Positions 1 through 45,858 of a DNA stretch of 45,858 nt are shown here, piece after piece. Below the pieces are notes generated by a model that was not told the DNA's origin, searched no databases, and saw only the letters and a program-made list of their open reading frames with translations. A program made the translations under genes and the position numbers. Origin of the DNA: a bacterium (GTDB lineage Bacteria; Patescibacteriota; Saccharimonadia; Saccharimonadales; Saccharimonadaceae); contig JAUIGH010000002.1 in the NCBI GenBank assembly GCA_030429935.1, positions 1 to 45,858 on the forward strand, given 5' to 3'. Within the stretch, counting starts at the first letter, position 1. Every line of letters starts with the position of its first letter.

Positions 1-1653
1 GACTGGGTGGTGGCGATTGCTGCTGGTAGCGACGAGTTTAGCTGGAGCTTTCTAGGTTGGTTGTTCGGTGGGTTTGTGTTACTGAGCGTGCTCGGCATCG
101 TGGCAACGGATATAGGCGGCTGGTTCGGTGATGTCATGTCGATCAAAGTACGTCGTCAGCTATCGACCAAATACTACCTGCACCTGCTAACGCTGCCGCA
201 AAAATATTACGATAGCGAAGTCACAGGTAAAATCATCAACCGACTCAATCGTGCGGTGACCGACATCACGAACTTTTTCCAGTTCTTTAGTAATAACTTG
301 CTACAGCTATTGTTGACCGTCGGCGTGACGATCATCATCTTGGCGGTGTATAGCTGGCCACTAGCGATTTTATTCACGCTGCTGATACCAGCCAATTTAT
401 ATTTGACGGCAAAAACCAGCGTGAAATGGCAGCGGCTCGAAGGTCAAAAAAACAAACACTTTGATATCGCCAGCGGTCGATTCGCCGAAGTCGTCTCGCA
501 GGTGCGCTTGGTCAAAAGCTTTCGGACAGAGAAGCGCGAGGTTGATAGTTTTGACGGCGAAGTAGAGCAGATGATCGACATCACCAAAGAACAATCGACG
601 CATTGGCACACCATGAACTCACTACGCGGTCTGATATTTGGCGTGGTGTTTGCACTGATATATGGTGTGCTGTTTTATGAGACGGCTCGTGGCGAACTAT
701 CGGTCGGCGATATGGTCATGTTGCTGACGCTGGTGCAGCAAGTGGCGTTTCCGATGCGTAGCTTGAGCTTCTTTGTTGATAACTTTCAAAAAGCCGTTGC
801 CAATAGCCGTGATTACATCAGTGCCATGGACGAACAGCCCGAGCCGCGTTCGAGCCAGGCTCAACTGACTGTGAGTCAGGGTCGGGTGGAGTATCAGGAT
901 GTGCATTTTGCCTACGACGGTGGCGACAAAGTACTCCACGATATCAATTTCGTCATCGAGCCTGGTCAAAAAGTCGCATTGGTCGGTGAATCGGGTGGCG
1001 GCAAATCGACCATCGCCAACCTGCTGATGAGACTGTACGATCCAGACGACGGCCAGGTCAGCATCGATGGCACTGACACCACGACAGTTGACCGCGGCAG
1101 TGTCCGTGCGCAGATTGCGACGGTATTTCAGGACGCCAGCTTGTTTAGCGGTACGATTCGCGAAAACATTGTCTATGCTCGGCCAGATGCTACTGACGTT
1201 GAGATCGAGCGAGCGGCCAAACACGCCAATGCCTGGGACTTTATCAATAAACTACCGAATGGTCTAGACACCGAAATCGGTGAGCGCGGCATCAAACTCA
1301 GCGGTGGTCAAAAACAACGTGTTACGATTGCGCGGGCGATCCTGAAAGACGCACCGATCTTGATCCTCGACGAAGCAACATCGGCGCTGGACAGCAAAGC
1401 AGAGGCGGAAGTGCAGCAAGCACTGGATCATCTGATGCAAGGCCGGTCGACGCTGATCATTGCGCACCGACTGAGCACTATCGCCGGCGTCGACACCATC
1501 GTCACTCTGCGCGATGGTCATGTCGACGAAGTCGGCTCACCCAAAGAATTGGCAAAAACCGATGGTATTTACTCTGAGCTGTTACGTCTACAAATGGGCT
1601 CGACCGACAAAGCCAAGTCCCAGCTGGCGCACTACGACATTGCATCGAGCTAG
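1..1653 (+). CDS. ABC transporter, fused permease/ATPase (MsbA/MdlB-like exporter), 5'-truncated by window edge
   Basis: Frame is open to base 1. TM region followed by Walker A GESGGGKST, signature LSGGQKQR and Walker B ILILDEATSALD. Confidence 0.9.
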   Translation, partial: DWVVAIAAGSDEFSWSFLGWLFGGFVLLSVLGIVATDIGGWFGDVMSIKVRRQLSTKYYLHLLTLPQKYYDSEVTGKIINRLNRAVTDITNFFQFFSNNLLQLLLTVGVTIIILAVYSWPLAILFTLLIPANLYLTAKTSVKWQRLEGQKNKHFDIASGRFAEVVSQVRLVKSFRTEKREVDSFDGEVEQMIDITKEQSTHWHTMNSLRGLIFGVVFALIYGVLFYETARGELSVGDMVMLLTLVQQVAFPMRSLSFFVDNFQKAVANSRDYISAMDEQPEPRSSQAQLTVSQGRVEYQDVHFAYDGGDKVLHDINFVIEPGQKVALVGESGGGKSTIANLLMRLYDPDDGQVSIDGTDTTTVDRGSVRAQIATVFQDASLFSGTIRENIVYARPDATDVEIERAAKHANAWDFINKLPNGLDTEIGERGIKLSGGQKQRVTIARAILKDAPILILDEATSALDSKAEAEVQQALDHLMQGRSTLIIAHRLSTIAGVDTIVTLRDGHVDEVGSPKELAKTDGIYSELLRLQMGSTDKAKSQLAHYDIASS

Positions 1654-1677
1654 CATAACCGCTATCATGTAGATAGT

Positions 1678-2610
1678 ATGAAAAAGCAGACTCGAACTCC
1701 CTGGCGAGCACCGCTGATTGTTTCGTTGATTACTGTCGGGTTATTTGCACTCGGATGGTGGTTAGTCGACGATCTGTATATGCCGGTGCTGCAGCCGAGT
1801 GGCGCGATCGCTGATCAGCAGCTCACGCTTTTGATTTTTACGGTAGTATTATCAGCCGTAGTGGTGCTACCGGTGTTTGTCATGCTAGTGGTGTTTGCGC
1901 TGCGTTACCGCGAAGGCAACACTCGCGCCAAATACACGCCGGAGTGGTCCGAAAACAAATGGTTGGAACTAGTGTGGTGGGGGATTCCGATCGCGATTAT
2001 CGTCGTGCTCAGTGTGGTGACGTACTTGACCAGTCATTCGCTCGATCCGTACCGCGCAATCGAGTCTGACAATCAAACGCTCGAGGTTCAAGTCGTAGCG
2101 CTGCAGTGGAAGTGGTTGTTTATCTATCCGGAGCTTGGAGTCGCGACGGTCAATGATCTGGTGATTCCGGTCGATAGGCCGGTGCATTTTAGTCTCAGCG
2201 CTGATGCACCGATGAGTGCGTTTTGGGTGCCAGCGCTAGGCAGTCAGATATATAGCATGAATTCGATGAGTAGTCAGCTCAATCTGATCGCTGACGAAGC
2301 CGGTACATTTCAGGGCTACAACACCAACATCAACGGTGAGGGGTATGCCGAGATGACCTTTGAGGTTAATGCGGTTCCTGACGAAGAATTCGCGGCCTGG
2401 AGCGAAGAGCGTAGCGAGAGCGGACACGTGCTTGACCGTGCGCACTACGCAGAACTAGCTCAACCGAGCACGATGCCAGATCCGATGTACATGCGGCTAG
2501 CGGACACAGAGTTGTATCAATATATCGTCATGAAAAACATGATGAACCATAGCGCAGACGACAGTGATTCTGCTACCATGGATGCGATGCAACATGGGGG
2601 AGCGCACTAG
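1678..2610 (+). CDS. cyoA: Cytochrome o ubiquinol oxidase subunit II
   Basis: Two N-terminal TMs, then a cupredoxin domain with quinol-oxidase-type FWVPALGSQIYSMNSMSSQL and no CuA cysteines; directly followed by cyoB. Confidence 0.93.
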   Translation: MKKQTRTPWRAPLIVSLITVGLFALGWWLVDDLYMPVLQPSGAIADQQLTLLIFTVVLSAVVVLPVFVMLVVFALRYREGNTRAKYTPEWSENKWLELVWWGIPIAIIVVLSVVTYLTSHSLDPYRAIESDNQTLEVQVVALQWKWLFIYPELGVATVNDLVIPVDRPVHFSLSADAPMSAFWVPALGSQIYSMNSMSSQLNLIADEAGTFQGYNTNINGEGYAEMTFEVNAVPDEEFAAWSEERSESGHVLDRAHYAELAQPSTMPDPMYMRLADTELYQYIVMKNMMNHSADDSDSATMDAMQHGGAH

Positions 2611-4593
2611 ATGGAGTGGCTGATCGGACGACTGAGTCTGGAGTATTTGCCGACTGATCCGGCGACGATTGGTGCTGCCATCGGTATGCCGCTGGGCGCG
2701 CTGGTTGTGGCTGGCTTATTGACGTACTACAAAAAATGGACGTGGCTGTGGAAGAATTGGCTGACTAGTCTCGATGCCAAAAAAATCGGCGTGATGTACA
2801 TCGTCGTGGCGCTGTTGATGCTGATTCGCGGCGTAGCCGATGCCTTCATGGTGCGCTCCCACACCGCGATGGTCGGTGTCGACGGCGAGGGATTGTTCGA
2901 TGCTGATATGTTCCAACAAGTCTTTACGGCGCACGGTACGATCATGATTTTCTTTGTCGCCATGGGATTGATGTTTGGCTTGATAAACGTCGTGTTGCCG
3001 CTGATGATTGGCGCCCGTGATGTAGCCTTTCCGTGGCTGAACTCGGTGAGCTTTTGGCTGTTTTTTGCTGGCATGATTTTGAACAATATCGCCCTAGTGA
3101 TTGGCGGATTTAGCAGCGCTGGTTGGCTGGGCTATCCACCGCTGACTGGCCTGGAGTATAGTCCAGGGCCGGGCGTTGACTATTGGATCTGGAGTTTGCA
3201 AATCGCAGGTGTTGGTAGTCTTTTGTCTGGTATCAACTTCTTTGTGACGATTATCAAAAAGCGCGCGCCGGGCATGACGCTGATGAAGATGCCGATTTTT
3301 TCATGGAGTGTGCTCGTCACGACAGTGTTGATCATCATTTCGTTCCCGCTTCTGACGGCGACGTTGGCGCTGCTATCGCTGGATCGACTGATGGATATGA
3401 ATATCTTTACGTCGTATCTGGGCGGCAATCCGATGCTGTATGTAAATCTGATATGGGCTTGGGGGCATCCGGAAGTCTACATATTGGTATTGCCAGCGTT
3501 TGGTATCTATAGCGAGATCGTGGCGACGTTTGCTCGTAAAAAACTATTTGGTTACGCGACGATGGTGGCTGCATTGGTTGCGATCATGTTCCTGAGTTTC
3601 CTCGTCTGGTTACACCACTTCTTTACGATGGGGGCTGGTGCCAATGTCAACGCGTTCTTTGGCATCATGACGATGGTGATTGCTATACCGACAGGTGTCA
3701 AAATATTCAACTGGCTGTTTACGATGTATCGTGGGCAAATTCGATTCACTAGCCCGTTCATTTGGTTCTTGTGTTTCGTGTTTACCTTTACTATCGGTGG
3801 TGTGACAGGCGTGATGATGGCAGTGCCAGCGCTGGATTACCAGGTGCACAATACGTTATTCCTGGTGGCGCATTTCCATAATACGATTATCGGCGGCGTA
3901 GTATTCGGCTTTATGGCAGGGATCACGTATTGGTTCCCAAAGATATTTGGATTTAGGCTCAACGAACGACTCGGTAAATATGCTGCGTATCTATGGCAGC
4001 TCGGATTTATCGTCGCTTTTGCGCCGCTGTATACACTGGGATTAATGGGCGCGGTCAGGCGACTCGACACCTATGATGATCCGACGTGGACACCGCTATT
4101 TATCGTTAGCGGCATCGGTGTGATGATCATCGGCGCAGGTATCGCACTGCAAGTGCTGCAATTTGTCGTCAGCATCTGGCAGCGCAAGCAAAATCTCGAC
4201 ACGACCGGTGATCCGTGGGACGGTCGTACGCTCGAGTGGAGCGTGCCGAGCCCAGCGCCAGAGTACAATTTCGCGATTACGCCGACGGTATCGCGTCGTG
4301 ACGAATGGTGGTATGCCAAACAAGAAACTATCAGGCGGCCGCACAAATCAGAATATGTTGATATCCACTTGCCTCAGAACAACTCGATGGGATTGTATAT
4401 CGGCCTGGCATCACTCGTCGCTGGGTTTGCTATCGTCTGGCATATGTGGTGGCTGGTCATACTCTGTGTCGTGGCGATCATAGCGATGGTGATTATGCGT
4501 ACGATGGACGACAATACTGAGTTTACGATTACTGGCGAGGAGCTGTTTGAGCTGGACAGTAAACGATTTACCGCAGGAAAGGCCAAAGCATGA
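2611..4593 (+). CDS. cyoB: Cytochrome o ubiquinol oxidase subunit I
   Basis: HPEVYILVLPAFGIYSEI, WLHHFFTMG, VAHFHNTIIGG and IGARDVAFPWLN motifs of heme-copper oxidases. Confidence 0.97.
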   Translation: MEWLIGRLSLEYLPTDPATIGAAIGMPLGALVVAGLLTYYKKWTWLWKNWLTSLDAKKIGVMYIVVALLMLIRGVADAFMVRSHTAMVGVDGEGLFDADMFQQVFTAHGTIMIFFVAMGLMFGLINVVLPLMIGARDVAFPWLNSVSFWLFFAGMILNNIALVIGGFSSAGWLGYPPLTGLEYSPGPGVDYWIWSLQIAGVGSLLSGINFFVTIIKKRAPGMTLMKMPIFSWSVLVTTVLIIISFPLLTATLALLSLDRLMDMNIFTSYLGGNPMLYVNLIWAWGHPEVYILVLPAFGIYSEIVATFARKKLFGYATMVAALVAIMFLSFLVWLHHFFTMGAGANVNAFFGIMTMVIAIPTGVKIFNWLFTMYRGQIRFTSPFIWFLCFVFTFTIGGVTGVMMAVPALDYQVHNTLFLVAHFHNTIIGGVVFGFMAGITYWFPKIFGFRLNERLGKYAAYLWQLGFIVAFAPLYTLGLMGAVRRLDTYDDPTWTPLFIVSGIGVMIIGAGIALQVLQFVVSIWQRKQNLDTTGDPWDGRTLEWSVPSPAPEYNFAITPTVSRRDEWWYAKQETIRRPHKSEYVDIHLPQNNSMGLYIGLASLVAGFAIVWHMWWLVILCVVAIIAMVIMRTMDDNTEFTITGEELFELDSKRFTAGKAKA

Positions 4594-5171
4594 GTGCGCA
4601 CGTGATGGGTGAACGGGAATCGACAGCACGATTCGGCTTTTGGCTATACCTGTTGAGCGATGTGATGATATTTGGCGCTTTGTTCGCGACATTTATGATA
4701 TTGCGCGGCGGTACGGCCGGTGGGCCGACAGACGCCGACATCATCGAGCCATTTCCGGTGCTATTGCAGACACTGGCGCTGCTGGCGAGTAGCTTCACAG
4801 TTGCTGTCGCCGTACTAGCGGCGCGGGCAGGCAAGTTGCAGACCATGAAACTGTACCTGTGGGCGACATTCCTGCTTGGTGCAACATTCTTGGGACTAGA
4901 ACTTGCGGAGTTTATCAATCTAGTAGGCGAGGGGCATAGCTGGCGTGAAAGTGCATTTCTATCGAGTTTCTTTGCACTGGTCGGCACACACGGACTACAT
5001 ATCACGATCGGTCTATTGTGGCTGGTGGTGTGGCTAGCGTACTACCAAAAACGCGGCATGAATGACGGCATGCAACGACGCCTCGGACTGTTTGCATTGT
5101 TCTGGCATTTCCTCGACATCATCTGGATCTGGCTGTTTACCATAGTCTATATGTTTGGAGTTGGTGTATGA
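4590..5171 (+). CDS. cyoC: Cytochrome o ubiquinol oxidase subunit III
   Basis: ATGA overlap with cyoB; FGFWLYLLSDVMIFGALFATFMILRGGTAGGPT; five-TM pattern. Confidence 0.95.
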   Translation: MSAHVMGERESTARFGFWLYLLSDVMIFGALFATFMILRGGTAGGPTDADIIEPFPVLLQTLALLASSFTVAVAVLAARAGKLQTMKLYLWATFLLGATFLGLELAEFINLVGEGHSWRESAFLSSFFALVGTHGLHITIGLLWLVVWLAYYQKRGMNDGMQRRLGLFALFWHFLDIIWIWLFTIVYMFGVGV

Positions 5172-5530
5172 GTGAGTCGGCTTACAAAAAAGCCCTGTAT
5201 CGGTATTGCGGTGGCTTTATCGCTGCCTTGGTACTGGTGTACGCGATGTACTTTACGACGGTCAATGGTTGGCTGAGTGGTGCGCCGCTGGCAGCGCTGT
5301 TGCTGGGGTTGGCTCTGGTGCAATTTGGAGTGCAGATGGTCGTGTTTTTGCACGTTTTTGACGAGGCCAAGCCGCGCTGGACACTGTGGAGTATCATCTA
5401 CAGCTTTGTGATGTTGCTGATCATCGTCCTGGCTAGCCTGTGGATCATGGCGAATCTCAACTACAACATGCATATGACACCAGAGCAGATGGAACAGTAC
5501 ATGCTCGAGCAAAATAAAAAAGGTTTTTAG
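5168..5530 (+). CDS. cyoD: Cytochrome o ubiquinol oxidase subunit IV
   Basis: ATGA overlap with cyoC; three TMs; QFGVQMVVFLHVFDEAKPRW resembles CyoD. Confidence 0.9.
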   Translation: MSESAYKKALYRYCGGFIAALVLVYAMYFTTVNGWLSGAPLAALLLGLALVQFGVQMVVFLHVFDEAKPRWTLWSIIYSFVMLLIIVLASLWIMANLNYNMHMTPEQMEQYMLEQNKKGF

Positions 5531-5542
5531 TTCAAAACTGGC

Positions 5543-6403
5543 ATGGTCGGTATTCGAGCACTGTACCTGCTGGCCAAACCTGGCATTGTGTATGGAAATG
5601 CCTGGCACACGATCGGCGGCGTGCTACTGGCGGCATCTACGGCCTGGTCACTATCTGCTGCGATTGGTGTGATGATAGGTGTAGTTTCGATCGTGGCATC
5701 AGCCTGCGTCATCAATAATCTCATCGATCAACCATACGATGCCAAGATGCAGCGCACCAAACGCCGGCCGAGTGTGACGGGACAGGTACTAACTAGCGTC
5801 GCGGTACTGTATGCGATCATTCTGGCGCTGATTGGTTTCGTGGCATTATGGCTTTTGACAAACCCACTGACGATACTACTGGGATCGATTGCCTACGTCA
5901 GCTACACCGTTGTATACACATATAGTAAACGATTTACCCTACACAGCACGTTGATCGGTACGGTACCTGGCGCACTACCGGCTATGGCTGGCTACACGGC
6001 ACTCGTCGGTCAACTGGACGCGACAGCCTGGCTGATTGGCCTCGTGATTGCCTGCTGGCAGTTGCCGCATTTTTATGCCATCAGCGTGTCTCGTGCCAAA
6101 GAGTATGCTGCGGCAGGATTTCCGGTGCTGTCGACGAGGCATTCACCTGTCGTGGTTAAGCGGTGGATTGTAGCGACGCTCGGGTTATTTTTTGTCGTTG
6201 TTAGCATATTCGCCTTCACGCAACTCGCTCTACTGGCTGGGATCATATATGTCGTGCTGGCTGGTGGTTGGTTGATGCGCAGTGCGCTAGCAACGGGCCG
6301 TGATGCCGCCTGGGCGCGCCGGGTATTTGGCGATTCGATGTACGTCAGTCTCGGATTTGTGGCTGTTGCGGCGCTCGATTTGGTACAGCGTAGCCTGATG
6401 TAG
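5543..6403 (+). CDS. cyoE: Protoheme IX farnesyltransferase (heme O synthase)
   Basis: UbiA-type motifs NNLIDQPYDAKMQRTKRRP and YTYSKRFTLHSTLIGTVPGALPAMAGY; operon position after cyoD. Confidence 0.93.
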   Translation: MVGIRALYLLAKPGIVYGNAWHTIGGVLLAASTAWSLSAAIGVMIGVVSIVASACVINNLIDQPYDAKMQRTKRRPSVTGQVLTSVAVLYAIILALIGFVALWLLTNPLTILLGSIAYVSYTVVYTYSKRFTLHSTLIGTVPGALPAMAGYTALVGQLDATAWLIGLVIACWQLPHFYAISVSRAKEYAAAGFPVLSTRHSPVVVKRWIVATLGLFFVVVSIFAFTQLALLAGIIYVVLAGGWLMRSALATGRDAAWARRVFGDSMYVSLGFVAVAALDLVQRSLM

Positions 6404-6445
6404 TATGCTGTTGGCAGATACTTAGCATAAACAGAAACGAGCGAC

Positions 6446-7654
6446 ATGAACTACACCATCATCGGCGGCGGGTTTGCAGGCGTGAAAACAGCCTTGGAGC
6501 TCGCCAAGGATCCCAAGAATGCTATCCAGCTGATCAGTGATACCGATACGTTCCAGTATTATCCGACGCTGTATAGTTCGGCGACCGGCAGAAGCCATCT
6601 TGAATCATGGGTGCCGCTGGGTGAGATATTTGCTGAGCACGATAACATCCATGTATCGATCGACCGTATTATTGGTATAGACGCTGAGCACAAAGAAGTC
6701 GTCGGTGCGACTGAAGCACGCTACAGCTACAAAACGCTCGTTATCGCCGTCGGGTCAGTCACGACGTACTTTGGTATCCCGGGCATGGATCAATATTCGT
6801 ACGGCATCAAATCATACGATGAGATTCGCCGTCTGAAAGAACGGATCTACGCCGATCTATCGGGTCAGAAGAAACTCGACAAAAACTACGTCGTCATTGG
6901 TGGTGGACCGACCGGGGTCGAGCTAGCTGGTGCGCTCGGCGCTTATCTGGAAAAATTGAGCGAGTATCATGACGTCAAACGCCCGCACGTTAACGTGCGT
7001 CTGATCGAAGCAGCACCGCGACTATTGCCGCGCTCGCACGAAAAATTGTCAGCTCGGGTGCAGAAGCGATTGGCACGTCTGGGTGTCGAAGTTCAAACCG
7101 ACACCATGGTCGAAAAAGCCACCGCTGAATCGGTCATCGCGGGCGGTCGCCCGATCGCCAGTCATACGGTGATTTGGACATCTGGCGTGGCCAATAATCC
7201 ACTGTTTGCCGCCCATCCGGATATTTTTCGACTGAATCCACGTGGCAAAGTTGTCGTCGATAATCACTTGCGTGCGCACAAAAACATCTATGTATTGGGT
7301 GACAACGCTGATACGCCGTTTAGTGGCTTGGCGCAGGTGGCACTGCATGATGCCAAATTCTTTGCCAGTAATATGAAGCGCAAAAAACAGCGTAAACCAC
7401 TGAAAAGCTACGCGATTTCGAGTCCGCCGACCGTCGTACCAGTTGGTGATCGCTGGGCGGCGTTCGAGTGGGGTTGGCTACGGTTTTATGGCTGGCCAGC
7501 AGCACTACTGCGACGCTGCGCGGACTTTATTGGCTATAGCGATATCTTGCCGTTTGGCCAAGCGCTCCGGCCGTGGCATGCCTCGACGATCGAAGAGCGT
7601 GATTATTTCACACCGACGCCAAAATCACATCGAAAATCTGGCTCCAAACGCTAG
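6446..7654 (+). CDS. ndh: Type II NADH dehydrogenase-like FAD/NAD(P) oxidoreductase
   Basis: N-terminal GGGFAGVKTALELA, second GGGPTGVELAGALG and YVLGDNADTPFSGLAQVALHDAKF motifs. Confidence 0.85.
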   Translation: MNYTIIGGGFAGVKTALELAKDPKNAIQLISDTDTFQYYPTLYSSATGRSHLESWVPLGEIFAEHDNIHVSIDRIIGIDAEHKEVVGATEARYSYKTLVIAVGSVTTYFGIPGMDQYSYGIKSYDEIRRLKERIYADLSGQKKLDKNYVVIGGGPTGVELAGALGAYLEKLSEYHDVKRPHVNVRLIEAAPRLLPRSHEKLSARVQKRLARLGVEVQTDTMVEKATAESVIAGGRPIASHTVIWTSGVANNPLFAAHPDIFRLNPRGKVVVDNHLRAHKNIYVLGDNADTPFSGLAQVALHDAKFFASNMKRKKQRKPLKSYAISSPPTVVPVGDRWAAFEWGWLRFYGWPAALLRRCADFIGYSDILPFGQALRPWHASTIEERDYFTPTPKSHRKSGSKR

Positions 7655-7707
7655 GGATAGCGCCTGATACCTGCTATACTACACTGTAGATTAACGAGAG
7701 AGGGAAC

Positions 7708-8280
7708 ATGGCAACACCAACACATCAACGTGTGATTATTATCATCTTGGCTGTCGTAATGCTGATCGGTACGATTGGTTCGTTTGCGGTCTTGGTATTG
7801 GCGAATGAAAACCAGGACATCGATCAACAGCGCGCCGAAGAACAGTATCAGCAGCAGATCGAAGACTTTCAAAAACAACAAGCCGAAGAACGCAAAAATA
7901 ACCGACCGCTCGACGGCTACAGTGCTGAGGCCTTTGACGCAGATAGCGTCGAGGAACTGTCGGTCGAAGTGCTCAAAGAGGGCGACGGTGCGACGATCTC
8001 GAGCGATTCGACCATCAAAGCAAACTATTTCGGCTGGCAAGCTGATGGCACGATATTTGACAGTACCAAGAAAGTCGATAGTGACGCAGAGCCGATCGAG
8101 TTTTCACTAGCACAAGTCATCGAAGGTTGGACAAACGGGCTCGATGAGCAGCGCGTAGGCAGCATCGTGCGATTGACGATCCCGGCCGATCAGGCCTATG
8201 GCAACGAAGACACTGGATTTGGTCAACCGACTGGTCCGCTCAAATTTATCGTTGAAATTACAGAATTGGTGACGGAGTAA
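7708..8280 (+). CDS. Membrane-anchored FKBP-type peptidyl-prolyl isomerase
   Basis: N-terminal TM, then FKBP-like segment GTIFDSTKKVD...VIEGWTNGLDEQRVGSIVRLTIPADQAYG; SD GAGAGAGGG before ATG. Confidence 0.8.
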   Translation: MATPTHQRVIIIILAVVMLIGTIGSFAVLVLANENQDIDQQRAEEQYQQQIEDFQKQQAEERKNNRPLDGYSAEAFDADSVEELSVEVLKEGDGATISSDSTIKANYFGWQADGTIFDSTKKVDSDAEPIEFSLAQVIEGWTNGLDEQRVGSIVRLTIPADQAYGNEDTGFGQPTGPLKFIVEITELVTE

Positions 8281-8282
8281 GT

Positions 8283-9233
8283 ATGTCGGATATCACAGAT
8301 ACAATCATGATTGGTGCCGGGCCGAGTGCACTGGCGGCAGCAGTCTACACGACCCGTGAAGATATCGGTACGGTATTGTATGAAAAAGGCGTCGTCGGTG
8401 GCCTCGCTGCTATCACCGATCAAGTCGACAACTATCCTGGCTTTCCAGATGGCGTCGAAGGTATGAAATTGGCCGAGCAGTTAGAGGCGCAGGCTAAACG
8501 ATTCGGCGCTGACATCCAGTACGGCGATGTCTCAGCCATCACGCGCGACGACGACGTTCTGACCGTGACTGTCGACGGCAAACCCGTACAGGCCAAGACC
8601 GTCTTGATTGCCACTGGCAGCGACTACAACAAAATCAACGTGCCGGGTGAAGCCGAGTACTACGGACGCGGCGTGCACTATTGTGCGACCTGTGACGGTG
8701 CGTTTTATCGTGAAAAAAAACTGGCCGTCGTCGGCGGCGGTAATTCGGGTGTCCAGGAAACGATATTTCTGACACGCTTTGCCAGTCACATCGACTTACT
8801 AGTGCGCAGCACTATCAAAGCTAGCGAAGTCTTGCAGCAAGAACTACAGCAATACATCGACAGCGGTCAAGTCACCGTGCATTTGGACACCACCGTCCGA
8901 GAAATCCAGGCGACCGATGGCAAAGTTGATCGCGTGCTGCTCGATAGCAATGGCGAAGCAAACGAGCTCGACGTCGATGGCGTCTTTGTATTTGTCGGAC
9001 TCAAGCCAAACACGCAAATCCTCGACGGCAGCGGTGTCGAACTCGACTCGATGGGCCTCATCAAAACCGACAACAAGCTGATGACCAACATCGAAGGCGT
9101 GTTCGCCAGCGGAGATGTCCGCAGCGGTGCAACCATGCAGATCGCCAGTGCCGTCGGCGAAGGCGCGACTGCCGCACTGAGCATCCGCGAGTATCTCGAC
9201 GAACATAAGCGATCGAGCGCACAACCTGCCTGA
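8283..9233 (+). CDS. trxB: Thioredoxin reductase family protein
   Basis: IGAGPSALAAAVYTTRE, CATCDGAFYREKKLAVVGGGNSGVQE (CxxC) and VFASGDVRSGATMQIASAVGEGATAA. Confidence 0.92.
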   Translation: MSDITDTIMIGAGPSALAAAVYTTREDIGTVLYEKGVVGGLAAITDQVDNYPGFPDGVEGMKLAEQLEAQAKRFGADIQYGDVSAITRDDDVLTVTVDGKPVQAKTVLIATGSDYNKINVPGEAEYYGRGVHYCATCDGAFYREKKLAVVGGGNSGVQETIFLTRFASHIDLLVRSTIKASEVLQQELQQYIDSGQVTVHLDTTVREIQATDGKVDRVLLDSNGEANELDVDGVFVFVGLKPNTQILDGSGVELDSMGLIKTDNKLMTNIEGVFASGDVRSGATMQIASAVGEGATAALSIREYLDEHKRSSAQPA

Positions 9234-9244
9234 GAGTAGTAGTA

Positions 9245-9934
9245 TCAATCAGCTAGCGACGCTATGATGCGGTCTGGGTAGCTGGTGACGACGCCGTCGT
9301 AGCCGTGATCGCGTAACAGCGCGGCGGCTTGTGGGCGATTGACGGTATAGCAAAAGGTAAATATCTCGGCTTTTTTCGCAATTTGATGCGCTAGTTGATT
9401 GGTGTGCAACCGATGAAAACCGACAGCCGTCAGGTTGAGCGCCCGATGGTAGGCGATATAGGCAAACGGGTTGTTGTCGTGCAACAACGCCAGCGGCGCT
9501 TGGTTGCTGATTTTTCGTACAGCAAACAGATCGCCGGCCTTGTACGACGCCAGGATGACATTATCCCAGTGTTTTTGTGTATTGCCACACCGATCGGCCA
9601 GTAGTTTGGCGACTGCTTCGGCGCTGCCACGACTGCGCAGTTCGATCAGCAATAACACTTTGCCGAAATATTTGTCTAAGACTGTTTCGAGCGATGGAAT
9701 CGGCTGATCGCCGGTCAGTTTTGCTAATTCAGCGTCACGCAACTGCGTTAGCGATGTGTCGATGCTGTGCGTGCGTTTTAGGCTAGGGTCATGATGGAGC
9801 ACTGGCGTGCCGTCCCGCGTCAGGCGAACGTCGATGTGCAAGATGTCGCAGCCAGCCTGTCGTCCAGCTTGCAGGGCTTGCAGCGTGTTTTCATCGGCCA
9901 ATCCAGCCGCCCCGCGTTTTCCGATCACTAACAT
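9245..9934 (-). CDS. Glycerophosphodiester phosphodiesterase family protein (start trimmed from ORF track)
   Basis: MLVIGKRGAAGLADENT..HIDVRLTRDGTPVLHHDPSLKRT: GDPD catalytic signature. Confidence 0.85.
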   Translation of the reverse strand: MLVIGKRGAAGLADENTLQALQAGRQAGCDILHIDVRLTRDGTPVLHHDPSLKRTHSIDTSLTQLRDAELAKLTGDQPIPSLETVLDKYFGKVLLLIELRSRGSAEAVAKLLADRCGNTQKHWDNVILASYKAGDLFAVRKISNQAPLALLHDNNPFAYIAYHRALNLTAVGFHRLHTNQLAHQIAKKAEIFTFCYTVNRPQAAALLRDHGYDGVVTSYPDRIIASLAD

Positions 9935-9947
9935 GAGGTGTATTGTC

Positions 9948-10946
9948 TCAGCTCTTGATGTCTTTGTCGAGAAATTGTTTGAGTTGACGGATGATGCGCG
10001 GGTCGGTGGTCTCGAGCGCCACTTCACGTGTACCTAACCAGCTACCGATCGGCGCCAGATTGTGTGAGCCGGTGATCGCAACTTCGCGACCATTTGGCAT
10101 GGTGAAAATCATGAATTTGGCGTGCAGATAACGATCGCGGGTGTAACGCGTGGTGTAGCCGCGCACAGTCATCATCCAACGGATTGCAATGCGATTGAAG
10201 ATATCGTCTGCGCCTCGCCAGTGATTAAAATACAATTCGGCACCAGAATGTCGCTTGAGCACAGCGCCGAGTTTGCCGTGAGGCGCGTACTGCGAGACGT
10301 AGATGACGCGCTCTGACTCACGGGCATAGCTGAGGATATGGCGGTAGATGATCGAATCAAACGGTTTGCCACCATCGATCAACACGGTGTGCGAGACGGT
10401 GCCAAATAAGTGGCTACGGTAGACATGGCCGCGGCGTTCGGCGGCGATGATGCGGCTGTGCTCGTCGCGCAAGTTGCGTACGATGCTGGCGTCACGGACG
10501 CGGAACATGTAATCGATGTGAGATAAGCCTTCGTGGTAAAGATTGACGCCACCGAACGAATAGACCGTATCGTCGATGATTGACCATTTGATATGTGTCC
10601 GCCGAAAGAACAGAAACGGACTAAACTGCCCAAACCAGTGAACTTTGATGCCGGCTCGACGCATCGTCGTGCGCGTCTCGCGCAGCAACTGGGTGCGATT
10701 CCAGAACGTCCACCAGCGCTTCGATGTTTTTTCGATCTCACGGTACGTGAAGAATAGGTCATAGCCGACACTAACGTTGACACCGCGCTCGCTGGCTCGA
10801 CACAGCGCGTCGATCAATTCGCGCGTCGTGGCGTCTTCGGCGATGGTTAGCGCGATCATATCGATTCGCTCAGTCGAGCGATTGATAGCTGCAATCAACT
10901 CGGTGATGTAGCGATCAGCCGGCAATAATGTATAACGACCTAGCAT
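9948..10946 (-). CDS. Phospholipase D/cardiolipin synthase-like protein (start trimmed to MLGRYTLLPADRY)
   Basis: HIKWSIIDDTVYSFGGVNL (HKD) and HAKFMIFT...AITGSHNL (second, variant HKD). Confidence 0.85.
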   Translation of the reverse strand: MLGRYTLLPADRYITELIAAINRSTERIDMIALTIAEDATTRELIDALCRASERGVNVSVGYDLFFTYREIEKTSKRWWTFWNRTQLLRETRTTMRRAGIKVHWFGQFSPFLFFRRTHIKWSIIDDTVYSFGGVNLYHEGLSHIDYMFRVRDASIVRNLRDEHSRIIAAERRGHVYRSHLFGTVSHTVLIDGGKPFDSIIYRHILSYARESERVIYVSQYAPHGKLGAVLKRHSGAELYFNHWRGADDIFNRIAIRWMMTVRGYTTRYTRDRYLHAKFMIFTMPNGREVAITGSHNLAPIGSWLGTREVALETTDPRIIRQLKQFLDKDIKS

Positions 10947-10953
10947 GGTGTTT

Positions 10954-10959
10954 AGTATA
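10954..10959 (-). promoter_or_regulatory. -10 element of the PLD-family gene, predicted leaderless
   Basis: Minus-strand TATACT, 7 nt, ATG at 10946. Confidence 0.6.
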
Positions 10960-11016
10960 CTAACGGTGGTACAATAACGCCAGATAGCCAAACCTAGCGA
11001 GAGGAGTGATAAAGAC

Positions 11017-11541
11017 ATGGCAGATTTTAACCAAGTACTGACACCGGGCAATGTAGACGAAGGCAGCGTCAATACCGTCGTCGAAATCCCTCAAGGCAGT
11101 CGACTGAAGGTCGAGTGGGACCGCGAGCGAGCGGCGTTTATGCTCGATCGTGTCGAACCGCAGATTTTTGCCAAACCTTGTAACTATGGGTTTATTCCAC
11201 AGACATTGGACGAAGACGGCGACGAACTCGATACACTGATCATTTGTCCAGAGCCATTGGCGACGGGCGTGTGGCTCGAGGCACGTATCATTGGTGTCAT
11301 GAAATTCGAAGACGACGGCGAAGTCGACGACAAGATCGTGGTCGTGCCGAGCGATAACCGCGACGACGACCGTATCAACAGCCTCGAGGACATCCCGCAG
11401 TGGGTCAAGCAAGTCGAACATCACTTTACACACTACAAAGACCTGAAAAAACCGGGCAGCACCATCGTCACCGGCTGGGGTGATGCCGAAGAAGCCAAGC
11501 GCGTCATCAACAGCTGTATCGAGCGCTGGAACAACCAGTAG
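11017..11541 (+). CDS. ppa: Inorganic pyrophosphatase
   Basis: DRVEPQIFAKPCNYGFIPQTLDEDGDELDTLII and DDKIVVVPSDNRDDDRI; SD GAGAGGAG. Confidence 0.93.
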   Translation: MADFNQVLTPGNVDEGSVNTVVEIPQGSRLKVEWDRERAAFMLDRVEPQIFAKPCNYGFIPQTLDEDGDELDTLIICPEPLATGVWLEARIIGVMKFEDDGEVDDKIVVVPSDNRDDDRINSLEDIPQWVKQVEHHFTHYKDLKKPGSTIVTGWGDAEEAKRVINSCIERWNNQ

Positions 11542-11549
11542 CGCGTAGC

Positions 11550-13079
11550 CTAGCGTTTACGAAGCCGTCGGCCGATTTGGCCGGCGGCGTTTGTGATACT
11601 GCCGAGGACGCCGCCCGAACGCGACAGCTGCATGCGCAGTTTTTCGCGGGCGTGTTGAGTGACCACCAGGTCGCGCCAGCTGGCTTTTGGGTGGGCGGAT
11701 TTGCTGGTCAAGACTTCGACCCTGTCACCGTGCTGCAATTGGTAGTCGAACGGCTTCATGACGCCGTTGACTTTGAATCCCGACGCATGCTCGGCGACTT
11801 CGGAGTGGATGCGGTAGGCGTAGTCGAGCGGGTATGCGCCGACCGGAAAGTCGTAGATGTCACCTTTTGGCGAGTATATAAAGATACGGTCGCGAAAGAG
11901 GTCCATACGCAGTTTTTTGGTGTCGTACGACTTGCCCTCGGACGCCCTGGCGGCGGCTTCTTGGAGCTCGCGGATCCAGGATAAGTCAGCCGGTAGCGCG
12001 GCTAGTGTGCCTTTTTTGTAGGCGTCAGTTAGCTTGGTTTCGTTGTAGTGGAAGCTGGCAGCAAATCCGCGTTCAGCGTATTCGTGCATTTCCTGGGTGC
12101 GGATCTGGAATTCGACGATTTGGCCGTTAGTGGTTTGGACGGTGGTGTGCAGACTCTGGTAGCCGTTGAGCTTTGGGCGGCTGACGTAATCTTTGATACG
12201 TTCAAACTGCGGCGTATACATCTCGTGCAGGACGTTGAGCACCAGGTAGCAAGTGTCTAGGTCGGCGACGATGATGCGTAGGGCGATCAAGTCATGGATG
12301 CGCTCGATATCACCGCCGACGCGGTCGAGTTTTTTGAACAAGCTGTAGACGGATTTGACGCGGCCGTCCATATCAAATTCGATTTTTTCTTCGTCGAGTT
12401 TTTTGACGACTTCAGAGCGGACTTTGTCGAGTTTTTTCTGGCTTTTTTTCAGGCGACTGTCCATCAGGCTGCGTGTCCGGGCGTAATCTTTGGGCATCAA
12501 AAATCGAAAACTTAGCTCTTCAAGCTGGACACGCACGCGCCCCATGTTCAGACGGTCGGCCAGCGGCGCAAAGACTTCCATGGTCTCGCGGGCGATTTTC
12601 TTTTGCTTGTCCGGCGGCATGTGCTCAAGCGTGCGCATATTGTGCAGGCGATCGGCCAGTTTGATGATGATGACGCGAATATCTTGGCCGATAGCGATCA
12701 TCAGCTTGGTCAAGTTGTCTTTGGTGGCGGGCAGATAGCTGGTCAGGTCACGCATACCGGAGCGAACTTGGCCGACTTTTGTGACACCGTCTACCAGAAA
12801 CGCTACGTCGCGGCCGAACACTGCTTCGATTCGCTCTAGGCTCAGGCTGGTATCTTCGACCGTGTCATGCAATACGCCGGCCAGCACACTGTCGATGTCC
12901 ATGTCCCATTCGATCAATATAGCCGCGACCGACAGTGGGTGGATGATATAGTCTTCGCCGCTGCGACGTTTTTGGCCAGTATGGGCGGCTGTTGCTAGAT
13001 TGATGGCATCTTGCAACTCGAGCAATTGATTTTCATCAAATCGCGGCTTGGCTTGCTTCATGACATCATTGGCAGTCAT
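11550..13079 (-). CDS. rel: Bifunctional (p)ppGpp synthetase/hydrolase (RelA/SpoT family), short form
   Basis: HD domain with LHDTVED, synthetase domain IHDLIALRII...YVSRPKLNGYQSLHTTV, TGS domain DRIFIYSPKGDIYDFPVGAYPLDYAYRIHSEV; ends shortly after TGS. Confidence 0.93.
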   Translation of the reverse strand: MTANDVMKQAKPRFDENQLLELQDAINLATAAHTGQKRRSGEDYIIHPLSVAAILIEWDMDIDSVLAGVLHDTVEDTSLSLERIEAVFGRDVAFLVDGVTKVGQVRSGMRDLTSYLPATKDNLTKLMIAIGQDIRVIIIKLADRLHNMRTLEHMPPDKQKKIARETMEVFAPLADRLNMGRVRVQLEELSFRFLMPKDYARTRSLMDSRLKKSQKKLDKVRSEVVKKLDEEKIEFDMDGRVKSVYSLFKKLDRVGGDIERIHDLIALRIIVADLDTCYLVLNVLHEMYTPQFERIKDYVSRPKLNGYQSLHTTVQTTNGQIVEFQIRTQEMHEYAERGFAASFHYNETKLTDAYKKGTLAALPADLSWIRELQEAAARASEGKSYDTKKLRMDLFRDRIFIYSPKGDIYDFPVGAYPLDYAYRIHSEVAEHASGFKVNGVMKPFDYQLQHGDRVEVLTSKSAHPKASWRDLVVTQHAREKLRMQLSRSGGVLGSITNAAGQIGRRLRKR

Positions 13080-13085
13080 ATATCT

Positions 13086-13091
13086 AGTATA
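13086..13091 (-). promoter_or_regulatory. -10 element of rel, predicted leaderless
   Basis: Minus-strand TATACT, 6 nt, ATG at 13079. Confidence 0.6.
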
Positions 13092-13160
13092 CCTTTTGCA
13101 ATAATTCACACCACCCGCTACAATCTATAGCCAATAGCATAAGCACATAGAATCAGAGGA

Positions 13161-14183
13161 GTGGGCATGGCAAAAACACGAGTAGCGATAAATGGTTTCG
13201 GGCGGATCGGCCGCAGTGCGTTCAAGATCGCCTGGGAGCGCAGCGACCTGGAAGTCGTCGCCATCAACGACCTGACCGACAACAAGACTTTGGCGTATCT
13301 GCTCAAAAACGATAGCAACTATGGTACGTACCAGCACGAAGTAACGGCTAGCGACGACGGCATCACCGTCAACGACGTCAAGATTCAGGTCTTGGCCGAA
13401 AAAGATCCAAGTGCATTGCCATGGGCTGACCTAAATGTCGATGTCGTCATCGAATCAACCGGATTTTTCACCGACAAAGACGGCGCCAGCAAGCACATCG
13501 CCGCCGGTGCCAAACGCGTCGTCATCAGCGGTCCGACTAAATCCGAAGGCGTTGATACCATCGTGCTCGGCGCCAACGATGATTCAGTCGAAGGATCGAC
13601 CGACGTCGTCTCTAACGCCAGCTGTACGACCAACAGCCTGGGTGCCGTCATGGCCATCCTGGACGCTGAATTCGGTGTCGAAAAATCAATGCTGACGACC
13701 GTGCACAGCTACACCGCCAGCCAGCGCTTGCAGGACGCACCAGCTAAAGACTTGCGCGAAGGCCGAAATGCTGCCGAAAACATCGTGCCGACCAGCACCG
13801 GTGCCGCCATCGCCGTCACCAAAGCCCTACCATGCTTGGCCGGTAAGTTCGACGGCATCAGCATGCGCGTGCCGACGCCTGTGGTGTCGATCAGCGATGT
13901 GACGGCACTGCTGGCTCGTGACGTCAGCGTCGACGATATCAACGACGCGTTCAAAAAAGCCGCCGCTGATCCGTTCTACCAAGGCATCCTGGGTGTCAGC
14001 GACGAACCTTTAGTCAGCCGCGATTACATCGGTAACAGCCACTCTGGCGTGGTCGACCTGGCACTGACCCGTGTCGTCGGTGGCAACTTGATAAAGATCT
14101 GTGTTTGGTACGACAACGAATGGGGCTACTCTAACCGTCTGGTTGAACTGGTATCCGACGTTGGCAAAAAATTGAACAAATAA
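13161..14183 (+). CDS. gap: Glyceraldehyde-3-phosphate dehydrogenase
   Basis: AINGFGRIGRSAF, SNASCTTNSLG and VWYDNEWGYSNRLVELV; SD GAGGAG. Confidence 0.97.
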   Translation: MGMAKTRVAINGFGRIGRSAFKIAWERSDLEVVAINDLTDNKTLAYLLKNDSNYGTYQHEVTASDDGITVNDVKIQVLAEKDPSALPWADLNVDVVIESTGFFTDKDGASKHIAAGAKRVVISGPTKSEGVDTIVLGANDDSVEGSTDVVSNASCTTNSLGAVMAILDAEFGVEKSMLTTVHSYTASQRLQDAPAKDLREGRNAAENIVPTSTGAAIAVTKALPCLAGKFDGISMRVPTPVVSISDVTALLARDVSVDDINDAFKKAAADPFYQGILGVSDEPLVSRDYIGNSHSGVVDLALTRVVGGNLIKICVWYDNEWGYSNRLVELVSDVGKKLNK

Positions 14184-14223
14184 AAAAAGCCCAACTAGGC
14201 TACATAAAAAATTCATGAGCTGC

Positions 14224-14247
14224 GGGCGGGGGATGAATCCCCCGCCC
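14224..14247. terminator. Perfect GC-rich hairpin between convergent gap and 14256-14606(-) genes
   Basis: GGGCGGGGGA-TGAA-TCCCCCGCCC, 10-bp stem, 4-nt loop; no clear U-tract on either side. Confidence 0.55.
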
Positions 14248-14255
14248 GATGCACC

Positions 14256-14606
14256 TCAGTCGAGCGATGGTGGTCTCTTGAGGTCGATGACCTTCGGCTT
14301 CCTGCGCTCGGCGTAGGCTTCGGCGCTGATGCCGTGAGCCTTGTCGAAGTCGTGCACGACCCCGTAACCGACTGCCGTCAGAACCGTGCCGACTAGATAG
14401 ATCAGGAACCCTCCTACTCCGCTCCAGGGCAGGATGTCTCGGCTGTAGACCGCGAGGCCAACGTGGAGCAGAAGGCCGATCAGTCCCATGGTCACCATCA
14501 CCGTGTAGGAAACAGGACGGGGGAGTGTGATGGTTGCCACGAACGATCCCGCAAGCGGCAACAGAATCGTGGCGACCAGGCCCATGACAAACAATGCTTC
14601 AATCAT
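14256..14606 (-). CDS. Small hypothetical multi-TM membrane protein (start set at MIEALFVMGL)
   Basis: About three to four hydrophobic segments; promoter and structured leader immediately upstream; the longer ORF extension would be read through that leader. Confidence 0.7.
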   Translation of the reverse strand: MIEALFVMGLVATILLPLAGSFVATITLPRPVSYTVMVTMGLIGLLLHVGLAVYSRDILPWSGVGGFLIYLVGTVLTAVGYGVVHDFDKAHGISAEAYAERRKPKVIDLKRPPSLD

Positions 14607-14623
14607 TTTCTGACCTGCTTTCT

Positions 14624-14670
14624 GAGGTGCGCTTTCGGCACCTCGATCGATGATTCGAGAGGTCTCTCGA
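14624..14670 (-). promoter_or_regulatory. Structured 5' leader: two adjacent hairpins upstream of 14256-14606(-)
   Basis: On the minus strand TCGAGAG-AC-CTCTCGA (14670-14655), then GAGGTGC-CGAAAGC-GCACCTC (14644-14624). Confidence 0.6.
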
Positions 14671-14682
14671 AAGCTGACTATT

Positions 14683-14711
14683 ATTATATCAAATAATATC
14701 ACTAAAGTCAA
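14683..14711 (-). promoter_or_regulatory. Near-consensus sigma70-type promoter
   Basis: Minus strand TTGACT (14711-14706), 17-nt spacer, TATAAT (14688-14683). Confidence 0.75.
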
Positions 14712-14736
14712 TATCGCCGGCAGTTTATTCAGCCAC

Positions 14737-14765
14737 TTTACAGATGTCACCAACTCGCTTATACT
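14737..14765 (+). promoter_or_regulatory. Promoter of rpiB with predicted leaderless start
   Basis: TTTACA (14737-14742), 17-nt spacer, TATACT (14760-14765), 7 nt, ATG at 14773. Confidence 0.65.
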
Positions 14766-14772
14766 TACACCT

Positions 14773-15225
14773 ATGAAACTATTCTTGGGTGCGGATCATC
14801 AGGGCTATCACCTGAAAGAAAAAATCGAAGCCTATCTAGTCAAGCGTGGCTACGATGTCGAAGACGTTGGTGCTCAGGAAGTCCAGCCCGAGGACGACTT
14901 TCCGCAGTTTGCCCAGATGGCTGCGACGCGCGTGCTGGGGACGGACGACACTGACGATCCGCGGGCGATACTAGTCTGTGGCGGCGGCCAGGGTATGTGT
15001 ATGGCTGCTAATCGCTTTCGTGGCATCCGCGCCAGTGTGATCTGGGACAGTTACGAAGCCAAGATGACCCGCAAAGACAACGACAGTAACGTCCTGTGCT
15101 TGCCGTCGCGCGTGCTGGATGACGATGCCGAGCTATGGAAAGACATCCTCGACACCTGGCTCGAGACACCCTTTGCCGACGCACCGCGCTACCGACGACG
15201 CAACGATGAACTGGATGAGTTTTAG
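14773..15225 (+). CDS. rpiB: Ribose-5-phosphate isomerase B family (RpiB/LacA/LacB)
   Basis: MKLFLGADHQGYHLKEKI..LVCGGGQGMCMAANRFRGIRA. The ORF-track start at 14650 would place the promoter inside the gene. Confidence 0.92.
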   Translation: MKLFLGADHQGYHLKEKIEAYLVKRGYDVEDVGAQEVQPEDDFPQFAQMAATRVLGTDDTDDPRAILVCGGGQGMCMAANRFRGIRASVIWDSYEAKMTRKDNDSNVLCLPSRVLDDDAELWKDILDTWLETPFADAPRYRRRNDELDEF

Positions 15226-15228
15226 TCG

Positions 15229-15873
15229 ATGACGGTCGTTGCGCCCTGCATCACGGTCGAGACCGATGATTTGTATAAACAAGCGCTGGAGCGGCTCGAA
15301 CCGTTTGCTGAGCGCGTCCATATCGATATCAGCGACGGTGAATTCGCGCCGACGTTTTTGGTCGGCGCTGATCAGTTGAGCTGGCCAGACAATTGGGAAG
15401 TCGACATCCACGCCATGGTGATGCGGCCCAGTGAGTACGTCCCAGAACTGCTCAAACGCAAACCGCAGCTGATCGTCTTACACGCCGAAGCCAACGAAGA
15501 CCTGTCGCCGATCATGAAGCAAATCAAGCAAGCCGGCATCAAAGTCGGGCTCGCATTGCTGAAAACTACCGTCCCAAAAACCGTCGCGCACCTGATCGAA
15601 GAAGCCGACCACGTCCTGATATTTAGCGGCGATCTGGGCCATTACGGTGGCAAAGCTAGCATGATGCAACTCGAAAAAGTCCGCTTGATCCGGATGATTC
15701 ACCCCGAAGTTGAAATTGGTTGGGATGGCGGCGCATCGATTGAAAACGTCTACACCTTGTCGCAGGGCGGCATCGACGTCATCAATAGCGGCGGTGCCAT
15801 CAACAAAGCCGATGATCCGGCCGAGGTCTACCGCAAAATGGTCTCCGAAATCAACAAACACGGGGTACTCTAA
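15229..15873 (+). CDS. rpe: Ribulose-phosphate 3-epimerase family
   Basis: HIDISDGEFAPTFLVG, VDIHAMVMRPSEY, EIGWDGGASIENVYTLSQGGIDVINSGGAI. Confidence 0.88.
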   Translation: MTVVAPCITVETDDLYKQALERLEPFAERVHIDISDGEFAPTFLVGADQLSWPDNWEVDIHAMVMRPSEYVPELLKRKPQLIVLHAEANEDLSPIMKQIKQAGIKVGLALLKTTVPKTVAHLIEEADHVLIFSGDLGHYGGKASMMQLEKVRLIRMIHPEVEIGWDGGASIENVYTLSQGGIDVINSGGAINKADDPAEVYRKMVSEINKHGVL

Positions 15874-15887
15874 GATACCGCTTGTGG

Positions 15888-15893
15888 TATCAT
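15888..15893 (+). promoter_or_regulatory. -10 element of transketolase operon, predicted leaderless
   Basis: TATCAT, 6 nt, ATG at 15900. Confidence 0.5.
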
Positions 15894-15899
15894 AGCGCT

Positions 15900-16766
15900 A
15901 TGAGTGGGAAGCAAACACAGACACAGTTGGAACAGACTGCGAATACGGTTCGCACAGACATTATCAGTATGCTCGAGGCAGCCGGTAGCGGACACAGTGC
16001 TGGGCCGCTGGGATTAGCCGATATCTTCACGGCATTGTATTTTCGTATCATGAAACTGCGGCCGGAGGAGCCGGAGTGGGATGGACGTGATTTGTTCTTT
16101 TTGTCCAATGGTCACTGCGTACCAGTCCAGTACGCTGTTATGGCTAACCGCGGCTACTTTGACAAGAAAGAGTTGATGACACTACGCCAGCTCGGCTCGC
16201 GCCTGCAGGGCCATCCAGAACGCACCAAACTGCCTGGTCTGGAAAACACCTCAGGTCCGCTAGGTAGTGGTCTCAGTCAAGCCGCCGGCGTCGCCTACAC
16301 GCTGCAATACATCGACAACAATCCGCAGCGCTGGGTTTATGCCGTCACCGGTGACGGCGAGCTCGACGAAGGTAATATCTGGGAAGCAGCTATGTTTGCC
16401 GGCAAGTACAAGCTCAGCCAGCTAACCGTGTTTATCGATCGCAACAACATCCAGATCGACGGTACCACCGAAGACGTCATGCCGCTCGAGGATCTGGCGG
16501 GCAAATGGCGCAGCTTCGGTTGGCATGTTCAGGAAATCGACGGCCACAACATGGCCAGCATCATCGACGCTGCCGATATGGCAAAAGCTATCACCACCCG
16601 GCCAAGTGTCATCATCGCGCATACTGTGCCTGGCAAGGGTGTTGATTTTATGGAATACGATTATCATTGGCATGGCGCACCGCCAAATCACGAACAAGCC
16701 AAAAAAGCACTGACAGAACTTCGAACACTGCGCGGTAAAATTACTCACGAAGGAGAAGGCGTATGA
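15900..16766 (+). CDS. Transketolase, N-terminal (TPP-binding) subunit
   Basis: GSGHSAGPLGLADIFTALYF, GPLGSGLSQAAGVAY, GDGELDEGNIWEAAMFAGKYKL. Confidence 0.93.
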   Translation: MSGKQTQTQLEQTANTVRTDIISMLEAAGSGHSAGPLGLADIFTALYFRIMKLRPEEPEWDGRDLFFLSNGHCVPVQYAVMANRGYFDKKELMTLRQLGSRLQGHPERTKLPGLENTSGPLGSGLSQAAGVAYTLQYIDNNPQRWVYAVTGDGELDEGNIWEAAMFAGKYKLSQLTVFIDRNNIQIDGTTEDVMPLEDLAGKWRSFGWHVQEIDGHNMASIIDAADMAKAITTRPSVIIAHTVPGKGVDFMEYDYHWHGAPPNHEQAKKALTELRTLRGKITHEGEGV

Positions 16767-17767
16767 GCGACTACACACTAAACCCGCATTACGCCAGCGA
16801 CGACGTGTCGCGCGAGCCAACTCGGGCTGGATTCGGACGCGGACTGAAAACTGCTGGTGAGGCTGACGAACGAGTCGTTGCGCTCTGCGCTGACTTGACC
16901 GAGAGCACCCAGATGCATCATTTTCGCGATGTGTTTCCGTCGCGCTTCGTCGAGATCGGCGTGGCCGAGCAAAACCTAGTGACCGTCGCCAGTGGTATGG
17001 CTCGCGTCGGCAAAATCCCGTTTACCAGTAGCTACGCGGCATTTAGCCCTGGACGCAACTGGGAGCAAATCCGCACAACCATCTGTCTGAACGAGCAGCC
17101 AGTCAAAGTCGTCGGCTCTCACGCCGGTGTCTCGGTTGGCCCGGATGGCGCTACCCACCAGATGCTCGAGGACATTGCATTGATGCGTGTTTTGCCACAT
17201 ATGGTCGTCGTCAATCCAGGCGATGCCATAGAAGCTGAAAAAGCCACACGAGCGATGGCGCGCGATGACAAAAACCCAGGCTACTTGCGATTAGCACGTG
17301 AAAAAACACCGATATTTAGCACCGAGCAGTCGCCGTTTGAGATCGGTCCAGCCTATGTGCTGCACGCTGGCGATGACGTCACGATCGCTAGCACCGGCCC
17401 GATGACCGCTCAGGCATTGATCGCCGCCAAACAATTACGCGAACAGTACAACATCAACGCCGAAGTCGTCCATGTGCCGACGATCAAACCGCTTGACGTC
17501 GACACGATTGTTGCCAGTGTCGGCAAAACCGGCCGTATCGTCACTGTCGAAGAAGCCCAAGCGGCTGCTGGATTCGGAGGCCTGATTGCCGAGACTCTGG
17601 CTGATCACTTGCCGGCGCCACAGCTACGCATCGGGATGGATGATCGGTTCGGTGAATCTGGATCACCGGACGAGCTGCTGACGCACTTTGGCTTTGACGC
17701 CGAGGCGATCGCTGGGCGCGTACGAACATTTATCGACAAACGACCACAATACAAGAAAGGATTTTAA
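16763..17767 (+). CDS. Transketolase, C-terminal subunit
   Basis: ATGA overlap with the N-terminal subunit gene; VEIGVAEQNLVTVASGMARVGKIPFTSSYAAF. Confidence 0.93.
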   Translation: MSDYTLNPHYASDDVSREPTRAGFGRGLKTAGEADERVVALCADLTESTQMHHFRDVFPSRFVEIGVAEQNLVTVASGMARVGKIPFTSSYAAFSPGRNWEQIRTTICLNEQPVKVVGSHAGVSVGPDGATHQMLEDIALMRVLPHMVVVNPGDAIEAEKATRAMARDDKNPGYLRLAREKTPIFSTEQSPFEIGPAYVLHAGDDVTIASTGPMTAQALIAAKQLREQYNINAEVVHVPTIKPLDVDTIVASVGKTGRIVTVEEAQAAAGFGGLIAETLADHLPAPQLRIGMDDRFGESGSPDELLTHFGFDAEAIAGRVRTFIDKRPQYKKGF

Positions 17768-17769
17768 CT

Positions 17770-18687
17770 GTGAGTTTATCAATCAACGAGATTCGAGACC
17801 GAACATTGCACGCCAGGCACTTGATGCAACGGGCACGTCAGCAACACTTTGCGGTCGGCGCCTTCAACATCGACAACCAAGAGACGTTGATCGCGATCTG
17901 CCGTGCCGCTCAAAAACTCGATGCGCCGGTATTGATCGAAGTCAGCCAAGGCGAAGTCGATGCCATGGGTCTGGAAAACGTTCGCGATATGCTCGATAAC
18001 TACATCGAGGAATATGGCATCGAAGCCTACCTGAATCTCGATCACAGTCCGAGCGTGGAGTCGTGTAAGCGCGCCATCGATGCTGGCTATGAATTTATAC
18101 ATATTGATATTTCTCAAGCAGACAAGGATGCTGGTGATGAAAAGATTATCGCTGGCACCAAAGAGGTGGTTGAATACGCCAAATTCACTGGCGCCTTGGT
18201 TGAAAGCGAGCCACACTACTTCGGCGGCAGTTCGAACCTCCACGATGAAGCGATCGATTACGAAGAAATCAAGAAGACCTTTAGTACACCAGAAGGAGCT
18301 TCACAGTTTGTCGACACGACAGGTATCGATACCTTTGCCGCCGCGATTGGTAACCTGCATGGTAAGTATCCTGTGCCAAAACAACTTGATCTCGAGCTGC
18401 TCGAACGCATTCATGAAGCGTTGGGTGACAAAAAGAACATCAGCTTGCATGGTGGTTCGGGCACACCCCTTCACTTCTTTGAAGAAGCTGCTAAGATCGG
18501 TGTTACCAAGATCAATATCAACAGTGACATGCGTTATGTATTTCGTAAAACACTCGAAAAAGTCCTTCGCGAAAACCCTGATGAATACGCGGTCGTCAAA
18601 CTGATGCCGGAAGTATATGAAGCCGTCCAAACCGTCGTCGAAGAAAAGATCATGGCCTTTGGTAGCCGCGGAAAGGCTGTCAGCTAA
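17770..18687 (+). CDS. fba: Class II fructose-bisphosphate (ketose-bisphosphate) aldolase
   Basis: VGAFNIDNQETL, LNLDHSPSVESCKRAIDAGYEFIHIDIS, AAAIGNLHGKYP and SLHGGSGTP retain the metal-binding histidines. GTG start. Confidence 0.9.
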   Translation: MSLSINEIRDRTLHARHLMQRARQQHFAVGAFNIDNQETLIAICRAAQKLDAPVLIEVSQGEVDAMGLENVRDMLDNYIEEYGIEAYLNLDHSPSVESCKRAIDAGYEFIHIDISQADKDAGDEKIIAGTKEVVEYAKFTGALVESEPHYFGGSSNLHDEAIDYEEIKKTFSTPEGASQFVDTTGIDTFAAAIGNLHGKYPVPKQLDLELLERIHEALGDKKNISLHGGSGTPLHFFEEAAKIGVTKININSDMRYVFRKTLEKVLRENPDEYAVVKLMPEVYEAVQTVVEEKIMAFGSRGKAVS

Positions 18688-18688
18688 C

Positions 18689-19663
18689 GTGACGAAAATC
18701 TTATCAATCGGTGCGGCCGTCCAAGACGTCTTCATGAGTCAGAGCGATGAGTTTCGGCCGGTCACCGACGAAACACTGCACGAACAAGTGCTCAAACTAG
18801 AAATGGGCGCCAAAGCCGATGTCAACAAGATCGTCTTTAGCACTGGTGGTGGCGCAACGAATGCGTCGGTGACGTTCGCTCGTCAGGGGCTCGAAGCCGA
18901 GTTCATCGGTGCAATCGGCGATGACCCAGCCGGCCAAGCGGTGATGGCGGATCTGGACCGCGAAGGCGTCGATACCAGTGATGTCAGCGTGTCGACCAAA
19001 TATAATACCGGCTACTCGGTGCTACTACTGGCGCCAAACGGTGAACGCACGATTTTGACCTATCGCGGCGCCAGTACGCACTACAAAGTCGATGATTTTG
19101 CTATCGCCGAAAGTGATGCTGACTGGCTGTACTTGTCGTCGATGTCGGGCCGCATGGACGTGCTGGATCAGATATTTATTGAAGCCAAACAGCAAGGCAT
19201 GAAAATCATGATAAATCCTGGCAAAGGCGAGTTGAAAGAAGCCGACAAACTAAAGGCGCTGCTCGACGATGTCGATGTACTGCTGGTCAACAAAGATGAG
19301 ATGCAAACGCTCGTTGAAGGCGAGGATTTAGAAGAGCTTGTTCGCCATGGACTGGACTTGGTGCCGACGGTAATCGTTAGTGATGGGCCAAACGGTGTGT
19401 GCGCCAGTGACGGCGAGACGATCGTGCGAGCTGGCATGTACGAAGACGTCGAAGTCATCGACCGCACCGGTGCCGGTGACGCATTCGGTTCTGGATTTCT
19501 CAGCCAGTGGTCGCAAGGCAGATCACTGCGCGAGTCAATAGTGTTTGCTAGCGCCAACTCGACATCGGTCGTAACCGCAATCGGCGCCAAACAAGCGATT
19601 CTGCAAAAAGACACTGAATTACACGATATGCCGATCGATGAGCAGCCACTAGGAGGTAGGTAA
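18689..19663 (+). CDS. PfkB-family carbohydrate kinase 1
   Basis: GTG start; GGGATNASVTFARQGLEAEFIGAIGDDPAGQ and DRTGAGDAFGSGF. Confidence 0.9.
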   Translation: MTKILSIGAAVQDVFMSQSDEFRPVTDETLHEQVLKLEMGAKADVNKIVFSTGGGATNASVTFARQGLEAEFIGAIGDDPAGQAVMADLDREGVDTSDVSVSTKYNTGYSVLLLAPNGERTILTYRGASTHYKVDDFAIAESDADWLYLSSMSGRMDVLDQIFIEAKQQGMKIMINPGKGELKEADKLKALLDDVDVLLVNKDEMQTLVEGEDLEELVRHGLDLVPTVIVSDGPNGVCASDGETIVRAGMYEDVEVIDRTGAGDAFGSGFLSQWSQGRSLRESIVFASANSTSVVTAIGAKQAILQKDTELHDMPIDEQPLGGR

Positions 19664-19665
19664 GC

Positions 19666-21177
19666 GTGGCTCATCTGGCAGATTTGCTAGGACACGAGCA
19701 CCCGCTGTTTGTGTACAACTTAGCTCAGCTTGAAAAAGCCGCCGGTGATGACAGCGTTGATGTTCAGCTCATTGCTGATATCAATGCAAAAGCACATAAA
19801 GCCATGCGCGCATTGGGACTCGATGGCTCAGACATTTATCCTGATGAGTTGTATCAGGCACTTAATGCAGCGGTCCGCCGTGGAGACGCAGATGAAATAT
19901 TGCGCGACACCACGTATGCACTAGTTATCGCCGAGGGTGAGCCGGTATCGCTCAATATTCAGGACGTTATCGAGAATATGCATCACCAACTGGTATTTGC
20001 GGATCGTTGCTTAGAGTCGGCACGTCGACACCTGCGTGCAGAGATCGTTCGTCGGTATGCAGATCACGACAAGACGAACAATAAGATAGTTAAAAATTTA
20101 CTGAAAGAGGCTGGAATCATATTAGAGAAAGACGAAGGTCATAGACAGTTGAATCAACAAATAAAGGAGAATTCTATGGATCAATCAACACCCCACGTCC
20201 TATGTGTCGGCGACATTATTACCGATGCATTTATCAAGCTCTCAGAAGAGTACACCGATGAATCAACCAACAAGAATGGCAACAAACAAATCGGTTTCGA
20301 GCTGGGTGCGAAGTTGCCATACGACGAAGTGGAAATTGTAGAGGCGGTTGAGTGTAGTCCGAACGCCGCAGTGTCGATGTCACGACTCGGTTTGTCGACG
20401 AGTTTGATGTCTTGGCTGGGTGATGATGAGCCTGGGAAAGGCATGGTAACGTACCTCGACAAGGAAGGTGTCGGCACAAACGATCTGGTCGTTGAGCAAG
20501 GTATGAAATCCAACTACCACTACGTTATGCGTTACAAGGATGACCGCACTAAACTCCAGCGGTTTGAAGACTATTCGTATGAATGGAAAGCACCAGCGCG
20601 AACCCCTGACTGGCTGTATGTGGGTGTGCTCGGCGAAAAAACTTGGCCGCTCCACGAAGCCATGCTGGAGTATCTGAATCAAAACCCAAACATCAAACTG
20701 GCGTTTCAGCCGGGAATGTATCATCTGATGTGGGGTGCGGAAAAACTAGCAGGGTTTTACAAGCGAGCTCACGTAGTGATCATGAACCGTGAAGAGGCTG
20801 TTCAGGTGACAAACGGTGATCATGCCAGCGTCAGCGACTTAGCGGACAAGTTACATGAACTAGGCGTTGATCAGGCGATCATCACTGATGGCAAAGACGG
20901 TGCATATGCGTCATTTGACAGCCGGCTGGTATCGATGCCGAACTATCCAGACATCGCTCCACCGTATGATCGCACTGGAGCCGGCGATGCATTCGCTAGC
21001 ACGCTCGTCGCGGCGCTCGCGCTCGGTCAAGATATGGAAACAGCGTTGCGCTGGGCGCCGATCAACAGCATGAACGTCGTGCAGCAGCTCGGTGCGCAGG
21101 CTGGCCTGCAGACTCGTCAGCAGATCGAAGAATGGCTCGAAAAAGCTCCGAGTGATTACGTGCTGAAAGAGCTATAA
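19666..21177 (+). CDS. PfkB-family carbohydrate kinase 2 with unknown ~170-aa N-terminal domain
   Basis: GTG at 19666 with AGGAGG SD; PfkB part starts near MDQSTPHVLCVGDI and has DRTGAGDAFASTLVAA. Internal SD AGGAG (20165-20169) and ATG at 20176 in the same frame. Confidence 0.85.
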   Translation: MAHLADLLGHEHPLFVYNLAQLEKAAGDDSVDVQLIADINAKAHKAMRALGLDGSDIYPDELYQALNAAVRRGDADEILRDTTYALVIAEGEPVSLNIQDVIENMHHQLVFADRCLESARRHLRAEIVRRYADHDKTNNKIVKNLLKEAGIILEKDEGHRQLNQQIKENSMDQSTPHVLCVGDIITDAFIKLSEEYTDESTNKNGNKQIGFELGAKLPYDEVEIVEAVECSPNAAVSMSRLGLSTSLMSWLGDDEPGKGMVTYLDKEGVGTNDLVVEQGMKSNYHYVMRYKDDRTKLQRFEDYSYEWKAPARTPDWLYVGVLGEKTWPLHEAMLEYLNQNPNIKLAFQPGMYHLMWGAEKLAGFYKRAHVVIMNREEAVQVTNGDHASVSDLADKLHELGVDQAIITDGKDGAYASFDSRLVSMPNYPDIAPPYDRTGAGDAFASTLVAALALGQDMETALRWAPINSMNVVQQLGAQAGLQTRQQIEEWLEKAPSDYVLKEL

Positions 21178-21186
21178 AACCGAAAA

Positions 21187-21954
21187 CTAACCGGGCTGCT
21201 CGCCACCGTCCTGCTGGCGGGCAGCTTTTTGGGCTGACTTGATATCGTGGTCGCAGTAGGTTTGGTTGGCTTCGACTAGCCGGACAGCTTCGTCGATGTC
21301 ATCAGTGATCGTGTAAAGTTTGACGTCGTCAGGTGAAATGGTGTTTTGGGCCAGCATGGTTTCGTGGACGAACTCATCGAAATGCTTCCAGAAATCAGTT
21401 CCGATCAAAATAATCGGCGCTTTGACAGTCTTGCCGGTCTGGATGAGCGTCAATATCTCGCTCAATTCATCCAGTGTGCCGAATCCGCCCGGGAAGTAGA
21501 CATAGGCATTGGCAAACAGTGTCATGACGATTTTACGTGGTGCAAAATGTTGAAATTCGTATGATTCGGTGGCGTACGGGTTGAGCTGCTGTTCGTGCGG
21601 CAGTTTGATATTGAATGCGATCGATTCACCGCCGGCTTTTTTGGCGCCACGCTGGACTGCGGTGTGTGCACCTTGGTTCGCGGCACTCATGATGCCGAAT
21701 CCGCCGCCAGAGACGATGGCGTAGCCCAGGTCAGCAAGCTTTTCAGATAGTTCAGCAGCTTGCTTGTAATATTTGTCGCTCTCTGGCGTGCGTGCCGAGC
21801 CAAATATTGTCACGGTTTTGTGGTATTTGCGCAGGATGTTGTAGCCCTGATTGATTTCGCGGTCGACTTCACCTAATCGCACCATAGCGGCTTGCATCAG
21901 GATGTCGCGCGGCATGCATTGAACTGGTAGTTTTATTTTTGGTTTTGGTTCCAT
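21187..21954 (-). CDS. LOG family / TIGR00730-type Rossmann fold protein
   Basis: TIFGSARTPESDKYY, VSGGGFGIMSAANQGA, VYFPGGFGTLDELSEILTLIQTGK (PGGxGTxxE). Confidence 0.92.
   Translation of the reverse strand: MEPKPKIKLPVQCMPRDILMQAAMVRLGEVDREINQGYNILRKYHKTVTIFGSARTPESDKYYKQAAELSEKLADLGYAIVSGGGFGIMSAANQGAHTAVQRGAKKAGGESIAFNIKLPHEQQLNPYATESYEFQHFAPRKIVMTLFANAYVYFPGGFGTLDELSEILTLIQTGKTVKAPIILIGTDFWKHFDEFVHETMLAQNTISPDDVKLYTITDDIDEAVRLVEANQTYCDHDIKSAQKAARQQDGGEQPG
21195..21230 (+). terminator. Rho-independent terminator for the pfkB operon, inside the 3' coding end of the LOG gene
   Basis: GCTGCTCGCCA-CCGTCCTGC-TGGCGGGCAGC (11-bp stem, one G-T pair) followed by TTTTT. Confidence 0.75.
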
Positions 21955-21998
21955 TTGCCACTAGTGTAGCATAAGCAGCATAAATCGTCAGCCTCAGG

Positions 21999-22004
21999 TA
22001 TACT
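21999..22004 (+). promoter_or_regulatory. -10 element of uvrB, predicted leaderless
   Basis: TATACT, 7 nt, ATG at 22012. Confidence 0.6.
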
Positions 22005-22011
22005 AGAATAA

Positions 22012-23982
22012 ATGACGAAATTTAAACTCAATGCGAACTACAAACCAACCGGCGATCAACCGACCGCTATCAAGCAGCTGGTGGCTGGACTAGAGTCGGA
22101 CGAGAGCGAGCAGACATTGCTCGGAGTTACCGGTAGCGGCAAGACCTTTACGATGGCAAACATCATCGCCGAGCGAGGTGTGCCGACGTTGGTGCTAGCG
22201 CACAACAAGACACTAGCAGCGCAGCTTTATAGCGAGTTCAAAGGTTTTTTTCCAGATAACGAAGTTCATTATTTCGTTAGCTATTTTGATTACTACCAGC
22301 CAGAAGCCTATATCGCCAGCAGCGACACCTACATCGAAAAAGATTCCGCTATTAACGAAGAAATCGATCGCTTGCGCCACGCGGCGACCGATGCGCTATT
22401 GACACGGCGCGACGTTATCATCGTAGCCAGTGTAAGCTGCATCTACGGTATCGGTTCGCCAGAGAGTTACGAGACGATGTCGATCCTGGTCAAACGCGGC
22501 GAGCGCCGACAGCGCGACAAGCTGATCCGGCTGATGACTGACATCCAGTACCAGCGTAATGATGTTGATTTTGCGCGCGGAACGTTCAGAGTCAAAGGCG
22601 ACGTCGTTGATGTATTTCCATCCGGTCAAGACACTGCCTATCGTCTCGAGTTTTTTGGCGATGAAGTCGATCGCATCACGCAAATCAACCCATTGACGGG
22701 CGAGATTATCGCCGAACCTGAGTCGGTGCATATCTTTCCGTCTAGCCACTATGTGACGCCAAAAGACAAGCTGGCGCATGCACTCGAAGGCATCCGGGCT
22801 GAGTTCGATGAGCGATTGACGTACTTTGAGACGCATGACAAATTACTCGAAGCCCAACGCTTGGCGCAGCGCACCAAATACGACATCGAGATGCTAGAAG
22901 AAACCGGCTTCGTCAAAGGCATCGAAAACTACTCGCGTTACCTGACCAATCGCGAACCAGGCGAACAGCCGGCGACTCTACTCGATTATTTCCCGGATGA
23001 TTTCATGCTGTTCGTCGATGAGAGCCACGTCACTTTGCCACAAGTGCGCGGCATGTACAACGGTGACCGGGCGCGCAAAGAAGTCTTAGTGGAACACGGC
23101 TTTCGGCTGCCATCAGCGCTCGATAACCGTCCGTTGATGTTCGATGAGTTTAATCGCCACATCAATCAGGCCATCTACGTCTCGGCGACGCCGGGCGACT
23201 ATGAATTGTCAAAGACGCCCGAGCCCGTCGAGCAAGTTATCCGCCCGACTGGTTTGCTCGATCCGCCGATCGAAGTTCGACCCAGCGATGGTCAAGTCGA
23301 TGATCTGATCGCCGAGATTCGTGATCGCACAGCTAAATCACAGCGTGTGCTGGTGACGACATTGACTAAGCGTATGGCCGAAGATTTGTCGACGCACTTG
23401 TCTGAAATCGGCATCAAAACCGCTTACATTCACAGCGAAATAGACACGCTCGAACGTGGAGACATCCTCAAAGATCTGCGAAGCGGTGTCTATGATGTAT
23501 TGGTCGGTATCAACCTATTGCGCGAAGGTCTCGACCTACCCGAAGTCAGTCTGGTCGCCATCATCGATGCTGACAAAGAAGGTTTCTTGCGCAGTGAGCA
23601 ATCACTCATCCAGACAGTAGGGCGCGCCGCGCGCCACGAGCAGGGAAGAGTGATCATGTACGGCGATACCATTACGCGCTCGATGCGCGCTGCAATCGAC
23701 GAAACCGATCGCCGCCGAGACATCCAGCAAGCCTACAATACCGAACATGGTATCACGCCGACCTCAGTCGCCAAAGCTATCGACGAAGGCCTACGCGCAA
23801 TCATCCCACAAAAAGACGACAAAAAAGCCAAAATCGATCTCAAGAAAATTCCAAAAGACGAATACGATAGTTTGGTCAAAGACCTATCGGCACAGATGGA
23901 TCTAGCCAGCGCTAACTTGGAATTTGAGAAAGCTGCCGAGCTGCGCGATCTGATCGAAGAAATTCGACAGCGCCAGAAATAG
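22012..23982 (+). CDS. uvrB: Excinuclease ABC subunit B
   Basis: [41 protein letters not shown]-terminal UVR motif. Confidence 0.98.
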
Positions 23983-24013
23983 GCGTATAGTAGATGGCAA
24001 CAAGGAGGGGATA

Positions 24014-24958
24014 ATGGCAAAGCTCGGAGCAAACTCAACGACGCAACACGCGTGGTTAAGTCAGACGAAACTGTATGGATTTGAATTATTTATGGCGGCG
24101 TTCGGCCTGACGGTCGCTGCAATCGTGATCGATTACGGATTGTTTGCGTTTTTCAACTATCTGATGAGTGAAGGCAGCGCCGAGGGTTACATCGGTGAAG
24201 GCTCGTTGGTGATCGTAGCGGCGATGGTGATTTGGTTGCCGTTGGCGTTGTTATTCTACCTGCGTTCACGGGGCGAACAGGTGAGAAATGCCAAGCGTAC
24301 CAGCTCGACATTACATAAAGTAATGATATCGATATTGCTGTTCGTCAATATTCTATTGGCGGCTGGAGCGGCATTTGCGGCAGTGTATAGTTTGTTCCAA
24401 ATCGCAATCGGTGCCGACATGACACCGGGCGAGATGTTGATGCGTGTGACAGTTCCGGCGCTATTGATGGCATTGCTGCACGCGTGGGTGTGCTTTGCTT
24501 TTTCGAGTGTCAGATTCGCTGGTCGCCGTGTGTTCGCGATGAGTTTCCTGGGAATCGGCGTTGTCGTCATGGCCGCGCTATTACTAGTGTCGTTTGGTAC
24601 CGTGCGAGCTACAGCGATGGACGATCATCGTGAAGATGATTTACGGATGATCAGTGATGCGATTCGCGATGACTATCGTGCCTCGCGTGAGTTGCCATTA
24701 AGTTTGACCGATCTCGATTTTGAGGCTGATGATCTACGGTTCGATGTCGATGACTATTACTACGACCGACAAAGTTTGGGTCGGTACGAACTATGCGCTG
24801 ATTTTGCGGCCGATACCAGCGACGATTACACGCGGTATGATGTAGAAGAGTACAGTACGTACGGTGATTTTTCATCGCATCGCGAAGGACGACAATGTTT
24901 CAAATTGCGAGCCAACAGTTATTCGACCTACGATTACGGCGACCGAATCGATAGTTAG
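24014..24958 (+). CDS. Polytopic membrane protein with Asp/Tyr-rich extracytoplasmic C-terminal domain
   Basis: About five TMs, then DDLRMISDAIRDDYRASRELPLSLTDLDF...YELCADFAAD. SD AAGGAGGGG. Confidence 0.8.
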   Translation: MAKLGANSTTQHAWLSQTKLYGFELFMAAFGLTVAAIVIDYGLFAFFNYLMSEGSAEGYIGEGSLVIVAAMVIWLPLALLFYLRSRGEQVRNAKRTSSTLHKVMISILLFVNILLAAGAAFAAVYSLFQIAIGADMTPGEMLMRVTVPALLMALLHAWVCFAFSSVRFAGRRVFAMSFLGIGVVVMAALLLVSFGTVRATAMDDHREDDLRMISDAIRDDYRASRELPLSLTDLDFEADDLRFDVDDYYYDRQSLGRYELCADFAADTSDDYTRYDVEEYSTYGDFSSHREGRQCFKLRANSYSTYDYGDRIDS

Positions 24959-24995
24959 TCGAAAAAATCGCAAATATTTGCTACTCTAGAAGTAG

Positions 24996-25286
24996 ATGGT
25001 ACAGATAACGACAAACGCAGTGCGCGACTTGGCGCAACTATCAGCCTTGGCGCTTGACGATGATGAGCTCGCGGCGTTAACAGATGATATCGAACATATC
25101 CTCACTTATATCAATAAGCTCGACGAATTGGACACCAGCGAAGTTCCGTCGAGTTATCAAGTCGGTGGCTTGCAAAATCAGTACCGCGACGACGTCGTGC
25201 AGCCACATACTGTGACGACCGAACAGCTGCTGAATCTGGCGCCAGAGCGAAGCGCGACGACGATAAAGGTTCCGAAAGTACTGTAG
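24996..25286 (+). CDS. gatC: Asp-tRNA(Asn)/Glu-tRNA(Gln) amidotransferase subunit C
   Basis: VRDLAQLSALALDDDELAALTDDIEHILTYINKLDELDTSEV; followed by gatA. Confidence 0.92.
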   Translation: MVQITTNAVRDLAQLSALALDDDELAALTDDIEHILTYINKLDELDTSEVPSSYQVGGLQNQYRDDVVQPHTVTTEQLLNLAPERSATTIKVPKVL

Positions 25287-26693
25287 ATGGCTGACCAAAT
25301 TGCAAGTATCGTTCAAAATGTAGCCAATGGCTCAAAAACGGCTCGTCAGTACGTCCTAGAGCGCATCGAGCGGGCGCGTAGCTCCGAATCGTATAACGCA
25401 CTATTGTCACTGACCGAAGAGCGTGCGCTGGAACGAGCTGACATGATCGATACCAAAATCGTCGACGGCGAAGCGGCTGGTCGCTTAGCTGGTGTGCCGT
25501 TCGTCGTTAAAGACAATTTCTTGGCATATGGTGCGCCGACAACTGCGGCGTCAAAGTTGCTCGAAAACTTCGATGCACCACTGCAAGCCACGGCTGTCGA
25601 GCGACTCGAAGCCGAGGGTGCAATCTGTATCGGTAAAGCCAATCTCGACGCTTTTGCGCACGGTGGCAGCACCGAAAACTCAGCCTATGGTGTCACCAAA
25701 AATGCTCACGACCAGACGCGAGTAGCAGGTGGCTCGTCGGGTGGGTCGGCGGTGGTGACAGCGCTCGACGTAGTGTCGTTTGCGCTTGGCACCGATACAG
25801 GCGGTTCCATTCGACAGCCAGCGGCCTTCAATGGCGTCTATGGCATCAAGCCAACCTATGGCGCCGTCAGCCGCTATGGCGTCGTGGCGATGGCGAGCAG
25901 TACCGACACGATTGGTTGCTTTGCTAGTTCACCGCGAGATGTCGAGACCGTCATGCAGGTTATGGCTGGTCGCGATGAGCGCGACATGACGACGATTGAT
26001 GCGGTGTATAGCAACAAGCCGCGTCCAGTCAAAAAAATTGGTGTTATCAAACAAACCATGACAGACGATGTCGCGCCGTCGATACGAGCTGCAGTCGAAG
26101 CGCAATGTGACGCATGGCGTCAAGCTGGCTGTCAGGTTGACATGGTTGATCTGCCGATGCTCGAATACAGCTTGGCGATGTATTACATCATCGTGCCAGC
26201 CGAGATCAGCAGTAATCTGGCGCGCTACGATGGTATCCGCTATGGACGTCGCGCTGAGCAGGCAGCAACGTTAGCTGAACTATATGGCCGGACGCGCGAC
26301 CAGGGGTTTGTGACTGAAAACAAGCGTCGCATTATGATCGGTAGCTATGTCTTGTCGAGTGGATTTTTTGACGCCTATTACAGCCAGGCGCAGCGTGCTC
26401 GCACCATGCTGATTCGTGAATTCGAAGCCTTGTTTGCCGAGTACGATATGCTGATCAGCCCGACGACGCCAACGACTGCTTTTGCGATCGGTGAAAACAC
26501 CGACGATCCGGTCAAGATGTATTTGTCTGATATCATGACCGTGCCAGCCAGCCTGGCTGGCATCCCGGCGCTCAATGTGCCGATCGGTCACGATGATGCC
26601 GGCTTGCCAATAGGCTTGCAGTTGATTGGTCGCTACGGTGATGACATGACGCTGCTCAGCCAGGCACGTGGCATGATGGAGGCTACACGATGA
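25287..26693 (+). CDS. gatA: Asp-tRNA(Asn)/Glu-tRNA(Gln) amidotransferase subunit A
   Basis: Amidase signature GGSSGGSAVVTALDVVSFALGTDTGGSIRQPAAFNGVYGIKPTYG. Confidence 0.97.
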   Translation: MADQIASIVQNVANGSKTARQYVLERIERARSSESYNALLSLTEERALERADMIDTKIVDGEAAGRLAGVPFVVKDNFLAYGAPTTAASKLLENFDAPLQATAVERLEAEGAICIGKANLDAFAHGGSTENSAYGVTKNAHDQTRVAGGSSGGSAVVTALDVVSFALGTDTGGSIRQPAAFNGVYGIKPTYGAVSRYGVVAMASSTDTIGCFASSPRDVETVMQVMAGRDERDMTTIDAVYSNKPRPVKKIGVIKQTMTDDVAPSIRAAVEAQCDAWRQAGCQVDMVDLPMLEYSLAMYYIIVPAEISSNLARYDGIRYGRRAEQAATLAELYGRTRDQGFVTENKRRIMIGSYVLSSGFFDAYYSQAQRARTMLIREFEALFAEYDMLISPTTPTTAFAIGENTDDPVKMYLSDIMTVPASLAGIPALNVPIGHDDAGLPIGLQLIGRYGDDMTLLSQARGMMEATR

Positions 26694-27109
26694 GTTGGCA
26701 GCTTGGCATTTTGCTACTAGCAATTTTGATTATCGGTGCCGCCGTGCTGGTGGTCATCACCGTTACCGGACGCACCGGCAAAAATCTCGACGTCGCCAAA
26801 TACCAGCGACGCTGGCTCGAGATCGAATCGAGCCTGAAACGCGATGAGCCAGCCACGCACATCACAACCATACTCAGTGCGGACAAGCTCGTCGATATGG
26901 CTCTGCGCGAGCGTGGATTCAAAGGTGAAACAATGGGCGAACGCATGAAATCAGCTAACGCTGAATGGAAAAATGCCGATCATGTATGGGGCGCACACAA
27001 AGTCCGCAACAAACTCGCACACGAACCTGATGCACATGTCACTTATGAGATAGCAGCGCGCTCATTGGTAGCATTCAAACAAGCGTTGCGTGATCTGGGG
27101 GCGTTTTAG
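26690..27109 (+). CDS. Membrane-anchored protein with HEPN-like RNKLAH motif
   Basis: ATGA overlap with gatA; one N-terminal TM; helical cytosolic part with WGAHKVRNKLAHEPDAHVT (Rx4H). Confidence 0.7.
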   Translation: MSWQLGILLLAILIIGAAVLVVITVTGRTGKNLDVAKYQRRWLEIESSLKRDEPATHITTILSADKLVDMALRERGFKGETMGERMKSANAEWKNADHVWGAHKVRNKLAHEPDAHVTYEIAARSLVAFKQALRDLGAF

Positions 27110-27110
27110 A

Positions 27111-28544
27111 ATGTCAAATGTATACGATCAGTATGAGATGACGATAGGTATCGAGTGCCACGTGCAGCTGGCGACACAGACCAAGCTATTTAGCCCGGCT
27201 GATAATGATTCACGTGACGCCGAGCCAAACAGCAAAACTCATCCTATTGATTTTGGCTTGCCGGGTATGTTGCCGATGCTCAACCGTGAAGCAATTCGTC
27301 TGGCGGCGCGAGCTGGCAAAGCGCTGAATGCCGATATCGCCCACGAAAGCCGCTTTGACCGAAAACACTATTTTTATCCGGACTTGCCCAAAGGTTACCA
27401 AACCACGCAGATGTATCAGCCAATCATACTAGCTGGGCATGTCGATGCGCCGCTCGATGGTGGTTCGACTGTCAAGGTTCGCATCCATCACGCGCACCTC
27501 GAAGAAGACGCCGGCAAACTAACGCATCACGGTGAGTATAGTTTGATTGATCTCAATCGCGCTGGAACGCCGCTGATCGAGATTGTATCTGAGCCTGACA
27601 TGCACAGTCCTGCCGAAGCACGCGCTTACGCGACAGAATTGTATCGATTGATGACGTACGCAGGTGTCACGCACGGCGATTTGTACCATGGCAATATGCG
27701 CTTTGATGTCAATTTGTCAGTTGCCAAAAAAGATGCTGGTGAGCTCGGCACCCGCTGTGAAGTTAAAAACCTGAACTCATTCCGCTCGGTAGAAAAAGCC
27801 GCTGAGTATGAGTTCATGCGGCAGGTTGATGCGATCGAAGCCGGCGAGACGATCGTCCAAGAAACACGTGGTTGGAGCGACGACACAGGGAAAACAACCA
27901 CTCAGCGCAGCAAAGAAGACGCTCAGGATTATCGTTACATGCCTGATCCGGATATTCCGCCTGTCGTATTGAGCGACGAAGATATCAATGAGTTACAGAT
28001 TGGTTTACCGAAATTACCACACGAGTATCGGTCTGAGCTACGTGAACTTGGTGTCGATACTTCGGTCGTCAATACTGTGTTAGCGCAGCAGCTCTATGCT
28101 GAGCTGGTATCGCATGTCCAAGAACGCGAAGCCGCTGCGGCTAAGCGCGTCGCCAACTGGATTGCCAGTAAGCTCGATGTGCGCGACGAAGATGACGTGC
28201 GCAGCGTGGCTGATGTAAACGATTTACTGGAACTATCGGCCATGGTCGATGCCTCTGAGTTATCGTCAAACGCCGCGAGCGAATTGTTCAACGACCTGAT
28301 GGCTGGAGCAGCAGAACCGCGGAGATTAGCCGAGCAAAAGAACTTACTACAAGTCAGCGATGAAAGCGCGATTGCTGCCATCGTCGATGCGGTATTGGCT
28401 GATCCGGCGTCGAGTAAAGCTATCGAAGACATCCGGTCGGGCAACGAAAAAGCCATCGGCTACCTGGTCGGTCAGGTCATGAAACAATCCGAAGGTCAGG
28501 CAAACCCAGGCATGGCGCAAACGTTAATCCGAGAGAGGCTGTAA
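27111..28544 (+). CDS. gatB: Asp-tRNA(Asn)/Glu-tRNA(Gln) amidotransferase subunit B
   Basis: IGIECHVQLATQTKLFSPA, FDRKHYFYPDLPKGYQTTQ, CEVKNLNSFRSVEKAAEYE. Confidence 0.97.
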   Translation: MSNVYDQYEMTIGIECHVQLATQTKLFSPADNDSRDAEPNSKTHPIDFGLPGMLPMLNREAIRLAARAGKALNADIAHESRFDRKHYFYPDLPKGYQTTQMYQPIILAGHVDAPLDGGSTVKVRIHHAHLEEDAGKLTHHGEYSLIDLNRAGTPLIEIVSEPDMHSPAEARAYATELYRLMTYAGVTHGDLYHGNMRFDVNLSVAKKDAGELGTRCEVKNLNSFRSVEKAAEYEFMRQVDAIEAGETIVQETRGWSDDTGKTTTQRSKEDAQDYRYMPDPDIPPVVLSDEDINELQIGLPKLPHEYRSELRELGVDTSVVNTVLAQQLYAELVSHVQEREAAAAKRVANWIASKLDVRDEDDVRSVADVNDLLELSAMVDASELSSNAASELFNDLMAGAAEPRRLAEQKNLLQVSDESAIAAIVDAVLADPASSKAIEDIRSGNEKAIGYLVGQVMKQSEGQANPGMAQTLIRERL

Positions 28545-29092
28545 TGGTCACGCCGTGGCAACGTTTGGAAGACCTCGAGGTTGTCGATGCTGGCTATCAA
28601 AAAATTGTTCGCAAGCAGTTTCGGCGCAATAGTGGTGAAATAAAAATCGCTGACGTAGCTTCTCCAGACGGTGTCGAGGCAGCGTTTGTTATCGCATTGA
28701 CTCCAGATAGAAGAGTGATTTTGGCGCGTCAATTTAGATGCGGCCCCGAGCGTGTGCTCGACGAGTTGCCTGGCGGTTTAGTCGACCCAGGTGAAGCCTT
28801 AGAGCAAGCAGCACTTCGCGAATTACGCGAAGAGGTGAATTACACATCTCACAACGTGACGTATTTGGGTAAAGCATACTCTGGGGCCTGGGAAAATCTG
28901 ACGATGCATTATTTTCTCGCACTCGATTGCTATCCAGATGCTACCGGAAATTCAGATGCAGATGAAGAAATCGAAGTCGTACACGCGACTATCGCTGAAC
29001 TGATAGAAAATGCCCGCAGCGCAAACATGGTTGATATTCAGGCTGTATTTTTCGCATACGATAAACTCAAAGAATTGGAGGCAAACGCATGA
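28544..29092 (+). CDS. NUDIX hydrolase (ADP-ribose pyrophosphatase-like)
   Basis: Nudix box GGLVDPGEALEQAALRELREEVNY. Confidence 0.9.
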   Translation: MVTPWQRLEDLEVVDAGYQKIVRKQFRRNSGEIKIADVASPDGVEAAFVIALTPDRRVILARQFRCGPERVLDELPGGLVDPGEALEQAALRELREEVNYTSHNVTYLGKAYSGAWENLTMHYFLALDCYPDATGNSDADEEIEVVHATIAELIENARSANMVDIQAVFFAYDKLKELEANA

Positions 29093-29973
29093 GATTACCA
29101 ACTAAAGCTATTATTCCAGCTGCCGGACTCGGCACGCGGTTTTTACCGCAGACAAAGGCTATGCCGAAAGAAATGCTACCGATCATCGATAAACCAATTA
29201 TTCAATACGTAGTGGAGGAGCTTGTTGAAGCGGGCATCAAGGACATAATAATTGTTGGCAGTAGCAACAAGCGAGCTATTGAGGATCATTTCGATCTACC
29301 GAATGAAGATTTGTTGAGTAATCTTCGCGCCGGGGGAGATAAAAAGAAGCCCTATATCGACATGGTAAACGACATTGCAGGCATTGCGAATTTTGTATAC
29401 GTTCGCCAAAAAGGCCCCTACGGGAATGCAGCTCCGCTATTGTCGGCAGCACATTTGATCGCTGACGAACCATTCATCTATACATGGGCTGATGACTTTA
29501 TAACGCCTGAAGCCAACGCTACACGCCAAATGATAGAGACGTATCAACAACATAATGGTGGAGTTTTCGCATGTACGCGAGCTCAAAACGATGAAGATTA
29601 CGATCGCTACGGTTTTGCTGCTGGGAAAAATGTGGACGACTCGATTATGAGGATGGAGCGTATCGTGGAAAAGCCTGGTAAGGAAGCTGCACCATCAGAG
29701 TTGGCGAGTGTCTCGCAGTACTTGCTTCCTGCGGAGTTGATGCGACACATCGAGAATGGGGTGAAGGACCACAGAGGAGGCGAGTTCACATTCCAACCAT
29801 TTGTTCAGAAAATGATTGACGAGGGCTCCCCTTTTTATGCAAAAGAAATCGAAGACGGTAAATTTTATGACACGGGTAATCCGCTAGACTATATAAAGAC
29901 CATGGTCGATTTCGGATTAAAGCACGAAAAATACGGCGACGAATTTGCAAACTACCTCAAGACTAGAGTATAG
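29089..29973 (+). CDS. galU: UTP-glucose-1-phosphate uridylyltransferase
   Basis: KAIIPAAGLGTRFLPQTKAMPKEMLPIIDKPIIQYVVEE; ATGA overlap with the NUDIX gene. Confidence 0.93.
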   Translation: MRLPTKAIIPAAGLGTRFLPQTKAMPKEMLPIIDKPIIQYVVEELVEAGIKDIIIVGSSNKRAIEDHFDLPNEDLLSNLRAGGDKKKPYIDMVNDIAGIANFVYVRQKGPYGNAAPLLSAAHLIADEPFIYTWADDFITPEANATRQMIETYQQHNGGVFACTRAQNDEDYDRYGFAAGKNVDDSIMRMERIVEKPGKEAAPSELASVSQYLLPAELMRHIENGVKDHRGGEFTFQPFVQKMIDEGSPFYAKEIEDGKFYDTGNPLDYIKTMVDFGLKHEKYGDEFANYLKTRV

Positions 29974-30035
29974 TGGATGTAGAGGTCGCAAGACTTCGCT
30001 CATCAATAATTTAAACATACGAAAAGGGGTGAGAC

Positions 30036-30275
30036 ATGGAATGGGCACAAGTGCTCGTCATCATCCTGTCGGTATTTTTGGCGCTGTTCCTGCTGCTGTC
30101 GATCGTCTTGGTCGTGCTGTTGATAAAAATCACCAGGCAGATCAAGTCAGTCACCTCGTCAGCTGAGCGGACGGCTCAAAAAGCGGAAACCATGGTTGCC
30201 AACTTATCGGCTGCCACATCACCGACAGTCGTTGCAAAAGTCGTCTCGACGTTTGTGAAAAATTTTAAGAAATAA
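30036..30275 (+). CDS. Small single-TM protein with coiled-coil-like tail
   Basis: SD AAGGGGTG; long N-terminal hydrophobic helix followed by charged helix. Confidence 0.7.
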   Translation: MEWAQVLVIILSVFLALFLLLSIVLVVLLIKITRQIKSVTSSAERTAQKAETMVANLSAATSPTVVAKVVSTFVKNFKK

Positions 30276-30290
30276 GGAGACTATACGAAT

Positions 30291-30572
30291 ATGTCAAAAG
30301 GAAAATTTGCACTCGGAGCACTCATTGGCGCAGCAGCCGGCGTTGTTGCAGGTGTACTCACTGCACCAAAGTCAGGCAAGGAAACGCGCGCTGACATCAA
30401 GAACAAGGCAAACGAACTGAAGTCAGAAGCCTCAGTCCAGGCTGAAAAAGCCAAAGCGCAGGCTGATAAAGTAGTCAAAAACGCAAAATCAACAGCTGAA
30501 AACTACAAAGGTCGCGCCACTCGAGCTATGGAAAGCGCCAAAAAAGAGTTCAAAGACGAAACCAAGAAATAG
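30291..30572 (+). CDS. YtxH-domain-like small protein
   Basis: GKFALGALIGAAAGVVAGVLTAPKSGKETRADIKNKA; SD AAGGAG. Confidence 0.8.
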   Translation: MSKGKFALGALIGAAAGVVAGVLTAPKSGKETRADIKNKANELKSEASVQAEKAKAQADKVVKNAKSTAENYKGRATRAMESAKKEFKDETKK

Positions 30573-30593
30573 TTTGTCTCATCGAACTACTAC

Positions 30594-30624
30594 AATGACC
30601 CTAGGGAAACCCGGGGTCATTTTG
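30594..30624 (+). terminator. Intrinsic terminator with nested stem
   Basis: AATGACCC-TA-GGG-AAA-CCC-G-GGGTCATT followed by TTG; directly upstream of a TATACT promoter element. Confidence 0.7.
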
Positions 30625-30625
30625 T

Positions 30626-30631
30626 TATACT
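30626..30631 (+). promoter_or_regulatory. -10 element of DUF5665-like gene, predicted leaderless
   Basis: TATACT, 6 nt, ATG at 30638. Confidence 0.6.
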
Positions 30632-30637
30632 AGTGCT

Positions 30638-30925
30638 ATGAAGAAAGTTGCCAAAAAAGTCGTCGACACTGCCAAAGCCAAACGTGAGCAATCGGCGCGC
30701 TATCGTCTACTCGAAGAATTATTTAACGACTTTAACCGATCACGCAGTGAAGTCTATCGTCTGAACTTTATCCGCGGCATCATCTTTGGACTTGGCAGCG
30801 CGCTGGGTGGCACGGTTGTGATTGCGCTGATTGTCTGGTTGCTGAGCTTGTTCACTGACATTTTTCCGTTTTTTAGCGGCCTGTCCGAAGCGGTCGACAG
30901 AGCTGTCCAGGTCGACGCCGAGTAG
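30638..30925 (+). CDS. Small membrane protein, DUF5665-like
   Basis: Basic N-terminus, LLEELFNDFNRSRSEVYRLNFIRGIIFGLGSALGGTVVIALIVWLL. Confidence 0.75.
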   Translation: MKKVAKKVVDTAKAKREQSARYRLLEELFNDFNRSRSEVYRLNFIRGIIFGLGSALGGTVVIALIVWLLSLFTDIFPFFSGLSEAVDRAVQVDAE

Positions 30926-30973
30926 ATTTTACGACAGACAAGCGTGGGCGGATTCGCTATACTAGGTGATGAT

Positions 30974-33900
30974 ATGGGGGATTCTGATACCACACTTTCA
31001 CCGAGTGATTTCGTGCATTTGCACAATCACACCCATCACTCATTGCTCGATGGTTTGACGAAAATACCCGAGCTGGTCGCTAAGTCAAAAGACATGGGCA
31101 TGACAGCGGCGGCGATCACCGATCATGGCACGATGAGCGGCGTTCTGGAGTTTTACAAAGAATCGATCGACCAAGAATTCAAACCGATCATCGGTATCGA
31201 AGCTTACATCGCCGCGCGTTCGCGACTGGACCGTGACCCATCGCGCGACAAGCAACGGTTTCACTTGATCATCCTGGCAATGAACGATGTCGGCTATCGT
31301 AACTTGATGAAGCTGGCGAGTCTCGCGGAACTCGAAGGCAAATACTACAAGCCGCGCATGGACCGCGAGCTACTCGAGCAATATAACGAAGGTCTGATCG
31401 TGCTGAGCGCCTGTGCCAGCGGTGAAGTCGGCGAAGCGCTGCGAAACGGTGACTACGACGGAGCGCGCGATGTCGCCATGTGGTACAAATCCGTGTTTGA
31501 TGACCGCTATTATCTCGAGCTGCAGGATAGCGGACACCCCGATGCGCCAAGTCATTGGCCGGTGCAGGGTCAGATAAATGAAGGACTCAAAAAACTGTCG
31601 GCTGAACTTGATATACCAATGGTGATTACCTGCGATGGGCATTATCTGGAGCACGCCCAGCAAGATGCTCACGAGATTTTGCTGTGCGTTGGAACTGGAT
31701 CTTTCCTGAGTGATGAAAAGCGCATGAGCCTAAAAGATTTTGAGCTACACTTGACTGATCCGCGCGACGTCATCAAACGTTGGGGTGATACGCCAGATGT
31801 TATCGCGAACACGCGCGCCATCGCCGACCGTTGTCAGGTCAATATAGAACTTGGCAAGATATTGATTCCGACCTTTCCAGTACCAGATGGCGAGACCGAA
31901 AAAAGCTACCTCGATGCGCTAGTTTATCGTGGCATGGCTGAGCGCTATCACGACAAAACACGTGAAGAGGTCGCCGATTTGCGCCCAGAAGACATCAAAC
32001 CGCTCTTGACCGATGAACAACGTGAACGTCTCGAAATGGAGTTTGAAGTACTCGATCGTATGGGCTACAACGGCTACTTCTTGATCGTGCAAGACTTTAT
32101 TAACTGGGGCAAAAATCAGGGCATCATCTTTGGTCCGGGCCGTGGCTCGGCGGCCGGGAGTATCATCGCCTACGCGCTAAATATCACCGATCTGGATCCA
32201 CTGAAATACGACCTGCTGTTCGAACGGTTCCTCAACCCAGATCGCATCAGCATGCCCGACATCGATATCGACATTCAGGACACGCGTCGTGATGAAGTCA
32301 TCCAGTATTGTGCTGACAAATACGGTCAAGAGCGAGTCGCCAACATCGTGACATTTGGCAAGATGGCCGCCCGCGCCGCGGTGCGTGATGTGGCTCGTGT
32401 ATTGCAGGTGCCCTACGCAGAGAGTGACCGCTTGGCAAAACTGATTCCGCCGCCAATCCAAGGCCGACACGTGCCGCTCTCGAAATCGGTTGTCGAAGAT
32501 GCCGACCTGAAAGCTGAGTACGAGTCGAATCCAACCGCGCGTGAAGTCATCGATTACGCCATCACCCTCGAAGGAACTAATCGCTCGCACGGCGTGCACG
32601 CTGCTGGCGTGGTGATCGCGCCCGATGACATCGTCAAGTTCGTGCCGGTTGAGATGTCACAAAAAGGCGTCGTCGCTACCCAGTATCCGATGAATCCAGT
32701 CGAAGAGCTGGGACTACTCAAGATGGACTTCTTGGGGCTGTCAAACTTGACGATCATAAAGAATGCTCTACGCATTATTCGCAAGGTCTACGATGTCGAA
32801 ATTGAGCTGTCAGAACTGCCGCTCGATGATGAAAAAACCTACCAGCTGTTTCAACGAGGCGACACCACCGGCGTCTTTCAGCTGGAGTCGGCGGGGATGA
32901 AACGCTATCTTCGTCAGCTCAAACCAACCGTGTTTGAGGATATTATCGCTATGGTCGCCTTGTATCGACCAGGGCCGATGCAGTTTATCGAGAGTTTTAT
33001 TCGTCGAAAGCAAGGCGAGGAAGAGATCACCTATCTACACCCAGGACTCGAAGCCTCGCTGTCCAGCACATACGGACACCTCATCTATCAAGAGCAGTTC
33101 ATGCAGATTTCCAAAGATTGGTGCGGGTTTACTGGCGGCCAAGCTGACACGTTGCGAAAAGCTGTCGGTAAAAAGAAAATTGACCTGATGAAAAAGGTCA
33201 AACCCGAGTTTGTCGAGGGCGCCATGAAAGTTGGTGGTGCCTCTGCGGCGGTGGCAAATCAGTTCTGGGATCAGCTCGAAGAATTCGCAAATTATTCATT
33301 CAACAAATCACACGCCGCATGTTATGGATTGATATCGTTTTGGACAGCTTATCTAAAAGCGCATTATCCCGATGCGTTCATGGCGGCGTTGATGACGAGC
33401 GACCAAGACGACACTGACCGACTGGCGATCGAGATGACCGAATGTCGGCACATGGAAATCCCGGTGCTCAGCCCCGATGTCAACGAATCGTTCGTCGAGT
33501 TTGCGGTGGTGCCAGAAGATCACACCATACGGTTTGGTATGGCTGCGGTCAAAGGCGTCGGTGTCGGCGCGGTCGAAGAAATCATCCGTGCGCGAGATGA
33601 GGGCAAGTTTACGAGTATCGAAGATTTTGCGTCGCGTGTCTCGACCAGTAAAGTCAATCGCAAGGCCTGGGAGTCACTGGTCAAAGCTGGCGCCTTTGAC
33701 AAACTGGGCGATCGCTCTGATCTGCTGTTCAATCTCGAAACCATTCTGGCATTTGGCTCAAAAGTCCAAAAGGAAAAATTATCCGGTCAAGCTGACTTAT
33801 TCGGAGGGCTGAGTGACGATAGTGCGGTACGTTCGCAGTTGGACCTGCAGCGCGCGCCGACCAAATACACCGACAAAGAGCAGCTCACCTGGGAGCGCGA

Positions 33901-34636
33901 GTTGCTCGGTTTGTATATATCGGCACATCCGCTCGATAATTACGATGCGTTTTTCAGCGAACAGACCATCCCGCTCGCCCAGGTGACGCCAAACATCGAT
34001 GGTCAAAAAGTGATCATCGGCGGCCTGATTACCACGGCGCGCAGTATCGTCACAAAAAATGGCAAAAAGATGGCGTTTGTTGGCATCGAAGACAAGTCCG
34101 GTGAATCGGAAATCATCGTCTTTCCGAATCTCTACGAGCAGCTCGGCGATAAATTGCGCCAGGATACAGTGATAAAGATCACTGGCAAAATATCGGCTCG
34201 CGACCGCGACGGGAATTTGGGTGACGAAGCCAAGATGATTGCCGATGAGATCGACATTGTAACCGATAAAGAGCTGCGTGACTACGAATCGACCGGTTCG
34301 ACCATGAAAGCGCCAGATAAGCGTGCGCCGTACCGTCGTAAAGTCGCAAAAAGCGCCGATGCAAAAAAAGTCACCTACCAGCCAGTATCTGAACCCCCGA
34401 CAGCTAGCGCTGAACCACTCAAAACACTGTATCTGCGCGTCGACGATGCCAGCGATACGGACACGCTGCTGGCGCTCAAATCCGCTTGTTCAGATCACCC
34501 TGGCGAGCACGATGTGGTGTTGGTGCTTGGCCCAGACAAAAAAGCCTTGCGCATGCCGTTTCGCGTGCAAGCCGATGATGTCTTGCAGCAAAAGCTGAGT
34601 GAACGGTTGGCCGATGGCGCCGTCGTGCTCAAGTAG
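30974..34636 (+). CDS. dnaE: DNA polymerase III alpha subunit
   Basis: PHP domain HLHNHTHHSLLDG; polymerase motif MPDIDIDIQD; FGPGRGSAAGSIIAYAL; C-terminal OB region. Confidence 0.97.
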   Translation: MGDSDTTLSPSDFVHLHNHTHHSLLDGLTKIPELVAKSKDMGMTAAAITDHGTMSGVLEFYKESIDQEFKPIIGIEAYIAARSRLDRDPSRDKQRFHLIILAMNDVGYRNLMKLASLAELEGKYYKPRMDRELLEQYNEGLIVLSACASGEVGEALRNGDYDGARDVAMWYKSVFDDRYYLELQDSGHPDAPSHWPVQGQINEGLKKLSAELDIPMVITCDGHYLEHAQQDAHEILLCVGTGSFLSDEKRMSLKDFELHLTDPRDVIKRWGDTPDVIANTRAIADRCQVNIELGKILIPTFPVPDGETEKSYLDALVYRGMAERYHDKTREEVADLRPEDIKPLLTDEQRERLEMEFEVLDRMGYNGYFLIVQDFINWGKNQGIIFGPGRGSAAGSIIAYALNITDLDPLKYDLLFERFLNPDRISMPDIDIDIQDTRRDEVIQYCADKYGQERVANIVTFGKMAARAAVRDVARVLQVPYAESDRLAKLIPPPIQGRHVPLSKSVVEDADLKAEYESNPTAREVIDYAITLEGTNRSHGVHAAGVVIAPDDIVKFVPVEMSQKGVVATQYPMNPVEELGLLKMDFLGLSNLTIIKNALRIIRKVYDVEIELSELPLDDEKTYQLFQRGDTTGVFQLESAGMKRYLRQLKPTVFEDIIAMVALYRPGPMQFIESFIRRKQGEEEITYLHPGLEASLSSTYGHLIYQEQFMQISKDWCGFTGGQADTLRKAVGKKKIDLMKKVKPEFVEGAMKVGGASAAVANQFWDQLEEFANYSFNKSHAACYGLISFWTAYLKAHYPDAFMAALMTSDQDDTDRLAIEMTECRHMEIPVLSPDVNESFVEFAVVPEDHTIRFGMAAVKGVGVGAVEEIIRARDEGKFTSIEDFASRVSTSKVNRKAWESLVKAGAFDKLGDRSDLLFNLETILAFGSKVQKEKLSGQADLFGGLSDDSAVRSQLDLQRAPTKYTDKEQLTWERELLGLYISAHPLDNYDAFFSEQTIPLAQVTPNIDGQKVIIGGLITTARSIVTKNGKKMAFVGIEDKSGESEIIVFPNLYEQLGDKLRQDTVIKITGKISARDRDGNLGDEAKMIADEIDIVTDKELRDYESTGSTMKAPDKRAPYRRKVAKSADAKKVTYQPVSEPPTASAEPLKTLYLRVDDASDTDTLLALKSACSDHPGEHDVVLVLGPDKKALRMPFRVQADDVLQQKLSERLADGAVVLK

Positions 34637-35126
34637 TTAGAGCATACAACGCGATACCGGTGGCGACTGAGACGTTGAAAGATTCTTTGCGCCCACGCAT
34701 CGGGATTTCCAGGATTGCATCACACTGCGATAAGTACTGTTGCTCGATGCCGTGAACCTCTTCGCCGAGCAATAATGCAAATCGCTCGGCTGGTTGAAAA
34801 TCGGTAATAATCTGCGAATCAGGTGATTGCTCGAGGGCATACATAGGTAGCGGTTGATTAGATTCGTCATTTTGGCTTAGCCATTCATCGAGCGACTCGA
34901 CGTGTTCAAATGGCACCATAGTCTCGGCACCCAAAGCAGTTTTGTGGATCTGCTTTGTGATTTTATCGGCTTCGTGTGGCAGTCGACTGTCGCCCAGATA
35001 CGTCGGGTAGGGCGTGTAACCGCTCAAGACAACACGCTCGACGCCAAAGCCTTCGGCGGTGCGAAAAATAGCCCCGACATTGTGCGTGCTGCGGATATTG
35101 TGAGCGATCAGAGTGATGTGCGGCAT
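34629..35126 (-). CDS. SpoU/TrmH-family RNA 2'-O-methyltransferase
   Basis: NIRSTHNVGAIFRTAEGFGVERVVLSGYTPYP; FALLLGEEVHGIEQQYLSQCDAILEIPMRGRKESFNVSVATGI. Convergent 8-nt overlap with dnaE. Confidence 0.92.
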   Translation of the reverse strand: MPHITLIAHNIRSTHNVGAIFRTAEGFGVERVVLSGYTPYPTYLGDSRLPHEADKITKQIHKTALGAETMVPFEHVESLDEWLSQNDESNQPLPMYALEQSPDSQIITDFQPAERFALLLGEEVHGIEQQYLSQCDAILEIPMRGRKESFNVSVATGIALYALTT

Positions 35127-35182
35127 AGCTCCGATTGTACCACTACATAAACCATGAGCGATTTGCTATAGTAGGCGAGTAT

Positions 35183-36811
35183 ATGGATGAGGATAAAATT
35201 CAGGCGCGTCGGCGCGAGCAAGACGAGCAGTCGACCCAGCAACGCGCGGCGATTATCGGTTTGCCGTATCTCGACACGCGGTCGCTCGAAGCGGACTTGC
35301 CGCTGGCCAAAGATTTACTGTCGGTCCAAGAAATGTACCAGAGCAAAATCGTGCCACTGGTGGCGTCTGATGGTGAGAACGCGCCGACGCGATTTGGAGC
35401 CACGACGCAGACGCCGCAATCTATGTTGCGCTCGATGCGCGCCTCATACGAAGAAGACGGTCGGCCGCTGGAAATCTATCTGATCAGTTATAGCGGATTC
35501 AAGGCTTTGATGCGTCGATTCGACCCGCCTCGTGAAGTGCGATTTGACGACATCGAGATCGCTCGAGACGGTGATAGCGATACGATCGGCAAAGTCTCAC
35601 AGACGCTCGAGACGGTAGGCACCGAAGCGGTATTTGACTATCTGATCACCCAAGCCGACAAACTGGGCGCTAGTGACATCCACATCGAAAACGGCCGCAA
35701 TGAAATCCGAGTGCGCATGCGCGTCGATGGGGCATTGCACGCCGTGGCGCATATTAGTCGTGAACGCTACCGCGTCATCATGGGCGAGCTAGCTCGTCGA
35801 GCCAATATCTCCAGCGCCGCCAAAGAACCACAGTCTGGCCATATTCAAGAAGATATCCAGACCGACAGCGGCACACACCTGCTGAACCTCCGTGTCGAGA
35901 CCGTACCGACGATGTACGGCCAAGACGCGGTGCTGCGATTGTTCAACTTTGACGAAACCTTGCTCAATCTCGATAGGCTAGGCATACCGGATAGTCAGCG
36001 ATCCCAGATCGACGAAATCATCTCGCACCCGCGCGGCATGGTGTTGATGGTCGGTCCGACTGGTAGTGGTAAATCAACCACGCTCTACAGCATGCTCAAC
36101 GCGCTCAACACACCCGATCGCAAATTGATCACACTCGAAGACCCGATCGAGTACGGTCTGACGGGCATCTCGCAGATCCCGATCAACACCACCGACGGCG
36201 GCAGCTTCGCCGATGGACTGCGTAGCGTGCTGCGTCTCGACCCAGACGTCGTGATGGTCGGCGAGATTCGTGACAAGGACACCGCAAAGACGGCTGTGCA
36301 AGCCTCGATCACTGGACACCTGGTGCTGTCGAGCTTTCACGCCAATTCGACCAGCGCGGCATTTAGTCGCATGGTTGACATGATTGGTCAAAATCCGATT
36401 TTCTCGAGTTCGATTCGGTTGTTGATCGCCCAGCGCTTGGTGCGTCGATTGCACGATGATAGCAAAGAAGCCTATCAGCCGAGCGATGCCGAACGTCGGT
36501 ATGTGCGCAGTGTGCTCGAGGATTTGCCGCAGGACTATCCTGATCGACCTGATCTCGACAACTTTCAGTTATACAAACCAGTCGCGACTAATGATATGCC
36601 GTTTGGCTACCGCGGCCGTATCGTCATCATGGAGCAGATGGTGGTCAACGAAGAAATTCAGAAGTTTTTGCGCGGTGAACTGAGCGACATCCACACCGAA
36701 GCGATCGAACGTGTCGCCAAATCCCAGGGCATGTTGACACTCGAGCAAGTCGGCGTCCTAGCCGCACTACGCGGCGAAACCACGCTCGAAGAAGTCAGCC
36801 GGGTGATTTAA
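35183..36811 (+). CDS. pilB: Type II secretion/type IV pilus assembly ATPase (GspE/PilB family)
   Basis: Walker A GPTGSGKSTT, DPDVVMVGEIRD, ASITGHLVLSSFHAN. Zinc tetracysteine motif absent. Confidence 0.92.
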   Translation: MDEDKIQARRREQDEQSTQQRAAIIGLPYLDTRSLEADLPLAKDLLSVQEMYQSKIVPLVASDGENAPTRFGATTQTPQSMLRSMRASYEEDGRPLEIYLISYSGFKALMRRFDPPREVRFDDIEIARDGDSDTIGKVSQTLETVGTEAVFDYLITQADKLGASDIHIENGRNEIRVRMRVDGALHAVAHISRERYRVIMGELARRANISSAAKEPQSGHIQEDIQTDSGTHLLNLRVETVPTMYGQDAVLRLFNFDETLLNLDRLGIPDSQRSQIDEIISHPRGMVLMVGPTGSGKSTTLYSMLNALNTPDRKLITLEDPIEYGLTGISQIPINTTDGGSFADGLRSVLRLDPDVVMVGEIRDKDTAKTAVQASITGHLVLSSFHANSTSAAFSRMVDMIGQNPIFSSSIRLLIAQRLVRRLHDDSKEAYQPSDAERRYVRSVLEDLPQDYPDRPDLDNFQLYKPVATNDMPFGYRGRIVIMEQMVVNEEIQKFLRGELSDIHTEAIERVAKSQGMLTLEQVGVLAALRGETTLEEVSRVI

Positions 36812-36820
36812 GTGCCCGTC

Positions 36821-37225
36821 CTATTGACGCCAGGGTTTGAAATTCGCGTGGATGTATTCACCGATTCTTCGATTTAAACCTAGTTGTGCGCGTGCTGGTG
36901 GACAGAGAGCGCTTAGTTTCGATGCCAGTTCGTAGGTGATAAAATCGGGGTTAGCATTAATGAAATCAACATTCGCAACCACACTTTTATCAGCACTATA
37001 GTTAAGTACCACATAATCCACATCAGTAACACCGGACGTAGACAATGCTTTTGCGGCGAGTACGACGTCGGTCCTGTGCAGATTGAAACACTGGAACTCT
37101 CCTGTCAGTTGGCGTGCTTCGCATGCATCGTGAGACATGAGTTTTGGGCCGTGACGCTGGGTTAATTGGCCAGTATTAGTATCTATGCCATAGGCAGTTT
37201 GCAATTCTAGTACCGGAAGGCTCAT
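36821..37225 (-). CDS. Hypothetical protein
   Basis: 134-aa ORF filling the gap between pilB and malic enzyme; TATCAT 7 nt upstream of ATG on the minus strand. Confidence 0.6.
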   Translation of the reverse strand: MSLPVLELQTAYGIDTNTGQLTQRHGPKLMSHDACEARQLTGEFQCFNLHRTDVVLAAKALSTSGVTDVDYVVLNYSADKSVVANVDFINANPDFITYELASKLSALCPPARAQLGLNRRIGEYIHANFKPWRQ

Positions 37226-37263
37226 AAAGCCGATGATACAACTTTATACATAAAAATCAACAA

Positions 37264-38397
37264 CTACTTGATAGATGAGGATACAACCGGAACAATGCGT
37301 TCGTCAAATGGTGACGGGATGATTTCGTCGGGAGTTGGATTTTCGACCAGGCTGGCGAGGGCTTCGGCGGCAGCAAGTTTGTGGTCGTCAGTAATCTTGG
37401 CGACGCCATTATCGAGTGCGCCTCGGAAAATGCCAGGAAAGGCTAGGGCGTTGTTGACTTGATTCGGCAAGTCGCTGCGGCCGGTAGCCAGCACGGCGAC
37501 GCCAGCTTGCGTGGCAACGTCTGGCATGATTTCTGGTATGGGATTTGCTAGGCCAAATACGATCGGTTCTGGCGCCATCGTCGCGACGAGTTCGGGTGTC
37601 AACAAGCCGGCTTTTGAGACGCCGATGAAGATGTCGGCGCCTGCGATGGCGTCATCCATGCTGCCGCTGTGGCTCGAATCAACATAGTCGAGCAGCATTT
37701 GCTTTTCGGTGTTTAGGTCGGTTCGGTCGTCACTCAGGATGCCTTTGCTGTCGACGGCGACCATGTTGGTGCAGCCGTATTTGTAGAGGAGTTTGGCGAT
37801 CGCCGTACCGGCTGCTCCAGCTCCGATGATGACGATTTTTGCGCTGCGCAGATCGCGGTTGGTGACTTTTGCGGCGTTGATCAGACCGGCCAGCGTCACT
37901 ATCGCAGTACCGTGCTGGTCGTCGTGAAAGACCGGGATGTCGAGCTCGGCTTTGAGGCGTTCTTCGACCTCGAAACATTTCGGTGCGGCGATGTCTTCGA
38001 GGTTGATCGCACCGAAACTTGGCGCCATCGCTTTGACGGTAGCGACGATTTCATCGGCTGAGTGCACGTCCAGAACGATCGGCACGCTGTCGATGTCGGC
38101 GAAGTGTTTGAAGAGCAAGGCTTTGCCTTCCATAACTGGCATCGCGGCTCTCGGCCCTAGATCACCGAGGCCGAGGATCGCCGATCCATCAGAGATGACG
38201 GCGACGAGATTGTTTGTCCAGGTATATTTCGGCAGGTCTTCGGGTGATTCGGCGATGGCGCGACTGACCGCACCGACCCCTGGGCTGTAGTAAGCGCTCA
38301 GTTTATCACGGTCCAGCTCATCGGTGTCGCGGAGCTTAGTGGTGATTTTACCACCGTAATTTTTGTGCAATTCTAATGCGAGTTTATTGTAATCCAT
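37264..38397 (-). CDS. NAD(P)-dependent malic enzyme
   Basis: YYSPGVGAVSRAIAE, GDLGPRAAMPVMEGKALLFKHFADID, VFHDDQHGTAIVTLAGLINAAKV. Start trimmed to MDYNKLALELHKNY. Confidence 0.94.
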   Translation of the reverse strand: MDYNKLALELHKNYGGKITTKLRDTDELDRDKLSAYYSPGVGAVSRAIAESPEDLPKYTWTNNLVAVISDGSAILGLGDLGPRAAMPVMEGKALLFKHFADIDSVPIVLDVHSADEIVATVKAMAPSFGAINLEDIAAPKCFEVEERLKAELDIPVFHDDQHGTAIVTLAGLINAAKVTNRDLRSAKIVIIGAGAAGTAIAKLLYKYGCTNMVAVDSKGILSDDRTDLNTEKQMLLDYVDSSHSGSMDDAIAGADIFIGVSKAGLLTPELVATMAPEPIVFGLANPIPEIMPDVATQAGVAVLATGRSDLPNQVNNALAFPGIFRGALDNGVAKITDDHKLAAAEALASLVENPTPDEIIPSPFDERIVPVVSSSIK

Positions 38398-38403
38398 AAT
38401 TAC

Positions 38404-38409
38404 ACTATA
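38404..38409 (-). promoter_or_regulatory. -10 element of malic enzyme, predicted leaderless
   Basis: Minus-strand TATAGT, 6 nt, ATG at 38397. Confidence 0.55.
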
Positions 38410-38436
38410 CGGTATGTGTGTGCTAGAGTGAACGGT

Positions 38437-38985
38437 ATGCAACTAAAAGAAGCACAGGTAGCAAGTTTTGTGGCGCTAGCTGTATTGAGTGGCTGCTCAA
38501 GTGATCGTGAACCAGCTGTAGACATGGATACGGAGCCTACTGCCGTGAGTGATGTAGCAGAGTACGACACATATCTTGTCGGCCCTTACGCTGTCGAAAC
38601 AAGTGACACTAAGATTGTCCGGCCGATTCCAGAGGTAGACCTAGGACGTGTGGATCACTGCGAGCCAGGCACAAGATACACGTTTGATGAATCTGTCATC
38701 GAAAGTTTAACTGGCTATGATCCTGAGGCGGGTAAAGAGGTGTCAATCAATCCTAGAGATATAAAACTGATAACCAGCATAGGCCAGACATCCACCATAA
38801 CAGTGTTCGACTGTATTGGATTCCGTTCTGAAGACGGCGATAAATACGTTGAAAACCGTCCGGTTGAAGGCAAATTACCCGAAGGATGGAAGCTAACTGG
38901 CCTGGTTCTGCCTGATAATGTTTCGAGTGGACAAGCTCTAGAGGTAAGTCCGACTTCGCGCTACGACGATTTGATACAGCCGTAA
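38437..38985 (+). CDS. Putative lipoprotein, unknown function
   Basis: Signal-peptide-like N-terminus ending in lipobox LSGC (FVALAVLSGCSSD). Confidence 0.65.
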   Translation: MQLKEAQVASFVALAVLSGCSSDREPAVDMDTEPTAVSDVAEYDTYLVGPYAVETSDTKIVRPIPEVDLGRVDHCEPGTRYTFDESVIESLTGYDPEAGKEVSINPRDIKLITSIGQTSTITVFDCIGFRSEDGDKYVENRPVEGKLPEGWKLTGLVLPDNVSSGQALEVSPTSRYDDLIQP

Positions 38986-39056
38986 CACTTTCAATTGCTC
39001 GCTATATCTGCTATAATCAAGCATTGATTGTTAATAACAGCTTTTAGAGGTGAGAA

Positions 39057-39581
39057 ATGAGTTTTGCACTAGTCCAAAAGGTCAATGACCAGCAAAAGAA
39101 AAAAGAAGTCGTCGACGCACGTAGCGGCGACACGGTTCGCGTATACCAAAAAATCCGCGAAGGCAACAAAGAACGTATCCAGATGTTCGAGGGTGTCGTC
39201 ATCCGTACCGACAACAAAGGTCAGCACACCAGCCGCATCACGGTTCGTAAAGTCGCCAGCGGCGTCGGTGTCGAGAAATCATTCTTGCTACACAGCCCGC
39301 TCGTCGAACGCGTTGAAGTCGTCCGCCGTGCCAAGGTTCGCCGCAACTTCCTGAGTTACTTGCGTCAGCGCAGTGGTAAGTCTGCTCGTCTGACTGCCGT
39401 CGACTTTGACCGCAAAGCTGTCAACGATGTACACGATGCAAAAGCCGAAGCTGAAGCTGAACGCCTGAAAGAAGAAGCCGCCAAAGCCGCTGAAGCCAAG
39501 CAGGCCGAAGCTGACAAAGCGCAAGCTGAACTCGAAGCCAAGCAAAAAGCTGTCGAAGACGCGCATAAAGACAACGCGTAG
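39057..39581 (+). CDS. rplS: 50S ribosomal protein L19 with ~57-aa charged C-terminal extension
   Basis: GDTVRVYQKIREGNKERIQMFEGVVIRT, SFLLHSPLVERVEVVRRAKVRRNFLSYLRQRSGKSAR; SD AGAGGTGAG. Confidence 0.95.
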   Translation: MSFALVQKVNDQQKKKEVVDARSGDTVRVYQKIREGNKERIQMFEGVVIRTDNKGQHTSRITVRKVASGVGVEKSFLLHSPLVERVEVVRRAKVRRNFLSYLRQRSGKSARLTAVDFDRKAVNDVHDAKAEAEAERLKEEAAKAAEAKQAEADKAQAELEAKQKAVEDAHKDNA

Positions 39582-39607
39582 CTATCTAAACTCGGTAAAG
39601 AGTAAAT

Positions 39608-39632
39608 AACCCGCTCTAGCCGCGGGTTTTTT
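39608..39632 (+). terminator. Terminator downstream of rplS
   Basis: AACCCGC-TCTAGCC-GCGGGTT followed by TTTT; the stop codon of the convergent minus-strand gene lies in the loop. Confidence 0.8.
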
Positions 39633-39858
39633 GCTGCTTATGCATATTTATGCACGCCACGACAAATAGGCCAAAGCTAAGCAAGAACAGCGGCAAGGTT
39701 ATGTATAGTGCGATCCGAATTGATGATCCGAGAGTATTCCAGCCTGAGCTGGTAGAATCGATCGGCCAATACGGCCAATCCTCAGCGAACCATTGTGAGA
39801 GCACGCACAGGATGAAAAGTATGGCGGCTGCGATGAATTGATTTCTTGGTCTGTTCAT
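39616..39858 (-). CDS. Small two-TM hypothetical membrane protein
   Basis: Two hydrophobic segments; TATAAT 8 nt upstream of ATG on the minus strand. Confidence 0.65.
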   Translation of the reverse strand: MNRPRNQFIAAAILFILCVLSQWFAEDWPYWPIDSTSSGWNTLGSSIRIALYITLPLFLLSFGLFVVACINMHKQQKTRG

Positions 39859-39866
39859 ACAGCGCG

Positions 39867-39872
39867 ATTATA
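39867..39872 (-). promoter_or_regulatory. -10 element of 39616-39858(-), predicted leaderless
   Basis: Minus-strand TATAAT, 8 nt, ATG at 39858. Confidence 0.6.
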
Positions 39873-39885
39873 GCACGGCACGCGG

Positions 39886-39891
39886 TATACT
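39886..39891 (+). promoter_or_regulatory. -10 element of rnhB-yraN, predicted leaderless
   Basis: TATACT, 6 nt, ATG at 39898. Confidence 0.6.
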
Positions 39892-39897
39892 AGCAGT

Positions 39898-40854
39898 ATG
39901 ATTCTCGGCATCGATGAAGTTGGACGTGGTGCGTGGGCGGGGCCGTTGGTGGTCGGCGCCGTGGTGTTGGGCGATGCTCGCATCGATGGTCTGACAGATA
40001 GTAAGGTGCTGTGCAGGAACCGGCGAGAGGAGTACTCAAAGCTGATCCACGAGCATGCGGCAGCGATAGGACTAGGCTGGGTGAGTGCCGAGGAGATCGA
40101 TGAGATCGGTCTGGGCGCTGCACTACGACTGGCTACCAAACGTGCCGTGCAGGAAGTGCAACGACAGCATGTCGAGTTTCACGAGATTATTATCGATGGA
40201 ACGATCAATTTTCTGAGCGACACGCCTTTGGCGGACTACGTGACGACGATGAAGAAAGCCGATTTGTTGATCGCTAGTGTTTCTGCAGCCTCAATCGTCG
40301 CCAAAGTCGCTCGCGATGAGTTTATGTATGAGCGAGCCGATGAGTTTGTGGAATACGGCTTCGTAGATCATGTCGGCTACGGCACTGCCAAGCACCGTAC
40401 AGCCATCGACCAGCATGGCGTCACGCCACTGCACCGGCTGAGCATCGCTCCGCTACAGAAATATGCATCGACGCAGAAAACGGTGATCGAACCGGTAGCC
40501 ACGCAACCGACCACTCGTGATATCGGCAACGCTAGCGAGACCGCCGCGGCTGAATATCTTCAGTCACGCGGTTATGAAATTATTGATCGCAACTGGCGCA
40601 CCAAGTTTTGCGAAATAGACATCGTCGCCCGAAAAGACGACGTCTACTACTTCGTCGAGGTCAAACATCGCAAAAATGCCGATTCCGGCGACGGACTGGC
40701 CGCAATCACACCTAAGAAGTTAGCGCAGATGAAAAAAGCTGCTGAGCTGTACGGTGTAATGAATACCCCGAATGAAATCGAAATGCAGCTTGCTGTGATA
40801 GCAACTCAGGGCGAAAGTAGCGCCGTAATCACTCGAATAGAGTTTGTGGCATAA
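39898..40854 (+). CDS. rnhB: RNase HII-YraN (UPF0102) fusion protein
   Basis: N-terminal GIDEVGRGAWAGPLVVGAVVL (RNase HII); C-terminal GNASETAAAEYLQSRGYEIIDRNWRTKFCEIDIVARKDDVYYFVEVKHRKNADSGDGLAAITPKKLAQM (YraN) in one frame. Confidence 0.92.
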   Translation: MILGIDEVGRGAWAGPLVVGAVVLGDARIDGLTDSKVLCRNRREEYSKLIHEHAAAIGLGWVSAEEIDEIGLGAALRLATKRAVQEVQRQHVEFHEIIIDGTINFLSDTPLADYVTTMKKADLLIASVSAASIVAKVARDEFMYERADEFVEYGFVDHVGYGTAKHRTAIDQHGVTPLHRLSIAPLQKYASTQKTVIEPVATQPTTRDIGNASETAAAEYLQSRGYEIIDRNWRTKFCEIDIVARKDDVYYFVEVKHRKNADSGDGLAAITPKKLAQMKKAAELYGVMNTPNEIEMQLAVIATQGESSAVITRIEFVA

Positions 40855-40863
40855 CTTGAGACG

Positions 40864-41541
40864 TCAGCTATTTGCTGGTTGCTGTTTGATGTACTGCACA
40901 GCACGCTTGAGCAGTGATGCAGCTTCGCGTAGGGCGCTTAGTTCGGCGTCAGTAAGTGGCGGACTGTTGTCTATGTGAACGTAGCCTATGTCTAGTGGGG
41001 AGTACGGTTCGGCCGATGCGGCACTTCTTGTTTTCCTGCGTCCACTATCCCACGCACCACTGGCTTCATCGAAGGAACTGGAAGAGTAACCTCTTGTGAG
41101 AAGATCTCCAGTGTCGGATTCGGCGCGAAGTGTTATAGAGAATTCGCGAACCACGGCGATGTGGTCAGCAGTTTGTTGATGCGTATCTAGGTTGTATCCA
41201 CAGACGTTCAAAACATTTTGCATGAGCCTAAGACTTGCGGATGTACGGTGATCGGGGGTAGCTGCGTACAGCGCTTCATAGCGCCTGCCAGGGGGCAAAT
41301 CGGCTCCTTGCCTAATCGGCCGGATCAAACCATCTTTTGCCCACGAGAGCACGCCTGTGAAGTCGCCAACATCAACTGATACGTCAGATGTGGGCCAACC
41401 TTTGTTATCGCGATTGAACACGTGCTCGAGCTGCGGCCTGGTATCAATGAAAAAATCTTCAGCTAGTTTGAAAGGCTTGGAATCCTTAGGAGTATATGAC
41501 AAAAGACTTGGTACATCGAGTGGATAAGAGTCTGTAGACAT
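40864..41541 (-). CDS. Hypothetical protein
   Basis: 225-aa ORF occupying the interval between rnhB-yraN and pepN; TACAGT 6 nt upstream of ATG on the minus strand. Confidence 0.65.
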   Translation of the reverse strand: MSTDSYPLDVPSLLSYTPKDSKPFKLAEDFFIDTRPQLEHVFNRDNKGWPTSDVSVDVGDFTGVLSWAKDGLIRPIRQGADLPPGRRYEALYAATPDHRTSASLRLMQNVLNVCGYNLDTHQQTADHIAVVREFSITLRAESDTGDLLTRGYSSSSFDEASGAWDSGRRKTRSAASAEPYSPLDIGYVHIDNSPPLTDAELSALREAASLLKRAVQYIKQQPANS

Positions 41542-41597
41542 GCCATGACTGTAGATGGGGCGGATGAATAAAGCAAGCGTAAGCGGCCGGCGATCGG

Positions 41598-44087
41598 TTA
41601 CAGCTTTTCGCGGACTTCGTCACCGTCACGTTCGAGAACTTGGAGTCGGGCGTCTATCTCGCGTAGGCCTAGATCGATGACGCGGGTCAAGGCAGGTTGG
41701 TCGCGCAGTGGCGTGAAGAATTGCTGGTATTCGTCGCGTTGCTCGTGTGTCATCAGGCCGGTGGCGGCGTAGCGTGGGAAGTAGTCGTAACTTTTGTCGC
41801 CGCCGAACGTTCGCTCGATCCAGTCCCAGTTGTCTTGCATCCATTGCCAGGTCGCCGCGCGGGCGTGGCGGTTGCGAATCAGGTAGACGAACCAACGGGC
41901 GGTGTCTTGGCTACGCACGACGTCGGTGTCGGTCAGCTGCTGCAGTACATAGTCGATTTGATCCGGTTGACGGGCGCTGGTCAAACCACTGACCAGGTCG
42001 TCGCGCAGATCGGCTGATGGCGTGCTGGTGTGTAGGTCGAGCAAGTCGCGAATGACCTGCATGTCATCGGAGCGGTACACGACACTCGAAACTACGAGCG
42101 CGCGGAGTTCTGGATCAATCGATTCGACGCCAGCCTGGTAGAGCTGATCAACATGCGATAGCACTTCCGCGTCCTGGCTATAGACCATAAATCCGAGAAT
42201 TGTCGAACGTAATTTCGTGTCGCTTTCTGGCTCCCCGACTGTTGGGTTCCAACCGAGGCGCGTGTATTGATCGCGGGCGAGCTCGCCAGCAAATTCGCGC
42301 AGCTTAGCTTCAGTTGCGTCGTCAGTCTCGACAAATTTTTTCAGCTCGGCAAATGCCAGAGATATGATATCCCAGACATGCTCTGATGTCGTGTCGGTAA
42401 AGTGCGGCAGCAGATCGATCAATGACGCACTACTGGCATGACCGCCCCGGATCAATAGAGTTTGTTCGTGCAGTAACTGTAGTCGATCGAGGTCGTTCAA
42501 ATCATCGCGCGCGACGATTCGCTGTAGATGTTCGGACGTGTAGCGAGTGATGAAATGTGCCGTATCGCCGACATTCAATCGCTCGTCATCAGATATTGGC
42601 ATGCGTAGTTCGTGGGTGTCCAGCAGCTCAGGGACGTCCTCGTCACTCTCAGCTCGCAGCGGAATCGGCCATAGCTGTGAGGACTCGCTATGTTCGCCGA
42701 TGTAGAACTGCTGTTGCTGTAATCCGTTTACATCGATGGACACCATCGGATAGCCGGATTGCGAGATCCAGGTGTTCATGAAATCAGTAATGTCCTTGCC
42801 GCTGGCGTCGGACAGGTGGCGCCACAAATCATTGGCTTCGGTGTTGCGGTAGGCGAACTCGGTGAAATAACTTTGCAAGCCACGCTGAAACGCTTCGTCA
42901 CCGATATAGGCTTGGCACATGCGCATCAGGCGGGCGCCTTTTGCGTAGACGATCGCGCCGTCAAAGAGGCTGGAGATTTCGTCTGGGTGATTGACGTCGA
43001 CTTGGACGGACTGCACGCCGTCGATCGCATCACGACGCAGTGCCAGGATGCTCTCTTGGGTGGCAAAATCCAACCAGGCGTTCCACTCGGGGTGGATGGC
43101 ATCGACGGCGATGTATTCCATCAGTGTTGCAAAGCTTTCATTGAGCCACAGGTTGTTCCACCAGTTCATCGTCACCAGGTTGCCAAACCATTGGTGGCTG
43201 AGCTCGTGACTGATGACGGTAGCGATATACTGGCGGCTAGCGATGGTAGTTGTGGCGGGGTCGGCCAGTAGAGCGATTTCGCGGTAGGTAATCAGTCCCC
43301 AGTTTTCCATAGCGCCACTGCTAAAGTCTGGCAGTGCAACGTGGTCGGATTTGGGCAACGGATACGGCGTGCCGAAATAGTCATCGAAAAACTCGATCGA
43401 GCGCACGGCATGATCGAGCGCGAAATCCAGACTATCGGCTGATTGCGCCGGTGTGGCGTAGACATTGACCTCGACGCCACCTGCCGTATGAGCGCTCTTT
43501 TTTTGCAGATCACCGTACACCCAGGCCAGCAAATAGGTGCTCATGCGCGGTGTAGTGCCGAATGTCGTCACCAGCCGGTTATTTTCAACGCGTTGATCGG
43601 TCGGGTGTAGGTTGCCCAGTACGGTGATGTCGGGTTCGGTGGTCAGCGTGACGTCGAACGTAGCTTTGGCGGCCGGCTCGTCGATACACGGAAAGACTTC
43701 GCGGGCGTGATGGCTCTCGAATTGGGTGGCGATGAGCTCTTTGGCTTCACCGTCATGCATGAATTTGCAAGGATACATGCCGTGAGTAGCATCAGTGATG
43801 TGGCCGCTAAATCCAATAACGATCAGGTGTTTGCCGGGCGCCAGATCGTCGTGAGTGATCCATAGGGTGTCATCAGCTGCTTCTTGGTACTGAGCGGCTT
43901 TGCCGTCGAACACCACGGTCTCTATTTGCAGGTCTTTGGCGTGCACGCCGATACGTTCTGCTCCGGCAGCACTGATGCCGTGGATGGTGACCGTACCAGT
44001 GAACTGGCGGCCGGGCCGATCGATGTCGAGCGATAGTTGATAATTTTCTGGTTGGAAGTGGTCGAGGAGTTGAGTAAAAGTAGTCAT
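41598..44087 (-). CDS. pepN: M1 family zinc aminopeptidase
   Basis: GAMENWGLITYRE and HELSHQWFGNLVTMNWWNNLWLNESFATLMEY (HExxH-x18-E). Confidence 0.95.
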   Translation of the reverse strand: MTTFTQLLDHFQPENYQLSLDIDRPGRQFTGTVTIHGISAAGAERIGVHAKDLQIETVVFDGKAAQYQEAADDTLWITHDDLAPGKHLIVIGFSGHITDATHGMYPCKFMHDGEAKELIATQFESHHAREVFPCIDEPAAKATFDVTLTTEPDITVLGNLHPTDQRVENNRLVTTFGTTPRMSTYLLAWVYGDLQKKSAHTAGGVEVNVYATPAQSADSLDFALDHAVRSIEFFDDYFGTPYPLPKSDHVALPDFSSGAMENWGLITYREIALLADPATTTIASRQYIATVISHELSHQWFGNLVTMNWWNNLWLNESFATLMEYIAVDAIHPEWNAWLDFATQESILALRRDAIDGVQSVQVDVNHPDEISSLFDGAIVYAKGARLMRMCQAYIGDEAFQRGLQSYFTEFAYRNTEANDLWRHLSDASGKDITDFMNTWISQSGYPMVSIDVNGLQQQQFYIGEHSESSQLWPIPLRAESDEDVPELLDTHELRMPISDDERLNVGDTAHFITRYTSEHLQRIVARDDLNDLDRLQLLHEQTLLIRGGHASSASLIDLLPHFTDTTSEHVWDIISLAFAELKKFVETDDATEAKLREFAGELARDQYTRLGWNPTVGEPESDTKLRSTILGFMVYSQDAEVLSHVDQLYQAGVESIDPELRALVVSSVVYRSDDMQVIRDLLDLHTSTPSADLRDDLVSGLTSARQPDQIDYVLQQLTDTDVVRSQDTARWFVYLIRNRHARAATWQWMQDNWDWIERTFGGDKSYDYFPRYAATGLMTHEQRDEYQQFFTPLRDQPALTRVIDLGLREIDARLQVLERDGDEVREKL

Positions 44088-44095
44088 TACACTCC

Positions 44096-44105
44096 ATTGT
44101 ACAAT
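44096..44105. promoter_or_regulatory. Palindromic bidirectional -10 element shared by pepN(-) and HNH(+)
   Basis: ATTGTACAAT gives TACAAT on both strands, 8 nt from the pepN ATG and 9 nt from the HNH ATG. Confidence 0.6.
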
Positions 44106-44114
44106 AGGCTCTAC

Positions 44115-44828
44115 ATGAGTCGCTACCGCCGTCGTCGAATCATCGCTTGGTGTGTGCTGCTAACAGTCGCAGCACTACTGCTGTTCGTAAATCCGGATAA
44201 TTATGCTAACGAGCAATCGCCACCAGTCGACACCTCGACAACCGAACCGGCGATCGTGCCAGGCGATGCCCAGGCGACGCTCGAGCTACTGACTGTCAAA
44301 GGCCGGGCTGCCAAAACTGGCTACGACAGAGATCAATTCGGTGCTGGCTGGGGTTTAATCCAAGGCTGTTCGGTGCGCGACGCGATATTGCAGCGTGATC
44401 TGGTCGAGACGGTCGTCGACGCGCAATGCCGCGTGGTCAGTGGGGTACTGGATGATCCGTATACGGCACGTTCGATTCGCTTTGTTCGCGGGCCGACGAC
44501 TAGCGATGCGGTGCAGATCGATCACGTAGTGGCACTATCAGACGCCTGGCAAAAAGGCGCGCAGCAGTTGTCGTACGAGCGGCGGGTTGAATTTGCCAAC
44601 GACCCACTTGAGCTGCTGGCTGTCGACGGTGATGCCAATGAACAAAAATCAAATGGCGATGCCGCCACCTGGCTGCCGAGCAATAAATCATTTCGCTGCC
44701 AATACGTCGCGCGCCAGATCGCCATCAAATACAAGTACGCACTATGGGTGACGGCAGCCGAAAGAGACGCCATGGTCCGGGTGCTCGGCACGTGTCCAGG
44801 GCAGCAACTGCCTCGCGGCAGCGCTTGA
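44115..44828 (+). CDS. Membrane-anchored or secreted HNH-family nuclease (DUF1524/GmrSD-like)
   Basis: N-terminal TM/signal anchor, then VQIDHVVALSDAWQKGAQQL...FANDPLELLAVDGDANEQKSNGDAATWLP. Confidence 0.85.
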   Translation: MSRYRRRRIIAWCVLLTVAALLLFVNPDNYANEQSPPVDTSTTEPAIVPGDAQATLELLTVKGRAAKTGYDRDQFGAGWGLIQGCSVRDAILQRDLVETVVDAQCRVVSGVLDDPYTARSIRFVRGPTTSDAVQIDHVVALSDAWQKGAQQLSYERRVEFANDPLELLAVDGDANEQKSNGDAATWLPSNKSFRCQYVARQIAIKYKYALWVTAAERDAMVRVLGTCPGQQLPRGSA

Positions 44829-44862
44829 GCAATCGATAACGGCTATGCTACAGTCAGATGTA

Positions 44863-45606
44863 ATGAAACAAGCTCCTGACGCGATCAGTATTGACAACTT
44901 TTGCATGATATTTGGCAAGACGACGGTCATCGATGATTTGAGTTTTGCGGTCAAGCGCGGTGAGACGTTCGGTTTACTCGGCTCGAACGGTTCTGGTAAA
45001 ACGACAACAATTCGAGCGTTGCTGGGCATCTCACGACCGACGGCAGGCACACTGCACGTCAATGGCAAGCGGTATGATGTCGGTGACACGACGCGTCTGG
45101 GATATCTGCCCGAAGAGCGCGGCTTGTACAAAAAAGAAGCCGTCATCGACGTCATGACGTATTTTGGTCGGCTCAAAAACATGTCGCGTGATGAAGTGCG
45201 CGACTGGTCGATGGAGTATTTGGATCGAGTGGGCTTGGCCGACAAAGCCAAACTGCGGCTCGACAAGCTATCCGGCGGCCAGCAGCAAAAAGTCCAACTC
45301 GGCGTTACCATCATGGACGATCCGAGCCTCTTGATCCTCGACGAGCCAACCAAAGGTTTTGACCCGGTCAACCGCCGCTTACTAATGAATATCATCGAAG
45401 AACATCAAGCCAAGGGCGCTACCGTCGTGTTCGTGACCCACCAGATGGAAGAAGTCGAACGCCTGTGTGATCGCATCATCTTGCTCAAAGACGGCAATGC
45501 AGCTGAATATGGCACCATCGCTGAAATCCGCAAAAAACACAGCGGCAAGAGCCTGGACGACATCTTCGTCAGTATCTACGGCGGCGAGGAGGTGACGCGT
45601 GCATAA
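44863..45606 (+). CDS. ABC transporter ATP-binding protein (NatA-like)
   Basis: LLGSNGSGKTTTIRALLG, LSGGQQQKVQLGVTIMDDPSLLILDEPTKGFDP. Confidence 0.93.
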   Translation: MKQAPDAISIDNFCMIFGKTTVIDDLSFAVKRGETFGLLGSNGSGKTTTIRALLGISRPTAGTLHVNGKRYDVGDTTRLGYLPEERGLYKKEAVIDVMTYFGRLKNMSRDEVRDWSMEYLDRVGLADKAKLRLDKLSGGQQQKVQLGVTIMDDPSLLILDEPTKGFDPVNRRLLMNIIEEHQAKGATVVFVTHQMEEVERLCDRIILLKDGNAAEYGTIAEIRKKHSGKSLDDIFVSIYGGEEVTRA

Positions 45607-45858
45607 TCTCGGAACGGTGTTCAGCTTTGAGGTGATCCGTACGCTCAAAAAGAAATCGTTTTGGCTCGTCGGACTCGGTTTTCCAGTCGCGATGGCGGCA
45701 GTGTTCGCGATCATCTACTTTTCGAACACCGCGACAGATACCGCGCTCGAAGAACTATCCAAACAAGAGTTTTCAATCGGCGTCACTGATCGATCAGGCT
45801 CAATTCAGCCAGCGGCCATCGAACAAATCGGCGCCGAGACACTCGACGACCAATCGGC
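45599..45858 (+). CDS. ABC-2 type transporter permease (NatB-like), truncated at window end
   Basis: GTG at 45599 overlapping the ATPase stop; MHNLGTVFSFEVIRTLKKKSFWLVGLGFPVAMAAVFAIIYF, frame open to the end. Confidence 0.8.
   Translation, partial: MHNLGTVFSFEVIRTLKKKSFWLVGLGFPVAMAAVFAIIYFSNTATDTALEELSKQEFSIGVTDRSGSIQPAAIEQIGAETLDDQS

Follow-up and report, generated by a model that had tools for sequence, protein, structure and literature searches.

Promoter-like -10 boxes adjoining start codons predict leaderless or near-leaderless transcripts in a Saccharimonadaceae genome

Leaderless genes that directly adjoin a -10 motif are known in Deinococcus-Thermus (PMC12340547, PMC3160421), and leaderless genes are also known in Actinobacteria, e.g. 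in Mycobacterium and Streptomyces (PMC3160421). For Patescibacteria, no report of leaderless initiation was found in the open literature. The leaderless genes of mycobacteria use ATG and GTG widely, and in E. coli, among others, a symmetric -10 element is known to serve bidirectional promoters. Saccharibacteria in culture usually have Actinobacteria as their hosts; nothing in the present data indicates either descent or transfer from them.

The stretch of DNA analysed here (45,858 nucleotides, hereafter the window) belongs to a Saccharimonadaceae genome, for which an earlier note had predicted genome-wide leaderless transcription on the basis of 19 genes with a -10-like hexamer shortly before the start codon. 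The closest named relatives of its uvrB also place the genome among the Saccharibacteria (CPR/Patescibacteria). The arrangement resembles that of Deinococcus-Thermus in its TANNNT box, which ends about 6-7 nt before the start and coexists with Shine-Dalgarno (SD) genes. Unlike there, the box is mostly TATACT or TATAAT with an extended TGn, the start is almost only ATG, and the genome is a reduced one of 52% G+C from another phylum. With Actinobacteria it has in common the box near the start, the high share of genes and the mixture with SD genes, but GTG, widely used in mycobacteria, shows no excess here. The same code found the signal in D. radiodurans MP1 and, over 150 kb, no signal in E. coli; for MP1 the gene-anchored test was used, TATAMT being too rare in this high-G+C genome for a raw count.

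All 19 combinations of hexamer, gap and start codon listed in the earlier note were exact on recheck (Table 1). The accompanying statement that no SD lies between hexamer and start needs a qualification for two of them: trmH (CGGAGCT) and pepN (GGAGTGTA) have a GGAG tetramer there, separated from the ATG by 2 and 4 nt, respectively; this tetramer is not present in the congener. When starts were picked blind to the upstream DNA and the expectation was taken from sequence windows further upstream, 12 of the 46 genes in the window carried a -10-like hexamer at gap 6-10, compared with 2.9 expected (p = 1.7e-5). The start chosen from the coding signal alone differed from the listed one in cyoA, rpiB, LOG, dnaE, pilB, 39858 and HNH; in the case of LOG, pilB and rpiB the listed starts agree with the orthologues. 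In the DNA compared, usable orthologues were found for the genes of Table 1 other than cyoA, DUF5665, 37225, 39858 and 41541. Since the box was not found before most dnaE and tktN orthologues, nor before the single rnhB orthologue, the calls for these three genes are weaker.

Table 1. Hexamers preceding start codons in the window (gap: nucleotides between hexamer and ATG; orthologue counts: boxes kept)
Gene	Hexamer	Position	Strand	Gap	ATG	Orthologues and remarks
cyoA	TATCAT	1663..1668	+	9	1678	
PLD-like gene	TATACT	10954..10959	-	7	10946	congener orthologue: box at gap 9
rel	TATACT	13086..13091	-	6	13079	7/8
rpiB	TATACT	14760..14765	+	7	14773	13/31; shifted control 0
tktN	TATCAT	15888..15893	+	6	15900	8/36; weak support
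LOG	TACACT	21963..21968	-	8	21954	2/3
uvrB	TATACT	21999..22004	+	7	22012	best-supported of the 19
gatC	TACTCT	24982..24987	+	8	24996	2/2, gap 8 in both
DUF5665 gene	TATACT	30626..30631	+	6	30638	
dnaE	TATACT	30958..30963	+	10	30974	6/23 vs 5 shifted; weak support
trmH	TACAAT	35134..35139	-	7	35126	3/4
pilB	TATAGT	35167..35172	+	10	35183	2/4 (with GTG); shifted control 3
ORF 37225	TATCAT	37233..37238	-	7	37225	
malic enzyme	TATAGT	38404..38409	-	6	38397	1/1
ORF 39858	TATAAT	39867..39872	-	8	39858	
rnhB-yraN	TATACT	39886..39891	+	6	39898	not found before the one orthologue
ORF 41541	TACAGT	41548..41553	-	6	41541	
pepN	TACAAT	44096..44101	-	8	44087	half of symmetric box ATTGTACAAT; congener L192:2666
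HNH gene	TACAAT	44100..44105	+	9	44115	other half of symmetric box; congener L192:2692

The alignment of upstream regions against internal-ATG controls, named in the earlier note as a test that could refute its prediction, was carried out genome-wide with start codons set from the coding signal alone, and a strong enrichment was found. TANNNT ending 6 nt before the start occurs in 21% of the divergent genes; the figure falls to 2.7% when the gap is 5, and internal ATGs are preceded by it in 0.6%. In the raw sequence, without gene calling, the counts of TATAMT followed by the gap and ATG rise from 5 at gap 5 to 55 at gap 6; this excess is limited to ATG, GTG showing none. The signal is genome-wide and far beyond chance; its description as pervasive is to be taken as a share of 32% of the divergent genes after background correction. 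The corresponding share is 8% for tightly packed genes, and for co-directional genes 12% with a gap of at least 40 nt between them and 32% with one of 16-39 nt.

The box is promoter-like in its make-up. An extended TGn stands directly upstream of the hexamer in 48% of the cases, compared with 6% at other positions, and a weak TTG upstream of the box peaks at a spacer of 17-18 (17 of 164 genes, against about 2 per spacer elsewhere). The base at -1 is a pyrimidine in 89% of the gap-6 genes versus 62% of the genes without a box (p = 3e-6), and at gap 7 it is still mostly a pyrimidine (71-76%). ATG is the start codon in 159 of 164 box genes, against 505 of 628 in the comparison. For a housekeeping sigma-70, one Sigma70_r2 match (88 bits, 363-residue open frame) was found in the genome.

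Two initiation modes coexist, as the earlier note had suggested: the -10 box favours operon heads and SD the inside of operons. Of 143 box-bearing heads, 4 have an SD, compared with 139 of 401 genes without a box, a near-exclusion that is partly trivial because the hexamer occupies the space that an SD would need. Among orthologues, SD occurs in 24 of 196 for box genes versus 131 of 192 for control genes. All SD figures refer to called genes, since GGAG is common inside codons and caller-free counts are too noisy.

The box is also conserved. Before uvrB it is kept at gap 5-10 in 70 of 80 Saccharibacteria orthologues, in DNA that has otherwise diverged, compared with 7 in the shifted control; GTG starts occur in relatives. 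In the congener the box stands next to the start in 21 of 30 orthologues, against 5 of 87 other genes. It moves by 1-3 nt between the two species, and the per-position identity to the congener is therefore uninformative at gaps 7 and 8. Some divergent gene pairs have one symmetric, near-palindromic -10 in common: seven called pairs have spacers of 11-32 nt, and in five of these the hexamers overlap. The pepN/HNH pair, with 27 nt between its start codons, is conserved in the congener with a 25 nt spacer. Divergent spacers of 15-32 nt leave no room for leaders within them. As in the bidirectional promoters of E. coli and others, one near-palindromic -10 region would be read on both strands; unlike there, both products are predicted leaderless mRNAs of called genes whose starts lie only 11-32 nt apart.

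The analysis shows the position of the box, its promoter-like make-up, its bias towards operon heads and its conservation, and with a probability of about 0.9 we consider that the box genes use sigma-70-type extended -10 promoters giving leaderless or near-leaderless (0-3 nt) transcripts, alongside SD initiation. The promoter consensus would be approx. TGnTATAMT, mostly without a recognisable -35. Since the box directly adjoins the start codon, RNA synthesis is predicted to begin on the first base of the ATG or at most some 3 nt ahead of it, which would leave the message without a leader for ribosome binding. The resulting mRNA would be leaderless or nearly so and would be translated without a Shine-Dalgarno, and genes deeper in operons would rely on SD or on stop-start overlap. 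From the sequence we infer that transcription would actually start at the AUG and that the ribosome would initiate on the bare 5' AUG.

A related explanation accepts the box as a promoter but takes very short leaders of 1-5 nt, with a start a few bases before the AUG, as the main product. Gaps 8-10 account for 94 of the 222 assigned sites. An A often stands 1-3 nt before the ATG at these gaps, and this purine placement suggests that the transcripts there have leaders of 1-3 nt and are not strictly leaderless. However, gap 6 is the commonest, and the -1 pyrimidine at gap 7 speaks for transcription beginning with the A of the ATG; short leaders as the main product are a real possibility, though an unlikely one. 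Boxes that are genuine but secondary promoters, the main transcripts starting further upstream with leaders and SD, would be compatible with the sequence of individual genes in longer intergenic regions. This is quite improbable, however: box genes and their orthologues seldom carry SD, so such upstream transcripts would be without the usual ribosome site, and the very short divergent spacers offer no room for them.

It is very unlikely that the hexamer acts in translation, as an A/U-rich ribosome site of the non-SD type, instead of being a promoter. It does sit at the SD position and takes the place of SD in these genes, and Bacteroidetes are known to have signals of this kind (named in PMC9581028). 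However, the hexamer prefers operon heads and seldom occurs in tightly packed operon genes, it is accompanied by the extended TGn and by TTG at the exact sigma-70 spacing, and it is symmetric between divergent genes; in Deinococcus, mutation of the motif lowers RNA and its swap for an RBS abolishes expression (PMC12340547). As for chance, A+T-rich intergenic DNA does yield hexamers near starts (upstream of divergent genes, the TANNNT background amounts to 2-4% per position), and the starts in the earlier note were picked by eye, which could have favoured fitting ones. The excess in coding-only starts and raw counts, and over gap-shifted and reversed controls, refutes this explanation and leaves it a negligible probability.

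Beyond this genome, the box excess is significant in 24 of 24 genomes of the family and in 56 of the 102 genomes sampled, out of 343, from the other classes of the phylum. The gap-shifted control, run on these genomes, rules out that A+T-richness by itself causes the excess. A congener 16S without anti-SD was also considered as a cause and dropped, the genes of the congener using SD as strongly as others. Tentatively, and at somewhat less than even odds, leaderless initiation may be widespread across Patescibacteria (CPR) and the main recognisable mode in several lineages (four sampled), in which the box abuts the start, SD use is barely or not at all detectable, and no canonical anti-SD tail of 16S rRNA was found, the DNA examined containing no 16S; through symmetric -10 boxes, a spacer of 11-32 nt would suffice for a pair of leaderless genes.

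A very large share of bacterial diversity belongs to the Patescibacteria, hardly any of which can be cultivated, so the way in which their genes start must be deduced from the DNA sequence. The dual signal, with the box at operon heads and SD inside operons, would correct start-codon annotation, and in genetic tools for these epibionts the promoter would have to be fused directly to the AUG. Leaderless translation could be put to the test here in a bacterium that belongs neither to Actinobacteria nor to Deinococcus, and the lineages seemingly without SD use would be the natural place to ask whether bacteria can do mainly without SD.

The earlier note had placed a -10-like hexamer (TANNNT or TATAMT, the box) shortly before the start codons of 19 genes of the window, and all 19 hexamers were found exactly at the positions it gave. 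When the starts were taken from the coding signal only, 12 of the 46 genes of the window carried the hexamer at a gap (the distance between hexamer end and start codon) of 6-10 nt, against 2.9 expected (p = 1.7e-5). The source genome is a 66-contig draft of 823 kb, 88% complete, in which the window is contig 50; the G+C content over its rebuilt sequence is 51.7% and the closest uvrB relatives carry the name Candidatus Saccharibacteria.

Genome-wide, 861 genes were called with a codon-pair model blind to the upstream sequence. Of the divergent genes, 21.2% had TANNNT at a gap of exactly 6 nt (2.7% at gap 5), while the gap-6 value was 7.8% in co-directional genes spaced by at least 40 nt, 4.8% in tightly packed genes and 0.6% for internal ATGs, so that the predicted enrichment over this control was borne out. 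Without gene calls, the raw counts of TATAMT-gap-ATG at gaps 0 to 10 were 5, 16, 3, 4, 7, 5, 55, 35, 39, 20 and 19, and no comparable peak appeared in such counts for GTG, TTG or the reversed codon. The background-corrected box share at gap 6-9 was about 32% in divergent genes, about 12% (at least 40 nt) and about 32% (16-39 nt) in co-directional genes and about 8% in tightly packed ones. The Shine-Dalgarno (SD) trend was opposite (51% of tightly packed vs 22% of divergent genes), which agrees with the two coexisting initiation modes proposed earlier.

The box behaves like a promoter, judging by the placement of TG and TTG: an extended -10 TG accompanied 48% of the box genes vs 6% elsewhere, and a small yet sharply positioned TTG signal lay 17-18 nt upstream. 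A pyrimidine occupied -1 in 89% of the gap-6 genes vs 62% of the genes without box, which together with the gap-6 edge points to transcription that would begin on the A of the ATG. Since A is frequent at -3 at gaps 9-10, leaders of about 3 nt are predicted for those messages. The source genome encodes one protein with sigma-70 region 2, IF3, and four S1 domains within one open frame of 364 residues.

Close divergent pairs with a box at both start codons numbered 46 genome-wide, most of them sequence matches only, vs 6 in the facing control, and clustered at 15-29 nt. Seven pairs had called genes on both sides, with spacers of 11-32 nt, and in five the hexamers overlap.

Divergent called gene pairs with a -10 box at both start codons
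Pair	Location	Orientation	Spacer and boxes
pepN/HNH	44087-44115 (window)	divergent	27 nt, ATTGTACAAT; own or shared -10 box per start
	C17:437-461	divergent	own or shared -10 box per start
	C28:13579-13602	divergent	own or shared -10 box per start
	C54:2494-2524	divergent	own or shared -10 box per start
	C58:15215-15245	divergent	own or shared -10 box per start
	C60:11290-11315	divergent	own or shared -10 box per start
	C66:2389-2406	divergent	own or shared -10 box per start
C-numbers are contigs of the source genome; the start codons of the listed pairs lie only 16-29 nt apart.

The pepN/HNH arrangement is conserved in the congener, with a 25 nt spacer. A spacer of this type would leave no space for either leader, unless the promoters sit inside the opposite genes.

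The box preceded the ATG or GTG of uvrB at a gap of 5-10 nt, mostly 6-8, in 70 of 80 Saccharibacteria loci, and the remaining upstream bases had diverged around it. For the 19 listed genes the box was present at gap 5-10 in 117 of 196 orthologues, a total dominated by uvrB (47/116 without it), vs 21 when the windows were moved by 20 nt; ten control genes had the box in 14 and an SD in 131 of 192 orthologues. The congener kept the box in 21 of 30 predicted leaderless genes vs 5 of 87 others, with an identical gap in only 7 of the 30. As read from these sequences, the conserved property is the nearness of the box to the start, not its exact position.

As a control, the same code was run on D. 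radiodurans MP1, where it detected the signal (15% vs 3%, p = 2e-4), and on E. coli, where it did not (4% vs 9%). When the gap 6-8 counts were set against those at gap 3-5, a significant excess was obtained in 24/24 genomes of the own family (pooled ratio 3.7), in 7/8 from other families of the order, in 5/5 from other orders of the class and in 56 of 102 sampled genomes (35 of 63 families) of other classes. Since the ratio was 1.1 or less in 18 of these 102, the trait is not universal. In four other Patescibacteria lineages, f36, f70, f121 and f122, gene-anchored TANNNT at gap 5-9 preceded 21-47% of first-in-operon genes vs a background of 4-18%, and SD enrichment was slight or nil (genomes G340, G234, G338 and G257, respectively). 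The box peak of G338 lies at gap 5-6, and the gap 3-5 counts of f121 (G255, G338, G297, G314) were strongly above the reversed control; the f121 box may lie 1-2 nt nearer to the start. In G340, the stretch L202:17210-17553 matches the group I intron family Rfam RF00028 at 52 bits.

The canonical 16S anti-SD tail was not found within one mismatch in G338, G340, G257 and G234, while it was canonical in f53 and f61 and had a single mismatch in f85. Since the samples covered 80-120 kb each and 16S is often missing from draft genomes, the SD-poor, tail-less state of the four lineages is a lead only. The 16S of the congener G380 (L168, contig 3, 56826-58300) lacks about 27 nt after GGTGCGG, that is the whole anti-SD tail GGATTACCTCCTTTCTAGGGAG present in other family members; SD use in its genes is strong despite this, and the missing tail may be an assembly defect or a real loss.

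Leaderless genes are established in Deinococcus-Thermus and Actinobacteria (PMC3160421, PMC12340547), and are predicted in about one fifth of bacterial species by a survey cited in PMC9581028. For Saccharibacteria or other Patescibacteria no report was found in the open literature other than bioRxiv, the scope of the search; start-prediction tools may already model the pattern silently. Leaderless initiation, a known phenomenon, is here predicted for a further lineage, and may hold more widely in the phylum.
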